Positions 1-57,481 of a stretch of DNA of 57,481 bases are shown here, in pieces. Source of the DNA: Oscillospiraceae bacterium. Its GTDB lineage: Bacteria > Bacillota > Clostridia > Oscillospirales > Oscillospiraceae. The notes beneath the pieces were generated by a model. The model worked only from the letters and a program-made list of their open reading frames with translations, was not told the DNA's origin and searched no databases. Numbering within the stretch: position 1 is the first letter of the stretch; each line of letters opens with the position of its first letter. The translations under genes were made by a program, and so were the position numbers. Location of the stretch: positions 1-57,481 of the forward strand of contig JAFSAP010000025.1 of assembly GCA_017440925.1 (NCBI GenBank). Direction: 5' to 3'.

Positions 1-867
1 CCCCTGATCCAGGCCGCTGACAACAAAGTTCCTCAGCAGCAGCAGCAGATCGAATCCATGATCCAGAACGGTGCAAAGGTCATCGTTGTCGGCCCCATCG
101 ACGGCACTCAGCTGGGCGCTGTCCTGGAAGAGGCCAAGGCTGCCGGTGTTTACGTCATCGGTTATGACCGCCTGCTGGAAAACACCACCGGCGTTGACGG
201 TGTTGTTCAGTTCGGCTCCGTTAAGACCGGTGAGCTGCAGGCTCAGGCTCTGCTGGACGGTCTGAAGGCAATGAAGGGCGAAGGTCCCTGGAACATCGAG
301 CTGTTCGGCGGCGGCCCCGCTGACCCCAACGCTCCCAACTTCTTCAAGGGCGCTATGAGCGTTCTGCAGCCCCTGATCGACGACGGCACCCTGACCGTTG
401 TCTCCGGCCAGATGGACTTCACCCAGTGCGCTACTCAGGACTGGGATAACTCCAAGGCACAGGCCAGAATGGACTCCCTGCTGTCCGGCTTCTACGCTGA
501 CAAGGAAATCCACGGCGTTCTGTCTCCCAACGACGGCATCGCCCGTGCAATCATCACCTCCTGCGAGCAGGCTGGCCAGGAGATCCCCGCTATCTCCGGT
601 CTGGACGCTGAAAACGAGTCCGTTGAATGGGTCTGGGCAGGCCGCCAGTACTCCACCGTTGCAAAGCCCACCGATGCTCTGGTTGCTCAGACCATCGAGA
701 TCATCAAGTCCCTGCAGGCTGGTAACGGCATGCCTGCTACCGATGTCAAGGTCAACAACGGCAAGATCGACGTTCTGGTTTACGAGCTGCCTCCCGTTGT
801 CGTCACCAAGGACAACGCTAAGGAAGTCTTCGCCAACGATCCCGGCCGTATGGAACTGCTGAAGTAA
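1..867 (+). CDS. Sugar ABC transporter substrate-binding protein (3' part)
   Basis: The frame is open from base 1, so the start and any signal peptide lie outside the window; about 288 residues are visible. The protein looks like a type 1 periplasmic-binding protein of the ChvE/XylF-like sugar group: an alternating pattern with VVGPIDG, VIGYDRLL, ELFGGGPADPN, LSPNDGIARA and ISGLDAENESVEW, ending in an EVFANDPGRM tail. Its expected role is extracellular capture of a monosaccharide for an ABC importer. Codon use is extremely biased (leucine almost always CTG), suggesting high expression. The gene is followed directly by a strong terminator, so any ATPase and permease genes would be upstream. 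The exact sugar cannot be read from this part. Confidence 0.85.
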   Translation, partial: PLIQAADNKVPQQQQQIESMIQNGAKVIVVGPIDGTQLGAVLEEAKAAGVYVIGYDRLLENTTGVDGVVQFGSVKTGELQAQALLDGLKAMKGEGPWNIELFGGGPADPNAPNFFKGAMSVLQPLIDDGTLTVVSGQMDFTQCATQDWDNSKAQARMDSLLSGFYADKEIHGVLSPNDGIARAIITSCEQAGQEIPAISGLDAENESVEWVWAGRQYSTVAKPTDALVAQTIEIIKSLQAGNGMPATDVKVNNGKIDVLVYELPPVVVTKDNAKEVFANDPGRMELLK

Positions 868-890
868 TCTTCTTCCATAATATCCCCCAA

Positions 891-930
891 GGCGGCGGAA
901 GGGAAATCCTTCCGCCGCCCCTTCTTTTTA
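891..930 (+). terminator. Rho-independent terminator of the binding-protein gene
   Basis: A 12-bp perfect stem (GGCGGCGGAAGG with its complement) and a 5-base loop are followed by CCTTCTTTTTA. It starts 24 bases after the stop codon at 867. Confidence 0.9.
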
Positions 931-989
931 TTGCCTGTATTACCCGACCTGCCTTTCATTGGCAGTCCGGTTTTTGTCTTTACCAGAAC

Positions 990-1026
990 GAAAACACCCA
1001 CATCCATAGGAATGTGGGTGTTTTGC
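990..1026. terminator. Hairpin terminator facing the SASP remnant
   Basis: CACCCACAT pairs with ATGTGGGTG around an 8-base loop, with A-runs on the left and T-runs on the right, so it could work in both directions. It lies downstream of the minus-strand spore-protein remnant. A very similar ACCCACATCC hairpin ends the unrelated gene at 44730. Confidence 0.7.
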
Positions 1027-1129
1027 ATGACAAAACTTCAAATATGAAGAGCGGCTATGTACTGTACAGACTTTATATGCCCTGTAGCAATGCGACTGTT
1101 TCTGTCGAATTTTGTAGTTCGTACGGGAC

Positions 1130-1302
1130 AAATCTTCTTGACCATCTGACCGCCGATGGAGCCTGCCTCACGGGAGGTCAGGTGGCCGTTGTAGCCATTG
1201 GTCAGGTTAACGCCAACTTCCTGGGCAGATAAGCATCTTGAAACGGTCCATGGCCTCACGAGCCTGGGGGACATTGATCTGATTGTTGTTGGAATTGCTC
1301 AT
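1130..1302 (-). pseudogene. Frameshifted alpha/beta-type small acid-soluble spore protein, copy 1
   Basis: Intact alpha/beta SASPs coat and protect spore DNA. From the ATG at 1302 (ribosome site AAGGAGAG) the frame reads MSNSNNNQINVPQAREAM, then DRFKM, and runs into a stop. The rest of the protein, SAQEVGVNLTNGYNGHL followed by TSREAGSIGGQMVKK, is in the next frame. Removing one A (CTT-A-TCT, about 1231) would restore one protein. The normal SASP C-terminal tail is not recognisable after MVKK. Copy 2 at 30.4 kb carries the same extra base. The gene points to a spore-forming or recently spore-forming lineage. Confidence 0.8.
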
Positions 1303-1461
1303 TTTGATTTCTCTCCTTCTATCAATTCCGGAAAGCAAGATGCTTTCCGGATGGAGAACATCTTTTTTTCTTTCCGTACTCCCAGTTTGCTCAAAGTCGA
1401 AAAAGGTATGAATGTTAAGTGACGGCAACAATGGAAAAGGGTGCCTAGGTATTTTTTGCTT

Positions 1462-1715
1462 ATGAAACAAAAATATGCTGAAGCATGGCAGGACAAAGCT
1501 GTAGGTCGATTCATTGAAGACAATAATACGATGCTGGCGCTGGCAATGATGTTATGGTCTGGGACTTTTATTCCTTGCTGTTGGCAATCTATATGATGTT
1601 CAGCTTCATGCTGGTGGACGAAACGGCTACACTGAAGTTGTGTCCTAACTGCTATAAGGCATTCTTTACGGAGAATGAGGATGATGTTTATTGCAGTGAG
1701 AACTGTGAGATGTAG
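1462..1715 (+). pseudogene. Broken small gene with a Cys-rich, zinc-knuckle-like tail
   Basis: An ATG at 1462 opens MKQKYAEAWQDKAVGRFIED, then the likely continuation moves to another frame: VWDFYSLLLAIYMMFSF, then LVDETATLKLCPNCYKAFF, ending YCSENCEM before the TAG at 1713. CPNC followed by CSENC gives a C-x2-C...C-x3-C pattern typical of short zinc-binding tails. At least one frameshift near 1535-1550 separates the halves. I do not recognise the family with certainty. It lies just upstream of the promoter of the HEPN-ParB operon and may be debris from an insertion. Confidence 0.5.
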
Positions 1716-1745
1716 GGTCAGTCGTAAAGAGCCCCCTGATGTTTG

Positions 1746-1774
1746 TTGATAATTTGTAAAAACAGTAGTATAAT
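1746..1774 (+). promoter_or_regulatory. Sigma-A-type promoter of the HEPN-ParB operon
   Basis: TTGATA at 1746-1751 and TATAAT at 1769-1774 are 17 bases apart. The ATG at 1805 follows, with ribosome site CAGGAGGA. Confidence 0.8.
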
Positions 1775-1804
1775 TGTCAAAAACAGAAGCAGGAGGATAC
1801 AGAC

Positions 1805-3529
1805 ATGCAGGAGAATTTTGAACTTGTCCAACGAGGATTCCGGATTTTGGTGGGATCCATGTCTGGATTTATCGGTCAGGAAATCAATCGCGTATATAGA
1901 AATAATTGGTGGAATGAAGTGCTGAATGCACTGTATGATCAGCGGGATTTACCTTGCAGTGGTACCTATGCAGAACTGGTGGATTCTCTGGATATTGCTA
2001 ACTGTATTCGTCTGATTGATCGGAAGTGGAACGACGTTTTTAGAAATGTATTATCCATGAATTGCCGGACCTGGGCACGGGAACTGATGGGTGTCCGAAA
2101 TATCGTTGCCCATATTGGTCAGCAGGATCTGGAACAGCCCATGGCGGAACGTGCTTTGGATACGATGGCTTTGCTGTGCAAGGAGATTGATCCTGAAGGC
2201 GCTGATGAAATCCGGGATGTTTATCGTCAGGTGCGTGCTAAGGCTGAGAGCAACCGCCCTGCAGTGTTTTCTGGTTTGGCCCAGCCAGAAAGTGATTCTA
2301 AGCGCGGTACACTGCAAGAAGGCAGTCTTCTTCGCCTGGTAGGTACAGACATGGTCAAAAAGACTACCCTCACAAGAAAAGTGACCTATGGCGGAAAGAC
2401 GGTCGTGTACCCTGTGTATCAGGTTCGACTGGATGTTTTATTCTATAATGATCAGAATGACCGGATTGCGACCTGGATTTCCCGTTATGAATCGGAAAAT
2501 GGCAAGGAATCTCTCAGTGATCTGAATGTGGAGATTTATAACCGTATTATTGAGAATTTTATTACGGAGAGCAATCCGGAGGCGATCAAGAAAACGCAGA
2601 AGAATATTGCCCTGGTGGGACAACGGGAACCGGGCGTGACTCTGGCGGATGGCCGGATCGTGGATGGTAACCGACGCTTTACTTGTCTTAGGCGGATTCA
2701 GAGAGACGGCATAGATCCTGTATATTTTGAAACTGTCCTCATGGATATGGATATCCGGGAAGACAGAAAGCAGATTAAGTTGCTGGAGCTCGCCATTCAG
2801 CATGGTGAAGAAAAGAAGGTTGACTATGACCTGATCGACTATGCAGTAGGTACTTATCGGGATGTTGTCCAGACGGGTCTGCTGACTGTGGAAGAATATG
2901 CTGCCACAGCCAATGAAACGCTGGCGGATGTAAAGAAGAGAATTGAAATTGCAGGAATCATCTGTGAATTTCTGAACCATATCAGGCTTCCTGAACAGTA
3001 TCATGTTGCAAGAGAGTACCAGGTGTATGATTTGTTCCAGGAGATGATGCCGGCATTGCGGGCATTGGATGATAACGGAAAGCGTCAGTTGAAAAAGATT
3101 GCCTTTAATAATACCGTTCTGAAGGCAATCAAGGATCAGCGAAAGTTTATTCGGGATGTTAGAGGTTTGATTAAAAATGGCGCCTATACCGGGTATTTTG
3201 CAGAGCAGGAACAGCTTACAAAGACCATAGAGGAAAACTTCGCAGCAGTACAGATCCGGTCCAAAGAAGATTTGGATCGATTTGCAGCAGAGAATATCCG
3301 GATCACAGAGCAGCTGCAAAATTCCATGGAGCGAGCGCTGCTTCGGGCAAGAGCCCAGCAGGTCAGAAATCGACCTTCGGAGAATGTAAGCAAAAGCATC
3401 GGTCTGCTGATGGATGTGGATCCGAGATTGTTCGGGAAATTGAACGAAGAGGAAAAGGATGCATTGAAAGCGGAACTTCAGGAACTGGAACGGATTGTAC
3501 AGTCCTTCAAAAAACAGCTGGAAAAGTAA
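1805..3529 (+). CDS. HEPN (Swt1-like) and ParB/Srx-like domain fusion protein
   Basis: A 574-residue cytoplasmic protein. Residues ~25-130 match the Swt1-like HEPN pattern: RTWARELMGVRNIVAHIG carries the R-x4-H motif (Arg98, His103) used by HEPN ribonucleases, followed by the family-typical RALDTM helix. Residues ~200-400 look like a ParB/sulfiredoxin-type N-terminal domain, with DGRIVDGNRRFTCLRRI (GNRR at 288-291), then a helical ParB-type region (LTVEEYAATANETLADVKKRI). The C-terminus (~480-574) is predicted coiled coil. HEPN domains often act as RNases in toxin-antitoxin and phage-defence systems; here that role is inference. It is first in an operon, 11 bases upstream of the alpha-CTD/sigma-4 gene. 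It could instead be a regulator whose HEPN domain is only a binding module. Confidence 0.75.
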   Translation: MQENFELVQRGFRILVGSMSGFIGQEINRVYRNNWWNEVLNALYDQRDLPCSGTYAELVDSLDIANCIRLIDRKWNDVFRNVLSMNCRTWARELMGVRNIVAHIGQQDLEQPMAERALDTMALLCKEIDPEGADEIRDVYRQVRAKAESNRPAVFSGLAQPESDSKRGTLQEGSLLRLVGTDMVKKTTLTRKVTYGGKTVVYPVYQVRLDVLFYNDQNDRIATWISRYESENGKESLSDLNVEIYNRIIENFITESNPEAIKKTQKNIALVGQREPGVTLADGRIVDGNRRFTCLRRIQRDGIDPVYFETVLMDMDIREDRKQIKLLELAIQHGEEKKVDYDLIDYAVGTYRDVVQTGLLTVEEYAATANETLADVKKRIEIAGIICEFLNHIRLPEQYHVAREYQVYDLFQEMMPALRALDDNGKRQLKKIAFNNTVLKAIKDQRKFIRDVRGLIKNGAYTGYFAEQEQLTKTIEENFAAVQIRSKEDLDRFAAENIRITEQLQNSMERALLRARAQQVRNRPSENVSKSIGLLMDVDPRLFGKLNEEEKDALKAELQELERIVQSFKKQLEK

Positions 3530-3539
3530 TGGTGATCAT

Positions 3540-6467
3540 ATGTCAGTAGAAATCATATCCATTGATACCATCGGACTGTCTGTCCGGTCGATGAATGCAC
3601 TGCGGCGGAATGAGATATATACGGTTGGAGATTTGCTGCAATACGATGAAGAACGGCTGTTTCAGTTGCGTAATCTGGGCAGAAAATCGGTGGATGAGAT
3701 CCTTGCGAAGATTGAAGAATACAAGGACCTGGCGACATCCAGCTGGGTTCCGGAGGAACCGGAAGCGGAGCAGTCTGCAGAAGATATACAAAACTGGTTC
3801 GCGTCTGAGTCAGGAAAAACGGAAATTATGCAGTGGCTCAGGGAGAAAAAGACCCGAATCGATGTGCTGGAGCTTCTTTCTGCGAGGGCATACAATCTTC
3901 TTATGCTCAATGAATGTGAATATCTGCATCAGCTGGCATTTCAAACGACTGGGGAACTGCTGAAAATCCCCCGTATGGATGAAATCTGTGCTGCAGAGAT
4001 CATAAAGTGGGTTGACACCTATATCTGCCAGAATGTCGATGACATTTACACAGGATTTCGTAAAAACACAGAGCAGAGCCCTGTAACACTGGATGATATG
4101 CGGTTCATGCCGAAGCACCAGGATCGTATTTTGGAGTTTGTGCATAGAAATGATATTGATGTAGAAAGTATGCCCATTTCCACCCGATCCAAAAATCAGC
4201 TTCAGAAAAACGGATATTGTAAACTGAGCGAAATTATTTTCCTGAGGGAGGAGCAGATCAGGCAGATCCCTGCAATGGGTGCGGCTTCAGCGGAGCAGAT
4301 TGCGGAAGTCATTCAGAATTACCTGAAAAAACACGAGCACCGTATTATTGCATTCTGTAACGGAGATGTTTCTGTGCTGTGGGATGATACGGCGATTCGG
4401 AAGAAAATTCTCAGACTCTATCAGGAACGGCCTTTTGACGGTTTCAGCCTGAAGGAAATGACTGAAAAATTAGATCTTCCTGATGCCGTTTCCCAGGAAC
4501 GGATCAAGAAGATCATCGGAGGATTGCTGGCCGAGCGAAAACTGGAGTATGTGGATTTTCGCTGCTATCGGATTTACGAAAAATTTGAGTCCTTTTTGCC
4601 GGATTGTGATGCGGTGGATGCCCGCTCAAAACATATCCTACAGCTGCGTCTGCAGGGAAAAACCCTTGAGGAGATTGGCCGGGAATTCGATTTGACCAGA
4701 GAACGTGTCCGGCAGATCATCAAGAAGAAAACGGGCGAGGTTCGGAATCGCTATGCAATGATCACGGGTGACCGCTGGTTTGACGAAGATTACTATTGGT
4801 ATTTCTATGAGAACTATGCTTTTGACCGACGGGAAGCATCTCACTGGATGGGCATACCAGAAGCTGTCTGGGCCTATCTGGATATGATGGACATAAAGCA
4901 GGGAAAGAAAGATCTGGAGTTGGCTCTGGACGATTCTGAGAATCTGGAGATTGGTCTGCGGCTGAAGGTGAAAAACTATCTGAACCGAAACAAAATCTTT
5001 GTTGATGGAATTTGGGTGGAAAAGAAACGGTCTGAACTGGAGCCTATTGTGGCAAAAAAATTCTGCCGGACAGATCTGTCCTTTGATCAGTTTGCTGCTG
5101 CCTTCAATCACTTCCTGGAAGAGGAAGAAATTCCCTATGACGAAGATCTCTATTATACTGAGGCGGTAATCCGGACAAGAAAGAACCGCATGGCGGAGGC
5201 GCGTTTTCTTCTGTGGAAGCAGAATGAAATGCTGCGTTACTATGACATTGACAGCCGGGATTATTCGGAACTTCTGGAAACGCTGAAACTGGATACTTAC
5301 GAGAATGTGGAGTACTCTACCGTAAAGTTCCTGAGAGAGTATCCTCTGCTGATGGAGAAATACGACATCCGGGATCAGTATGAGCTGCACAATCTGCTCA
5401 GAAAAATCATACCGGAGGGTAGCTTCCATGATTTCCACTGCAGCAGAACACCCCATATTCGTTTTGGCAGCTTTGACCGGGATACAGCGATACTGGATAT
5501 CCTGATTGATATGGCTCCCGTGACTCCCCAGGATCTTTGTGAGCGGATATCGGAAGAATATGGCTATGACCCCATGGTTATCTGGGCAAATTACCTTCAG
5601 TCCTTTCAGGTGTATTATCATGAGGGAATTTATTCAGTTGATCAGAAGGCAATGCCTTCAGACAGAATGGCAGCGCTTCACAGGATGCTTCCGGATGATT
5701 TCTACTACATAGACGAAATCCGAAAAACATATGCCAGACTGTATCCGGATGCAGATATGGAAGAGATTAATCCTTACAATCTGAAATCCATGGGTTTCAT
5801 TGTGTTATCCCGGTATGTGGTTCAGCATTATCCTTCTCTGGAAGCATATTGTGAGCATTTACTTACCCGGGAGGATATTGTAGATCTCAGACCTCTGCGT
5901 AAGAGGCTGACATATGTGGTGATGTTTTCCAACAAGCTGATGGAGATGAAGCGAAATCTCGATGTCATTGAATTCGAACCCGGTCAGATCCTGAATTTCC
6001 GCAAGCTTGCCCGGGCGGGAATTACCAAGGAAGATATCCGTGACTTCTGTGATGCGGTGTATGATTTTGTTTCCGATGGAAAATACTTCTGTTCCAAATC
6101 CCTGAAAGAAGAAGGATTTGAATCGGAACTGTATGACCTGGGTTTCTCTGATTGGTTCTATGCCAATCTGCTGATTTCCGATGAACGCTTCTCCTATACC
6201 AATGCTTTTGGCAATATCATCCTCTGCAAGGAAAGAAAAGATATTACCATTCAGTCTTTCCTGGTGAATCGAATTTGTGACCATGGCTGGATTGACACCT
6301 ATGATCTGATGACAGAACTTGAAGAACGTTTTGGTTGTACACCTGAAGACAAATGGGACATTATCTACAGACTGAAAAACACCCAGGTTTATTATGACAA
6401 AATCCTGGACCGTCTCTATGCGAATGTGGATCTATACTACCGGGATCTGGATGAGGGAGGCTTCTGA
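3540..6467 (+). CDS. Large DNA-binding protein: three alpha-CTD-like repeats, sigma region 4, winged-helix tail
   Basis: A 975-residue protein starting at the ATG at 3540. Three helix-hairpin-helix segments resemble the RNA polymerase alpha-subunit C-terminal domain, at residues ~8-58 (LSVRSMNALRRNEIYTVGDL, then LRNLGRKSVDEI), ~108-155 (more diverged, LSARAYNLLMLNECEYLHQL) and ~206-262 (STRSKNQLQKNGYCKLSEII). Residues ~358-405 are a sigma-70 region 4-type helix-turn-helix (LEEIGREFDLTRERVRQI). The remaining ~570 residues contain repeated winged-helix-like units. Proteins with alpha-CTD plus sigma-4 modules occur in gut Firmicutes, but their role is not established to my knowledge. Recruiting or mimicking transcription machinery is inference. 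Its stop overlaps the next start (ATGA), implying translational coupling. Confidence 0.75.
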   Translation: MSVEIISIDTIGLSVRSMNALRRNEIYTVGDLLQYDEERLFQLRNLGRKSVDEILAKIEEYKDLATSSWVPEEPEAEQSAEDIQNWFASESGKTEIMQWLREKKTRIDVLELLSARAYNLLMLNECEYLHQLAFQTTGELLKIPRMDEICAAEIIKWVDTYICQNVDDIYTGFRKNTEQSPVTLDDMRFMPKHQDRILEFVHRNDIDVESMPISTRSKNQLQKNGYCKLSEIIFLREEQIRQIPAMGAASAEQIAEVIQNYLKKHEHRIIAFCNGDVSVLWDDTAIRKKILRLYQERPFDGFSLKEMTEKLDLPDAVSQERIKKIIGGLLAERKLEYVDFRCYRIYEKFESFLPDCDAVDARSKHILQLRLQGKTLEEIGREFDLTRERVRQIIKKKTGEVRNRYAMITGDRWFDEDYYWYFYENYAFDRREASHWMGIPEAVWAYLDMMDIKQGKKDLELALDDSENLEIGLRLKVKNYLNRNKIFVDGIWVEKKRSELEPIVAKKFCRTDLSFDQFAAAFNHFLEEEEIPYDEDLYYTEAVIRTRKNRMAEARFLLWKQNEMLRYYDIDSRDYSELLETLKLDTYENVEYSTVKFLREYPLLMEKYDIRDQYELHNLLRKIIPEGSFHDFHCSRTPHIRFGSFDRDTAILDILIDMAPVTPQDLCERISEEYGYDPMVIWANYLQSFQVYYHEGIYSVDQKAMPSDRMAALHRMLPDDFYYIDEIRKTYARLYPDADMEEINPYNLKSMGFIVLSRYVVQHYPSLEAYCEHLLTREDIVDLRPLRKRLTYVVMFSNKLMEMKRNLDVIEFEPGQILNFRKLARAGITKEDIRDFCDAVYDFVSDGKYFCSKSLKEEGFESELYDLGFSDWFYANLLISDERFSYTNAFGNIILCKERKDITIQSFLVNRICDHGWIDTYDLMTELEERFGCTPEDKWDIIYRLKNTQVYYDKILDRLYANVDLYYRDLDEGGF

Positions 6468-6961
6468 TGATGTACAATACCATACAGGAACAGAAAGAAA
6501 ACCTTCTTACAGAGATCGAAAAGCTGCATCAGCGTCATGAACGGGCCGAATCTGTGGGGGAAGACTATTTCGAGCCGGGAATGATGGAATATCTGGAACA
6601 GTCAGATGGGGTCTTTGATGAAGTCAGCGGAGAAGTGTTGGTCCGCTTTGAGGTAAAGGGAATCAGGTATGAAGGCCGTACAGAGCAGATCGAAAAGGTG
6701 AGTGCCGGGGATACGGTACAGATCGCAAGAGATCGCGAAAATCCATATAACGCCAATAATTTCATGATCCTGACGTTGAAGGGAAAGAACTTGGGCAATA
6801 TGCCGGCACAGCTGTGCAATGTGATTGCACCCCTTTATGACACAGGAAATCTTGTTCTTGTCCGGTCGGCAGTAAGTTTTGTTGAACCCATCTCCAGGCG
6901 CAGCCGCCACGCCAAACAGGCGGTGCTGTTTGTGGAATTGAGAATGCTACTACATGTTTAG
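6467..6961 (+). CDS. HIRAN domain protein
   Basis: A 164-residue protein. Residues ~55-150 fit the HIRAN pattern: a beta-rich core (VRFEVKGIRYEGR), then VSAGDTVQIARDRENPYNAN, then LKGKNLGNMPAQLCNVIAPL, as in HIRAN domains of SNF2/Rad5-like DNA-repair helicases and stand-alone bacterial versions. HIRAN domains bind DNA, notably free 3' ends in HLTF, so a damaged- or foreign-DNA sensing role is plausible but inferred. The start overlaps the upstream stop; a second ATG three bases on is possible. Residues 1-50 are helical. In the 180 bases after the stop a short frame continues (LEKKQCQMETEGLEDEGDKA), perhaps a remnant of a longer gene. Confidence 0.7.
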   Translation: MMYNTIQEQKENLLTEIEKLHQRHERAESVGEDYFEPGMMEYLEQSDGVFDEVSGEVLVRFEVKGIRYEGRTEQIEKVSAGDTVQIARDRENPYNANNFMILTLKGKNLGNMPAQLCNVIAPLYDTGNLVLVRSAVSFVEPISRRSRHAKQAVLFVELRMLLHV

Positions 6962-7143
6962 GAAGACGAATCACTAACGTTGAAAGGCTTTTGATTCTTG
7001 GAAAAGAAACAGTGTCAGATGGAGACCGAGGGTCTGGAGGATGAAGGCGATAAGGCATATTTCCTTTTCACAAAATGTGGAAAGGAAATGGATATTCGAA
7101 AATCGCAGAAAAGGATAAAGTGATTTTACAGGAGGGAAATGTT

Positions 7144-8553
7144 ATGCCAACAATGACAGATGAAAACGGTATGGAAAGAGAAATCTCTCAGGAAGAGTTT
7201 ATGGAAGCGTTGGCTTCCGGAGGTAAAATCACCGGCATTCAACAGGTGATCACCGACAAGGAAACAGGGGAAGAGCTGCAGAAGTTTGATATTCCTGTAG
7301 CAGAAGACGGCAGTTTTGACCTGTTTGGCGGTGGCCTGTTTGGTGAATTGTTTGGTGATCACAGAGATCTGGAAGAGAAAATTGCAGATGCAGAAGACGG
7401 TGATGAGGATACCATGCGAGAGCTGGCTAATCTGTATCTCAATGGTGATGAAGAAGTGGATCCTGATCCGAAAAGGGCAGTCTACTGGTTTACCAAGCTT
7501 GCTGAACTGGACAACTCTGATGCCCAGTTTAACTTAGGTCTGCACTATGCCAAGGGTCACGGTGTGGAACGTGATTTTTCCAAGGCTGCTTACTGGATGG
7601 AGCGTGCAGCAGGAAATGGCGACAGTGATGCGCCTGCTCTGCTTGAAAAGTACAACAAGGCTGCCGCAGCACTGGGAAAAGTTGCTTATGGAGATGCTCA
7701 GGCTCAGGCAGATCTGGCAGGTGTACTGATGGGACTGGCAGGATCCCTTGCCCAGGCGGGCACCGGACGGGATTATGAAGAGGCCTTCACTCTGGCAGAA
7801 AAATCTGCGGCTCAGAACAACGGTGACGGCCTTTGGGCACTGGCTTTGGCCTATCAGCATGGCAGAGGTGTTGCCCGGAACATGGAAAAAGCAGTTGACT
7901 GCTATCGCAGAGGTGCAGAATTGGGTCATGCACCTTCTCAGCATAGTCTGGGTTGTTTCTATATGCGTGGTGACTTCCTGGAGGAAAACAAATCTTTGGC
8001 AGTGGAACTTTGCAGAAAATCCGCAGAGCAGGGATATGCTCTGGCTGAATTCTTCATGGCAAAGGTCTATGAAACCGGAGACGGTGTGGGGGAAAATCTG
8101 GATCAGGCACTGATGTGGGGCGAGAAGGCTGCCGAACATGGTACCCCGGATGTTCAGTACGAAGTGGCAAAACTCTATACATATACTGGTGAAGACGGAA
8201 AGATGATCGATGCTGACCGTGCCCGCTACTGGCTTTCCAAAGCAGCAGAGCGTGGTCATCAAATGGCATATCAGATGCTGAATTTTGCACCAATGTGGCA
8301 GGAAAATAACAATAATCCGGATGAGGATGAAGTGTGTACCGATGATTTGCCCGATGGTGCGCCTGCCTGGATGAAACCTATGATGCGTCTGACGGATCTT
8401 GCTCTGGAGAATGGATTGGCCTTAGCTCTGGAAGGAGCAGAACCCAGCCTGGATGATGTTGTTTCCTTTGCACAATTCCTGGCAGAGAATGGAAATGAGG
8501 AAGCGGCTGCAGCATTGGACGATTTCTTTGCGGCAGTAGAAAATATGGAGTAA
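7144..8553 (+). CDS. Sel1-like repeat protein
   Basis: A 469-residue cytoplasmic protein. The ATG at 7144 is chosen because of the ribosome site CAGGAGGGAAATGTT just before it. After ~95 residues rich in Glu and Asp come at least six Sel1-type TPR repeats (~36 residues each), e.g. AQFNLGLHYAKGHGVERD, GLWALALAYQHGRGVARN and AEFFMAKVYETGDGVGEN, followed by an acidic C-terminal helix region. Sel1 repeats form superhelical scaffolds for protein-protein contact; no catalytic motif is seen. It is last in the operon, 182 bases after the HIRAN gene and directly before a terminator, so it is probably the scaffold of that gene set. Confidence 0.85.
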   Translation: MPTMTDENGMEREISQEEFMEALASGGKITGIQQVITDKETGEELQKFDIPVAEDGSFDLFGGGLFGELFGDHRDLEEKIADAEDGDEDTMRELANLYLNGDEEVDPDPKRAVYWFTKLAELDNSDAQFNLGLHYAKGHGVERDFSKAAYWMERAAGNGDSDAPALLEKYNKAAAALGKVAYGDAQAQADLAGVLMGLAGSLAQAGTGRDYEEAFTLAEKSAAQNNGDGLWALALAYQHGRGVARNMEKAVDCYRRGAELGHAPSQHSLGCFYMRGDFLEENKSLAVELCRKSAEQGYALAEFFMAKVYETGDGVGENLDQALMWGEKAAEHGTPDVQYEVAKLYTYTGEDGKMIDADRARYWLSKAAERGHQMAYQMLNFAPMWQENNNNPDEDEVCTDDLPDGAPAWMKPMMRLTDLALENGLALALEGAEPSLDDVVSFAQFLAENGNEEAAAALDDFFAAVENME

Positions 8554-8573
8554 TACCTTAAAAATAGTGAAAA

Positions 8574-8606
8574 CCGGATCTGGATTTCTCCAGATCCGGT
8601 TTTTTG
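8574..8606 (+). terminator. Terminator after the Sel1 gene
   Basis: CCGGATCTGG pairs with CCAGATCCGG around a 6-base loop, followed by TTTTTTGT. It separates the plus-strand operon from the convergent sbcC gene. Confidence 0.9.
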
Positions 8607-8614
8607 TAGATTTT

Positions 8615-11389
8615 TTAGATGGTAATTGTTGCTTTACTGCCACCGGACTTTTCCTTGGTGACCACGATCTGCCGATCGATTCGTTCCTTCAGTTCAGCCA
8701 CATGGGAGATGATACCCACAAGACGGTTGCCTTCCGTCAGACCGGCCAGCGTATTGTAGGCCTGGTTCAGGGATTCCGGATCCAGAGAACCGAAGCCCTC
8801 ATCGACAAACAGAGTATCCAGTTGAATGCCGGTGGACATCTGGACTTCGTCAGAAAGTCCTAGAGCCAGGGCAAGGGATGCCTTGAAGCTTTCACCGCCG
8901 GAGAGAGTCTTGACACTGCGCTCGGTGCCGTTGTAGTGGTCGATGACATCCAGTTCCAGGCCGGTCTGGCCACGCATAGTATCCGCGGTCTTGCGGCGCT
9001 TCAGATCGTACTGGCCACCGGTCATCTTCATCAGCCGCACATTAGCCCGGGCAACAATCCGGTCAAAATAGGTAGTCTGGATGTAGGTCTCCAGCATGAT
9101 CTTCTCTTTGCCCCGGATGGTACCGTTTGCGGTATCCGATAAAGCACGGAGCCACTTTTGCTTTTCTTCCAGGGCAGACAGCTCTGCGGACTTGCTTTGT
9201 ATGTTCTTGCGGCAGGATGTGTTGGAAGTAATGCGGGTGTGGACAGCCTTCTGCTCTTTCAGAATGTAGGCTTTTTGCGTACTCAGTGCATCCTTCTTCT
9301 CCAACTGGGTCTGCATATCAATCTCTGTGCTTTCTTCCAACTGCTTTTTCAGTTCCTGGGCGGAAGCCGCCAGAGCAGTCAGGTCATCCTTGCAGGCAAG
9401 ATAATTCTTTTCTGCAGTTTCCAGTGCAGACTGGATGGCATTTCGTTCCGTGTCTAAGGCATTGCGCTGAGCGGTGGCGGCAGATTTACTTTCAAAGGTT
9501 AGTTTTTCTTTCAGAGCCGCAATCTGTTCCGTCAGCGACTGAATGGATGCAGAGGAAGAGGCCAGCTGCTCCCTGGCAGAGGTCAGAAGTTCTTCTGCAG
9601 CAGAAAGATTCTTTTCCTTTTCCGGGATCAAATCATCCAGAAGATTCTTCCTGTCCTGATCCTTTGTGATCTGCCTGATTCGGATTTCCAGTTCATCGAT
9701 GGAGTCGGTGAGTTCAGAAACGGCATCCCGGGCAACAGATTCAGCTGCATCAATTTCCTGTAACTGAAGCAGTTCGTTAATCTGTTTCAGCAGAGCTTCT
9801 TCCTGTGTGGATACCTTGCCCTTTTCCTTTGCCGCTGCGGCACTGGCCTTTTCCGTTTCTTTGGCAGCTTTTTCGTACTCCTTCCGGACTTTCTTGACCT
9901 CTGCTTCCGTGGGGGCGGTGTCAGCCATTACCGCAGGTGCGGGATGATGTAGCGAACCGCACACGGGGCAGGGCTTTCCGTCTTCCAGTTTGCCGGCGAT
10001 GATGCCGGCCTGTTCATCCAGAAATGCTTTATTCTTTGCGTCATATTCCTGCTGCAGATCAGAAGACTTTTCGTAGGCTGCCAGATACAGCTTCTGAGCA
10101 ATCTCCCAGTTTTTTTGCTGTGTGTGATACTGTGCAATATCCGCAATTAGCTTCTGCAGATCCGTGCGTCGCTGGTGCTGTTTCTGTTTTTGCCGGAGGA
10201 GCTTTTCCTTTTCCACACCAATGGTTTCCAGAAACTTCCTCTCCTCTTTCAGAGTATCAATTTCTGCGACCAAAGTGGTTTTGCTCTCAGTGGTTGCAAC
10301 GATGTCTTCCTCTGCCTGGCTTTTTTGTGTATTCGCATTTTTTAAAGCGGATTCCAATTCTGCCAGACGGTCATACTCTTTCAAACTCAGATCAATGGCA
10401 GTGATTTCTCTGGAAAGCTGTTCCTGCCGGGGTTTCTTTGCCTGTTCTGCTTCCAGTGTGTCCTGATGCTGCTGAAGCAGTGCTTTTGCGGAGGCCTCTT
10501 TTTCCTCTGTTTTGAGAAGATCTTTTTTGATCTTCTCTCGTGCTTCAGCCTTGGTCAGAAGGGCAACGGATTCTTCCAGTGCTGCATCTGTCTGCTGTAA
10601 CGTAACTTCCAGAGCGTCCCGGGCAGAAGCATCGGATTCCAGAAGGACATCCAGTGCCGTCAGAACTTCCGCAATGGGAAGAGCGCCTTCCTTTGCCTGC
10701 CGGATCATGTCGGTGTGTTCATATTCTTCACTGCAGAGGATGCCGTCAATGTACTGGCGGATACTGTCCTGCACATCTTCCCATTGATACTTGACTTTAT
10801 TGGCCTGATTGCTCAGCTGGTCCTGGAGTTCCACATACAGATTGGTGTGGAAGATATTCCGGAAGATTTTCTGCCGCTCTTTGGTATCTGCCAGCAGCAG
10901 CTTCAGAAAGTCGCCCTGGGCGATCATGGCCACCTGGGCAAACTGCTCCCGGTCAATGCCCAGAATGTCCCGGACGGCGGCAGTAACTTCCTTGGGCCTG
11001 GTTACCAGATGGCCGTCGGGATAGGTCAATGTAGCATTGGCAATCTGCTTGGTCATGGCGTCGCCTTTGTCCTTGCCTCTGACCTTGGGTTTCATGTATT
11101 CCGGATTCCGGGTGATGGTGTATTCCTTGCCGGCATAGAGGAATACAAGGGTTACTTCCGTGGGGATGGCCGGGTCGGCATACTTGGAGCGGAGCATTCC
11201 GGGCTCCCGGTTGCCGCCGCTGGCTTCTCCGAAGAGGGCAAAGCTGATGGCATCGAAAATAGTGGTCTTTCCCGCGCCGGTATCACCGGTGATCAGGTAC
11301 AGTCCACCGGTTCCCAGTGTTTCAAAGTCCAGTTCCATCACGCCCGCATAGGGGCCGAAGGCAGACATGGTCAGTTTCAGAGGTCTCAT
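8615..11389 (-). CDS. sbcC: Nuclease SbcCD, ATPase subunit C
   Basis: A 924-residue SMC/Rad50-like ATPase. Visible parts: Walker A GDTGAGKTT at ~35-43, Q-loop region QVAMIAQGDFLKLL (~155), long coiled coils, a zinc hook CPVCG near residue 475, the ABC signature LSGGESFKASLALALGLSDE and Walker B LFVDEGFGSLD near the C-terminus. With SbcD it cleaves hairpins and processes blocked double-strand ends on the chromosome. Its start overlaps the sbcD stop by four bases (ATGA), so the two are coupled. Length and all motifs are normal for a functional Clostridia SbcC. Confidence 0.97.
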   Translation of the reverse strand: MRPLKLTMSAFGPYAGVMELDFETLGTGGLYLITGDTGAGKTTIFDAISFALFGEASGGNREPGMLRSKYADPAIPTEVTLVFLYAGKEYTITRNPEYMKPKVRGKDKGDAMTKQIANATLTYPDGHLVTRPKEVTAAVRDILGIDREQFAQVAMIAQGDFLKLLLADTKERQKIFRNIFHTNLYVELQDQLSNQANKVKYQWEDVQDSIRQYIDGILCSEEYEHTDMIRQAKEGALPIAEVLTALDVLLESDASARDALEVTLQQTDAALEESVALLTKAEAREKIKKDLLKTEEKEASAKALLQQHQDTLEAEQAKKPRQEQLSREITAIDLSLKEYDRLAELESALKNANTQKSQAEEDIVATTESKTTLVAEIDTLKEERKFLETIGVEKEKLLRQKQKQHQRRTDLQKLIADIAQYHTQQKNWEIAQKLYLAAYEKSSDLQQEYDAKNKAFLDEQAGIIAGKLEDGKPCPVCGSLHHPAPAVMADTAPTEAEVKKVRKEYEKAAKETEKASAAAAKEKGKVSTQEEALLKQINELLQLQEIDAAESVARDAVSELTDSIDELEIRIRQITKDQDRKNLLDDLIPEKEKNLSAAEELLTSAREQLASSSASIQSLTEQIAALKEKLTFESKSAATAQRNALDTERNAIQSALETAEKNYLACKDDLTALAASAQELKKQLEESTEIDMQTQLEKKDALSTQKAYILKEQKAVHTRITSNTSCRKNIQSKSAELSALEEKQKWLRALSDTANGTIRGKEKIMLETYIQTTYFDRIVARANVRLMKMTGGQYDLKRRKTADTMRGQTGLELDVIDHYNGTERSVKTLSGGESFKASLALALGLSDEVQMSTGIQLDTLFVDEGFGSLDPESLNQAYNTLAGLTEGNRLVGIISHVAELKERIDRQIVVTKEKSGGSKATITI

Positions 11390-12522
11390 TTTTCACCCTC
11401 CCAAATAGACTCGATCAGTTCTAGCATGAAATCATGCTGAATGTCAGACATAGGCTGTCCGTTCAGCTGTTCGTAAAGTTCGCCAAAGAGCTGCAGGGGA
11501 GATTTCTTCTGTACATCCACAGCACCGTCGATGACAGCATTGCTACGGGTGCGGGCATTGTCATAGGTCAGCTTCATCAAATTGGGATAGATTACCCGGA
11601 GCCGTGCCATGGCTTCGGGCACATCTTCATCATCTGTGAGGGTAATGTGCAGATAGTCTTCCACAGCGGTGTTTTCCCAGAAGGACTTTGCGGTGACCTC
11701 GTCATAGCTGCCCCGAATTTCCCGCATATCATGCAGAGGTGTCAGGGGTATGGTGCGAAGTTCAAAGCTTCCCTTTTCGCCCAGTTCCACCACAGTAATA
11801 CTCTTCTGATGCTTCGCCTCAGAGAAAGAATATTTCAGCGGTGTACCGCAGTAACGGATCCGCTCACTGCCAATGTTCTGGGGACCATGGATGTGCCCCA
11901 GGGCCACATAGTCGAAGTCAGCAAAAACCTCGGTATCCACATTGTCGGTGCCGCCTACGCTGATTTCTTCAGAATCACAGGTGGAAGAACCGGTGACGAA
12001 CTGATGCACCAGAATGACGTTTCTCTGGGCCGGATCGATGCCCATCTTTTCCACAGCTACCCGGCAGGCATCGGTATAGCTTTCGATGCCCTCATTGGGG
12101 TAAAAACGCTTCACATGGGCAGGCTTCAGGAAGGGCAAAAGCCAGAAATGAACCTCTCCATGATCGTCGGTCAGGGTGATGGGAGAGATATTACCGTCAT
12201 AGACCGGTGACAGATGGATGCCCTTTCCCTCCATCAGCCGTCCACCGAAAGCCAGACGTTCAGCGGAATCGTGGTTGCCGCTGATAATGAATACCTGCTG
12301 CTGTTTTTCGGCCAGTGCACAGAGAAAATCATCAAACAGGGTCACAGCCTCTGCGGAAGGAACACTCTTATCATATACGTCGCCGGAGATGAGAACGGCC
12401 CCGGGCTGTTCGGCATCGATTACCTCCAGGATCTGCTTCAGAATATATTCCTGCTCCCCGATCATAGAAACCTCATTGACCCGTTTGCCGATGTGCAGGT
12501 CTGATAAATGGATCAGCTTCAT
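11386..12522 (-). CDS. sbcD: Nuclease SbcCD, exonuclease subunit D
   Basis: A 378-residue metallophosphoesterase nuclease (Mre11 family). The ATG at 12522 follows GGAGGAATCCT and gives the canonical N-terminus MKLIHLSDLHIGKR. Metal-binding motifs: SDLH (residues 7-10), SGDVYD, SGNHDS and ALGHIHGPQ; the C-terminal capping domain is present. It is the Mn-dependent nuclease partner of SbcC, which follows with a four-base overlap. Longer upstream starts would run through the promoter and terminator region and are unlikely. Confidence 0.97.
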   Translation of the reverse strand: MKLIHLSDLHIGKRVNEVSMIGEQEYILKQILEVIDAEQPGAVLISGDVYDKSVPSAEAVTLFDDFLCALAEKQQQVFIISGNHDSAERLAFGGRLMEGKGIHLSPVYDGNISPITLTDDHGEVHFWLLPFLKPAHVKRFYPNEGIESYTDACRVAVEKMGIDPAQRNVILVHQFVTGSSTCDSEEISVGGTDNVDTEVFADFDYVALGHIHGPQNIGSERIRYCGTPLKYSFSEAKHQKSITVVELGEKGSFELRTIPLTPLHDMREIRGSYDEVTAKSFWENTAVEDYLHITLTDDEDVPEAMARLRVIYPNLMKLTYDNARTRSNAVIDGAVDVQKKSPLQLFGELYEQLNGQPMSDIQHDFMLELIESIWEGEK

Positions 12523-12582
12523 AGGATTCCTCCATATGGAAAATTTGACTCTATTGTAGCAGAAAAACGGAATAAGGGCAAG

Positions 12583-12623
12583 AAAAAGCAGCTGTAAAGG
12601 AAAATCCTTTGCAGCTGCTTTGT
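12583..12623 (-). terminator. Terminator of the acidic-protein gene
   Basis: AGCAGCTG and its complement, extended by AAAGGA/TCCTTT, form a near-perfect stem. Read on the minus strand it ends in TTTTTCTTG. It lies just after the gene at 12630 and before sbcD. Confidence 0.75.
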
Positions 12624-12629
12624 GTTTAT

Positions 12630-13199
12630 TTAGTCTTCTTCGCCCCAATCCTCATCGTCATCGTCCCAGTCTTTGCCGGAAGATTCCAGGATTACAGCAT
12701 CAGGAGTAACTTTGTATTTTTTTGAAGTGCCCATGGAGGGTTCATGCGGCAGAATTCGACCGTCGTCAACAACAAAGGCAGGTTCCCAGGTGCAGAATTC
12801 TTCGTATTCCTCCTCAGTGTACAGGGGACAGTCGTTGTCATCATCCCAAAAGCGGTCGCAGAACATCTCATAATCCGGGTAGTCAAATTGAATCATAATG
12901 GCATCATATTCAGCGTCCTCGTTGCTATCGACAGTCAGCGTGCCATTGGCATAGGCAATGGAAAAATCGGAGGAAGCATAATCATTGACAATACAGCCAT
13001 CCATGTTAAAGGAAGCGTGGATAGCAAATTGGGCCAGTGCGATTGCCAGTTCCTCTACGTGGAAGGATGTTGCAGGCCATTCCGTAACATCGAACACATC
13101 TGCTTGGTTTTCTAGCTTGGTAGCAAGAAATTCTGCGATTTTGGATCTATCAGCGTCGGATGCGGTCAAAGATATTTCGAAATTTGCATAGGAATACAT
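12630..13199 (-). CDS. Acidic protein of unknown function
   Basis: A 189-residue cytoplasmic protein with no signal peptide or membrane segment and no family that I recognise. The N-terminal ~60 residues alternate helix and strand (NFEISLTASDADRSKIAEFL, typical of an immunity- or ferredoxin-like fold, but this is a guess). The C-terminus is strongly acidic (KDWDDDDEDWGEED). The start at 13199 follows AAGGAGGCACCAT. It has its own promoter (13233-13260) and terminator, so it is a single-gene unit divergent from the large LRR operon. Confidence 0.7.
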   Translation of the reverse strand: MYSYANFEISLTASDADRSKIAEFLATKLENQADVFDVTEWPATSFHVEELAIALAQFAIHASFNMDGCIVNDYASSDFSIAYANGTLTVDSNEDAEYDAIMIQFDYPDYEMFCDRFWDDDNDCPLYTEEEYEEFCTWEPAFVVDDGRILPHEPSMGTSKKYKVTPDAVILESSGKDWDDDDEDWGEED

Positions 13200-13232
13200 A
13201 ATGGTGCCTCCTTATATTTCTGAATAACTCTA

Positions 13233-13260
13233 ATTATAATATTTCTATATCAAAAGTCAA
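13233..13260 (-). promoter_or_regulatory. Promoter of the acidic-protein gene
   Basis: On the minus strand TTGACT (13260-13255) and TATAAT (13238-13233) are 16 bases apart, 34 bases before the start at 13199. Confidence 0.75.
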
Positions 13261-13273
13261 GTTTGCCTAGTTC

Positions 13274-13341
13274 ACAAACACGAAAACTTCACTACAAACA
13301 CGCGGAATCTGGTTGCTATGACGAAAAGAATATGCTATTCT
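13274..13341 (+). promoter_or_regulatory. Promoter and direct-repeat operator of the LRR/MoxR operon
   Basis: TTGCTA (13313-13318) and TATTCT (13336-13341) are 17 bases apart, 31 bases before the XRE start. Just upstream, ACAAACACG occurs twice, at 13274-13282 and 13294-13302, exactly 20 bases apart (two helical turns). This is a plausible binding site for the first gene's product; that link is inference. Confidence 0.6.
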
Positions 13342-13372
13342 ATAGACAAATATCCGTAAGGAGGAAACGTTT

Positions 13373-13591
13373 ATGACCATCAGCTACAAGAAACTCTGGG
13401 TGATGCTGGCCCAGAATGAGATGAGCAAGGCAGAACTGCGCCGCCGGGCGGGGCTGTCTCCCGCCACCTTTACCAAGCTGCGCCGGAACCAGTCCGTATC
13501 CATGGAGGTGCTGCTGAAGATCGCGGAAGTCATGGACTGCAACATCGGCGACATGATGGATTTTGTAAAAGTGCCTGCAGAAACGGAATAA
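13373..13591 (+). CDS. XRE/Cro-type helix-turn-helix regulator
   Basis: A 72-residue single-domain DNA-binding protein. The HTH_3 fold is clear: MSKAELRRRAGLSPATFTKL gives the helix-turn-helix, followed by VSMEVLLKIAEVMDCNIGDM, typical of the YozG/short XRE group. The ATG at 13373 follows AAGGAGGAAACG. It is the first gene after the promoter at 13313-13341 and most likely controls the LRR/MoxR operon behind it, since no terminator is seen before 13651. Confidence 0.9.
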   Translation: MTISYKKLWVMLAQNEMSKAELRRRAGLSPATFTKLRRNQSVSMEVLLKIAEVMDCNIGDMMDFVKVPAETE

Positions 13592-13650
13592 GCGGCATAT
13601 ATTGGACAGAACAGATCATATAATGTCAGAAAAAAGGATGGTGCAGTGTA

Positions 13651-13875
13651 ATGTTTTTTGAACCCTGGATGTTTGCAGCCATGGAGGATGAGGGCATTAT
13701 GGATACCCGAACCGGTCGGATCAACAAAGTTGCCAAATTCCTGGCAAGGCAAAACTTGGACTATATCGGAAATGCAGAGTTTATCCAGGCCTGCCATGCC
13801 TGCGGTATTGATCCCTATTATTTCGATCAGGAAGATATCGAGAAGATCGGACAGAAGATCCGGTCTTTGCGTTAA
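13651..13875 (+). CDS. Small protein of unknown function
   Basis: A 74-residue protein beginning MFFEPWMFAAMEDEGIMDTR, with no signal peptide and no recognised domain. The pattern RINKVAKFLARQNLDYIGNA suggests two short helices and resembles a small helical binding domain. It lies 59 bases after the XRE gene and 12 bases before the exonuclease fusion, so it is probably co-transcribed with both. Possible roles such as adaptor or antitoxin are unsupported guesses. Confidence 0.6.
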   Translation: MFFEPWMFAAMEDEGIMDTRTGRINKVAKFLARQNLDYIGNAEFIQACHACGIDPYYFDQEDIEKIGQKIRSLR

Positions 13876-13887
13876 AGGAGTATCACT

Positions 13888-15219
13888 ATGAAGGATATGG
13901 AACTGATTACCCGGCAGGAACCCGGCCTGGTGGAATTTTATAATTTTGAAGATCTGAAAACCATGCTGGAAGCAGAGCTGGTGCGCTATCAGAATATTGC
14001 CTACAGCGAGGATGATCTGAAGGAAGCAAAGGCAGATCAGAAAAAGCTGAAGGATCTGAGAAAAGCCATTGACGATAAACGCAAGGAGATCAAAAAGATT
14101 TATATGCAGCCCTATGAGGTTGTGGAGGCCCAGACCAAAGAACTGATTGCCCTCATCGACGCGCCGCTAAAGGCAATCGGAACTTATCTGGACAGTGCTC
14201 AGGAGGCGGAAAAAGAGCAGAAGCGGCAGGAAATCCGTGCTTTCTATGATCGGGAGGCAACTCCTTTGGGAGAACTGGCAGACGCTCTCTTTGCAAGTCC
14301 TTCCTTCTGGAACCCTAAGTGGGAGCTGAAGTCCGCCAAGGCAAAGATGTGGCAGGATGAAATCCGGGAAAAAATCGCACAGGCAGCGGCAGATCTGAGC
14401 AGTCTTCAGTCAGCCGGAGGCGAGCATACACCGGCATTGATTGCCAAATATCTGGAATGCCAGGATATGGAGCAGGTGCATCAGTTCCGCGAGTCTCTGA
14501 CAGCAGCGAAGGAAATCTCCACTACTGTGGAAGCTGCGGATGAGCAAGACAATGTGGTTGGCTGGCAGATTATGAAGATCCATGGCACCCGGCGCCAGAT
14601 GCAAATGCTCCGGGATCAACTGGAGATCATGGGCATGGAGTTTGAAATTCTGGAAGACGGTATGCCTGGGAACCTGGAGGAACTGACGGTTCCTGACTTT
14701 GACAGCTTTGTTGCGTTTGATATCGAAACCAGCGGTACATTCGGTGCAGCCAAGGGGGATGCCCCTTCGGAGATTACAGAGATCGGTGCGGTAAAGGTGG
14801 AAAACGGAAAAATCGTCTCCCGGTTTACATCCCTTTGTAACCCTGGACGGAAAATTACGCCTATTGCCACCAGGGTCACAGGTATTACGGATGCCATGGT
14901 GCTGTCGGAGCCTCCAGTGGAGACCGTGATCCGGCTCTTTGCGGAATTTGTGGGGGACAGCATTCTGGTGGGACACAATATCAAGAGTTCCGACCTGCAC
15001 TATATCACCACTGCCGCTAACCGGGCAGGCGTGGCATTTGAAAACAAATTCTTCGATACATACCTGTATGCCAAAACCCTGAAAGAACAGCAGGGATGGG
15101 AAAATGTAAAACTGGAATATCTGTCCAAGGTATTCGGCATCACCCAGAACGAAGCCCACCGTGCATGGTGCGACGCAGAAGCCAATGTGGGCGTGTACTT
15201 TAAGCTGAAAGAACTGTAA
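13888..15219 (+). CDS. DUF1351 and DEDDh 3'-5' exonuclease fusion
   Basis: A 443-residue protein. Residues ~1-170 match DUF1351, a coiled-coil-rich domain usually encoded by phages beside recombination genes (YSEDDLKEAKADQKKLKDLR, then RKEIKKIYMQPYEV). Residues ~270-440 are a DnaQ/epsilon-type exonuclease: FDIETSG (motif I), a central SILVGHNIKSSDLHY (motif II) and AHRAWCDAEANVGVY (motif III, His-x4-Asp). All catalytic acidic residues are present, so it is likely an active DNA or RNA 3'-5' exonuclease. The link of a phage-type recombination domain to an exonuclease at the head of an ATPase/VWA/LRR operon suggests nucleic-acid processing or destruction. Confidence 0.8.
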   Translation: MKDMELITRQEPGLVEFYNFEDLKTMLEAELVRYQNIAYSEDDLKEAKADQKKLKDLRKAIDDKRKEIKKIYMQPYEVVEAQTKELIALIDAPLKAIGTYLDSAQEAEKEQKRQEIRAFYDREATPLGELADALFASPSFWNPKWELKSAKAKMWQDEIREKIAQAAADLSSLQSAGGEHTPALIAKYLECQDMEQVHQFRESLTAAKEISTTVEAADEQDNVVGWQIMKIHGTRRQMQMLRDQLEIMGMEFEILEDGMPGNLEELTVPDFDSFVAFDIETSGTFGAAKGDAPSEITEIGAVKVENGKIVSRFTSLCNPGRKITPIATRVTGITDAMVLSEPPVETVIRLFAEFVGDSILVGHNIKSSDLHYITTAANRAGVAFENKFFDTYLYAKTLKEQQGWENVKLEYLSKVFGITQNEAHRAWCDAEANVGVYFKLKEL

Positions 15220-15243
15220 GAAGAAATTTTGGAGGAAGTTAAT

Positions 15244-16452
15244 ATGAGTAATATGAACGATTTTGTGATTAAAAATGGTATGCTGACCAAGTATGTTGGC
15301 CCTGGCGGAGATGTAATCGTTCCGGACAATGTAACAGAAATTGGAATGAAGGCGTTTGTCAGTGGCGGCTATCAGTTTTCATCCGCAATTACGACCATTC
15401 AGCTGTCTCGCAGTATTAATGCAATTCGACTGGGTGCATTCAGTGGCTGTACCAATCTCAGAAGCATCACCATGCATCCGGGTGTAACCATCGACCGGGA
15501 TTACTCAGGGCGAAAAGTGGGTTCGGAAACCTTTGGGGATTGCAGATCCATGAAAGAAATCGTGTTTGCGGAGGATTGTGACAACACCATTCTGGATCAA
15601 TTCTGGGAGTACTTTGTTGTCAAAATTCCAAACAACACAGAAAGCGCGATGAAGGCAGCAACACTGTACTCTCTGCTGAAGTATTGTCCGGACTATGTTC
15701 TGAATGATCCTGAGAAGGCGAAAAAGATTAAATCAGGCAAAAAGCTTCTGGCTGATATGGCTATCGAACGGGATGACGCAGAAACCATGGGAAAGGCATT
15801 TTCCCTGCACAAGAACATCAAGCTGGACGAACTGAATGGGTACCTTGAGAAAGCAGAAAATGCCGTGACCGTCAAAGCGTATTTGTTGGATTACAAGGAA
15901 AAGCAGTATTCTCCCAAGGCTCAGACAAAGCATGAAGCAGTTCAGACCGAAAAGCAGATGGGCATCAGAAAGATGACTGTGGCAGACTGGAAGAAGGTAT
16001 ATCGTTTCAAGAAAGAGGCTGGCGGAATCCGGATCGATGATTATATTGGAGCGGATCTGGAGGTGGTTGTGCCGGAACAGATTGGCAAGGATAGGGTGAT
16101 AGCCATTGGATCTCAGGCATTCAGTCTGTATGATGAGGATTATCAGCTGCGGGAGAATCGGAGAGATTTGATTTCTGTAGTTTTACCGGAGGGCATTACA
16201 TCTATCGGTTACCGTGCATTTGAGGAATGTCCCAATCTGACCTCCGTCACACTGCCCGGTAGCTTAACCAAGATTGACTACTGGGCCTTCAACGAGTGTA
16301 AAAAGTTGACAGCGATTCATATTCCGGCAGGAACAGTGAAAATTGAGCGCAATTCCTTTAAAAATTGTGAGAATCTGACCATCCATGCTCCTGCAAGCAG
16401 CTACGCTGAAACCTACGCAAAAGAAAACAATATTCCCTTCATTGCGGAATGA
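15244..16452 (+). CDS. Intracellular BspA-type LRR_5 protein
   Basis: A 402-residue protein without a signal peptide. The ATG at 15244 follows TTTGGAGGAAGTTAAT. The N-terminal ~90 residues hold LRR_5 repeats (KYVGPGGDVIVPDNVTEIGM, GAFSGCTNLRSITM); residues ~125-235 are an alpha-helical module ending KAYLLDYKEKQYS; the C-terminal ~150 residues hold further LRR_5 repeats and the shared cap HAPASSYAETYAKENNIPF. LRR_5 repeats normally mediate protein binding and are usually on secreted proteins; lack of export signals here places it in the cytoplasm. First LRR gene of the operon, 24 bases after the exonuclease stop. Confidence 0.85.
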   Translation: MSNMNDFVIKNGMLTKYVGPGGDVIVPDNVTEIGMKAFVSGGYQFSSAITTIQLSRSINAIRLGAFSGCTNLRSITMHPGVTIDRDYSGRKVGSETFGDCRSMKEIVFAEDCDNTILDQFWEYFVVKIPNNTESAMKAATLYSLLKYCPDYVLNDPEKAKKIKSGKKLLADMAIERDDAETMGKAFSLHKNIKLDELNGYLEKAENAVTVKAYLLDYKEKQYSPKAQTKHEAVQTEKQMGIRKMTVADWKKVYRFKKEAGGIRIDDYIGADLEVVVPEQIGKDRVIAIGSQAFSLYDEDYQLRENRRDLISVVLPEGITSIGYRAFEECPNLTSVTLPGSLTKIDYWAFNECKKLTAIHIPAGTVKIERNSFKNCENLTIHAPASSYAETYAKENNIPFIAE

Positions 16453-16467
16453 CAGGAGAAAAATAAA

Positions 16468-18378
16468 ATGAGTAATGCAAGTGATTTTGTTATCGAGAAC
16501 AGTGCCTTGTTAAGGGGAGTTTTGTCAAAGTACATTGGCGACGGAGGAGACGTAGTGATTCCCGATAACGTTAGAAGTATCGGTGGGGGTGCATTCTCCG
16601 GCTGCAAGAGTCTAACCAGCATCACAATTCCTGACAGCGTTCATTCCATCGGCTGGAAGGCATTCTCCGGTTGCAAGAACTTGAGCACCATTACTATCCC
16701 AAGCAGTGTGGAATCCATCAGTGGTTTGGCATTTGAAGATTGTGTGGGACTGACATCCATCACAATCCCTCATAGCGTTAGATACATTGATGAGACTGCA
16801 TTCCGAAACTGTAAAGCACTTGCAGATCGGCATGGATTCCTTATCCTGCACGGTATGTTATTTGGATATTTCGGAAACGCATCCGATGTTACTATCCCGG
16901 ACAGCGTTGACACCATTGGTGCTGAAGCGTTCAAAAATTGCAAGAACCTGGCAAGTATCAAAATTCCAGACAGCGTTACATCCATCAGTGATGAGGCTCT
17001 CAGCAACGGCTCCAATCTGCCCAAAATGATATTATCCGTTACGGCGGGTTCCTTTGTCACAAAACTATTCCGCTATTCTGATGCGCTGCGCATTGATATT
17101 CCGGATATTTCTGCGTTGCCTGCCAAATTCCGGATCTGTGCCGCTCTATGTTTTGCAGAAGATGGCGGTAATGCTACAGACCCTCGCTACGAAAGCCATA
17201 GCAAGTATCTAAAAGCCAATTCCGGAAAAATCGCAGAGATTGCGGTTCAGAATCTTCCGCTGCTCACACTGCTTTGCCGGGAAGGCTGGATCAAAGCCAA
17301 GGATATCGAGGCATATACCGATGCTGTTCAGAAAACCGGTGATGCAGAGAAAATCGCCATGATCCTGGACTACCAGACCAAAAAACTCACCGCAAAGCAA
17401 AAAGAGAAGGTCGTCAGGAAGAAGGAGAAGCAGGAAGATACTGTCTTTGAACGTGCAGTTGTCCGAATGGATCAAGAAGATATCTCTGGACTGAATTTTG
17501 CACTGGCAGGGAAACTGGTTACCTTTAAAGATCAAAAAGAATTAAAGAAATTTATTGAGGACAGAGGAGGAAAACTGCTGTCTGCTATGTCTGCAAATGT
17601 GGATTTTCTCATTATGAACAAGGCTGCAGGCAACAGTGAAAAGAAAAAACAGGCGGAAGAACTGAGAATCGAGATCATAACAGAGCAGCAGTTCAATGAG
17701 AAAGTCGGCAGAAACTTCTGGATCTATCCTGATGGTACACTGTTTAAATATATCGGGGCTGGTGGGGATGTGACGATTCCTGACAACGTGACCACTATTG
17801 GGGAAGCGGCGTTCGAGAACTGTAAGAACCTGATCGCTGTGACGATCCCTGATAGTGTGAAGACTATCGGGAAATTGGCATTTCACGACTGCAAAAAGTT
17901 GAAAGCGGTGACCATAGGAAAAAACACCACTATCGGATATGGAGCATTTACCGGCTGTAAAGGACTGACTGATAAGCAGGGATTTGTTATTGTTCGGGGT
18001 GTTCTGTATAACTACTATGGAAAAGCATCCAGTATCACTATCCCCGAATGTGTTACGATCATTGAAGATTCAGCATTTGCCGATTGTGAGAGCCTGACGG
18101 TTGTGACAATCGGGGGTAATATTACAACCATTGGCATCAGAGCGTTCGCAGGTTGCAAGAATCTTGCAACTGTGAATATTGAACATGGTGTGACGACTAT
18201 TGACTATCGGGCATTTTCTGTCTGTAAAAGCCTGACTGCCGTGAACATTGACAGTAGTGTCAATACCATTAGTGGTTACGCATTTCAGGGAAGCAAGCAT
18301 GTGACCATCCATGCCCCTGCAGGCAGCTATGCCGAAACCTACGCAAAAGAAAACAATATTCCCTTCATTGCGGAATGA
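16468..18378 (+). CDS. Intracellular LRR_5 - BRCT - LRR_5 protein
   Basis: A 636-residue protein with no signal peptide. Residues ~20-195 are LRR_5 repeats (IPDSVHSIGWKAFSGCKNL type). Residues ~210-330 are the helical module shared with its neighbours (KIAMILDYQTKKLTAKQKEK). Residues ~337-412 are a BRCT domain like that of NAD-dependent DNA ligase (ISGLNFALAGKLVTF, DRGGKLLSAMSANVDFLIMN, EIITEQQFNEK), followed by LRR_5 repeats to the end with the same C-terminal cap as the other paralogues. BRCT domains bind phosphopeptides or DNA ends, so a DNA-damage or signalling role is suggested. It begins 15 bases after the previous stop. Confidence 0.85.
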   Translation: MSNASDFVIENSALLRGVLSKYIGDGGDVVIPDNVRSIGGGAFSGCKSLTSITIPDSVHSIGWKAFSGCKNLSTITIPSSVESISGLAFEDCVGLTSITIPHSVRYIDETAFRNCKALADRHGFLILHGMLFGYFGNASDVTIPDSVDTIGAEAFKNCKNLASIKIPDSVTSISDEALSNGSNLPKMILSVTAGSFVTKLFRYSDALRIDIPDISALPAKFRICAALCFAEDGGNATDPRYESHSKYLKANSGKIAEIAVQNLPLLTLLCREGWIKAKDIEAYTDAVQKTGDAEKIAMILDYQTKKLTAKQKEKVVRKKEKQEDTVFERAVVRMDQEDISGLNFALAGKLVTFKDQKELKKFIEDRGGKLLSAMSANVDFLIMNKAAGNSEKKKQAEELRIEIITEQQFNEKVGRNFWIYPDGTLFKYIGAGGDVTIPDNVTTIGEAAFENCKNLIAVTIPDSVKTIGKLAFHDCKKLKAVTIGKNTTIGYGAFTGCKGLTDKQGFVIVRGVLYNYYGKASSITIPECVTIIEDSAFADCESLTVVTIGGNITTIGIRAFAGCKNLATVNIEHGVTTIDYRAFSVCKSLTAVNIDSSVNTISGYAFQGSKHVTIHAPAGSYAETYAKENNIPFIAE

Positions 18379-18400
18379 GTAATTTTAAGAAGGTGCTTCC

Positions 18401-19750
18401 ATGTCTGAAAAAGCAGAAAAACGGAATAAGCTGGCCAAAGAAGTGCTGATCCTGTCCAGAAATACCCTGCTGGTGAATCTGCGGTTTCTGGACGCGGCGC
18501 TGAGTCAGTTTGAATTCTTTCCTATTGAAGAATCTACCCTGCTGACGGACGGAAAGCACATTCTGTACAATCCCAGACACATTCTGGAAAATTATAAGAC
18601 TGCAAAGGAAATTCCAGTCCGGGATTATTTGCATATGGTGATGCACTGCGTGTTCCGGCATATGTATATGGATCCCAGTCTGAACCGGCCCTACTGGGAT
18701 CTGGCATGTGATATCGCCGTGGAAAATATGATCACAGAACTGAATCTGAAGGCAGTGACCACGCCACGGGAACGGCAGCAGGCACAGTACATAGCGGCCA
18801 TTAAAAAAGAGCTGAAGCACGTTACTGCTGAAAAGATCTATTCTTATCTGCGGCAGGCCGTACCGGACCCGAAGAAGATTTCCGAGATTCGCGGCCTATT
18901 CTATGCGGACAATCACGAGATCTGGTATATGACTGTGGCGGAAATCGAGATTCGTTTTGGCCTGGCGGCATCCGGAACCGGAAGCGGCGACGGAGAGGAC
19001 GGAAATGAATCCCGCAGCGCCATGGCAACTGTCTGGCAAACGATCTCCGAACGGATGCAGGTGGACTTGGAGACCTTCGGTAAGCTTCGGGGACTCCTGC
19101 CCGGAAGCCTGACTCAGAATCTTGCAGCAGTGAACCGGGAAAAATATGACTATACCGCGTTTCTCAAGAAGTTTGCCGTTATGGGCGAGGCAATGAAGAT
19201 CAATGACGATGAATTCGACTACATCTTCTATATCTACGGTCTGCAGCTTTACGAAAAAATGCCCCTCATTGAGCCTCTGGAATATAAGGAAATCAAAGCT
19301 ATCAAAGAATTCGTCATCGCCATTGATACCTCTGGTTCCACTTCCGGTGAACTGGTGCAGAAATTCGTCCAGAAGACATACAATATTCTGAAATCCACGG
19401 AAAGCTTCTTTACAAAAATTAATCTGCACATCATCCAGTGCGATGCGGTCATCCAGGAGGACAAAAAGATCACCTGTCAGGAGGATTTTGACGAATACCT
19501 GAAGACTATGAAGATCCATGGACTTGGTGGCACTGATTTTCGCCCGGTGTTCCAATATGTGGAGCAGCTGCGGCAGAACAGGGAGTTTACCAATCTAAAA
19601 GGTTTGATCTACTTCACCGACGGCTACGGCACATTCCCGGCAAAGAAGCCCGACTACGATACAGCCTTCGTCTTTATCGACGATGAATACAACAACCCCG
19701 ATGTGCCCCCTTGGGCAATCAAACTGGTTTTGCAGAAAGATGAAATATAG
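18401..19750 (+). CDS. DUF2201 / VWA-like partner of the MoxR ATPase
   Basis: A 449-residue protein. The N-terminal half is the DUF2201 putative metallopeptidase-like domain, with RDYLHMVMHCVFRHMYM around residues 68-84 in the place of the usual HExxH-like helix; the Glu is missing, so peptidase activity is doubtful. The C-terminal ~160 residues are a von Willebrand A domain with MIDAS pieces FVIAIDTSGSTSGEL, LGGTDFRPV and YFTDGYG. VWA proteins of this kind work with MoxR AAA+ ATPases as a chaperone-like pair; the ATPase lies 6.5 kb downstream in the same operon. It sits 22 bases after an LRR-BRCT gene and 12 before another LRR gene. Confidence 0.85.
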   Translation: MSEKAEKRNKLAKEVLILSRNTLLVNLRFLDAALSQFEFFPIEESTLLTDGKHILYNPRHILENYKTAKEIPVRDYLHMVMHCVFRHMYMDPSLNRPYWDLACDIAVENMITELNLKAVTTPRERQQAQYIAAIKKELKHVTAEKIYSYLRQAVPDPKKISEIRGLFYADNHEIWYMTVAEIEIRFGLAASGTGSGDGEDGNESRSAMATVWQTISERMQVDLETFGKLRGLLPGSLTQNLAAVNREKYDYTAFLKKFAVMGEAMKINDDEFDYIFYIYGLQLYEKMPLIEPLEYKEIKAIKEFVIAIDTSGSTSGELVQKFVQKTYNILKSTESFFTKINLHIIQCDAVIQEDKKITCQEDFDEYLKTMKIHGLGGTDFRPVFQYVEQLRQNREFTNLKGLIYFTDGYGTFPAKKPDYDTAFVFIDDEYNNPDVPPWAIKLVLQKDEI

Positions 19751-19762
19751 GAGGAAACAGAT

Positions 19763-21112
19763 ATGAGTAATGCAAGCGATTTTATCATCGAAAACGGTGT
19801 TCTGAAAAAGTATGTGGGCCATGGTGGCGATGTGGTGATCCCGGAAGGTGTTACGGAAATTGGTGTGCAGGCATTCTATATGTGCCGTTATTTGAATACC
19901 GTTTTGATTCCGGACACTGTGAAAACAATCGGACGGGAGGCATTCCGGGATTGTATAGGTTTGAAACAAATTGCAATTCCTAATACGGTTACGCAAATCG
20001 GAGAGTGGGCTTTTATGGGATGCAAAGAGTTGAAAGAAGCCATTGTCTCTCAGAACGTTGTTTCTATGTGGGATAAGGCGGTCTTTATTGACTGTCCATT
20101 GGAGGTGTATCAAGGTCCTCTCGTTCCTCTGGAAGCATATCACTGGAAAAGTCCCAGCAAAAATGCACTGGCAGCTGGATATGCAGAAATGACGGAATCT
20201 GGTATCGTTTTTGGGGAGGAAATAGCTCAGGGATATGCCAAACAGGTGAAATCCCAGAAGAAGAAACTGTATCCGCTGATGGTTCGCCGTCCGCTGCTGT
20301 TACGTTATATGCTTAACAATAAAGTGATCCCGGTAAAAGATATGACGGAATGTCTGGATTTGGGTGCTGCACAGAATGATCCGGAAGTAACTGCTCTGCT
20401 GCTTGCCTATCAGGATGGAACCTATAGCACAAAAGACCGTATCAAGGCAGAGGAGAAAGCGGAAAAGGAATTGCTCCGGCTGCCCTCTGAAACGCAGCTG
20501 CAAAAAAAGCTTTGGAGCACGAGAAAACAGCCAGACGGAACGTTGATGATATCGGCCTACAAGGGAGATGAAGGGATTATCACGATTCCGGGCAATATTG
20601 GAAAAGGACAGATCACAGCGCTGGATAAAGAATTATTTTCTTCCACAAAACTAGGTCGTCCGGAAACACGCAAAACTTTCTTTGCTGAGAAATTGGAAAA
20701 AGTTACAATTCCTGCGGATGTTAGGGAAATTCCGGATGGCGCATTTTGGAAGTGTGATGCTTTGAAGGAAGTTAATGTTCCGGAAAGAGCTGGAAGAATC
20801 GGAAAGAACGCATTTGGGTGCTGCAGCCTGACAGAGATCCGAATTCCGGGAAGTGTCTCTTGCGTGGATGAACGGGCATTCTATAATTGCCTGAAATTGT
20901 CAAAAGCAATTCTGGAAGATGGTGTTACGTCCATTGGAAAGGAAGCCTTTATGTATAATTTCCGTTTGGATTCCATTCGAATTCCTGGCAGTGTACAGCA
21001 AATTGAGAAAGATGCATTTCATATGTGCCATAAACTGACCATCCATGCCCCTGCGGGCAGCTATGCCGAAACCTACGCAAAAGAAAATAATATTCCCTTC
21101 TTGGTGGAATAA
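19763..21112 (+). CDS. Intracellular LRR_5 protein without BRCT
   Basis: A 449-residue cytoplasmic protein. Residues ~10-130 are LRR_5 repeats (KYVGHGGDVVIPEGVTEIGV), residues ~140-240 the shared helical module (EVTALLLAYQDGTYS), and ~290-449 further LRR_5 repeats ending with the shared C-terminal cap (AGSYAETYAKENNIPF). The start at 19763 follows TAGGAGGAAACAG. It has the same layout as the first LRR gene of the operon: the position where its paralogues carry BRCT is occupied by a short linker. It is tightly packed between the VWA gene and the largest LRR gene. Confidence 0.85.
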   Translation: MSNASDFIIENGVLKKYVGHGGDVVIPEGVTEIGVQAFYMCRYLNTVLIPDTVKTIGREAFRDCIGLKQIAIPNTVTQIGEWAFMGCKELKEAIVSQNVVSMWDKAVFIDCPLEVYQGPLVPLEAYHWKSPSKNALAAGYAEMTESGIVFGEEIAQGYAKQVKSQKKKLYPLMVRRPLLLRYMLNNKVIPVKDMTECLDLGAAQNDPEVTALLLAYQDGTYSTKDRIKAEEKAEKELLRLPSETQLQKKLWSTRKQPDGTLMISAYKGDEGIITIPGNIGKGQITALDKELFSSTKLGRPETRKTFFAEKLEKVTIPADVREIPDGAFWKCDALKEVNVPERAGRIGKNAFGCCSLTEIRIPGSVSCVDERAFYNCLKLSKAILEDGVTSIGKEAFMYNFRLDSIRIPGSVQQIEKDAFHMCHKLTIHAPAGSYAETYAKENNIPFLVE

Positions 21113-21127
21113 CGGGAGGAAATACAT

Positions 21128-24100
21128 ATGAGCAATGCAAGTGATTTTATCATTGAAAACGGTGTTTTAAAAAAGTATGTGGGTCCCGGTGGCGATGTTG
21201 TAATTCCGGAAGGTGTTACTTCTGTTCATAACTTTGCCTTTGCATACTGCGACAAGATAACAAGTGTCATAATTCCTGATGGCGTCCGCAACATTGACTA
21301 TTTTGCATTCACTGAGTGTAGCAGCCTGGCCCGTGTGGTAATTCCGGCCAGTGTTACCCACATCGGACGTTCGGCATTCAAAGGCTGCAAGCGGCTGACA
21401 GATGTGGACATGGAAAACAGTACGCCTTACATTGCCGGATCTGCATTTGTAGGCTGTAAGAGTCTGGCTGATAATCAGGGATTTGTTATTGTGCGGGATG
21501 TTATATATCACTACTATGGCAGCGCGCAGTCCGTCGTTATACCGGACAGTGTTACCGCTATCAACTCGGAGGCTTTTCAGGGCTGCAGGAACCTAACTGA
21601 TGTGACCATTGGAAGTGGCGTCATCACTATTGGTAGTGAGGCATTTAAGGACTGTAAGAGCCTGGTAGATCTGACCATCGGAGACAGTGTTACCACCATC
21701 TGCGATGCAGCCTTTGAAGGTTGCAAAAGCCTGACCAATGTAACCATTCCTGACAGTGTCACCACGATTGATCTTTCTGCGTTCTCGTGCTGTGTGAGTC
21801 TGACCGATGTGACCATTGGAAATGGTGTCACCAAAACTGGCAGTTATGTATTCAACGGCTGCAAGAATCTGACTAACGTGACCATTGGGCGCAGTGTAAC
21901 CAATATCGGATACGGAGCATTTCAGAATTGCAAAAGTTTGACCAATGCCACGATCAACAGCAATGCTGCCACCACAGCATTTCGGGGGTATGAGAGCCTG
22001 AAAACTGTAACCATTGGAAACGATGTAACAGCTATTGGACATTCTGCATTCGATGGATGTAAGAACCTGAGTTCTGTGATCATTCCTGACAGTGTTACAG
22101 CCATTGGTGATTGTGCGTTCCGGGGGTGCAGAGGACTGGCCGATGAACAGGACTTTGTCATCGTACGGGGCATTCTGTATAATTACTACGGCAGCGAATC
22201 CGAGGTCGCCATTCCCGATTATGTGACTTGCATCAGCAAGGGAGCATTTAAGGGATGTAGTCATCTAACAAAGGTGACCATTCCGGTGGCACTGGGCGGA
22301 TTTGTTGCAGAAGCGTTTGATTACAGCGACAATCTGCGGATTGATATTTCGGATCTGTCTGTACTCTCTGCAAAGTTCAGGCTCTGTGCTGCGCTGTGCT
22401 TTGCGGAAGACGGTGGGCTGAATACAGATCCCCGCCATGAAAGCCATATCAAGTATATTAAAGCAAATGCAGCAAAGTTGGTGGATGCGGCAATGAGATC
22501 ACTGCCTCTTCTGGCGCTGCTGTGTCGTGAAAAGCTGATTGCGGCTAAGGATGTAGAGAAATTCGTTGCTGCGGCACAGAAAACGGAAGATCCGGAAAAG
22601 ATTGCCATGGTACTGGATTATCAAAACAATCAGCTGACAGAAAAACAAAAAGGAAACGCTGCGAAACAGAAAGAAAAACAGGAAAACACTGTGTTTGACC
22701 GGGCTGTTGCCCGTATGGACAAAGAGGGGATTTCCGGATTGAATATTGTTGTGACCGGGAAAATAAACACCTTTACAAATCGAAGTGAGCTGAAAGCGTT
22801 TATCGAAAGCAAAGGCGGAAAGCTGCAGTCTTCCCTGTCCGCAAAGACGGATTATCTCATTATGAACGATGCTGCATCCGATACCGAAAAGAAAAAGAAG
22901 GCGGAGGAACTAGGCGTTGAAATTCTGACAGAGGAGCAGTTCAACGAAAAAGCAGGCGGTCAATTTGTGATCAACGAAAACGGAACGCTCACCAAATACC
23001 GGGGAATCGGTGGGGATGTCATCATTCCCCAACATGTGACAGCGATTGGTATGGGTGCATTTGAAAGATGCAGTAGTCTCACCAGTGTGAAGATTCCGGA
23101 GGGCGTTGCCGAAATTGGTCCGCGTGCATTCGAGCAGTGTACCGGTCTCAGCAACGCGGTAATTCCAGACAGTGTTACAACCATCGGTTGGAGTGCGTTC
23201 AGTAATTGCAGCAGCCTAACGAATGTGACCATCGGCAATCGTGTTACCACTATCGGTGGTACGGCATTCTTTTGCTGTGAAAAACTCACCGATGTGGTGC
23301 TTCCGTCCGGTGTTACATCCATCGGCTCGCAGGCCTTTGAGGGGTGTCATGGCCTGACGAGTATGGTGATTCCCTCCGGTGTCACGGTCATTGAATCGCA
23401 AACTTTTGAAAACTGCCGCAGCCTGACGAGTGTGGCTATCCCCGAGGGTGTAAAGAGAATTGGTGATAGTGCATTTAGCAGATGCAGCAGTCTCACCAAT
23501 GCGAAGATCCCGGAGGGTGTGGATATCATTGGCAAAAAAGCCTTTAGTGGTTGCAGTAGTCTGGTAAATGTGATGATTCCTGACAGTGTTACCAGCATCG
23601 GAGAAGCAGCATTTTATGGCTGCAGAAAGCTTGCTGATGCAGATGGTTTTACGATTATCCGCGGTACCTTGTGTGGCTATTCTGGCGGTGGTGGAGATGT
23701 GATGATTCCGGATGGTGTAACCGAAATTGGCTGCTGGGCATTTTCTGGTTGCAAGGAACTGACTGCCATGACCATCCCCGACAGCGTTACCGCCATTGGC
23801 GACAGAGCATTCAGCAACTGTGAGAGGTTAATTGCCGTAATCATCCCTGACAGTGTAACTTCCATTGGCGACGGTGCATTCGGCTACTGTCGGAGGTTAA
23901 CCACTGTGAACATTGGAAGTGGTGTCACCTCGATTAATAGTGAAGTATTTGCCGGTTGTTCCAGCCTGTCTGAGTTGTTAATTCCAGAGAACGTAATCTC
24001 AATCAGAAAGTTTGCATTTAGCCACTGTATCGGTCTTACTGATGTGGTAATTCAGAGGAATCTAATCTGGATCGATAAGAATGCGTTTCTTAAATGTGAT

Positions 24101-24181
24101 AACCTTACCATTCATGGAAAGGTTGACAGCGATGCCCACTCTTATGCAAAAGAAAGAAAAATTCCCTTCGTGGCGAAATGA
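21128..24181 (+). CDS. Large LRR_5 - BRCT - LRR_5 protein
   Basis: At 1017 residues this is the largest paralogue, still without a signal peptide. About fifteen LRR_5 repeats fill residues ~15-400 (pattern FxGCKNLTNVTIPDSVTTI). The helical module (~410-520, KIAMVLDYQNNQLTEKQK) and a BRCT domain (~532-607: ISGLNIVVTGKINTF, KGGKLQSSLSAKTDYLIMND, EILTEEQFNEK) follow. About seventeen more LRR_5 repeats fill ~615-1017. Neighbouring repeats are highly alike, suggesting recent internal expansion. The N-terminal 25 residues are almost identical to the gene at 19763, pointing to duplication or gene conversion. The C-terminal cap is diverged (SDAHSYAKERKIPFVAK). Confidence 0.88.
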   Translation: MSNASDFIIENGVLKKYVGPGGDVVIPEGVTSVHNFAFAYCDKITSVIIPDGVRNIDYFAFTECSSLARVVIPASVTHIGRSAFKGCKRLTDVDMENSTPYIAGSAFVGCKSLADNQGFVIVRDVIYHYYGSAQSVVIPDSVTAINSEAFQGCRNLTDVTIGSGVITIGSEAFKDCKSLVDLTIGDSVTTICDAAFEGCKSLTNVTIPDSVTTIDLSAFSCCVSLTDVTIGNGVTKTGSYVFNGCKNLTNVTIGRSVTNIGYGAFQNCKSLTNATINSNAATTAFRGYESLKTVTIGNDVTAIGHSAFDGCKNLSSVIIPDSVTAIGDCAFRGCRGLADEQDFVIVRGILYNYYGSESEVAIPDYVTCISKGAFKGCSHLTKVTIPVALGGFVAEAFDYSDNLRIDISDLSVLSAKFRLCAALCFAEDGGLNTDPRHESHIKYIKANAAKLVDAAMRSLPLLALLCREKLIAAKDVEKFVAAAQKTEDPEKIAMVLDYQNNQLTEKQKGNAAKQKEKQENTVFDRAVARMDKEGISGLNIVVTGKINTFTNRSELKAFIESKGGKLQSSLSAKTDYLIMNDAASDTEKKKKAEELGVEILTEEQFNEKAGGQFVINENGTLTKYRGIGGDVIIPQHVTAIGMGAFERCSSLTSVKIPEGVAEIGPRAFEQCTGLSNAVIPDSVTTIGWSAFSNCSSLTNVTIGNRVTTIGGTAFFCCEKLTDVVLPSGVTSIGSQAFEGCHGLTSMVIPSGVTVIESQTFENCRSLTSVAIPEGVKRIGDSAFSRCSSLTNAKIPEGVDIIGKKAFSGCSSLVNVMIPDSVTSIGEAAFYGCRKLADADGFTIIRGTLCGYSGGGGDVMIPDGVTEIGCWAFSGCKELTAMTIPDSVTAIGDRAFSNCERLIAVIIPDSVTSIGDGAFGYCRRLTTVNIGSGVTSINSEVFAGCSSLSELLIPENVISIRKFAFSHCIGLTDVVIQRNLIWIDKNAFLKCDNLTIHGKVDSDAHSYAKERKIPFVAK

Positions 24182-24189
24182 GGTGCGTT

Positions 24190-24654
24190 ATGGGAGACAT
24201 TACAACTGTAGATCTAATCACCATTGCCTTTTCAGTGATTGCTGCGGTCTTCTCGCTGATTACATATCGAAACAGCATTATTCACGACCGGAAGCAGGCG
24301 ACTCTGGATGCCTACAATCAGCTGCAGGAGCAGGCGCTGGATCATTTGAATCTATACAGGCCCTCTAATATCAAAGAGATCGTGAAGGACCGACGGTCAG
24401 AAGAATATAAAAGGCTGAGTGCTTATGTGGCACGGATCGAACATTTCTGCGTGGGCGTGAATCAGAAGATCTACGATCAGAAGACTGTCTATGAACTTGC
24501 CCATGGCTATTTTGACGGCGGCCTGAAAGTCCGCATTGAACCCGTCATTGATGGTAAAAACCGATTCGGCGAGGATTACTATGCCAATATCCATACCGTC
24601 TATGCCTGGATGGAGGCTGAGACCGAGAAACGGGAAAAGTATCGGGAGGAATAA
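24190..24654 (+). CDS. Small membrane-anchored protein in the LRR operon
   Basis: A protein of about 154 residues. Two starts are possible: ATG 24178, overlapping the previous stop, or ATG 24190, preceded by GAGGTGCGTT; the second is preferred. One N-terminal transmembrane segment (LITIAFSVIAAVFSLITY, ~8-25) is followed by a cytoplasmic helical domain with a DRKQATLDAYNQLQEQ start, resembling the DUF4760-type arrangement. It is the only clear membrane protein of the operon, so it could tether the complex to the membrane or act as a membrane effector; that is inference. Four bases separate it from the next LRR gene. Confidence 0.7.
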   Translation: MGDITTVDLITIAFSVIAAVFSLITYRNSIIHDRKQATLDAYNQLQEQALDHLNLYRPSNIKEIVKDRRSEEYKRLSAYVARIEHFCVGVNQKIYDQKTVYELAHGYFDGGLKVRIEPVIDGKNRFGEDYYANIHTVYAWMEAETEKREKYREE

Positions 24655-24657
24655 GAT

Positions 24658-26202
24658 ATGAGTAACGCAAGTGATTTTATTATTGAGAAAGCTTCGTTTT
24701 TGGGTGGTTTATTGGATTGCGGCAGTGTTTTGATGAAGTATGTTGGCCCCGGTGGGGATGTGGTAATACCGGATGGTGTGATAGGAATACGAGGCGATGC
24801 TTTTCGCTATAACACCAGGATAACATCTCTTAGTATTCCTGAGAGGATAACAGACTTTGGCTGGTGCTCGTTCTATAGTTGCAGTTCTTTGATATCAGTT
24901 AATCTCCCACAAAGCCTAAGGGCAATTGGCGACGAAGCATTTAAGTACTGTACGTCCATGGCTTCAATTTCCTTGCCCGATGGCTTGCAGACAATAGGAA
25001 AGGAGGCTTTTTGCGGCTGTTCTTCCTTGCAAGTGATTTCTATTCCTTCCAGCGTGACAAAAGTGGATGATGAGGCATTTTGTAATTGTACTGCACTTGC
25101 TTCTGTTTCCGTTTCTGATCCTGCCGGGGAACGCCAATTCGGACGCGACGTGTTTGACAGATGCCCCAATCTTTCGGAGATATTCGTTTCTGATCCGAAA
25201 TATTTGCCTCCCAAATATCGATACTTGGCAGCGCTCACATTTGCAGCAGAAAATGTTTCTTCCGAAGATCCGCGGTATGCTGTATTTATCAAGGTGATCA
25301 AGTCTAATGTAAGGAAATGGATGAAGGGGGCAGCATCCCATGCAGGATTGTTGAACCTGATGTGCCGTGAAAAGTTGATTGCGGCCCAGATTGCGGAAGA
25401 ATATCTGGAAGCAGCACAATCGGCGGGAAATGCTGAATGCATTTCCATGATGTTGGAATATATCGCCAATAAACTGACAACTGCAGAAAAAAACCGTGCC
25501 AGTAAACAGAAAGAAAAGAATGCTAATATAGTTCTGGAACGGAAAGCTCTGCGTGAAGAAAATGAAGGAATAAATGGATTGGTGTTTGCTGTTTCCGGAA
25601 ATTTGGAAACTTTCAAAAATCGTAATGAGATCAAGATGGTTATCGAAGAAAAGGGAGGGAAGTTGTCGGGAGCTTTGAATGCAAAAGTGGACTGCTTAAT
25701 TTTAAATGATAGTACCTCCGATGAGGATAAAAAACTGAAGGCGGATGAACTAGGTATTGAAATCATGTCGGAAAGGAAGTTCAATGAAAAAATCGGTCGT
25801 CTTTTCCAAATTGATGATGATAAGGTTCTTGTCAGTTATTTGGGTGCAGGTGGAAATGTAGAAATTCCTCCCAAAGTGAAAGAAATTGGAAAAGATGCAT
25901 TTGCCGGTTGTGATGCCATTACTGCAATTTCTATCCCTAAAAGTGTAAGAAAAATTAGCTGGAGTGCTTTTTCTGGGTGTTCATCTCTTACTACGGTTAC
26001 TCTTCCTGCAGGAATGAAAAAAATCTACCGATGGGCGTTCCAGCATTGTACTTCCCTCCAAACGATATATATCCCCGAAAGTGTGAACTCTATCAGCACA
26101 GACGCGTTTTCTTTTTGCCCTAACCTTACGATTCATGCACCCGCTGGAAGTTGTGCAGAAGCCTACGCAAGAAGCTACAGAATCCCCTTTGTGGCGGAAT
26201 AA
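24658..26202 (+). CDS. Intracellular LRR_5 - BRCT - LRR_5 protein
   Basis: A 514-residue cytoplasmic paralogue. LRR_5 repeats at ~20-165 (KYVGPGGDVVIPDGVIGIRG), the helical module at ~175-295 (CISMMLEYIANKLTTAEKN), a BRCT domain at ~302-378 (INGLVFAVSGNLETF, EKGGKLSGALNAKVDCLILN, EIMSERKFNEK) and LRR_5 repeats to the end. The C-terminal cap is a variant form (HAPAGSCAEAYARSYRIPF). Base composition is more AT-rich than its neighbours and its repeats are the least similar to theirs, so it diverged earlier. It lies 13 bases before the MoxR gene. Confidence 0.85.
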   Translation: MSNASDFIIEKASFLGGLLDCGSVLMKYVGPGGDVVIPDGVIGIRGDAFRYNTRITSLSIPERITDFGWCSFYSCSSLISVNLPQSLRAIGDEAFKYCTSMASISLPDGLQTIGKEAFCGCSSLQVISIPSSVTKVDDEAFCNCTALASVSVSDPAGERQFGRDVFDRCPNLSEIFVSDPKYLPPKYRYLAALTFAAENVSSEDPRYAVFIKVIKSNVRKWMKGAASHAGLLNLMCREKLIAAQIAEEYLEAAQSAGNAECISMMLEYIANKLTTAEKNRASKQKEKNANIVLERKALREENEGINGLVFAVSGNLETFKNRNEIKMVIEEKGGKLSGALNAKVDCLILNDSTSDEDKKLKADELGIEIMSERKFNEKIGRLFQIDDDKVLVSYLGAGGNVEIPPKVKEIGKDAFAGCDAITAISIPKSVRKISWSAFSGCSSLTTVTLPAGMKKIYRWAFQHCTSLQTIYIPESVNSISTDAFSFCPNLTIHAPAGSCAEAYARSYRIPFVAE

Positions 26203-26215
26203 GTGAGATGTTATT

Positions 26216-27733
26216 ATGAACATAAAACAAGCCAAAGAGCAAATTCAAAACGCCATGAAGGCGTATTTTACCAAGGACACCTTTGGTAACTATTTAATTC
26301 CCATTGAGCGGCAGCGGCCCATCTTTCTGATGGGCCCTCCCGGCATCGGCAAGACGGCCGTTATGGAGCAGGTGGCGGCGGAACTGGGTGTGGGACTGGT
26401 CAGCTATTCCATGACCCATCATACCCGGCAGAGTGCTCTGGGTCTGCCCTTCATTGAGAAGAAGGTCTACGGCGGCGTGGAGTACAGCGTTTCTGAGTAC
26501 ACCATGTCCGAGATTATTGCTTCTGTTTATGACATGATGGAGCGGACAGGCCTGAAGGAAGGGATCCTGTTTCTGGACGAAATCAACTGTGTATCGGAAA
26601 CCCTGGCCCCCGCTATGCTGCAGTTTCTGCAGTACAAGATCTTCGGTCGGCACCGGGTTCCTAATGGCTGGATCGTGGTGACTGCGGGCAATCCTCCGGA
26701 GTACAACAACTCTGTCCGGGAATTCGACATCGTCACATGGGATCGTTTGAAGCGCATTGATGTGGAGCCGGATTACGATGTTTGGAAAGAATATGCCTAC
26801 AAAAAGGGCATTCATCCCGCAATCCTTACTTATCTGGACATTAAAAAGTCTGACTTCTACAAGATCGAGACCACTGTGGACGGTAAGTCCTTCGTCACCG
26901 CCCGTGGCTGGAGCGACCTTTCCGATATGATGAAGCTCTATGAGCAGCATGGTATCACCATTGACGAAAAACTGGTGGCCCAGTACCTGCAGAACAAGAA
27001 GATTGCAAAGGAATTCGCCATCTACTACGACCTGTTCAATAAGTACAAGTCCGACTATCAGGTGGACAAGATTCTGGCGGGCAAGGCTCCGGCTGAGATC
27101 AAAGACCGGGCAAAAGCTGCCAAATTTGATGAACGTCTGGCCCTGCTGGGTCTGCTGCTGGATGCCATCACCGGAGAACTGAAGAAGGTCAGCCTTTCTG
27201 AGCAAGCTCTGACAGAACTGATGAACAGTCTGAAAAATGTCCGTATGGAGCTGGCAAGACCGAAGGCAGAGCCAATCGCTACGGTGCAGAAGCAGATCGG
27301 CAATCTGGAAAAGAAGATCCAGACGGGGAAGCTGGCATCCACTCTGTCTGCTGACAACGAATATGCCTGCCGCAGCGCCATGGCTGCCCTGGAAGATATG
27401 GTTGCCAGGCTGAAGGAAAAAGCTCCCACCGACGGTACAGAAGCCTTCAAACTACTGAAAGCCGACTTCGACAGCCGCACCAAGACCCTCAAAAAGCAGG
27501 CAGATGCCGCCGGTAAGCAGCTTTCCAATGTATTCCTCTTCTGTGAGGAAGTCTTTGACGAGGGCCAGGAAATGCTGATTCTGGTAACCGAGCTGACCAT
27601 CAGCTACTACGGCGCTCACTTCATCAGCCGCTACGGCTGCAAGGAGTATTTTAATCATAACAAGGAACTGCTGTTCTATGAACGGCAGAAGGAGATAATC
27701 CGGGAACTGGAAAATATGGAATTGGAGGAGTAA
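26216..27733 (+). CDS. MoxR-family AAA+ ATPase
   Basis: A 505-residue protein. Walker A GPPGIGKT at residues 40-47, Walker B ILFLDEINCV near 120, sensor-1 region WIVVTAGNPPEYN and an arginine-containing DRLKRIDVEPDYDVW segment define a MoxR-type AAA+ core (residues 1-230). The C-terminal ~270 residues are helical and coiled coil. MoxR ATPases remodel protein complexes together with VWA proteins; the matching DUF2201/VWA protein is in the same operon (18401). It is similar in type to E. coli YehL, whose neighbours include a VWA protein and a DUF4132 protein, the same trio as here. Confidence 0.92.
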   Translation: MNIKQAKEQIQNAMKAYFTKDTFGNYLIPIERQRPIFLMGPPGIGKTAVMEQVAAELGVGLVSYSMTHHTRQSALGLPFIEKKVYGGVEYSVSEYTMSEIIASVYDMMERTGLKEGILFLDEINCVSETLAPAMLQFLQYKIFGRHRVPNGWIVVTAGNPPEYNNSVREFDIVTWDRLKRIDVEPDYDVWKEYAYKKGIHPAILTYLDIKKSDFYKIETTVDGKSFVTARGWSDLSDMMKLYEQHGITIDEKLVAQYLQNKKIAKEFAIYYDLFNKYKSDYQVDKILAGKAPAEIKDRAKAAKFDERLALLGLLLDAITGELKKVSLSEQALTELMNSLKNVRMELARPKAEPIATVQKQIGNLEKKIQTGKLASTLSADNEYACRSAMAALEDMVARLKEKAPTDGTEAFKLLKADFDSRTKTLKKQADAAGKQLSNVFLFCEEVFDEGQEMLILVTELTISYYGAHFISRYGCKEYFNHNKELLFYERQKEIIRELENMELEE

Positions 27734-27736
27734 TAT

Positions 27737-30157
27737 ATGGGAAAATTTGATATTCAGAATGATGAGATGCTTTCTTATGTCTCAGCATCCCGTTCTAAAA
27801 AGGGAGAAGATGTGGTTGTTCCTGACGGAATAATGACCATTGGAAAATACGGTTTTTCTGATGACCGGAATGGAAATATCAACAGTATTTTCCTTCCGGA
27901 GGGTGTTACAACAATTAAGGAGCAGGCATTTGTGGAATGTGGATTGAGAGCATTGCATGTTCCGGGAACATTAAAGTCTGTAGGAAAGAAAGCATTTGCC
28001 CGATGCAAGAATTTTAAATACATCTTTATATCTGGGGATAATATTTCTTGGCTGAATGGAAACCAGGAAATTCCACAGTCAGTTGCAGTTATTCAAAATG
28101 GGAAAAAAGATTTGAAAATACTGGCGTGCTCCATGAAGAACAAAAACTGCAATCTTCCTCCTCAGAATACAGCAGAGTATTGGGAGGATTATGACCGGGA
28201 AATCATTGAAAACGGTCCACAGTTTAAGTTCACAACCCCAGTGCGGTTACTGGGTGCGATTGGTCGCCTGATGGATCCGGTTGAGTTGGGCGAGGATAAG
28301 AAACAGGCGTATATTGAGCTGCTTGCAAAAAACATCAAGCATCTGATTCCTGTGGTGGAAGAATTGAAAATGCCTGATCTTATCCAGATCTTGTTTACTG
28401 AGGGCGTTGTAAACAACAAGAATCAGGTTGCCGTCAAGAAACTGTTGTCAGAATCCAAAATTCGGGAAATCGCCGCATTTGCAAAGATTGAAACTACATC
28501 CAAAGAACCGGCAGTAAAGAAAAAAGCAGCAAAGAAGTCGGTTCAAAGTGCGGTGGGTCTGCAGTATTCATCGGTTCTTTCTGAAAAGGAGTGGGCCCAA
28601 AAGTTAACGCTGTATTATGCAACAGATATAAAGCAGCTTCCTCCAATTTTAGACAAGGAGAAAAAGGAACTGACGGCTGCGGTCAAGGTTTGGCTGCTGA
28701 CAGCACATGAAAAAACAGTCAAGCATCCATGGAATGAAATTGAAGTGCTTGTTGACTATGAAAAGCCAGGTCTCTGTTCAGAAGCCAGGGAAGTGATTGA
28801 TCAGCTGAATCAGGAAAGCTTGCAGAAAGCTCTGCGGAAACTGGCTGAAACCAATCTGGGCATCAAAGCAAAAAATAAGAAAATGTATCTTGCTTATCCC
28901 ATCTGCCGCTATGCAGATGAGACTTTGATGGAAGAATTGACCAAGCAGGCTCCGGAATGGCGTTCTCAGGTTTCCGGCATCAATGCACCATCTCTGCTGA
29001 CCTTCCGAAAGGCGAATGCCTACAGTGAGACCCGGGCTGCAATGGTTTTTGCAGATAAGTATAAAGATACATCCTGGCGGCCGGAGTATCTGGATATGGA
29101 AACCTATGCCCAGCTCCGTGGTACCGATGCCGACACTATCCGGGATAAATATCTCTCTGATGTGGGGCTGAACGAAAAGGGCGGTAAGATTTATGATCTT
29201 GGCAACCAGACCGTAACAGTCCGGCTGCAGAAGGACCTTGGATTCATTGTGGAACTGCCCACGGGCAAAACGGCCAAGTCCCTGCCAAAGAAAGGCGCCG
29301 ATGCGGAGAAATTTGCTGTTGCTAATGCAAATTTCTCTGAACTGAAGAAGAATGTAAAGAAAATCGCAAAGAATCGTGTGAACATTCTGTTTGCGGACTT
29401 CTTCAGCGGACGCACAAGGCCGGCAGCGGATTGGAAGGAAAGTACTCTGAGCAATCCTCTTCTGCGGCAGGTGGCCAGCCTTCTGGTTTGGACACAAAAC
29501 GGAAAGACCTTCACCCTCACGGATACCGGGGTAATCACTGCGGACGAAACAACTTATACCATTGGTGATACGGAAATCGCACTGGCACACCCTATGGATA
29601 TGTCGCAGACAGATCTTGCCGCATGGCAGAAATATTTCGCGACAAATGGCATCAAGCAGCCCTTTGAGCAGATCTGGGAGCCTGTAGTAGATGCTGCGTC
29701 TGTTATGGAAGACCGCTATAAAGACTGCATGATTCCCTACCATCGCTTTGCGGGCAAGACAAAACATGGCATCCATGTGGAAGATACGGACTTCCATAAC
29801 AGCATCTATATCTATTTTGATGACTGCAAGGCCGATGTGAAACGCATTGACCAGATGCGCCATGCCATCGAGATGGATCACCGGTTTGAAGTCCGGAGTA
29901 TTTCTTTTGAGAAATTTACCCGCAAAGTCAATCACATCATCGCATATCTGGATCGGGTGACGATTGTGGAACGGATCAAAAAGGACGATGCAGGTATTGC
30001 TTCGTTCCTGCCCGGCTTCACTTTGGCTCAGATTACAGAGTTTATAAAGGTGGCCACAGAAAATAACTGTACCAATGTAACTGCACTGTTGTTGGATTAT
30101 AAGAATCAGAACTTTGCAGACGTTGATCCCATGGAAGAGTTTTCTCTGGACCTGTAA
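27737..30157 (+). CDS. LRR_5 - DUF4132 (MolR-like) protein
   Basis: An 806-residue cytoplasmic protein. Residues ~5-115 are LRR_5 repeats (VVVPDGIMTIGKYGF) like those of its operon neighbours; ~150-250 is a helical region. The C-terminal ~450 residues match DUF4132: SGINAPSLLTFRKANAYSE region, RVNILFADFFSGRTRPAADW, NPLLRQVASLLVW and ALAHPMDMSQTDLAAW followed by IKQPFEQIW. It ends with a copy of the shared helical motif (NVTALLLDYKNQNF). DUF4132 proteins accompany MoxR/VWA pairs in other bacteria (YehI/MolR in E. coli); the biochemical role is unknown. The LRR fusion ties it physically to the LRR set. Last gene of the operon. Confidence 0.85.
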   Translation: MGKFDIQNDEMLSYVSASRSKKGEDVVVPDGIMTIGKYGFSDDRNGNINSIFLPEGVTTIKEQAFVECGLRALHVPGTLKSVGKKAFARCKNFKYIFISGDNISWLNGNQEIPQSVAVIQNGKKDLKILACSMKNKNCNLPPQNTAEYWEDYDREIIENGPQFKFTTPVRLLGAIGRLMDPVELGEDKKQAYIELLAKNIKHLIPVVEELKMPDLIQILFTEGVVNNKNQVAVKKLLSESKIREIAAFAKIETTSKEPAVKKKAAKKSVQSAVGLQYSSVLSEKEWAQKLTLYYATDIKQLPPILDKEKKELTAAVKVWLLTAHEKTVKHPWNEIEVLVDYEKPGLCSEAREVIDQLNQESLQKALRKLAETNLGIKAKNKKMYLAYPICRYADETLMEELTKQAPEWRSQVSGINAPSLLTFRKANAYSETRAAMVFADKYKDTSWRPEYLDMETYAQLRGTDADTIRDKYLSDVGLNEKGGKIYDLGNQTVTVRLQKDLGFIVELPTGKTAKSLPKKGADAEKFAVANANFSELKKNVKKIAKNRVNILFADFFSGRTRPAADWKESTLSNPLLRQVASLLVWTQNGKTFTLTDTGVITADETTYTIGDTEIALAHPMDMSQTDLAAWQKYFATNGIKQPFEQIWEPVVDAASVMEDRYKDCMIPYHRFAGKTKHGIHVEDTDFHNSIYIYFDDCKADVKRIDQMRHAIEMDHRFEVRSISFEKFTRKVNHIIAYLDRVTIVERIKKDDAGIASFLPGFTLAQITEFIKVATENNCTNVTALLLDYKNQNFADVDPMEEFSLDL

Positions 30158-30160
30158 AAA

Positions 30161-30193
30161 GAGCACGGCTGTCCCTAACGGGACAGCCGTGTA
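30161..30193. terminator. Terminator at the end of the LRR/MoxR operon
   Basis: A perfect 12-bp stem (CACGGCTGTCCC with its complement, loop TAAC) lies 6 bases after the DUF4132 stop. The better T-run is on the minus strand (GCTCTTTTT), so it also ends transcripts from the spore-protein remnant. Confidence 0.8.
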
Positions 30194-30284
30194 AATTATG
30201 TTGTGATAGCTGCTATGTACACTGCCTCTTGAATATATCCTGCGGAAATCCGATTGATTCTTTAGTTCGTCCGGGACACATTTT

Positions 30285-30449
30285 CTTGACCATCTGTTGC
30301 CGAGGTCGCCGGCTTCGCGGGAGGTCAGTGAGGCGTTGTAGCCACTCTGCAGGTTAACGCCCACTTCCTGGGCAGATAAGCATCTTGAAACGGTCCATGG
30401 CCTCAGAGAAAAGGGGGACATTGATCTGATTGTTGTTAGAGTTGCTCAT
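30285..30449 (-). pseudogene. Frameshifted small acid-soluble spore protein, copy 2
   Basis: The ATG at 30449 (ribosome site AAGGAGAG) gives MSNSNNNQINVPLFSEAM, then DRFKM, before an early stop. The remainder, SAQEVGVNLQSGYNASL then TSREAGDLG, is in the next frame, broken by the same extra A as copy 1. A second disruption follows, so that MVKK appears only in yet another frame (near 30290). The block is a direct repeat of 1.1-1.4 kb, including similar upstream hairpin and TTTCTTTCCGTA sequence. It is a clear pseudogene. Confidence 0.75.
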
Positions 30450-30635
30450 AATCGTTCTCTCCTTTTGCTTTCTTCGGAAGAAGCTGCTCTCCGAAGAAAG
30501 CATTTTCTTTCCGTAACCCTAGTTTGACCAGAGAAGAAATCTGTATGTAAGGTTGCGGAAGGAATGGCGAGGATTTCCGGTATGCGTTTTATTTATGGTA
30601 TGATGTGATCTTATGCAAAATGGAATGATCGCTGT

Positions 30636-31403
30636 TTATCTTTGCAGCTCAGACAGGAAGAACTGGTTCAGCAGGTCCCAGTTCTTTTCGGTTTCCATGG
30701 GATGGCTTTCGAGCTCACCGCTGATACGATTCCGCTCCTGCAGCAGCCAGTCTTCCAGTTCTGAAATGCAAGTTGTGAAAGGTGCATCCGTCTGGGTGGT
30801 TTTCTGCTTCAGAAGCACCTCGGCATATTCCCGGATGGACTCTGGCAGATACTCTATCAGTATCCGGAAACTGATCGGCACCGGAGCATGATGCTGCAGA
30901 ACCCATTTTGCCGCAGCAATATGCTGCAGGCTGTACAGGTAGTGTTTCACTTTGGGCATTTCCGTTTTCCGCCGTTTCTTTCCTTTCAGATCTGCCTGAT
31001 GCAGATAGTGGTTCACGGTGGTTTTTATGGAAAAACAGGCATCAAGAATCGGACGGAACCGCTTCGAAAAACCATCATCTATGTAAACCACAGGAGATGC
31101 AAACCATTCATAAATCTGACTGTTGGAGTTGTGCAGCAGCCGCAAGGTCTTGGTCAGATCCCAGCCGCACATATCCCAACCGTCGGAAATAGGAAATTCC
31201 AGCACATCCCGCATTCCTTCCAGCCGCAAGTAATCCTCCCTGGGGCGGATGTAGATAAAGCGCACATCAAAGTCGCTTAGCGGGGAGTTGGTACCCCAGG
31301 CACGGCTTCCGGATTCTGCGGCATAGAGAATCCGGATGCCATATTCTTTTTCAATTTCTTTCAGCTTCCGGGGAACCAGAAGAAGCATTTCTGATTGTTT
31401 CAT
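30636..31403 (-). CDS. Predicted nucleotidyltransferase (YcgL/RlaP-like)
   Basis: A 255-residue cytoplasmic protein. Residues ~22-55 hold the polymerase-beta-type nucleotidyltransferase motif: YAAESGSRAWGTNSPLSDFD (G-S-x-A-x-G...S-D-x-D), followed by VRFIYIRPREDYLRL, typical of the COG3541 group. The rest is helical. The family transfers nucleotides to an unknown acceptor; a role in nucleotidylating RNA or protein is possible but unproven. It lies 15 bases before the end of the CPBP gene, in the same direction, so they may be co-transcribed. Confidence 0.8.
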   Translation of the reverse strand: MKQSEMLLLVPRKLKEIEKEYGIRILYAAESGSRAWGTNSPLSDFDVRFIYIRPREDYLRLEGMRDVLEFPISDGWDMCGWDLTKTLRLLHNSNSQIYEWFASPVVYIDDGFSKRFRPILDACFSIKTTVNHYLHQADLKGKKRRKTEMPKVKHYLYSLQHIAAAKWVLQHHAPVPISFRILIEYLPESIREYAEVLLKQKTTQTDAPFTTCISELEDWLLQERNRISGELESHPMETEKNWDLLNQFFLSELQR

Positions 31404-31418
31404 GTCGATTCTCCATAA

Positions 31419-32807
31419 TTATTTTGTTATTCTGCTGATCCGGATGCAGATACACAGAGTCACAGCAACCATAAACACCAGCCCCAGAATGGTGGCAGGT
31501 ATGGACCATTGCTGTATCCATACACGGATACCGACAAAGGCGGGCCAGGCGCCAAGGATACAGGCGTTGCTGTTGGAGTGTGCCAGAACGGACAGCAGAT
31601 TGCTGAAAAAGTGCATCATGACAGGCCAGATAACCGTTCCGGAGCGCAGGCATATAAAGCCAAACAAAGTGCCCCAGACAAATGTATAGGAAAACTGTCC
31701 CAGATTCCGGTGCCACAGGCCGAAGAATACCGCGCTGATTACAACAGCGATCCAGGAATTGGAGGTCTTCTTCAGCCATTTGCAGATCACACCCCGGAAG
31801 GCAATTTCTTCCACAAGGGGTGCGCTGATAAGGGAAATCATGGTCTCTTTGCGATTGCGCGCAATGTGTGAGGCGAAAGCAGTTACATTTGCTGCTGCCC
31901 CGCTATGGTTCATGGCAGCCAGCAGATTCAGAATCATAATAGACCCCAGGGACAGAATCACAGTCAATACAACACACCAGATGCCGGTTTCCACAGTTTG
32001 CTTACAGGTATCATGCCGGACAGGTCTGTTCATCCGGTGCAGTGATGCCAGTATTCCAAACAGCCAAACCAATACGGACAGACCCAGAACAACCGGAATG
32101 GAGCGGATATACCATTCGGTCATTTTTCTCAAGGTAATGTGATAATGGTAACCAAACAGCAACTCTGCAATGCCTGTTTCCACATAAAACCGGCTAGAGG
32201 CCAGCATCAGTGCCGTCTGTACGGTCAGAAGAATTGCTGCAATGGCAATATACCATTTGTTCCAGCGATTGTACTTGGAAAACATACGTCCCATGGCATC
32301 CGGCAGAACACACAGCAGGAAAAAGGTTGTCAGAGGAAGGCCTGCAGAAATCAGATAGGATGCATTGGTGTACTGTGTGTAAGCATGCAGGTGCCAGGGG
32401 AAAGAGCTGATGTAGGCAGTAGCATTGTTCCAGTAATCAATGACAAAGAGCAGCCAAAGACTGCAGGCACAGAGGACAGCCGCAAACACAGACCACGAAA
32501 TCTTTTTCCGGGGAATAACGGGAACTTCCCGGGACAGCAGTGTCCATTGTCCGCGATGGGAGCGAAGATAGGCACGGATTTCTCTTTCAGAAGTGATTTC
32601 CTCCGGAATATCCATATATTCAATGGTAGTGGGAAGCATCTTGGGAGGTAGCAGATCATAAAATCTACGTCGTGCGCCCCAAGTACGGCGGACCACCCGG
32701 TGTTCCGCGGCAATATAGTCAGTGCTGGAGCCAAAGTGACCGTTTTTTGCAGATTTGCTGTGAAAATCCAGCGTAATATTGCAGTCCCTTTCCTGCATTT
32801 CGTCCAT
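31419..32807 (-). CDS. CPBP family intramembrane glutamic protease
   Basis: A 462-residue membrane protein. The N-terminal ~110 residues are cytoplasmic and include EEITSEREIRAYLRSHRGQW. About eight to nine transmembrane segments follow. The C-terminal half carries the CPBP/Abi protease motifs: LVEEIAFRGVI (EE-x3-R), FFGLWHRNLGQF and MHFFSNLL (His and Asn). The family includes prenyl-protein proteases such as Rce1 and bacteriocin self-immunity proteins; no bacteriocin gene is seen nearby. The start at 32807 follows AAGGAGAGGAACTGACT. Confidence 0.88.
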   Translation of the reverse strand: MDEMQERDCNITLDFHSKSAKNGHFGSSTDYIAAEHRVVRRTWGARRRFYDLLPPKMLPTTIEYMDIPEEITSEREIRAYLRSHRGQWTLLSREVPVIPRKKISWSVFAAVLCACSLWLLFVIDYWNNATAYISSFPWHLHAYTQYTNASYLISAGLPLTTFFLLCVLPDAMGRMFSKYNRWNKWYIAIAAILLTVQTALMLASSRFYVETGIAELLFGYHYHITLRKMTEWYIRSIPVVLGLSVLVWLFGILASLHRMNRPVRHDTCKQTVETGIWCVVLTVILSLGSIMILNLLAAMNHSGAAANVTAFASHIARNRKETMISLISAPLVEEIAFRGVICKWLKKTSNSWIAVVISAVFFGLWHRNLGQFSYTFVWGTLFGFICLRSGTVIWPVMMHFFSNLLSVLAHSNSNACILGAWPAFVGIRVWIQQWSIPATILGLVFMVAVTLCICIRISRITK

Positions 32808-32858
32808 AGTCAGTTCCTCTCCTTTTTCTGATAACGGCTATCCAGTTTCAGATTTATT

Positions 32859-33503
32859 TTACCTGCAGCAGTAATCTTCGTCAATAGCCTCTTTCCAGCT
32901 TGCATCCATGGCGGCAGGACAGGTGCGCATATATTCAAGGGCATCACTGACGGTGTTATAGATCACCCCGGTACCCTGACTGTCAGCATGGTAATTGGCA
33001 GCCCGGTCGGCAGGGATACCAAAGCGGGCAGCTTCCCAGGCGGCGTCGATGTTGGCTCCCAGGAACAGGAATTCCCATCCGTGCTGATCTCTGCGCTCTT
33101 CGATCATAGATTTGACCTTTTCGTAATCATAGTGGCGGCTGGCATTTTCTATGCCGTCAGTGGTAATAACAAAAATGGTCTTTTCGGGAATATCTTCTTC
33201 CCGGGCATACTTGTGGATATTGCTGATGTGACGGATTGCACCGCCTACGGCATCCAGCAGCGCGGTGCAGCCCTGGACATAATAATCCTTGTCGGTGAGG
33301 TTAGGTACCTTGTCGAGTGGAATCCGGTCGTGGATCACTTCGGAATTGTTGTTAAACAGGATGGTGGAGATGTAGGCCTCTCCTTCCTGCCGGCGCTGCT
33401 TTTCCATCATGGAATTGAAGCCGCCGATGGTGTCAGACTCCAGACCGCACATGCTGCCGCTGCGATCCAGAATAAATACGATTTCAGTCAGATTCTTTTT
33501 CAT
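32859..33503 (-). CDS. VWA domain protein (YfbK/TerY-like)
   Basis: A 214-residue single-domain cytoplasmic protein. MIDAS motif: FILDRSGSMCGLE at residues ~10-22, then the threonine-containing VQGCTALLDAVGG and FVITTDGIENASR. This form resembles TerY-type VWA proteins. It is not closely related to the DUF2201/VWA protein at 18401. It has its own promoter of the 20-base-spacer type (33548-33592) and appears to be a single gene. Its partner and function are not evident. Confidence 0.85.
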   Translation of the reverse strand: MKKNLTEIVFILDRSGSMCGLESDTIGGFNSMMEKQRRQEGEAYISTILFNNNSEVIHDRIPLDKVPNLTDKDYYVQGCTALLDAVGGAIRHISNIHKYAREEDIPEKTIFVITTDGIENASRHYDYEKVKSMIEERRDQHGWEFLFLGANIDAAWEAARFGIPADRAANYHADSQGTGVIYNTVSDALEYMRTCPAAMDASWKEAIDEDYCCR

Positions 33504-33547
33504 AAAAAATGCCTCCTGTAATGTGGATGATTTGGATTGACACCCAC

Positions 33548-33592
33548 ATTATAGGAGGTTTTATATTGGATCGGGTCAACTGCCAAGTTACA
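33548..33592 (-). promoter_or_regulatory. 20-base-spacer promoter A, VWA gene
   Basis: Minus strand: TGTAACTTGGCAGTTGACC (33592-33574), exactly 20 bases, then TATAAT (33553-33548) followed by GTGGGTGT. The gene start is at 33503. Confidence 0.75.
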
Positions 33593-33619
33593 TTTTGGCT
33601 AGCTGGGGTTGACAGAAGG

Positions 33620-35164
33620 TTACTTCAAAAGAGCTTGGGAGAGCGGAACATAGGTATATCGTTCGTTAATCACACCGCCATTCACAGCAACCGTAAGCAG
33701 ATTTCCATGGGCATCATAGGTGCGGGATTCGGTGTGGGACTGACCATCGCTGCTGGTTCCAACTGTAAAGGTAAGATGTCCAGCCGCATCATAGACATAG
33801 GCTTCCAGTCTGGTTTTGGTTGTTTTGCTGGTTTTTCCTTGGATCTCCTCTGTAATGACCAGAAAAGTCTCCTGTTCCAGAAGAAGTCCATTGTCAAAAT
33901 ACCGGTTGGTATAGGTTTCTTCAACGCAGTAACTGCCACTGGCATTCAGGTAAATAAATCGGGTCAGATTGCCGTGGTCATCATATTCCCACTTCTCCAA
34001 ATCACCGGTGAGATAATCCTGATCACAAATCAGATGCCCTGCGTCATCGTAGGTATACAGATGGGAGGACAGATATTTGGTTTCTTTGGTTTTGGAATCG
34101 ATCATGGTGACATTTTCGTGCTTGCGGCTGGGAGTTTCCTCCGCATCGGAGAAAATGGTCTTGGAGACCCACATAGCAGGGCGGATCATGCCCGCCTTAC
34201 CGGAGACCTTTGCACCGTCAGCGTTGATGCCGCCGTCAGTATTGATGTTGACAACTTCTCTGCTGGTTTTGCCAGGGGTCCGCAGAAGCCACCATCCAGC
34301 TCCGGTGCCGTATTTGGTATAGGCCTTTTGCTGGACAGCATAAGGGGTGGGGATGCAGATCCGGTCTTCCTCTTTTGGGAAGTACTGCTTTACTTCATCA
34401 CGGCTCAACAGAAAGAGCCGGTCAGTAATGCCGCTTTCGGGAGTGGAGAAGAGGGTGAAAAGGGACTGGTAGCGGATGGGATCATCGGAAAAAGCGGTTT
34501 CATAAAATTCGCCGTTGAGCCATGTACGGATATCGGAGGTTTCCCACTTTATGGACTTTGATTTGTTGTGGTAAGGACGGCTTGACAGACCGTACTTGCT
34601 GACCAGCAGAATGTTTTCTCCTTCCGCACCTATAACCAGCCATTCGATGGGTTCAGGGCCGTTGGTCAGATTGCCATCCTGCTCATATTTGCCTAAGAAA
34701 ACGGTGGGTTCGCCGTTGTATTCATAACGAATATCGGTAGTACCACCGTCGGGGTTGTCGGGATCTAGCTGGTGCCAGTTAATGAGACGGCCCAGCTCAT
34801 CGTAGGTAGGCTGGCTCATCTGATGAGATACGATTTTTCCGCTTTCGTCATATTGGAAATACTCGATCTCTGTGCCGTAAAGATCATAGACAGTCGTAGC
34901 ATACAGCTTGTTGTCCTCGTATTCATCTTCCTGAATCAGACTGAAGCCGATGTAACTGTATTCCGTATAGTTGCCGGTGCCGTATCCGATCCATTCGCTG
35001 CGGGCACGTGTACCGTCCGCCTGATAGTAGTGGACAGCATTTGTGGTATCATTCATTTCGGTGTGCAGCACCAGCGGGTCATTTTCTGCGGCCCGGGCGG
35101 CAGGAATGGCATTGGCCGCGATCAGGATCGCTGCCAGAAATAGTGTAAAATATTTTCTGAACAT
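33620..35164 (-). CDS. Secreted DUF6273 protein with YD-like repeats
   Basis: A 514-residue exported protein. The signal peptide is FTLFLAAILIAANAIPAARA with likely cleavage after Ala-Arg-Ala. Residues ~30-165 and ~370-510 hold short YD/RHS-like units (YDLYGTEIEYFQYDESGKI, TYDDAGHLICDQDYL). The centre (~185-345) matches DUF6273, a C-type-lectin-like fold of Firmicutes (EWLVIGAEGENILLVSKYGL, WETSDIRTWLNGEFYETAF, WWLLRTPG). It is probably displayed or secreted, with a binding role. The start at 35164 follows AAAGGAGGAAATTCTT. No sortase motif or transmembrane anchor is visible. Confidence 0.82.
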   Translation of the reverse strand: MFRKYFTLFLAAILIAANAIPAARAAENDPLVLHTEMNDTTNAVHYYQADGTRARSEWIGYGTGNYTEYSYIGFSLIQEDEYEDNKLYATTVYDLYGTEIEYFQYDESGKIVSHQMSQPTYDELGRLINWHQLDPDNPDGGTTDIRYEYNGEPTVFLGKYEQDGNLTNGPEPIEWLVIGAEGENILLVSKYGLSSRPYHNKSKSIKWETSDIRTWLNGEFYETAFSDDPIRYQSLFTLFSTPESGITDRLFLLSRDEVKQYFPKEEDRICIPTPYAVQQKAYTKYGTGAGWWLLRTPGKTSREVVNINTDGGINADGAKVSGKAGMIRPAMWVSKTIFSDAEETPSRKHENVTMIDSKTKETKYLSSHLYTYDDAGHLICDQDYLTGDLEKWEYDDHGNLTRFIYLNASGSYCVEETYTNRYFDNGLLLEQETFLVITEEIQGKTSKTTKTRLEAYVYDAAGHLTFTVGTSSDGQSHTESRTYDAHGNLLTVAVNGGVINERYTYVPLSQALLK

Positions 35165-35276
35165 AAGAATTTCCTCCTTTTGGGGAATACTTTTTCTGAT
35201 TATACCATATTATAAAGAAAATGGGTATATCTTATCACAAAAAAATGGAAGCACAGCAATGGTGCGCACAGTGAAA

Positions 35277-35876
35277 GGAAAATCCATATCTGAACCATGC
35301 ATATGACCCGGCCTTCGCCGTACATCTGCTGTTCTTCACCAATATTCAGTCAACAGGGAGACAAGTCTGAGCCTGCAGCCCGTCGGCCATAAGCTTCTTG
35401 CCCCAGCTTCCGCCAAACCCTGTACAGGACTGGTTACCTGCAAGTCCCACCATCCATTCAGAAAAGATTAAGTGTCTTTTTTGCCCGTCGGGCGATGCCA
35501 TTCGGCTACTATACCAACTTCTTCCGTTATACCCGGATTTCTCCGGTTCAAGGCAGGTTGCATTGGGTGGCCTCCCTCTGTGACGATAACGGCCAAGTCA
35601 TTGCCAATTAAGAGGGTTCTCTCCATACACCGGCTGACCGGTGTATGGCCGTCTATTACTGCAACCGGAAGGGTTGTACTTTTTGATGCGAACAGTTCTG
35701 CGACACAGGTTTCCTGTTGACGGTTTCCGTCTTCCCTCCCTTCATCACTGTCGGGAGGCAGATCTCCCCGGCAGGTATCCCTGCCGGATTAAGCTGAGTT
35801 TACCCTGCGCCTCGAAGCACTGGCGTGCTTTGTTCATCGAGTTGGTCATACGCATGGTTCAGATATGGAATTTTCA
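35277..35876 (-). ncRNA. Candidate large structured RNA (about 590 nt) closed by a 26-bp terminal helix
   Basis: No convincing reading frame exists here. The ends 35283-35308 and 35844-35869 are inverted repeats (TCCATATCTGAACCATGC core, one mismatch). Read as minus-strand RNA that mismatch becomes a G-U pair. Inside, the minus strand contains many short perfect hairpins, several with GAAA or AAA loops: CCGGA-GAAA-TCCGG, ACAGG-AAA-CCTGT, GACGG-AAA-CCGTC, CGGC-GAAG-GCCG, plus ATACACCGG/CCGGTGTAT (35625-35646) and CCGGCAGG/CCTGCCGG (35768-35787). A TATAAT on the minus strand (35896-35891) lies just upstream. Size, density of hairpins and closeness to tRNA genes recall ornate large RNAs such as ROOL and GOLLD, but I cannot confirm identity. 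A non-autonomous transposable element is the alternative. Confidence 0.55.
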
Positions 35877-35891
35877 AAGTGCGCTTCCGGA

Positions 35892-36263
35892 TTATATCCG
35901 GAAAAATGGCCGGAGTTGCCGCTGGGCGCACCGGGTGGAGACCACATCGGCCGTAATACCCTCGCGGCGGAATTGCTGGCAGATCTGCTGGGCCTGCCAT
36001 AGGGACAGATAACGGCCCACCGCCAGTGGCTGGGTCCAGAAAAATCGGGGCCAACGTTGATACTGGGGAAAAAAACGGCTAACCGGCACGTGAGGATGGT
36101 TGGTGAGATCAGCCAGGATGGAATAGCCGAAGGCCTCCTGCGCAGAGCAGGGGTCCGGCAGAACCCGGGGATAGGTGGTGCCGCAGTAGGGACACCGTAC
36201 CGGGGCGGTACGCCCGATGGGGAAGACCCGGCGGCAGGAACTTTGGGTACATCGGCGCTGCAT
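35892..36263 (-). CDS. Small zinc-ribbon-like protein
   Basis: A 123-residue cytoplasmic protein. The start at 36263 follows AAAGGAGATGATTCC. The N-terminus holds a zinc-ribbon-like pair, CTQSSC and CPYCG (residues ~4-24), followed by YPRVLPDPCSAQEAFGYSI and a basic, helical C-terminus (LWQAQQICQQFRREGITADV). I do not recognise a named family. It lies 36 bases downstream of the last lysine tRNA gene in the same direction, so it may be transcribed with the tRNA array, and its stop codon lies within a TATAAT that could start the structured RNA behind it. Confidence 0.7.
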   Translation of the reverse strand: MQRRCTQSSCRRVFPIGRTAPVRCPYCGTTYPRVLPDPCSAQEAFGYSILADLTNHPHVPVSRFFPQYQRWPRFFWTQPLAVGRYLSLWQAQQICQQFRREGITADVVSTRCAQRQLRPFFRI

Positions 36264-36298
36264 GGAATCATCTCCTTTCGAAAAGTATAGAAGCAATT

Positions 36299-36373
36299 TG
36301 GTGGGAGCGGCAGGATTCGAACCCGCGTGACGCCGGTTAAGAGCCGGGACTCTGCCAACTGAGGTACGCTCCC
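36299..36373 (-). tRNA. tRNA-Lys (CUU)
   Basis: Acceptor stem GGGAGCG/CGCTCCC, T-loop GGTTCGAATCC and encoded CCA. The anticodon loop CTCTTAA between CCGG stems gives anticodon CUU. The outermost anticodon-stem pair is C-C. Confidence 0.9.
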
Positions 36374-36376
36374 ATA

Positions 36377-36452
36377 TGGTGAGAGTGACAAGACTTGAAC
36401 TTGCAACCCTCCGGTTAAAAGCCGGATGCTCTTCCGATTGAGCTACACTCTC
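36377..36452 (-). tRNA. tRNA-Lys (UUU)
   Basis: Acceptor stem GAGAGTG/CACTCTC; anticodon loop CTTTTAA flanked by TCCGG/CCGGA gives anticodon UUU; T-loop GTTCAAGTC; CCA encoded. It is the only UUU copy of the array. Confidence 0.93.
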
Positions 36453-36457
36453 ATATT

Positions 36458-36532
36458 TGGTGGGAGCGGCAGGATTCGAACCCGCGTGACGCCGGTTAAG
36501 AGCCGGGACTCTGCCAACTGAGTTACACTCCC
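36458..36532 (-). tRNA. tRNA-Lys (CUU), second copy
   Basis: Nearly identical to the copy at 36299 except for the acceptor 5' strand GGGAGTG, which pairs through one G-U with CGCTCCC. Anticodon loop CTCTTAA; CCA encoded. Confidence 0.9.
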
Positions 36533-36535
36533 GTA

Positions 36536-36650
36536 TGGTGGAAGCGGCAGGATTTGATGACACTGTGGTGGTCACCAGTTTTTGAACTGGTGACTGCAGA
36601 TATCCGCCGGATATCTGCATCCAATTTGTTCAAATCCGCAATGCATTCCG
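36536..36650 (-). other. tRNA-Lys remnant rebuilt with two perfect hairpins
   Basis: The last ~23 bases of a lysine tRNA (TCAAATCCTGCCGCTTCC plus CCA) are kept. The body is replaced by two perfect stem-loops, GTCACCAGTT-TTTG-complement (36571-36594) and TGCAGATATCC-GCC-complement (36595-36619), and an inverted TCAAATCC copy (36629-36637) that could pair with the retained T-arm. It occupies the space between two intact tRNA genes, so it may be co-transcribed and processed. It is not a functional tRNA as read. Confidence 0.6.
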
Positions 36651-36655
36651 CTATG

Positions 36656-36731
36656 TGGTGGAAGCGACAGGATTTGAACCTGCAACCCTCCGATTAAGAG
36701 TCGGATGCTCTACCGGTTAAGCTACACTTCC
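36656..36731 (-). tRNA. tRNA-Lys (CUU), third copy
   Basis: Acceptor stem GGAAGTG/CGCTTCC (one G-U), anticodon loop CTCTTAA between CCGA and TCGG, T-loop GGTTCAAATCC, CCA encoded. It is the first tRNA of the array, 21 bases after the -10 box at 36757-36752. Confidence 0.93.
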
Positions 36732-36751
36732 ATGTGGTGTTTTCTGACCTG

Positions 36752-36796
36752 AGTATACTTTATCTTCCTCTGCCGTTGGTCAACCGACGGGTGACA
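36752..36796 (-). promoter_or_regulatory. 20-base-spacer promoter B, tRNA-Lys array
   Basis: Minus strand: TGTCACCCGTCGGTTGACC (36796-36778), exactly 20 bases, then TATACT (36757-36752). The first tRNA begins at 36731. Confidence 0.75.
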
Positions 36797-36860
36797 TTTG
36801 TGTTTTGTTTTTCGGGAGAAGAACCGCCTGCCTGCGGGGTGTTCGTTAGCTTATATCCAC

Positions 36861-36905
36861 ATCATAGCAAGTTCCTTTCCCTGTTTGGTCAACCAGCAGG
36901 TTACA
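36861..36905 (-). promoter_or_regulatory. 20-base-spacer promoter C, tandem upstream of B
   Basis: Minus strand: TGTAACCTGCTGGTTGACC (36905-36887), exactly 20 bases, then TATGAT (36866-36861) followed by GTGGATAT. No gene lies between it and promoter B, so it probably also reads into the tRNA array. Confidence 0.65.
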
Positions 36906-36921
36906 TTTTCCGGAATCATTT

Positions 36922-37257
36922 CTATTCCAGTTCTCTGCACAGCTTTTCGATTTCCTGCAGATACTCAGAAGTGACCTTCACAAACAGTTCTGCAGGCAGT
37001 CTCGCATCTGCCCGGTCGCCGAACAAATTGATTTCTGCCGTTACCCAGCCATCCTCCGAGTGCAGTGTCAGATAGTCGCCGGGATAATCCCGGTACTTTG
37101 CACGGGGATCTTCCTCCAGAACATTCAGGGCATCCTCCAGCGCATTGGCGCTGGCCATGGCCAGAAAGGTATTCAGATTCTGAAACGCAGAGTCCAGAAA
37201 ATGAACGTGGACCTGCCCGGAGTACATATCCCGGGTAAACCAGTACTTGTTACTCAT
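36922..37257 (-). CDS. Protein of unknown function (111 aa)
   Basis: A 111-residue cytoplasmic protein, MSNKYWFTRDMYSGQVHVHF at the N-terminus, no signal peptide, no recognised domain. The centre (FLAMASANALEDALNVLEED) is helical; the middle shows a strand-rich stretch (YLTLHSEDGWVTAEINLFGD); the C-terminus is amphipathic helix. The start at 37257 follows CAGGAGGTTTTTGTT. It has its own 20-base-spacer promoter (37304-37348) and ends just before promoter C, so it is a single-gene unit. Confidence 0.7.
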   Translation of the reverse strand: MSNKYWFTRDMYSGQVHVHFLDSAFQNLNTFLAMASANALEDALNVLEEDPRAKYRDYPGDYLTLHSEDGWVTAEINLFGDRADARLPAELFVKVTSEYLQEIEKLCRELE

Positions 37258-37303
37258 AACAAAAACCTCCTGTAATATGTTTTGTAAGTTTCCTTACATA
37301 GGT

Positions 37304-37348
37304 ATTATAGGAGGTTCTGTATTCAGTTTGGTCAACTGTCAGGTTACA
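37304..37348 (-). promoter_or_regulatory. 20-base-spacer promoter D, 111-aa gene
   Basis: Minus strand: TGTAACCTGACAGTTGACC (37348-37330), exactly 20 bases, then TATAAT (37309-37304). The gene starts at 37257. Confidence 0.75.
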
Positions 37349-37898
37349 ATTGCTGTTCAAATAAGAATTGTTCCTTAAAAAAACGGTTGTTCTCTGCCAG
37401 TTCCTCGAATGTGACGGGGCGGAAACCGTTGATATCCACGCCGGCATTCAGCATCCGTTCCCGGACTGCAATGAGAGGGAAATAGTCCGAAGTGGTATCG
37501 TTGTGGATATGTCCGTGAATCATGTAGGTCCGCAGCTTGTGCTTCCAGGTCAGAAGCGGATAGTGGCACAGCGTGATACCCCGGACACCATCGGTGATCT
37601 CCAGAAGATTGTCAACACCGACAAAATACTTCTTTAGGTCCACCTTGTCCATCCAGGAAGCATCATGGTTGCCAACAATGAGGTGCTTTCTGCCCTTCAA
37701 CTGCCGCAGGATGGGTTCCGGGTCGCTGCAGCGGTAAAACAGGTCGCCCAGAATATAGACGGTATCATTTCCGGTAACCCGTTCGTTCCAGGCAGCAATC
37801 AGTGCGTCATTCATGGCGCCGATACTGTCAAAGGGGCGGTTGCACATCTTCAGAATATTTTCATGCCCGAAGTGGGTATCGGAGATAAAGTAAATCAT
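37344..37898 (-). CDS. Calcineurin-like metallophosphoesterase
   Basis: A 184-residue single-domain phosphoesterase. The ATG at 37898 follows AAAGGAGAAACGCT and gives MIYFISDTHFGHENI, the usual N-terminus. Metal ligands appear in SDTHFGH, ILGDLF, IVGNHDAS, CHYPLL and HGHIHND. This group (YvcC/'phosphoesterase' of Firmicutes and phages) hydrolyses phosphodiesters or phosphomonoesters; the natural substrate is unknown. Its last bases overlap promoter D of the next gene. Its own promoter is the 20-base-spacer type at 37925-37969. Confidence 0.88.
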   Translation of the reverse strand: MIYFISDTHFGHENILKMCNRPFDSIGAMNDALIAAWNERVTGNDTVYILGDLFYRCSDPEPILRQLKGRKHLIVGNHDASWMDKVDLKKYFVGVDNLLEITDGVRGITLCHYPLLTWKHKLRTYMIHGHIHNDTTSDYFPLIAVRERMLNAGVDINGFRPVTFEELAENNRFFKEQFLFEQQL

Positions 37899-37924
37899 AG
37901 CGTTTCTCCTTTCTGTTTTTCTAC

Positions 37925-37969
37925 AGAATAAGGAATTCATGAAAAAAGGAGGTCAACTGAGAGGGGACA
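37925..37969 (-). promoter_or_regulatory. 20-base-spacer promoter E, phosphoesterase gene
   Basis: Minus strand: TGTCCCCTCTCAGTTGACC (37969-37951), exactly 20 bases, then TATTCT (37930-37925). It is the most diverged upstream half of the set but keeps AGTTGACC and the spacing. Confidence 0.65.
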
Positions 37970-37972
37970 GTT

Positions 37973-38980
37973 TTATGCGCCAAGCAGGCTCTGATCAAAT
38001 TCGTAAAGGGTATCGTTGATGTCGAACATGTTATAGTTGCGGTTCTGAATAAAGTACATGATGATCACATCAAACTTGCTGCTGTTGGTAAGGGTATAGC
38101 CCGCCCGGCCGATGAGGTCCCGGGTCTGCTCCATATCCAATTCCAGAGCGATGGCAAAGGCAATGGCCGTGGGCTTGGTGGGCTTGTAGTCGGGATTGTT
38201 GCGGATCTTGGAGAAGTGCTGCCGAGAAACGTTGGCCTTGTTGTAAATTTCCGAATCCTTTTTGCCGGTTTTATCAATGAGTTTCAGGAGAGTTTCGGAG
38301 AAGCCGGCATCGGTATGCTTCAGCATATCTTCCAGCTCCGACATGCTGGGCAGTCTGCCTGTGGAATATTTGCTGTAAGACGCTTTGGACGGAGCAGGTG
38401 TGGGCGGGCAGAGCACCTCCTCATGCAAGGTGGGCGCAGGTGTGATGGTGGCAAACCGGGAGTCACTGTCAGCAAAGCAGATGCTGCTCCACCCGGGAAG
38501 GTCGTCAAAGAAGTTCCGGGAAAGGAACTGTTCCACATCTCTGCGCAGTTCCGGTATCTGGAAAGCCGACTGGCGGGAAGCCATCAGAAATACATCCATG
38601 GTATGGGATTCCAGAAATTTTCGGATGGTATCCACCGCGATTTTGTAATCAATATAAGCGGGAAAATCCGGCTCGTCTGCCGTCAGCAGTGGGATGGTGA
38701 CGGCATCGCAATGGTATTTTACCGCCAGTCGAAGGACTTGCGCATAACACTGTTCCAGGATGTTCCATTCATCCTGCTCTCCCTGCTTCCATGCAGGCGG
38801 AATAACCTGGATCACAGGATTAGCCGGATCGCAGGAGGAAGAAACAGAAACAGAACCAATACCTAGTCCCAAAAGCCGCCGCAGTCCGGTATTGCATTTG
38901 ACTTCCACAGAGGCATGGTGATAATACACGTTGCCTATGTATGGCGGGAGGGAAGGATTTTTCACAATATGCAGTGCCAT
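37973..38980 (-). CDS. Macro-domain-like protein with C-terminal HTH-like domain
   Basis: A 335-residue cytoplasmic protein. The ATG at 38980, behind AGGTGAAACAT, is preferred over the GTG three codons upstream. Residues ~1-165 resemble a degenerate macro (ADP-ribose-binding) domain: CNTGLRRLLGLGIGSVSVSS region and VKYHCDAVTIPLLTADEPDF, then IAVDTIRKFLESHTMDVFLM. The C-terminal ~110 residues (SETLLKLIDKTGKKDSEIYN, VSRQHFSKIRN) form an XRE-like helical domain frequent in Clostridia. Key glycine loops of active macro domains are weak, so ADP-ribose hydrolysis is uncertain. It ends 4 bases before promoter E. Confidence 0.7.
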   Translation of the reverse strand: MALHIVKNPSLPPYIGNVYYHHASVEVKCNTGLRRLLGLGIGSVSVSSSCDPANPVIQVIPPAWKQGEQDEWNILEQCYAQVLRLAVKYHCDAVTIPLLTADEPDFPAYIDYKIAVDTIRKFLESHTMDVFLMASRQSAFQIPELRRDVEQFLSRNFFDDLPGWSSICFADSDSRFATITPAPTLHEEVLCPPTPAPSKASYSKYSTGRLPSMSELEDMLKHTDAGFSETLLKLIDKTGKKDSEIYNKANVSRQHFSKIRNNPDYKPTKPTAIAFAIALELDMEQTRDLIGRAGYTLTNSSKFDVIIMYFIQNRNYNMFDINDTLYEFDQSLLGA

Positions 38981-39219
38981 ATGTTTCACCTGAACTTTCT
39001 GTCAGTTTATGTGATGTTTTAACGAGTATATCATAAGGTACAATATCTGGCAAGAAACGGAAGTGAAAAAGAGAAAACAAAGGAGTGAATACCAAGAATT
39101 TTGAAGGAAAAAGTCCCCTGGAAGGTGACGTTTGGAGCTCATAATTCTGTTATACTTACAGAAACCCTTGACTTGAAGCGGGGTTTTCCATAATATAAAA
39201 AAGAAAAGGAAGTGAGAAC

Positions 39220-40578
39220 ATGAGCCATCTGGAAGATCAGAAAATGGCCCGGAAAGTAGCCCAGCTGGTGGCAGAAAAGGGCGGCCGAACCTTTTATGTG
39301 GGCGGCTTTGTCCGAGATGCCCTGATTCACAGGGAAAACAAGGATGTGGATATTGAGGTACACGGCATTACGCCCCGGGAACTGGAGGGAATTCTGGATT
39401 CCCTGGGACAGCGCCTTGCCATGGGTGAAAGCTTTGGCATCTTTGGCCTGAAGGGCTATTCCCTGGATATCGCCATGCCCCGGAAAGAAGCGGCAAGAGG
39501 CCAGGGTCATAAGGATTTTGATATTTTTGTGGATCCCTTTATCGGCACGCAGGCCGCCGCCCGGCGCCGGGATTTTACCTTCAATGCCCTGATGCAGGAT
39601 GTCCTTACCGGGGAAATCGTGGATCATTTCGGTGGCGTGGAGGATTTGAAAGCCGGTGTACTGCGGCATGTTAACGACGAATCCTTTGCGGAAGATCCCC
39701 TGCGGGTCCTGCGGGCAGCTCAGTTTGCGGCTCGGTTCGGGTTCCGGGTGGCGGAGCAGACTGTTTCTCTGTGCAGCGGTATGCAGCTGCAGCATCTGCC
39801 CCGGGAACGGATCGAAGGCGAGCTGAAGAAGGCCCTGCTGAAAGCAGAGCGTCCTTCCATCTTCTTCGAAGTGCTGCGAAAAATGGAACAGCTGGATCAC
39901 TGGTTTCCGGAACTGAAAGCGCTCGTTGGTGTAAAGCAGAACCCGGTGTACCATTCGGAAGGGGACGTCTGGACCCACACCATGATGGTGCTGGATGAAG
40001 CGGCAAAACTCCGGGACCATGCGTCCAATCCCTACTGGTTTATGCTGTCTGCCGTTACCCACGATTTTGGCAAAGCTGTCTGTACCGAGGAGCATGACGG
40101 CGTGCTCCATGCCTATCAGCATGAGATCAAAGGTCTTCCGCTAGCGGAAACTTTCCTGCGGCGGATTACCAGCGAAACCAAACTCATCGAATATGTGCTG
40201 AACATGGTGGAATATCATATGAAGCCCAATACTGTTGCCGGCGCCAGGTCTGCCAAAAAGGTGACCACCCGGATGTTTGACCAGTCTGTTGATCCCGAGG
40301 GCCTAATTTGTATTGCCCTGGCAGATGACAGGGGCCGCATCACTCAGACGCCTGCTACTGATCATGAAGCATTCCTGTATGAACGGCTGGAAGTTTTCAA
40401 AGAACTGATGACCAGACCATACGTCATGGGCCGGGATCTCATCGAAGCAGGACTGAAACCCGGTGTGGAATTTACGGAAATCCTGGAATATGCCCACAAG
40501 CTGCGGCTGGCCGGTGTGGCCAAGGACAGCGCAATGAAGCAGACCCTTGCCTATGCCCGGCAGGTCTACGAAAAATAA
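39220..40578 (+). CDS. cca: tRNA nucleotidyltransferase (CCA-adding type) with HD domain
   Basis: A 452-residue class II enzyme. Residues ~20-130: YVGGFVRDALIHRENKDVDI (GG-x-VRD and D-x-D metal ligands) and RRRDFTFNALM; ~150-220: EDPLRVLRAAQFAARFGF, the neck helix that reads the incoming base. The C-terminal half includes an HD-type domain (HSEGDVWTHTMMVLDEA, VTHDFGKA), as in bacterial CCA enzymes with phosphohydrolase function. It builds or repairs tRNA 3' CCA ends. The four nearby lysine tRNAs encode CCA, so repair is the more likely need. The start follows AAGGAAGTGAGAAC; eleven bases after its stop the LRR_5 gene begins. Confidence 0.9.
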   Translation: MSHLEDQKMARKVAQLVAEKGGRTFYVGGFVRDALIHRENKDVDIEVHGITPRELEGILDSLGQRLAMGESFGIFGLKGYSLDIAMPRKEAARGQGHKDFDIFVDPFIGTQAAARRRDFTFNALMQDVLTGEIVDHFGGVEDLKAGVLRHVNDESFAEDPLRVLRAAQFAARFGFRVAEQTVSLCSGMQLQHLPRERIEGELKKALLKAERPSIFFEVLRKMEQLDHWFPELKALVGVKQNPVYHSEGDVWTHTMMVLDEAAKLRDHASNPYWFMLSAVTHDFGKAVCTEEHDGVLHAYQHEIKGLPLAETFLRRITSETKLIEYVLNMVEYHMKPNTVAGARSAKKVTTRMFDQSVDPEGLICIALADDRGRITQTPATDHEAFLYERLEVFKELMTRPYVMGRDLIEAGLKPGVEFTEILEYAHKLRLAGVAKDSAMKQTLAYARQVYEK

Positions 40579-40588
40579 GGAGGAAATA

Positions 40589-41173
40589 ATGGGCCATCAT
40601 GTGAATGATTCTGCTGTTCGGGAAGAACTGATATGGGATAAGGAACATGCGGACGGAAAGTGCGGAGACGACCTGTACTGGAAAATTGCTGGCGATACAC
40701 TACATATCTTCGGCGCAGGAGAACTGTATCCCTGGGCGTGGAAGCGTTGCTTTCCGATTCCATTTTCTAGGGTTTATATTGGGCCCGGCTGTACGAAAAT
40801 CGGTGACAGTGCCTTTTCTCCCACCTTCGTCAGAGACGCGAACCGAACCATTCCGAAGGATTTCCAGCTGAGGGATGTGTACATTCCTCCTACGGTCAGA
40901 GAGATTGGCACCAATGCGTTCCGATGTTCCGGGCTGGACAAGGTGATTATTCCGGATAGTGTCGTCCTCATTGAAGAAAGTGCCTTCCTGGGTGTCTGGG
41001 AAGTCTGTTATCACGGTTCTGCTCAGTCAGAAAATCTGTGGGGAGCATTGATATGCAATGGCAAGAACCGTTATACCGGGGAGACTGCTTGGGACCTTGA
41101 ATTTCTGGATGAGGTTTTGATGGAGGATGTGGAAGATTTGGAAGATTTGGAACTTCCGGAATTTGATTGCTGA
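40589..41173 (+). CDS. Small intracellular LRR_5 protein
   Basis: A 194-residue cytoplasmic protein. The ATG at 40589 follows AAGGAGGAAATA. After an N-terminal beta segment (LYWKIAGDTLHIFGAGEL) come two to three LRR_5 units (TVREIGTNAFRCSGLDKVII, SVVLIEESAFLGVWEV) and an acidic tail. The layout is that of the short BspA-like proteins common in gut Clostridia, where such a domain often sits at the C-terminus of secreted proteins, but here no export signal is present. It is probably co-transcribed with cca. Confidence 0.78.
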   Translation: MGHHVNDSAVREELIWDKEHADGKCGDDLYWKIAGDTLHIFGAGELYPWAWKRCFPIPFSRVYIGPGCTKIGDSAFSPTFVRDANRTIPKDFQLRDVYIPPTVREIGTNAFRCSGLDKVIIPDSVVLIEESAFLGVWEVCYHGSAQSENLWGALICNGKNRYTGETAWDLEFLDEVLMEDVEDLEDLELPEFDC

Positions 41174-41255
41174 TCCCAAATATCCGATCTTTTCAAAAGA
41201 ATACGTTGCAGCGGCTCCCCTGTGTATGGGGAGCCGTTTTTCTGTATGACTGTTT

Positions 41256-41300
41256 TGTCACCTGACAGTTGACCTCCCGGCGGGATACCTGCGTTATAGT
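41256..41300 (+). promoter_or_regulatory. 20-base-spacer promoter F, lipoprotein gene
   Basis: Plus strand: TGTCACCTGACAGTTGACC (41256-41274), exactly 20 bases, then TATAGT (41295-41300) followed by GTGGGTGT, as in promoter A. The gene starts at 41342. Confidence 0.75.
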
Positions 41301-41341
41301 GTGGGTGTAAGCAAAAACACAATTTTAAGGAGGAAACAATC

Positions 41342-42634
41342 ATGAAGAGAGTATTCTTGATTACACTGACACTGACTGCACTGATCGTAAACCTCACCGG
41401 CTGTGGCAATCATACCAAGGCTTTTGAACAGTTTGTCCGTGACGGCAATTACGCCGAGGCTATCACCCTGTACCAGGAGAAGTTGATGGATGACAGCGAA
41501 AGCTACGCAATCTGCCAGGAAATGATTCAGACGTATCTGGAAGAAAGCCTCACTGCCTATGCCCAGGGCGATATATCCCGGATTGAAGCGGAAGAGGTGC
41601 TGCATACCATGGAAATGCTGGAGGATTATCTGTACCTGGTAGATGGCCTGGAAGAGAGCCATACCCTGTATTCCGACCTGAGAAACTCCAAGAATGATTT
41701 TCGTGAGGCGGAGCAGTACCGTAAAAACGGGGAGCTGGAGCGGGCTCTGGAAGCATACAGCTGTGTACTGCCGGAGGATACGGAGAATTTTTCCACCGCC
41801 CGGGAGAACATGGAAGCACTGCAGCAGCAAATGGAAGAAAGCCACCGAAATGCCATCATTCAGGCCTATGAAAGCAAGGACTATCCTGCGGTATTCCAGG
41901 CTTACCGGGATGCCGAGCGCAGCCGCTATGTTGCCATCACCGAAGATCTGACCGAGATCCGGGAAACTGCTGTAGCGGAATATCTGCTTTTTGCCGCTGA
42001 GCAGGCAGAGCAGGCCTTTGGTGGAAGTGCCAGGGATTACAATGCTGCCATGGAGTCTCTGCGTATTGCACGGGCAGCGGTGGGAGAAGAGCCGGATCTG
42101 CTGACGGAGCTGGAAGCCATGGCAGAAGAATACAAGGCCTATATCCCGGTAAAGCTGGCTGACCTCAGACCGGTTCGGCAGGGAACCCATGTAAGCGTGG
42201 GAACCTACTATTCCGATTTGTATACGGATATCAATGGTGACACCTATGACAAGGACAGTGTCATCAGTCCCACCGGCACGATGGCATATGATGGCGTGGC
42301 CAAGTCCGACGATGACGGCGGCGCAGTCTACAATTTGAACTATGCTTACAACACCTTCACTGCAACCATCTATCGTCCCTATGGATTTCTGTCCTACGGA
42401 GGAGAGTTATTCGAGAATATGTCTGTTGTGAGAATCTATGGGGACGATGTGATGCTGTATGAATTCCTGGATCCCGGTGAATCCTGGGATGTATGTTCTG
42501 TGGAAGTGGATGTCTCTGGTGTGCGCAATCTGAAGATCGTTGTCCGGGGCAGCTGGAACAGTACCACAGCGCTGATTGCACCTGCCAACTGGCAGCCCCG
42601 AATCTGCCTGGCAGAAGGTGTACTGCAGAAGTGA
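41342..42634 (+). CDS. Lipoprotein with helical repeat region
   Basis: A 430-residue exported lipoprotein. The signal peptide MKRVFLITLTLTALIVNLTG ends in the lipobox LTGC (Cys at 21). Residues ~25-270 are helical, TPR-like (FVRDGNYAEAITLYQEKLMD, YRKNGELERALEAYSCVLPE). The last ~150 residues form a strand-rich domain (THVSVGTYYSDLYTDINGDT, WDVCSVEVDVSGVRNLKIVV) resembling an NPCBM-like carbohydrate- or surface-binding module. The start follows AAGGAGGAAACAATC. It may be a surface binding or cell-wall sensing protein; that is inference. Confidence 0.82.
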   Translation: MKRVFLITLTLTALIVNLTGCGNHTKAFEQFVRDGNYAEAITLYQEKLMDDSESYAICQEMIQTYLEESLTAYAQGDISRIEAEEVLHTMEMLEDYLYLVDGLEESHTLYSDLRNSKNDFREAEQYRKNGELERALEAYSCVLPEDTENFSTARENMEALQQQMEESHRNAIIQAYESKDYPAVFQAYRDAERSRYVAITEDLTEIRETAVAEYLLFAAEQAEQAFGGSARDYNAAMESLRIARAAVGEEPDLLTELEAMAEEYKAYIPVKLADLRPVRQGTHVSVGTYYSDLYTDINGDTYDKDSVISPTGTMAYDGVAKSDDDGGAVYNLNYAYNTFTATIYRPYGFLSYGGELFENMSVVRIYGDDVMLYEFLDPGESWDVCSVEVDVSGVRNLKIVVRGSWNSTTALIAPANWQPRICLAEGVLQK

Positions 42635-42653
42635 TCTGCCGGAAACTGTGCAG

Positions 42654-43145
42654 ATGATAACGTCAAGAGAATTACCCTGCTGCAGCATATTCCGGCGGTG
42701 TGTTACCGGGGCCAATGAATACAGGTATTATCACAGCGGTGAACTGATCGGAGGAGCTGCAGCATTGATTATGCCCGGGTATCCGGTTACCATTGCCGGG
42801 AAGAAAAGTACATTTCACTGTGAGAGGAACATGGAATCAACCGTTTATCCCGGTTGCAGCAACACCATTTTTTGCAAAGCACAGGAAACTGCAAAGATTA
42901 TCTATCTGGGACAAGGACAGCACAGCCTTCAAATTGGATCGGATAAAATTCGGATACTGTCGGGCAAGAACTGCATTCGTTTTTATCAGAACAATAGCCT
43001 GCTTGCTATCATGTATTCGCTTTCTGATACGGCGAATACTTCTGATGCTTGGGAACAACGGCAGACGGTGTACATTTTGCAGAAGATCCCCTGTGATTAT
43101 TTGCTTCTGATATTGAGTTTTCCGTTGCTGCAAATTGGAATATAA
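42654..43145 (+). pseudogene. Possible remnant of a small protein gene
   Basis: An open frame gives a coherent protein-like stretch (ANEYRYYHSGELIGGAAALI, then AKIIYLGQGQHSLQIGSDKI and CIRFYQNNSLLAIMYSLSD). The beginning lacks a ribosome site and carries a Cys-rich, unlikely N-terminus, and the C-terminal SFPLLQIGI ends abruptly. It looks like a degraded gene whose 5' part was lost after the lipoprotein gene. No family is recognised. Confidence 0.35.
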
Positions 43146-43267
43146 CGGCACGGAAACCATTGTTACCACATATGCATACAATGACGATTGGATTTTGTAA
43201 TTATTTTTATTTCTACTGTTACGTAATTTGACTGTTTTTTGGATGCATATCCAATCTGGCAGAATGA

Positions 43268-43314
43268 AACAGCACATGGGTAAAGCGTAGTGCTTGCTCC
43301 ATGTGCTGTTTTTG
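43268..43314 (+). terminator. Terminator after the remnant gene
   Basis: ACAGCACATGG pairs with CCATGTGCTGT across a 19-base loop with a minor inner stem, followed by TTTTTGCC. Confidence 0.75.
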
Positions 43315-43344
43315 CCTATATTGTGATGTTAAGAGATTTGGATA

Positions 43345-43775
43345 TTATCCAAAATATGGTTTTAAAGAAACAGCCACAAGATAAGTCATCAATCCCGCAA
43401 TAGTAGGTGAGCTTACCCAGGCAAGCGCAATATTCTTCAAAACACCGAAATGAACAGTTCGGATTCCCCGTGTCAGGCCGGCGCCGATAACAGCGCCTAC
43501 GACAGCCTGCGAGGTGGAAACGGGAATGTGCATCCAGTTGCCCATGATGACGACTGTCAGCGCCATGCCAATGATGACAAGAAAACCCTCAACAGGGTTG
43601 ATATCGGCGATGCTGCTGCCCACGGTCATCATCACCCGTTTGGAGAAAGTCAGAACACCGGCAGCGATGGCAATGCCGCCGATGGCTGCGGCCAGCTTTG
43701 CATCTGTCAGCAGGTTTGCGGCTACACCGGTTTGGGCATAGGCGGCATCAAAGTACAGGGCGGTAACATTGGCGG
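43345..43775 (-). pseudogene. C-terminal fragment of a PiT-type phosphate transporter
   Basis: About 140 residues match the C-terminal half of PiT inorganic phosphate transporters: LLTDAKLAAAIGGIAIAAGV, SKRVMMTVGSSIADINP, MGNWMHIPVSTSQAVVGAVI and the final helix VAVSLKPYFG. Read on the minus strand, coherent similarity begins at about 43775, and beyond it the frame enters the antisense of another gene. The N-terminal half, including the GAND-type motif, is missing. An intact transporter would need ~330 residues or more, so this is a truncated pseudogene. Confidence 0.75.
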
Positions 43776-44730
43776 CGGCAGCCAGATCGTGTCTCCCTAT
43801 GGCGAGGTGCTGGCGGATATGGCAAACCGGGTGGGTATGGTCTGCGCGGAGTTTGATCCCCATGACAAGTATTACAAGCCTGCCGGTTTCGGCAATCCCC
43901 CTGCTGCGCACTACGAATACATTGACCTGGGCCGCCGTCCCTGGCACTATCGTCCTGCTGGAAGCGCCATCTGCCGTCCCGACTGCTGGATGAATTATCC
44001 CAGAGTCTGTGCTCACCGGGGTTATACTGCTGCAGGTCCTGAGAACAGTCTGCCTGCTCTGGCCGCTGCTGCAGCCATGGGTGCTCAGGAAATCGAATTT
44101 GATCTGTGGAGCACCACCGACGGTGAATTGGTGGCAGTTCACGATGAAAATCTGGAACGCCTGTCCAATGGCACCGGTAAGGTCTGGGAACACAGCTATG
44201 AGCAGCTAAAGCAGCTGGATTTCGGCACCCAGCCGGGTTATGAAGGACTGAAGGTAACGATTTTCGAAGAAATTCTGAAAAAGCTCAGCTGCCATGTCAT
44301 CATGAATATCCACCTCAAGACCCCGGACGGCAGTCTGGAGGCCTATGAGGAAGCCCAGCTGCAAAAGGTGATCGATCTGATCTACAAGTACGACTGCACC
44401 AAGTATGTCTACATCATGACCGGAAATGACACCGTGCTGAAGCAGCTGAAGACTATGGCACCCTGGCTGCAGCTGTGCTGCGGCGCCGGCGCCCGTCCCT
44501 GGGATATCGTGGACCGGGCCATTGAAATTGGCTGCCAGAAGGTACAGCTGTTCAAACCCTATTTTGATCAGGCTATGGTGGATAAAGCCCATGCGCACGG
44601 CATCCGCTGCAATGTGTTTTATGCTGACGATCCGGAGGAAGCAAAGCAATATCTGGATATGGGCATCGATACGATCCTGACCAATAACTACCGGGTCATT
44701 GCACAGACAGTGGAACAGTATAAAAAGTAA
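43766..44730 (+). pseudogene. Truncated nitrilase-GDPD fusion gene
   Basis: The first ~70 residues match the C-terminal end of a carbon-nitrogen hydrolase (GGSQIVSPYGEVLADMANRV, GMVCAEFDPHDKYYKP). A complete-looking glycerophosphodiester phosphodiesterase domain of ~250 residues follows (VCAHRGYTAAGPENSLPAL, EIEFDLWSTTDGELVAVHDE, MGIDTILTNNYRVI), with the HRG...E-x-D...H catalytic pattern. The nitrilase start and catalytic Lys/Cys are missing. The open frame continues upstream only as antisense of the PiT fragment and has no ribosome site, so expression is doubtful. GDPDs cleave glycerophosphodiesters to glycerol 3-phosphate. Confidence 0.7.
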
Positions 44731-44760
44731 AAGTATTTCCCCTTAAACGAAATATGTATA

Positions 44761-44795
44761 AAATACCCACATCCATATGGATGTGGGTATTTTTA
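44761..44795. terminator. Bidirectional terminator
   Basis: TACCCACATCC-ATAT-GGATGTGGGTA is a perfect 11-bp stem with A-run before and TTTTTA after. It ends the GDPD frame and also lies downstream of the BCCT gene. Confidence 0.9.
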
Positions 44796-44870
44796 TACAG
44801 ATGTTTTGGAATAAGGCACACAGACCGGAGGCGATGAGCAATATGCTTTTGCCGCAGAGATATACTTGCG

Positions 44871-46364
44871 TTATACCTTTTCTTCCTTCAGCACCTTCAC
44901 CAGTGATACGCAGGTGCCCAGCATGATGAAAATGAAGGGGAAGGCAGCGGCGATGGAAATAATCTGCAGGGGCTTCAGACCGCCAGCGATCAGCAGGCCC
45001 ACAGCCATGATGGACTGGACGACACCCCAGAGAACCTTCTTGTTATTGGGAGGATCCAGTTCGCCGTTTGATGTCAGCATAGACAGCACGAAGGTGCCGG
45101 AATTGGCAGAGGTAATGAAGAAGGTACACAGAAGAACCATGGCAACAACACACAGAATGGTTGCAAAGGGATACTGCTGCATCACGACAAACAGGCCGAT
45201 TTCGGGTACTGCTGCAACTTCCTTGAGAATCTCGGTGGACAGAACGCCGGTTTCGGCCAGGTTCAGACCCATGCTGCCGAAGATGGCAAACCAGACCAGA
45301 CTGCCCAGAGAGGGGGCTGCCACCACACCCAGAATAAATTCCCGGATGGTGCGTCCCCGGGAGATCCGGGCAATGAAGATACCCACAAAGGGTGCCCAGG
45401 CGATCCACCAGGCCCAGTAGAAGATCCGCCAGCTTTCCGTCCAGCTGTTGTCACCATAAGTACTGATGGCCAGACTGTCCCGGATGAAATCATTGAGATA
45501 GGCACCGAAGGTGCTGGTAAAGCTGTTGATCATTGCAAGCTTCGGGCCCACCAGAATGGCGGTGCCCATCAGGGCAAAGGCGATGTACAGGTTGGCATCG
45601 GAGATCAGCTTGATGCCCTTTTCCACACCGGACACGGCAGACCAGATGTAAACCACGGAGATAACAGCGATGATAATGATCTGAATGATCAGATTGGTGG
45701 GCACACCAAACAGATAATTCAAACCACTATTGATCTGGAGCACGCCCAGACCCAGAGAGGTAACCACACCGGCTACGGTGGCAAATACAGCAAGAATATC
45801 CACAGTGTGCTTCAGCCACTGCTTATTTTTACCGATGACAGGCTCCAGAACAGAGCTGATCAGGCCGGGAGTGCCCTTTCGGAACTGGAAATAGGCCAGC
45901 GCCAGGCCGATGATGGAGTAGTTTGCCCAGGGATGGATGCCCCAGTGCATGAAGCTGGCCTTCATGGCAAAGTCAGCAGCCTCGGGGGTGCCGGGTTCAA
46001 TGCTTGCCATGGGGGCGATATAGTGGGAAATGGGTTCGGAAATACCCCAGAATACCAGACCAACGCCCATGCCTGCGCCAAAGAGCATGGCAAACCAGGA
46101 GACAGTGGAATATTCGGGACGGGAATCGTCGGGGCCCAGACGGATCTTGCCCCATTTGCTGAAGGCAATCAGCAGGACGAAGAAAACGAAGAACAGCATG
46201 GCTACGAGATACAGCCAGCCGAACTGCTTTGTCAGGAATGCGTAGATCGCATCGGATACCACCGTGAAGCTGTCATTGAAGAGTACCGCCCATAAGGCGA
46301 TGGAGCCTGTCAGCAGCAGGGAAATATGGAATACAGTATTTTTTGTTTTTGTGTCAGTTGCCAT
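44871..46364 (-). CDS. BCCT family betaine/choline/carnitine transporter
   Basis: A 497-residue membrane protein with about twelve transmembrane helices. Signature stretches: WFAMLFGAGMGVGLVFWGIS (Gly-rich unwound helix), FMHWGIHPWANYSIIGLALA and the Trp-rich FYWAWWIAWAPFVGIFIAR that forms the betaine-binding aromatic box. Members are Na+-, H+-coupled or exchangers for quaternary ammonium compounds. Because it directly follows genes for betaine/glycine reductase component B, it is most likely the importer that supplies glycine betaine for Stickland-type reduction. The start at 46364 is preceded by GGGAGAACCTC. A 264-base gap with a hairpin separates it from the upstream grdH-type gene. Confidence 0.93.
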   Translation of the reverse strand: MATDTKTKNTVFHISLLLTGSIALWAVLFNDSFTVVSDAIYAFLTKQFGWLYLVAMLFFVFFVLLIAFSKWGKIRLGPDDSRPEYSTVSWFAMLFGAGMGVGLVFWGISEPISHYIAPMASIEPGTPEAADFAMKASFMHWGIHPWANYSIIGLALAYFQFRKGTPGLISSVLEPVIGKNKQWLKHTVDILAVFATVAGVVTSLGLGVLQINSGLNYLFGVPTNLIIQIIIIAVISVVYIWSAVSGVEKGIKLISDANLYIAFALMGTAILVGPKLAMINSFTSTFGAYLNDFIRDSLAISTYGDNSWTESWRIFYWAWWIAWAPFVGIFIARISRGRTIREFILGVVAAPSLGSLVWFAIFGSMGLNLAETGVLSTEILKEVAAVPEIGLFVVMQQYPFATILCVVAMVLLCTFFITSANSGTFVLSMLTSNGELDPPNNKKVLWGVVQSIMAVGLLIAGGLKPLQIISIAAAFPFIFIMLGTCVSLVKVLKEEKV

Positions 46365-46480
46365 GAGGTTCTCCCTTCCAGTTTGTTTTTACGGATGGGA
46401 AGTGCATGCTGATATTGATTATAATGGAAAACCATGGGTTTGTCAAAATATCCAGGACACTTCCCCAATCCAGACGGCCT

Positions 46481-46519
46481 GCCCCATGCCGGAAGTTCAC
46501 CCACCTTCCGGTATGGGGC
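46481..46519. other. Intergenic hairpin between reductase and transporter genes
   Basis: GCCCCATGCCGGAAG pairs with CTTCCGGTATGGGGC (one wobble) across a 9-base loop. There is no convincing T-run on the minus strand, so it may act as a processing or attenuation site rather than a full terminator. Confidence 0.4.
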
Positions 46520-46628
46520 TTTCTGCATGCGGACGGAATCAAAAAAGGAGGAGGAACTGCATGCAGCGTTACGGCGTCTGTGACGAAATATGGGATAGGA
46601 TCAGACGTTCCTCTGCGAGAGGTTACAG

Positions 46629-47933
46629 TTACACAGAGAAAACGGTCTGTTCCTGGACATCGGTTGCAAGGGCCTGCAGCGCCACTTTGGTTCTGTGGTA
46701 GCGCAGCTTCCACTGGTCTTCCTTGGGAGTGGAAGGATCGCCCAGAGGGTAGGGGATGGAAATGGTGGGGACAATTCTGTTGGCACCAACCGTCTTGGAG
46801 ACAGGCACCAGATTGCACATATGAACGACAGGGATACCGGTACGCTCAATTTCTTTGACCATCGTTGCACCGCAACGCGTACAGGTACCTCATGTCGATA
46901 CCATGATGACCGCGTCAACACAGTCTTCCTTCAGATAGGGTACGATCTCCTTGGCCATTCTGGCGGCCTCGGATTCGGTGGTGCCGGTGCCCACAGTGGT
47001 GTAGAACCAGTTGTGCAGACGGCCGAAGAAATTCTCCCGCTCCAGAGCCCGCAGAGCATCAACAGGGGTGATGACGTCGGGATCGGCATCGGCAGCGGCA
47101 GGATCGAAGCCAGCGTGGACGGTTTTGAACACGCCGCCTTCCAGACCGTCAGCGCCTTCGATGTTGTAACGGCCCCAGCGGGTAGCGGAAGCGGACTGAA
47201 TCCGGTCAGGATTGTTCACAGGAACGATACCACCGGTATTCAGCAGAGCGATCTTTGCCTGCTTCAGATCCTTGATGGCGGGGGCAATGGGCACCCGGTC
47301 GATCTTGGGGATGGGCATTTCTGTGACGAAGGGCAGACCATTGACCTTCTTCAGCAGCATGTCGATCATGCGTTCATATGCGGGCTTGGCATCGTCGCGC
47401 CAGACCTGGTGACGGATGCCCCGGGGGAAGTAGCCTTCCTTTTCGGCAGGGCCGATCTCTTCGCCGTCCAGCAGCTTGTTGGCAAGGGTAACCATGTTGG
47501 AAAGATCCTTGCGCATCTTGGCGGCGGAGTTGGCGCCCTGGAGAATGTACATATCCTTGCGGAACATGTTGACACCGGGGGTTTCCACGTTCATGGAAGT
47601 GACTACGGGAACACCGAACTTTTCCTTGACGGCCTTGCAGATCAGACCGCAGGCCACGGTGTAACGGCCAGCCTGGAAAGCGGGGCCAGCCAGGAAGATA
47701 TCAAATTCCAGACCTTCCAGCATGGAAAGGATCTTTGCGCAGGTTTCATCGGGGTTGGAGCCCATGCAGTTGTCGCCGCAGATAATGGTATGGGTCACTT
47801 CTGCGTGGAGGGTCTTGGCCATCTGCATGGCAGGGCCCACCTGGGCAGCCCGGATTTTGGGCTCAAAACCAGCCTTTTCTTCGCCACCGATCTGGCCGAA
47901 GAACTGGTTCAAATAAACGATTGCTTTTTTCAT
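46629..47933 (-). CDS. grdH: Betaine/glycine reductase component B selenoprotein
   Basis: A 434-residue selenoprotein read through an in-frame UGA at 46892-46890 (residue 348). Before it: KAIVYLNQFFGQIGGEEKAG and HTIICGDNCMGSNPDETCAK at the N-terminus. Around it: DAVIMVST-U-GTCTRCGATM, the conserved U-x2-C-x2-C of GrdB/GrdF/GrdH. After it: VKEIERTGIPVVHMCNLVPV and a normal C-terminus. A small hairpin 12 bases downstream fits a bacterial SECIS. It receives the substrate on component B and passes a carboxymethyl group to selenoprotein A. The BCCT neighbour argues for betaine (GrdH); GrdB or GrdF cannot be excluded. It needs SelA-D functions and GrdA/GrdC/GrdD encoded elsewhere. Confidence 0.93.
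46863..46892 (-). promoter_or_regulatory. Selenocysteine UGA and candidate bacterial SECIS
   Basis: On the mRNA, UGA (46892-46890) is followed after 12 bases by CGUUGC-GGU-GCAACG (46877-46863), a perfect 6-bp stem with a 3-base loop beginning GG. Distance and loop G fit SelB-recognised elements. Confidence 0.7.
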
Positions 47934-47950
47934 TGCAGGCTCTCCTTTCT

Positions 47951-49276
47951 TTAGAATGCCATCATCTGCTTGGGAGACCAGCCGGCAACCTGGTCAGAGC
48001 AGAACATACCGTTATTTTCCATAATGACGGAGCCATCGGGACGGACAGAGGGTCCCAGGACTTCATCGTGATCCCAGCCGCCGGAGTTGCCGTCGCGGCC
48101 CAGAGCTTCCAGTTCGCCCAGAACCACCTTCATGGGAGGCAGTTCGATCAGTTCACCTACATTGCCGCAGGAAACGATGGCATCACACTTTTCGTCCAGG
48201 GTAACCAGAGGCTGGCCCCGGCCGTCACGGCCAACGGACTCATTGGTGACACCGATGGTCTTGACACCGGCATCCTCCAGAGCCACCAGACAGGCCACAA
48301 AGTCAGCATCGGGATTGCCGTAGCCTTCTTCTGCAACCACAGCTGCATCAGCACCCAGGCTGGTAGCCAGCTGAGCAACAAACTGTGCGGCACGCTCCTT
48401 CTGCTCCATGGCAACGTTCAGGTTGGACATGATGACACCCAGGAAGTTCAGGGTCTTGCCATGTTCCCGGTACAGCGCCTTGATGTTGGGGGTGTTCTGG
48501 AAGTCGTAGGTAGACCACTTGGAGGAGCAGGGCATGAAGGAACCGGAGACGATGGCGCCGTCCAGTACTTCATTGGGGTTCATGTAGGTGGGCAGGAACC
48601 GGTTCATATCCCAGCCGTACAGCAGATCGTTGTAGCCAAGGGCTTCCATCTGGGACTGGGGCTGCATGACATAAACCACAGAAGGCAGCTTTTCGGTTTC
48701 AGCATCTCTGCCGCGTACGCTGCCCATTTCGTAGGTTTCCACTTCCTCAGGTTCCAGTTCCTTGACGCAGGCAGCAATGAACTCAGCCAGCTTGTGGCCG
48801 GCGCGGCGGAGAGCGTCGTTCATCTTCTGCTGCTCAAAACGTTCGAAATCCTCGTTGGTATCGGCCACCAGAACAATATTCAGCAGGTTGCCGAACAGGG
48901 TCATCTTCTGACCGGGGCCGGACATGTCGATAAGACCATCCTGGAAGCCACCCATGTGGCGGCCAACCACCAGAACAGAACAGTTCTTCAGGGCATGGAC
49001 TTTTCCTTCGCCAGCCTGGGCCAGCTTGCTGGTGTAGCCGGGGAAAATACCGCGGCCGTCGGGACGGACACGGGGTTCAATGGCCTCCTTGACGGGGCAC
49101 AGGCGGACTTCATCGCCGGGCTTTACGATATACAGTTCCGCTTCGGTGATGCGTTCATCCTCGCGGATAAATTTCAGAGCCTCTTCTTTGTTGATGGTAA
49201 GCAAACCATCCCGGAAGGACAGCTCATCGCCAAAGACGATATCTTTGACGCGGAAATTTCCAATTTCCAGTTTCAT
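47951..49276 (-). CDS. grdI: Betaine/glycine reductase component B proprotein (alpha/beta subunits)
   Basis: A 441-residue proprotein. The ATG at 49276 behind AAGGAGGAGCAAC gives MKLEIGNFRVKDIVFG, the family N-terminus. In the GrdE/GrdG/GrdI family the chain is cut before a cysteine to make a pyruvoyl-carrying subunit that binds the substrate amine; the probable site here is DAIVSCGNVGELIELPPMKV, about residue 365. It partners the selenoprotein encoded 17 bases downstream. The operon is transcribed from promoter P2 (49341-49390), whose -35/-10 spacer and start are covered by TetR-type palindromes. Betaine rather than glycine or sarcosine is preferred because of the BCCT gene. Confidence 0.92.
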   Translation of the reverse strand: MKLEIGNFRVKDIVFGDELSFRDGLLTINKEEALKFIREDERITEAELYIVKPGDEVRLCPVKEAIEPRVRPDGRGIFPGYTSKLAQAGEGKVHALKNCSVLVVGRHMGGFQDGLIDMSGPGQKMTLFGNLLNIVLVADTNEDFERFEQQKMNDALRRAGHKLAEFIAACVKELEPEEVETYEMGSVRGRDAETEKLPSVVYVMQPQSQMEALGYNDLLYGWDMNRFLPTYMNPNEVLDGAIVSGSFMPCSSKWSTYDFQNTPNIKALYREHGKTLNFLGVIMSNLNVAMEQKERAAQFVAQLATSLGADAAVVAEEGYGNPDADFVACLVALEDAGVKTIGVTNESVGRDGRGQPLVTLDEKCDAIVSCGNVGELIELPPMKVVLGELEALGRDGNSGGWDHDEVLGPSVRPDGSVIMENNGMFCSDQVAGWSPKQMMAF

Positions 49277-49340
49277 GTTGCTCCTCCTTTTTGGAATTTT
49301 GTATCGCTTGTTTTCTGCCAGCACACGCTATTTTCTTTTG

Positions 49341-49390
49341 GTAAGCGCGCTTTGTAATTAAAGAATACTAATAAGCGCGCTTTTTGTCAA
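49341..49390 (-). promoter_or_regulatory. Promoter P2 of the grd operon with two TetR-type operators
   Basis: Minus strand: TTGACA (49390-49385), 17 bases, TATTCT (49367-49362). One AAGCGCGCTT palindrome fills the spacer (49371-49384) and a second covers the start region (49341-49354). Their centres are 30 bases apart. The ATG of grdI is at 49276. Confidence 0.85.
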
Positions 49391-49449
49391 TAGCTTTTTT
49401 AATAATTTGTAAACACTCACAAAAAATACGTTCTTTTATATCCATTAGG

Positions 49450-49463
49450 ATAAGCGCGCTTAT
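49450..49463. promoter_or_regulatory. TetR-type operator, perfect palindrome
   Basis: ATAAGCGCGCTTAT, a perfect 14-base palindrome between P1 and P2. A weak TTGATA-N17-GGATAT promoter on the minus strand would be overlapped by it. Confidence 0.75.
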
Positions 49464-49560
49464 CAATATTGCACACATATCGCATATCACTTATCTGCCT
49501 TTGAAATAAATTCAAAGGCAGAGCCAATAAGCTGATGGTCTGCGGAGTGATTCACGCCGC

Positions 49561-49606
49561 AAAAAACCAGAAGGCAGCATGCCATCGATCATGCTGCCTT
49601 CTGGTT
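49561..49606 (-). terminator. Strong terminator of the orphan transcript
   Basis: A perfect 17-bp stem (AACCAGAAGGCAGCATG with its complement, 8-base loop) followed on the minus strand by TTTTTT (49566-49561). Confidence 0.92.
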
Positions 49607-49820
49607 CTGCTGGATTCTATGAAATGGAGGGGGAGGATAAAACCCAAAAACACAAATTGTCCGACACAGCCTGTGCGCCCGTCAGGCAGCAGCCAACCCG
49701 CATACAATCTGCTGCCGTCCGGTGCTTTTCGCGCAGTGGTTAGAAGGAAGGGAAAAAGCAGGAAACACCTGTCGGCCGTGTAACCCACTTGAGTAATTTT
49801 GAGGAATAATCGCGCTTGTT
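49561..49820 (-). ncRNA. Orphan TetR-controlled small RNA or attenuated grd leader
   Basis: Transcription from P1 would start near 49820 and meet a strong terminator at 49606-49561. No reading frame with a ribosome site lies between. The stretch can fold: GGCAGCAG (49705-49698 region) with CTGCUGCC-type complement ~24 bases on, and short GC helices around it. It is either a small RNA of ~260 bases or a long leader of the grd operon that ends early unless antiterminated. Confidence 0.5.
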
Positions 49821-49855
49821 GCAATTATAATACACATAAGCGCGCTTATTGTCAA
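49806..49855 (-). promoter_or_regulatory. Promoter P1 with two TetR-type operators
   Basis: Minus strand: TTGACA (49855-49850), 17 bases, TATTAT (49832-49827). A perfect ATAAGCGCGCTTAT lies in the spacer (49836-49849); an imperfect copy covers the start (49806-49819). The centres are 30 bases apart, the same geometry as P2. Confidence 0.82.
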
Positions 49856-50013
49856 TATGATGCGTGGACTTTTGTAGACATCCACAAAAGCTGGCGTATT
49901 TCTTTCCTGCATCTGCCATTGAGATTATCTATTTTGCACAGAACTGCAGCAAAATTAATCATCATCCGTAATACCTCTTGCGTTTTTCTGAATCCGTGAT
50001 ACAATATCCGTGA

Positions 50014-50030
50014 ATAATCGCGCTTATAAT
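50014..50030 (+). promoter_or_regulatory. tetR promoter -10 region with overlapping operator
   Basis: ATAATCGCGCTTAT (50014-50027), one mismatch from the palindrome, overlaps TATAAT (50025-50030), 20 bases before the tetR start. This implies autoregulation. Confidence 0.75.
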
Positions 50031-50049
50031 CAGCGGAAAGGATTGCCTT

Positions 50050-50706
50050 ATGATCGACTGGGAAAAAGATGAAGAGAAACGGAAAAATGCAATCGCTTTT
50101 GTGGAAGCAACCCAAGCTTTGATCGACAGCGAGGGTCTGGAAAAAATCTCTATCCGGAAAATTGCAGAAAAAGCCGGTTTCCACAATTCTACAATCTATC
50201 TTTACTTCAAGGATGCCAACCAGCTGATCCTGCTGGCCTCTCTGAAGCATTTCAATGCATACAGCCGGAAGCTTTCGGAGTATGGCGCCATGATCGCCAG
50301 TCCCACCGATAAATTCCTGGCTGTCTGGCAGGCTTTCGGTGAAACGGTATTTTATAAGCCCCATATTTTCCGGAACTTCTTTTTCGGCAAGTACAGCGAC
50401 AATCTGACCCCCATCATTAACCAGTATTACCGCCTGTTCCCGGAGGAAAAGCCTGTCTACACCGGAGAAATTGAGGAAATGTACTATGGCGGCAACATTT
50501 CCGACCGCTGTCTGCAGATTCTGAAACCCCTGACCGGGGTGGAGGCCACCCATGTCACAGCGGATAATCTTCAGCTGGTGAATACCATTATCGTTGCCTG
50601 CCTCAAACAGCTGCTGGATCAGATCTGCGCTGATACCACTTTGGATCCCGATGATATAAACGATCAGATGATCCAGATGATATGCTATATCGTGGGCATC
50701 GAATGA
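50050..50706 (+). CDS. TetR/AcrR-family regulator of the grd operon
   Basis: A 218-residue DNA-binding protein. The N-terminal helix-turn-helix is typical: IDSEGLEKISIRKIAEKAGF, then HNSTIYLYFKDANQLILLAS (residues ~22-65). The C-terminal ~150 residues are the helical ligand-binding and dimer domain (SPTDKFLAVWQAFGETVFY, PLTGVEATHVTADNLQLVNT). It is transcribed divergently from the grd operon. Six copies of one palindrome lie at its own promoter and at the grd-side promoters, so it is almost certainly their repressor; the inducer may be betaine or a product of its reduction, which is inference. A weak ribosome site (GGAAAGG) precedes the ATG. Confidence 0.9.
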   Translation: MIDWEKDEEKRKNAIAFVEATQALIDSEGLEKISIRKIAEKAGFHNSTIYLYFKDANQLILLASLKHFNAYSRKLSEYGAMIASPTDKFLAVWQAFGETVFYKPHIFRNFFFGKYSDNLTPIINQYYRLFPEEKPVYTGEIEEMYYGGNISDRCLQILKPLTGVEATHVTADNLQLVNTIIVACLKQLLDQICADTTLDPDDINDQMIQMICYIVGIE

Positions 50707-50735
50707 TGCTCTCCATATCCCATTGCAAAAGAAAT

Positions 50736-50779
50736 CACCGTGTACCTGGGGGGATGTTCTCCGGATGCACGGTGTTTTT
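50736..50779 (+). terminator. Terminator after tetR
   Basis: CACCGTG pairs with CACGGTG across a 30-base loop with internal pairing, followed by TTTTT. Confidence 0.6.
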
Positions 50780-50841
50780 ATATGCGTATCCCTGCGTTTA
50801 CGGTGTGTATTTGATGCTGTTTTATGCTCATTTCAAGGGAA

Positions 50842-50876
50842 AGCCCCCGGTTGCAGCGAACCGGGGGCTGTTTTTG
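50842..50876. terminator. Strong terminator between convergent genes
   Basis: AGCCCCCGGTT-GCAGCG-AACCGGGGGCT, 11-bp stem, followed by GTTTTT on the plus strand. It separates tetR from the convergent glycerate kinase gene. Confidence 0.88.
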
Positions 50877-50909
50877 GATTTGTGATACTTTTGTTCAGCA
50901 AACGGGATA

Positions 50910-52136
50910 TCAGCCGATCAGAAGCACGGAGATATCATTGACATTGGTGCCTGTGGGGCCGGTCATGATCAATCCGTCACATTTCTGCAGGGCGTGGTAA
51001 GCATCATTGTTCTGCAGTACGTCGCTGATGCGGATACCCTGGCTGCGGAGCACACCTGCGGTGGTGCCGTCTACAAAGCCGCCTGCGGCATCGGTGGGGC
51101 CGTCAGTTCCGTCAGAACCCAGGGAGAATACGGCGGCATTCATGCCGGAAATGCCGTCTGCAGCGGCCAGAGCCAGCTCCTGGTTCCGTCCGCCTAGGCC
51201 CTTACCGGTCAGATGGACGACAGTTTCACCACCGGCCAGGAAAGCCATGGGCTTGCCGCTGGCGGCATGGAACCGGGCAATATTGGCCAGGAATACGCCG
51301 GCATCCCGGGCAGTACAGCAAAGGCTGTCCGTCAGGATCACAGGCTCGTATCCCAGCTCCCGGCAGGCCTTGTCAGCAGCGATGCACAGCTGCCGAACAG
51401 AACCGGTGATGTGAGTGGTCACATTATCCAGCTGCTTGGGAGTCTCCACCAGAAGCAGCTGCTTCATCTGTTCCGTCATGGGCAGATTGTATTTTTCCAC
51501 AATGGCAAGTGCCTCTTCCATGGTGGAGGCATCGGGGTAGGCAGGGCCGGAGGCGATCATATCCAGCCGATCGCCCAGAACATCGGACAGAACGATGGTA
51601 AATACTCTGGCGGGATAACAGATCTGGGCAAAACGACCGCCCTTGACAGCGGAAAACCGCTTGCGCAGGGTGTTGATCTCCACGATGTCTGCACCGCAGG
51701 CCAGCAGATTCTTTGTCAGCTGCTCCAGGTCGCTTTCCGGGATCACAGGCTTTTCGAACAAAGCAGAGCCGCCGCCGGACAGCAGGAACAGCACGGTATC
51801 CTTTTCGGTCAGACCGGAGACAGCATCGATGGCTGCCTGGGTGGCCCGGAAGGAATTGGCATCCGGCACCGGATGTCCGGCTTCATAGATATCCAGATTG
51901 GCAATGGGGCCCTTGCTGTGGTCATATTTTGTCACCACAACGCCGCTGTCGATGCGGCCGCCCAGCTGGTCATGAGCTGCCTTGGCCATCTGCCAGCCGG
52001 CTTTGCCGGCGGCAACAAGCACCAGTTTGCCTTCCGGGAAGCTGGCTTCTGCCAGGGCTTTCCGGACAGCGGTATCCGGCATGGCTGCGTCCAATGCGGC
52101 TTTTATAATGATATTTGCATGTTCACGCAGGGACAT
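50910..52136 (-). CDS. Glycerate 2-kinase, MOFRL/DUF4147 type
   Basis: A 408-residue cytoplasmic enzyme of the class II glycerate kinase family (often misnamed hydroxypyruvate reductase TtuD). N-terminal DUF4147: LVLVAAGKAGWQMAKAAHDQ, GVVVTKYDHSKG, VLFLLSGGGSALFEKP, LRKRFSAVKGG. C-terminal MOFRL: LGGRNQELALAAADGIS and LGSDGTDGPTDAAGGFVDG. It phosphorylates D-glycerate to 2-phosphoglycerate, which enters glycolysis. It is third in an operon behind a GntP permease and an MBL-fold protein, so a sugar-acid uptake and use pathway is likely. The start follows AAGGGGAATCTT. Confidence 0.9.
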   Translation of the reverse strand: MSLREHANIIIKAALDAAMPDTAVRKALAEASFPEGKLVLVAAGKAGWQMAKAAHDQLGGRIDSGVVVTKYDHSKGPIANLDIYEAGHPVPDANSFRATQAAIDAVSGLTEKDTVLFLLSGGGSALFEKPVIPESDLEQLTKNLLACGADIVEINTLRKRFSAVKGGRFAQICYPARVFTIVLSDVLGDRLDMIASGPAYPDASTMEEALAIVEKYNLPMTEQMKQLLLVETPKQLDNVTTHITGSVRQLCIAADKACRELGYEPVILTDSLCCTARDAGVFLANIARFHAASGKPMAFLAGGETVVHLTGKGLGGRNQELALAAADGISGMNAAVFSLGSDGTDGPTDAAGGFVDGTTAGVLRSQGIRISDVLQNNDAYHALQKCDGLIMTGPTGTNVNDISVLLIG

Positions 52137-52165
52137 AAGATTCCCCTTTCTGATTTCTATGGATT

Positions 52166-52195
52166 TGCAGCGATCCGCAAATGCGGATCGCTGCA
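52166..52195 (-). other. Hairpin between permease and kinase genes
   Basis: TGCAGCGATCCGC-AAAT-complement, perfect 13-bp stem, without a T-run. It may protect or attenuate the mRNA between gntP and the kinase gene. Confidence 0.6.
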
Positions 52196-52218
52196 GGCAT
52201 GGAATATGTACGATAGGG

Positions 52219-53574
52219 TTATACGAACAGGGAGATGACGAACAGGATGGCGATGATGGTGATACCCATCACAGCGGTCATACCGGTCTGGCACTTGTAA
52301 GCCTCGTCGGTCTTCATGTCGGAGAACTGGGAAACGACCCAGAAGTAGGAGTCGTTGGCGTGGGAAGCAACCATGGAGCCGGCGCCGATGGCCAGAACCA
52401 CGATGACCTTTGCCAGGGGAGAGGTGAAGCCCATGACTTCCATCATGGGAGCCATCATACCGGCAGTGGTGATCATAGCAACAGTGGAAGCACCCATAGC
52501 CAGCTTCAGGATCATAGCGATGATGAAGGGGATCAGAACGCCCAGGCCGGAGTTGACCAGTGCGCCGACAGAGTCAGCAATGGGCATGCACTTCAGAATG
52601 GCACCGAAGGAGCTGCCTGCACAGGTGATGGCCAGAATGCCGGCGGAGTCGGTGACGCCCTGGGTGACCCAGTTCAGGGTGTTCTGCTTTTCTTCTGCGG
52701 GGATCAGGGACATGGCCAGGAACACACCAATCAGCAGAGCCACAACGGGGTTACCGACACACATGATGATCTGATACAGAACGCCGGTGCCCAGAGGCTT
52801 GCTGGGGAAGTCAACGATGGAAGCAATGCCGATCAGAATGATGGGCAGCAGCAGGGGAGCGAAGCTCTGCCAGGTGCCGGGCAGCTTGCCGTACTTGGCC
52901 TGCAGCTCTTCCAGAGTGAACTCGGAGTTGGCGGGAATGTCGATCTTGCTGGCGACCTTCTTGGCATACAGGATGGCAACGATAACAGCGGGAACAGAGA
53001 CGATCAGGCCGACCAGGATGGTCAGACCCAGGTCAGCTTCCAGGGTACCAGCCATAGCGATGGGGCCGGGGGTGGGAGGAACCAGGCAGTGGGTGGCGTA
53101 CAGACCACCGGACAGGGCAGTGCCCATCACGGCCAGGGAAACATTGGACTGCTGTGCCAGAGCACGGCTGATGGGGGACAGGACGACGAAGCCGGAATCA
53201 CAGAAAACGGGGATGCCGGTGACGTAACCCATGGCGCCTATTGCAACAACACTGTTCTTCTCACCGACCAGCTTCAGAATGGCATTTGCCATAGTCAGAG
53301 CTGCACCGGTCTTTTCCAGAATGGTGCCGATGATGGTACCGCAGAGAATGACGATACCGATGCTGGTCATGATGCTGCCGAAGCCGCTCTTGACCTGGTT
53401 GACAACCTCGGTGGGGGTCAGTCCGGAAGCGGGATCAACGACGCCCCAGAACAGGCCGACGACCATTGCGATCACAAGCATGACGATGAACGGATGCATC
53501 TTCAGCTTGGAGATTGCAAGAACCATCAAAACGACTGCAATGATGATTGTTGCGAATAACAGGAATGTTTGCAT
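52219..53574 (-). CDS. GntP-family sugar-acid permease
   Basis: A 451-residue membrane protein with about twelve transmembrane helices, as usual for gluconate/H+ symporters. Typical segments: MHPFIVMLVIAMVVGLFWGV, VFCDSGFVVLSPISRALAQQ, THCLVPPTPGPIAMAGTLEA (the PPTPGP motif), and SHANDSYFWVVSQFSDMKT near the C-terminus. The family carries gluconate, glycerate and related acids. The kinase downstream suggests D-glycerate as substrate; gluconate cannot be excluded. The start at 53574 follows AGGAGGAAGAAATT. Confidence 0.92.
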   Translation of the reverse strand: MQTFLLFATIIIAVVLMVLAISKLKMHPFIVMLVIAMVVGLFWGVVDPASGLTPTEVVNQVKSGFGSIMTSIGIVILCGTIIGTILEKTGAALTMANAILKLVGEKNSVVAIGAMGYVTGIPVFCDSGFVVLSPISRALAQQSNVSLAVMGTALSGGLYATHCLVPPTPGPIAMAGTLEADLGLTILVGLIVSVPAVIVAILYAKKVASKIDIPANSEFTLEELQAKYGKLPGTWQSFAPLLLPIILIGIASIVDFPSKPLGTGVLYQIIMCVGNPVVALLIGVFLAMSLIPAEEKQNTLNWVTQGVTDSAGILAITCAGSSFGAILKCMPIADSVGALVNSGLGVLIPFIIAMILKLAMGASTVAMITTAGMMAPMMEVMGFTSPLAKVIVVLAIGAGSMVASHANDSYFWVVSQFSDMKTDEAYKCQTGMTAVMGITIIAILFVISLFV

Positions 53575-53641
53575 AATTTCTTCCTCCTTCTATTTATCTC
53601 AAGGCTGGTAGCCTCGATCTACAATGTAAGAACTGCGTGCC

Positions 53642-54472
53642 TCAGTCAAAGAAAACGCAGTCGCCGGAGCCCAGATGGCAACCCTGGATCTCAGGCTTGG
53701 CACAGATGGCGCAGTCAGCGGCATCGCCGGAGCAATGGCTGAGGCCCAGAATCTCCAGCCCCATATCCCGGAGCTGCTGAATGGTGGTATCGATCCGCTG
53801 GGCATCTGCTTCCACCAGATGGGTGCCGCCGAATACTGCCCGGATGGGCTTCTGCAGAAGCTGGCTGACCTGGGTTATCATATTGAGGATGCCGGGGTGG
53901 GAGCATCCCACCAGAACGGCGAGCCCGCCTTCGACTTCCAGAGCCATGCAGACCTCGTCGGCAAAATCGTCGGTGATAAATCCGTTTCCAGTCCGGCGGA
54001 CGAACCGGGCAGGAATGGTTTCAAAGCTGTGGATCCTGGGGAACCCGGAAATCAGCCACACACCGGGGGAGATTTCTTCCAGGCCGGAAACCACATGCTG
54101 CCGGACACCATGGGCCTGCAGAAAAGCTTCATCAAAGCCGCAGGACAGGTCGGTATAGCGAACACCACCTTGTGCAAACTTGGGTTCAAAAAAGACGGGG
54201 CCGGTGTAGAGATCCCGGCTGCCAAGGCCGGATTCCACCAGATCCCGGAAGCCTGCCGCATGGTCATAGTGGCTGTGGCTGAGGATGACGGCATCCAGTT
54301 CCTTTAAATCCACTCCAAGACGGTGGGCATTGCGCAGGGGATTGGAGCCGGAACCGCAGTCAAACAGCAGCCGGCGGCCGTTGTATTCCACATAGAGCGA
54401 CAGGCCGTGCTCGGCAATGAGGGCCTTGTTCTCTGAAGGCTTATTGTCCATCAGTGCTGTGATGCGCAGCAT
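53642..54472 (-). CDS. MBL-fold metallohydrolase
   Basis: A 276-residue cytoplasmic protein. The ATG at 54472 behind AAGGAGTGGTTACGG gives MLRITALMDNKPSENKALIA. Metallo-beta-lactamase motifs: LLFDCGSG, VILSHSHYDHAAGF (HxHxDH), VGCSHPGILNM, and FGGTHLVEADAQ; a C-terminal Cys-rich HCSGDAADCAICAK is present. This is the MTH1-like/beta-RFAP-synthase-like group of small MBL proteins, several of which have no known substrate. It is the first gene of the operon with the GntP permease and glycerate kinase; its role in sugar-acid use is not evident. Confidence 0.88.
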   Translation of the reverse strand: MLRITALMDNKPSENKALIAEHGLSLYVEYNGRRLLFDCGSGSNPLRNAHRLGVDLKELDAVILSHSHYDHAAGFRDLVESGLGSRDLYTGPVFFEPKFAQGGVRYTDLSCGFDEAFLQAHGVRQHVVSGLEEISPGVWLISGFPRIHSFETIPARFVRRTGNGFITDDFADEVCMALEVEGGLAVLVGCSHPGILNMITQVSQLLQKPIRAVFGGTHLVEADAQRIDTTIQQLRDMGLEILGLSHCSGDAADCAICAKPEIQGCHLGSGDCVFFD

Positions 54473-54548
54473 CCGTAACCACTCCTTATATACATGGATT
54501 TTGTTTATTATCAACAGAAGAGAGCGGGAAAATTTCCCTATATTCGAC

Positions 54549-54577
54549 ATTATACACCATCTGATAGGAAAATGGAA
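54549..54577 (-). promoter_or_regulatory. Promoter of the glycerate-type operon
   Basis: Minus strand: TTCCAT (54577-54572), 17 bases, TATAAT (54554-54549). The start codon at 54472 leaves a leader of about 70 bases. No clear operator is seen. Confidence 0.6.
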
Positions 54578-54659
54578 TACCCTTTCTATATTTTTTTATA
54601 AATCGGTAATACAATTTTTTTTAGAATGTTGCGTCCTGTATAAAATTTACCGGGGGTTC

Positions 54660-54688
54660 TTGCGCAGAGGGATATTTGCCGGTATAAT
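54660..54688 (+). promoter_or_regulatory. Promoter of the small membrane protein gene
   Basis: TTGCGC (54660-54665) and TATAAT (54683-54688) are 17 bases apart, 27 bases before the ATG at 54716. Confidence 0.7.
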
Positions 54689-54715
54689 ATAGGCAATTCT
54701 TTGGAGGTGGTAGGT

Positions 54716-55492
54716 ATGATCCAGGCATTCAAAAAGAGCAGGATCGGTTTTTGGTCAGTCATAGGCATTGCGCTTGTGCTGACTGTACTGATTTGGATCC
54801 GGGACAGGGCATATCCGGTGTTTGTTCCTGTGATCGCCTCAGCGCTGATGCTGGGCATTGGTATTGTGGCGGCAAGACTGGTGGGCAATATCCTGGCCAG
54901 TTCAGAAAATACCCGGCATCTGGGTTACCTGCATATGGAACTGGATCCGAAAAAATTCATCCGTGGCTACCGGGAAGTGCCTGATCGGATGAAAGGTTCC
55001 TCCGCAGCAGTCAGCCGCAGCTATCTGGCAGACGGCTATGCGGCAGATGGGGATTACGATACAGCGATCTCACTGCTTTCTCAGATTCCGGAGGATAATC
55101 TGCCTGTCCAGGGCCTGTATGCTGCCAATCTGGCAGGATACCACCTGGGAAACTCTGATTCCGATGGGGCAAAGCTGTGGCTGGAACGGCTGGAGGAGAT
55201 CATTGATGCCTGCCGGGTGAATAAGGCGGAACTTGCCCGGAATCTGACCCAGATGCTGCAGATGCACCGGCAGCATCTGAACTGCATCACGGGAAAACCG
55301 GTGGATGTGGATTCTCTGAACGATGGCTTCCAGCGGGCACAGTACAATCTGCGCCGCCTGGAGATCAAAAAGATTTTGGCCATGACTGCCATCCGGGATG
55401 GGGATGACGGGGCAAAAAAAGAGCATTTGTCCTACCTGCGGAAGAATGGCGGCCTGACAGCCTACAAGCGCTGGGCGGACAGCCAGCGGTAA
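54716..55492 (+). CDS. Membrane-anchored TPR-like protein of unknown function
   Basis: A 258-residue protein. The ATG at 54716 follows TTGGAGGTGGTAGGT. Two N-terminal transmembrane helices (GFWSVIGIALVLTVLIWI and VFVPVIASALMLGIGIVAA) are followed by a cytoplasmic helical domain with TPR-like pairs (YLADGYAADGDYDTAISLLS, YAANLAGYHLGNSDSDGAKL) ending basic. The layout is that of small membrane-bound tetratricopeptide proteins common in Clostridia. It has its own promoter and terminator. Confidence 0.78.
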   Translation: MIQAFKKSRIGFWSVIGIALVLTVLIWIRDRAYPVFVPVIASALMLGIGIVAARLVGNILASSENTRHLGYLHMELDPKKFIRGYREVPDRMKGSSAAVSRSYLADGYAADGDYDTAISLLSQIPEDNLPVQGLYAANLAGYHLGNSDSDGAKLWLERLEEIIDACRVNKAELARNLTQMLQMHRQHLNCITGKPVDVDSLNDGFQRAQYNLRRLEIKKILAMTAIRDGDDGAKKEHLSYLRKNGGLTAYKRWADSQR

Positions 55493-55508
55493 GAAAGATG
55501 AAAATGGA

Positions 55509-55536
55509 AAGAACGGACTGCAAAGTCCGTTCTTTT
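55509..55536 (+). terminator. Terminator after the TPR-like gene
   Basis: AAGAACGGACT-GCAA-AGTCCGTTCTT, 11-bp perfect stem, then TTG. Confidence 0.85.
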
Positions 55537-55680
55537 GCATAAGGACCGGGTGTGCGCAAAAGTGGAGAATGCACGAAAAATCCGGGTTTTGAAAAATGGG
55601 CATTGTAATTGGAAAAGGATTGCATTATAATTATTTTATCTGAATATGCGCAGAATGCGCAAAACAAAGGAGAATGGCAA

Positions 55681-57210
55681 ATGGCAGAATACATCAAGCT
55701 GAATCCTGCGGCAGTCACAGAACTGCGCACCGTCAATCCCCGGCTGATTTCCTACAATGTGGAAATGACCGAAGTGACCGGTGGCACCTTCTGGAAAGCC
55801 TATACCGATGCCCAGATCGATGGTACCGAACAGGTTCCCCCTCCGGATTTTTCCAAGGGCATGGGCGCCATGCACCAGTGGTATGACCCCATCGATACCA
55901 CCAACCCCCGGCTCATCAAGCTGGCCAAAGCTCTGGGAAGCTGCTGGGTTCGTGTTTCCGGCACCTGGGCAACCAGAACCTACTATGACTTTGACGGCAA
56001 GGGTATGCCCGAGGGCTATTTTAACCATCTGCGCAAGGAACAGTGGGTCAACCTGTGCAACTTTGTCAAGGCAGTGGGTGGCAAGCTGAAGATCTCTGTT
56101 GCCAACTGTGATGGTCTGCACAGCCATGAGGAACCCTGGAATCCCAGCCAGGCCAAGCTGATCTTCGATCTGAGCCGGGAAATGGGCTGCCCCATTGAAG
56201 CAGTGGAGTTTGTCAACGAACCCAATATGCTCCAGTCCACCGGCTTCCCCAAGGACTATACTGCCGCTGATTTCCGCCGTGACCAGGATATCTTCCACAA
56301 GTGGGTGCGGGAGAACTACCCCGAATGTACCATCATTGGCCCCTCCGACACCGACCCCAATGCCATGAGCGTGGATGCCGACGGCAATCCCCATCCCTGG
56401 GCAGGTGGTGCCAAGGAAACTGCCGGTATTGCTGCTGCACTGGCTTACTGCTCCACCGGCGATCTGATGGATGGCTGCACCGAAAAGCTGGATGTATTCT
56501 CCTATCATTATTATAATGGTGTTTCCGAGCGTATGGCTGCTATGATGCCTTCTGCCTATACACCCTTTGAGGGCTGCATGAGCGAAGAGTATCTGGGTGC
56601 TGCTGCCCATACTGCCCGGTGCTTTGCCTCCTACCGGGATAAGTATGCCACCCCCGGTGGTGAAATGTGGGTCACGGAATCCGGTGATGCCGGTGCCGGC
56701 GGCCATACCTGGGCTTCCACCTATGCAGAAGTCATTCGCACACTCAATGAGATCGGTTCCTTTGTTACTGTGACCGATGGTGTCATCTTCCATAACACCC
56801 TGGCATCTTCCGACTATGGCTGGCTGAAGCACGGCAGCTTTGACCCCCGCCCCAGCTACTTCTCCGTCCTGCTGTGGAAGCAGCTCATGGGCAACACCGT
56901 CTATGCCTCCGGTGAAACCGTCCGTCCCGGCGCCCATGTGTTCTGCCATGACCGTGCCGACGGCAAGGAAGGCAAAGCATACCTGGTGATTAACACCTCC
57001 TGGACGGAAGCCACCACTGTGGAACTGCCCAAGGCAGCGGAAGTCTACGCACTGACCGGAAACGGCGGCATGCGTTCGCGCACCATGCTCCTCAACGGCG
57101 TGGAGCTGACTCTGGGTGAAAATGACGAAATTCCTGTCATGTCCGGCAAGGCTGTGGAAGCCGGCACCCTGGAAGTGGCTCCCGGCGGCTGTACCTTCAT
57201 CGTTCTGTAA
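55681..57210 (+). CDS. Glycoside hydrolase, GH79-like (heparanase/beta-glucuronidase type)
   Basis: A 509-residue protein without a signal peptide, so it acts in the cytoplasm. The ATG at 55681 follows AAAGGAGAATGGCAA. A TIM-barrel of clan GH-A is indicated by the acid/base motif EFVNEPNML (Glu180) and the nucleophile motif MWVTESGDAGAGGH (Glu333), with DVFSYHYYNG between them and a C-terminal beta-domain (VYASGETVRPGAHVFC, YLVINTSWTEATTVELP). These fit GH79-type beta-glucuronidases or heparanases; GH39 or GH30 are less likely. It would release uronic acid or sugar from imported oligosaccharides. It may relate to the glycerate operon only loosely. Codon use is very biased (high expression). 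Confidence 0.8.
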   Translation: MAEYIKLNPAAVTELRTVNPRLISYNVEMTEVTGGTFWKAYTDAQIDGTEQVPPPDFSKGMGAMHQWYDPIDTTNPRLIKLAKALGSCWVRVSGTWATRTYYDFDGKGMPEGYFNHLRKEQWVNLCNFVKAVGGKLKISVANCDGLHSHEEPWNPSQAKLIFDLSREMGCPIEAVEFVNEPNMLQSTGFPKDYTAADFRRDQDIFHKWVRENYPECTIIGPSDTDPNAMSVDADGNPHPWAGGAKETAGIAAALAYCSTGDLMDGCTEKLDVFSYHYYNGVSERMAAMMPSAYTPFEGCMSEEYLGAAAHTARCFASYRDKYATPGGEMWVTESGDAGAGGHTWASTYAEVIRTLNEIGSFVTVTDGVIFHNTLASSDYGWLKHGSFDPRPSYFSVLLWKQLMGNTVYASGETVRPGAHVFCHDRADGKEGKAYLVINTSWTEATTVELPKAAEVYALTGNGGMRSRTMLLNGVELTLGENDEIPVMSGKAVEAGTLEVAPGGCTFIVL

Positions 57211-57263
57211 TTCAACAGACATATACAGAAGCGGCCCATTATAGTGAGACTCGTAAAACAGGA

Positions 57264-57295
57264 AAAGCCAAGCTGCATTCGCAGCTTGGCTTTTA
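57264..57295. terminator. Bidirectional terminator after the glycosidase
   Basis: GCCAAGCTGC-ATTC-GCAGCTTGGC flanked by AAAA and TTTT, 10-bp perfect stem. Confidence 0.9.
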
Positions 57296-57363
57296 TCATT
57301 GTATCTAATTCATAGCCGGATGTGACGCGTAAAGTGTACCTTTACTGTTCATTAAAATGGAAT

Positions 57364-57481
57364 TTATTTTTCTTCCTTATCTTTTTTCTTGTTTCTGGCA
57401 TCTGCAATCCACGAACCTACAAGTATAATAATACCGAGGGTGAAAAACAAGCATCCAATCATGGTATCCAAATACCAAGCC
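57364..57481 (-). CDS. C-terminal part of a membrane protein (runs off the window)
   Basis: At least 38 residues on the minus strand ending at 57364: AWYLDTMIGCLFFTLGIIIL, then VGSWIADARNKKKDKEEK. One hydrophobic segment is followed by a basic tail typical of a cytoplasmic C-terminus. The start lies beyond the window, so function cannot be judged. Confidence 0.6.
   Translation of the reverse strand, partial: AWYLDTMIGCLFFTLGIIILVGSWIADARNKKKDKEEK

Follow-up and report, generated by a model that had tools for sequence, protein, structure and literature searches.

The window analysed here is a stretch of 57,481 nucleotides (contig JAFSAP010000025.1) from the genome of an Oscillospiraceae gut bacterium, a 77-contig assembly estimated to be 68% complete. 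It contains a 17-kb cluster of twelve co-directional genes on the + strand (13373-30157), with intergenic gaps of 3-59 bases and a single 4-base overlap (24178/24181), in line with the eleven to twelve closely spaced genes on one strand listed in the first-pass annotation. Genes encoding SbcCD lie upstream of this operon, whose features are:

13373..13591, + strand, XRE-type (HTH_26) regulator of 72 aa (Pfam PF13443, E 8.5e-20), with a relative in locus L004
13651..13875, + strand, conserved 74-aa protein, function unassigned, no Pfam match above the cut-off; relatives in L007, L008, L013 and L022
13888..15219, + strand, DUF1351 plus DEDDh 3'-5' exonuclease (PF07083, E 3.8e-25; PF00929, E 1e-26); visual inspection finds the D-x-E, D and H...D residues
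15229..16452, + strand, LRR_5-HEL-LRR_5 protein without BRCT (PF13306, E 5.4e-30; HEL at 15616-15960, E 6.6e-21)
16468..18378, + strand, LRR_5-HEL-BRCT-LRR_5 protein (HEL at 17104-17436, E 9.8e-33)
18401..19750, + strand, VWA protein, DUF2201_N plus DUF2201 (PF09967, E 6.6e-13; PF13203, E 6.1e-12), MIDAS residues intact
19763..21112, + strand, LRR_5-HEL-LRR_5 protein (HEL E 1.8e-25)
21128..24181, + strand, large LRR_5-HEL-BRCT-LRR_5 protein of 1017 aa (HEL E 5.7e-30)
24178..24654, + strand, DUF4760 protein (PF15956, E 4.3e-7) with one predicted N-terminal membrane helix (hydropathy 2.47); relatives in L003, L004 and L067
24658..26202, + strand, LRR_5-HEL-BRCT-LRR_5 protein (HEL E 2.1e-25)
26216..27733, + strand, MoxR-like AAA+ ATPase (PF07728, E 9.4e-8) with Walker A GPPGIGKT and Walker B DEIN; 320 relatives
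27737..30157, + strand, LRR_5-DUF4132 protein (PF13569, E 7.3e-30; PF13306, E 2.1e-12)
30163..30192, strand unassigned, hairpin with a 13-pair stem, possible terminator between convergent genes

The hairpin proposed earlier as the single terminator is indeed strong, although the minus strand has the better T-run. The promoter placed at 13313-13341 is weak, as a scan that demands 9 or more matching positions out of 12 reports none on the + strand in that interval; promoter-like sites as a whole are no commoner than chance (29, against a mean of 27.7 in shuffles). Three LRR_5-BRCT proteins are present as described, but the total of LRR_5 proteins, given before as five, becomes six because the DUF4132 protein carries an N-terminal LRR_5 stretch of its own. 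All six hold a further, unnamed helical domain of about 115 aa, referred to here as HEL, which had been missed; in the DUF4132 protein it is represented by two weak or partial matches (28229-28480, E 1.9e-4; 30020-30133, E 5.9e-6). An AlphaFold2 model of HEL (17098..17439, + strand) is all helical, with a mean pLDDT of 90.9, and gives no significant match in the PDB.

The motifs of MoxR and VWA are intact. In the MoxR protein, whose bpMoxR score is 26.8 bits against a cut-off of 27, GPPGIGKT lies at residue 40 and DEIN at 121, and the core residues are at least 95% conserved in 81 sequences. The VWA protein (449 aa) has the MIDAS motifs DTSGS, GGTD and TDG, with D309-S311-S313, T378 and D407 at least 95% conserved in 43 sequences; DUF2201 occupies residues 305-444 and no effector domain follows the vWA domain on its C-terminal side.

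Across 150 genomes of the family, HEL was found in 22, VWA in 25 and MoxR in 23. The 25 VWA genomes include all 23 MoxR genomes and 21 of the 22 with HEL (Fisher 4e-25 and 1e-20), and 38 of 40 HEL places genome-wide have VWA or MoxR no more than 15 kb away, the two others being G086:C105 and G007:C8. The HEL profile was first built on the compared loci themselves, so that these genome-wide searches are a freer test, with a query still drawn from the same loci. Among 398 genomes of the phylum, MoxR occurs in seven and HEL in six, all six having MoxR (the window's own genome is counted); presence is also patchy within the window's genus (one of three sampled genomes). HEL is thus near-exclusively linked to VWA/MoxR in the genomes searched. 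Its fusion partners vary: besides LRR_5 it is joined to ankyrin repeats (L035, L056) and to DUF6273 (three genes in L076), and it stands alone beside VWA in L148, L159 and L160. Because HEL tracks VWA/MoxR genome-wide while these partners change, the core consists of a HEL-protein, the DUF2201-VWA protein and MoxR rather than the trio of MoxR, VWA and DUF4132 singled out earlier. To this core the LRR, BRCT, DUF4132, exonuclease and membrane protein are attached, and they can be exchanged.

LRR_5 proteins of the BspA type are often found at the cell surface, judging from the titles of solved structures, and the LRR genes might be a surface or adhesion cluster lying beside a MoxR/VWA pair by accident. 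The six window proteins share the LRR_5 repeats (PF13306) with that group but differ in having no export signal by hydropathy; by the same hydropathy measure, 107 of 108 HEL proteins have no N-terminal hydrophobic stretch, and the remaining one is just over the threshold. LRR_5 or HEL was found in none of 20 control regions; just three family genomes supplied these, and half of the regions came from one genome (G128) without LRR/HEL at its own MoxR site; the sole domain matches there were BRCT in L129 and DEDDh in L126. The co-occurrence of HEL and VWA, far beyond chance, argues strongly against an accidental neighbourhood, which can be given almost no credence.

Locus comparison used the best 80 of 320 MoxR relatives, with open reading frames called mechanically. 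Requiring at least 3.5 kb on each side kept 43 of these loci and dropped 37; in the family set, which overlaps the 80, it kept 19 and dropped 6 of 25. LRR or HEL genes stand beside MoxR in 41 of the 43 well-flanked loci, against none of the 20 control regions and so more often than by chance, and 24 of the 43 have at least two such genes; four of the 19 well-flanked family sites have VWA/MoxR with no detectable HEL or LRR. Two VWA-only stretches (L165, L166), each with an LRR-HEL gene, fall outside the flank-controlled count. Related arrangements also occur in records not labelled MAG (L019, Negativibacillus massiliensis; L071, Lachnospiraceae bacterium YSB2008). The modules are found together again in other genomes, and the first-pass annotation, which had made its idea of a linked system depend on such recurrence, therefore passes on this point. 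However, DUF4132, BRCT, the exonuclease and XRE join the core only in some loci. Among the best 80 of 320 loci, LRR/HEL-BRCT proteins occur in eight, DEDDh genes in three (L009, L014, L022) and DUF4132 proteins in 16 (many of these loci being incomplete; 11 of the 43 well-flanked). None of LRR/HEL-BRCT, DUF4132, DEDDh and DUF4760 was found at the 19 well-flanked family sites. SIR2-like genes are in the same gene string in three of the 80 (L002, L011, L022), the one in L002 being under both Pfam cut-offs. SbcCD is in six of the 80, in one merely as a part, and shares the gene string in L002, L007, L008, L013 and L058; it is in none of the 27 family sites.

These counts bear on the possibility that the operon is a module for processing or repairing DNA ends, in which BRCT, DEDDh and SbcCD would act on the ends and MoxR/VWA would remodel the complex. 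The BRCT domains resemble those of LigA and of DEDDh-BRCT exonucleases, the exonuclease lies within the operon, and SbcCD is found both upstream of it and in the gene strings of the five relatives. However, BRCT and DEDDh are rare among the loci compared, and a short form made of LRR-HEL, VWA and MoxR (e.g. L048) has neither, making such a module unlikely.

The genes had also been equated with E. coli yehL/yehP/yehI. In the yehI-yehK-yehL-yehM-yehP-yehQ cluster an AAA_5 ATPase and a VWA protein are indeed encoded close to a DUF4132 protein, and the DUF4132 proteins match (YehI, E 1.4e-21), but the other two pairings fail. Searched with the MoxR and VWA profiles, neither YehL nor YehP gives a match at E 10 (hhalign probabilities of 13.5% and 0.2%), and the E. 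coli ATPase and VWA protein belong to other families, YehP being VWA_CoxE rather than DUF2201. YehM (DUF5682) and YehQ (SWIM) are without counterpart among the operon's Pfam matches, and five yeh proteins scanned gave no HEL (profile) or LRR (Pfam) match. HEL is held by 16 of the 18 DUF4132 genes in the best 80 of 320 loci and is absent from two yehI-like DUF4132 genes away from MoxR (L168, L169). With DUF4132 itself in a minority of loci, it is very improbable that the operon is a Clostridia version of the yeh cluster with the same function.

Between L009 and L011, VWA is 91.3% and MoxR 93.9% identical at the nucleotide level and the remaining alignments of at least 150 nt are all in LRR genes; the entire cassette between the conserved VWA and MoxR has been replaced. 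Between L007 and L008, MoxR and VWA are 99% identical, the first LRR block is 72% identical in amino acids, and entire repeats have been gained or lost. The LRR gene of this pair has a dN/dS of 0.44, not above 1, and SbcC is divergent there too. In the Mogibacterium-type group with a single receptor, conservation is 51% for HEL and higher, 60%, for the LRR part.

A weightier alternative is a dedicated chaperone, in which MoxR/VWA, like RavA-ViaA or NorQ-NorD, would assemble or control a cellular complex with LRR-HEL proteins as adaptors or substrates and no role in conflict. Characterised MoxR-VWA pairs, as presented in the text available from PMC7159879, serve complex maturation. Mogibacterium-type genomes all retain the form with one receptor, and effector-like accessory genes are in a minority of loci. 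A count of nearby defence genes, as suggested earlier, likewise gave no sign of enrichment near the loci: at E<=1e-15, 24 PADLOC families were matched by a sample of 125 of the 283 neighbour proteins and 51 by a sample of 125 of the 290 controls, the figures being families and not distinct proteins. However, a chaperone fits poorly with so scattered an occurrence (7 of the 398 genomes of the phylum, 23 of the 150 of the family), the frequent multiplicity of LRR/HEL genes, the wholesale replacement between two close relatives, the joining of HEL to three unrelated kinds of repeat or binding scaffold, and a largest non-core gene cluster in the gene strings that reaches only 7 of 108 loci. A chaperone is therefore possible but doubtful.

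Such an arrangement resembles a bacterial system for recognition, and perhaps for immunity, that is as yet undescribed. The best reading is that it works like the MoxR-vWA-centric ternary conflict systems, in which the third component is VMAP, iSTAND, FtsH or a beta-propeller, with iSTAND2 and TERNS3 added later (PMC7159879, PMC8195603). As far as the available text of those papers goes, both arrangements combine a MoxR AAA+ protein with intact Walker motifs, a vWA partner with MIDAS aspartates and a variable, modular third component, and both repeat small connector domains on several proteins per locus (EADs there, HEL here). They differ in the third component, a role taken here by HEL joined to LRR, ankyrin or DUF6273. 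The Pfam matches of the twelve genes include no VMAP, iSTAND, tandem FtsH or beta-propeller/TPR protein. In the known systems an effector domain usually follows vWA within one polypeptide, towards its C-terminus, whereas the DUF2201-type VWA lacks one; those papers stress multicellular bacteria, whereas the loci here are mostly from records labelled Clostridia. In the text available from PMC7159879, 'LRR' occurs once, within the reference list, and 'leucine-rich' never. In related systems diversified by DGRs the MoxR/vWA core again has a putative antigen sensor that is hypervariable, there a C-type lectin diversified by reverse transcriptase rather than LRR arrays, according to the text available from PMC10907252.

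In the favoured reading, the operon encodes an intracellular recognition machine, most probably a conflict (anti-phage or anti-mobile-element) system, to which we give an even chance, since a recheck showed few family-set loci with accessory genes. The MoxR ring and its DUF2201-VWA co-chaperone would form an ATP-driven core, on which several cytoplasmic receptors, each an LRR_5 array with HEL, would dock through HEL; we infer that HEL contacts VWA or MoxR. The LRR arrays would bind different protein targets, presumably foreign ligands, and target binding would lead MoxR/VWA to remodel the receptor complex, releasing or activating the attached function. The first-pass proposal that the LRR part recognises a target and MoxR/VWA remodels it gains from HEL, a putative connector common to the receptors. 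In the window the attached function is probably directed at DNA (BRCT docking, the DEDDh exonuclease, a DUF4132 arm) or at the membrane (the DUF4760 protein), and in some relatives it may be SIR2-like or SbcCD; the accessory genes would be effectors and the outcome defence. More tentatively, and rather less probably than the conflict role itself, HEL may mark an NLR-like receptor repertoire, in which several exchangeable LRR receptors per operon share one MoxR/VWA machine and interchangeable effectors (SIR2, SbcCD, exonuclease, membrane protein), with diversity arising by repeat shuffling and cassette replacement to give each cell a small, evolvable library for antigen recognition. If the conflict reading is correct, a group of cytoplasmic LRR_5 proteins gains a role as intracellular receptors, and the compact three-gene forms (LRR-HEL, VWA, MoxR) allow direct tests, in laboratory strains, of what such MoxR-VWA machines sense and how they act in conflict.

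A PADLOC scan of ten of the twelve operon proteins gave no named system's gene set; the hits were limited to a model of the DEDDh domain and to partial matches. The candidate PDC-S48 (DEDDh plus BRCT-like) is matched in its first part by the window exonuclease (E 4.2e-19) and in its last part by the LRR-BRCT proteins (best 4.4e-11), its two parts thus being on separate proteins in the window. The union of LRR and DUF4132 on one protein has a parallel in Leptospira LIC_12901, described in the available text of PMC11674859 as an LRR, WGR and DUF4132 protein and differing in its WGR domain.

Twelve genes, all running in one direction, occupy 13373-30157 of the window, and the ORF listing and Pfam matches bear out the operon gene set named in the first-pass annotation, subject to corrections. 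The five LRR_5 proteins it counted are present, but the DUF4132 protein also starts with LRR_5 repeats, giving a total of six; hydropathy analysis found no export signal in any of them. The promoter claimed for the operon scores under the scan threshold, promoter-like sites being no commoner than in shuffled sequence. The claimed terminator does correspond to a strong hairpin at the operon end, but this lies between convergent genes and its T-run is better on the opposite strand. The Walker motifs of MoxR and the metal site of VWA are intact and conserved. Three LRR genes end in 97 bases (16354-16450, 18280-18376 and 21014-21110) that are alike in DNA (84 and 85% identity to the middle copy) and, judged from the sequence, look as if kept by duplication or conversion.

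A search of a genome collection of 84,980 species with the MoxR protein found 320 places encoding relatives, the best 80 of which were analysed. Most bear the label Clostridia or that of a family within it, Solobacterium and Coriobacteriales each label a single record, and many are of animal-gut origin. Of these best 80 of the 320 places, 61 hold a VWA gene and 69 an LRR or HEL gene, contig ends shortening many loci; in the 43 that are well flanked (at least 3.5 kb each side) the counts are 38 and 41, and the two lacking LRR/HEL (L042 and L066) lack VWA as well. An even draw of 150 genomes from the window's family gave 25 further MoxR sites, the window's own excluded, and at the 19 well-flanked ones VWA occurs in 18 and LRR/HEL in 15. 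Of the four sites without LRR/HEL, three (L161, L162 and L164) are divergent, L164 having two more genes without Pfam matches immediately upstream of VWA; the genome of the fourth, L150, carries VWA and HEL on a different contig (G042:C61). In the phylum sample, an LRR-HEL gene lies within 10 kb of MoxR at five of six further sites and at that distance is missing from L206. LRR_5 and HEL were absent from all twenty 20-kb control regions. A core architecture of HEL, VWA and MoxR is very probable.

HEL itself comprises about 115 residues located between or after LRR arrays, and the stretch has no Pfam match of its own. Its AlphaFold2 model is confident and all-helical (pLDDT 90.9), with no significant match among PDB or viral models. 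Profiles made from the operon stretch and iterated over the loci identified 118 genes in 62 of the best 80 of 320 loci, and LRR_5 is present on 107 of these. When 52 aligned copies were used to search whole genomes, HEL was found in 22 of the 150 family genomes, 21 of which have the VWA gene; no match was found in four of the 25 VWA genomes (G002, G025, G031 and G128). For 38 of 40 HEL places, VWA or MoxR is on the same contig and no more than 15 kb away. The exceptions are an LRR-HEL gene on a separate contig (G086:C105) of a genome that does have the system, and a weak match in G007 (E 1.5e-4). Across the phylum sample, HEL occurs in 6 of 398 genomes, all among the seven with MoxR. HEL is also fused to ankyrin repeats (L035 and L056), to DUF6273 (three genes of L076) and to DUF4132 (16 genes, most with LRR as well), and is free-standing in L148, L159 and L160. 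Because it stays with VWA/MoxR while its partner domains are exchanged, HEL is best read as a connector domain, and we infer that it may bind VWA or MoxR.

Between loci L009 and L011 (VWA 91.3%, MoxR 93.9% DNA identity), similarity starts and stops at these two genes, and the remaining alignments of at least 150 nt fall in LRR genes. The outer flanks are barely compared here, the L009 sequence reaching just 1.2 kb upstream of VWA and that of L011 just 0.35 kb beyond MoxR. In L009 the stretch from VWA to MoxR contains four LRR genes plus one of 156 aa; in L011 it contains a single LRR-BRCT gene together with a SIR2-like one. In L007 and L008, where MoxR and VWA are 99% identical, the intervening LRR gene (dN/dS 0.44) has gained or lost repeats; its first block has 72% protein identity and a dS of 0.44 versus 0.02-0.03, and its HEL part is 93% identical. 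SbcC differs too in this pair (82.8% DNA identity). Other close pairs vary less, as in L030/L027 (HEL-LRR genes 73-93%, MoxR 96% identical). Pairs with at least 60% MoxR identity were compared among 22 single-receptor loci, and in all 135 of them the HEL gene was less conserved than either VWA or MoxR (means 33, 55 and 66%); these pairs are not independent of one another and differ in architecture. However, in the Mogibacterium-type group the HEL half is less conserved than the LRR half (51 versus 60%; seven loci, 21 pairs), which speaks against LRR change having a special role.

The accessory genes are of kinds known from conflict systems. Some relatives have them in tight strings with the core genes: SIR2-like genes in L002, L011 and L022 (two of the three above the Pfam cut-off), DEDDh exonucleases in L009, L014 and L022 (contiguous in some only), DUF4760 proteins in L003, L004 and L067, and a WYL regulator in L014. 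A DruE-like helicase (L046:1203-6071; PADLOC, E 1e-172) lies directly upstream of the LRR-HEL-BRCT gene of its cluster. In the window, SbcC and SbcD are encoded upstream of the operon:

8615-12648, minus strand: SbcC and SbcD

Close relatives of this pair adjoin VWA in L002; more divergent SbcCD pairs belong to the gene strings at L007, L008, L013 and L058, and a partial SbcC lies at the edge of L010. SbcCD is absent from all 20 controls, as expected for a locus present once per genome, and from all 27 family-set sites. BRCT fusions, DUF4132, DEDDh and DUF4760 were found at none of the 19 well-flanked family sites. PADLOC showed no enrichment in the sampled neighbours over controls, which leaves architecture, exchange and patchiness as the basis of the defence reading. 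A role in intracellular recognition appears reasonably likely, and the chances of a function in defence are about even.

The mechanism proposed for MoxR-VWA pairs (PMC7159879) is peptide capture via the VWA metal site together with an ATP-driven conformational change in the bound complex. LRR-HEL proteins would be a third component beside them: the LRR would bind a target, HEL would couple this to MoxR/VWA, which would remodel it, and an effector function would be released. The likeness to MoxR-vWA ternary conflict systems lies in this way of working. However, their described third components were not seen among the Pfam matches of the operon, and its VWA lacks the effector usually C-terminal to it; the operon is therefore not assigned to a described ternary subtype. 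Identification with the E. coli yeh cluster was rejected. A Leptospira LRR-WGR-DUF4132 protein (PMC11674859) is a published precedent for the LRR-DUF4132 fusion, and searches of open-licence papers brought up no description of the LRR/HEL arrangement.

The window also contains the following features:

1805-6961: three-gene cassette of an HEPN_Swt1 protein, a 990-aa protein (RNA-polymerase alpha-CTD repeats and sigma-70 region 4) and a HIRAN protein
30636-31403, minus strand: RlaP-type nucleotidyltransferase downstream of the operon (E 1.5e-60)
33620-35164, minus strand: DUF6273 protein (E 1.7e-20) with a hydrophobic start by eye
36299-36731: four consecutive tRNA-Lys genes (anticodons three CTT, one TTT)
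37973-38989: Macro-domain protein (E 4.6e-6), its C-terminal half resembling an HTH region by eye
40547-41173: short LRR_5 protein in which the iterated search found no HEL; its gene overlaps the tail end of one encoding 452 aa, by eye tRNA nucleotidyltransferase-like

The DUF6273 domain is the one that replaces LRR on HEL proteins in L076. The three-gene cassette recurs in L010 and L014, 0.2-0.3 kb beyond MoxR, and one control region (L127) has relatives of two of the genes.
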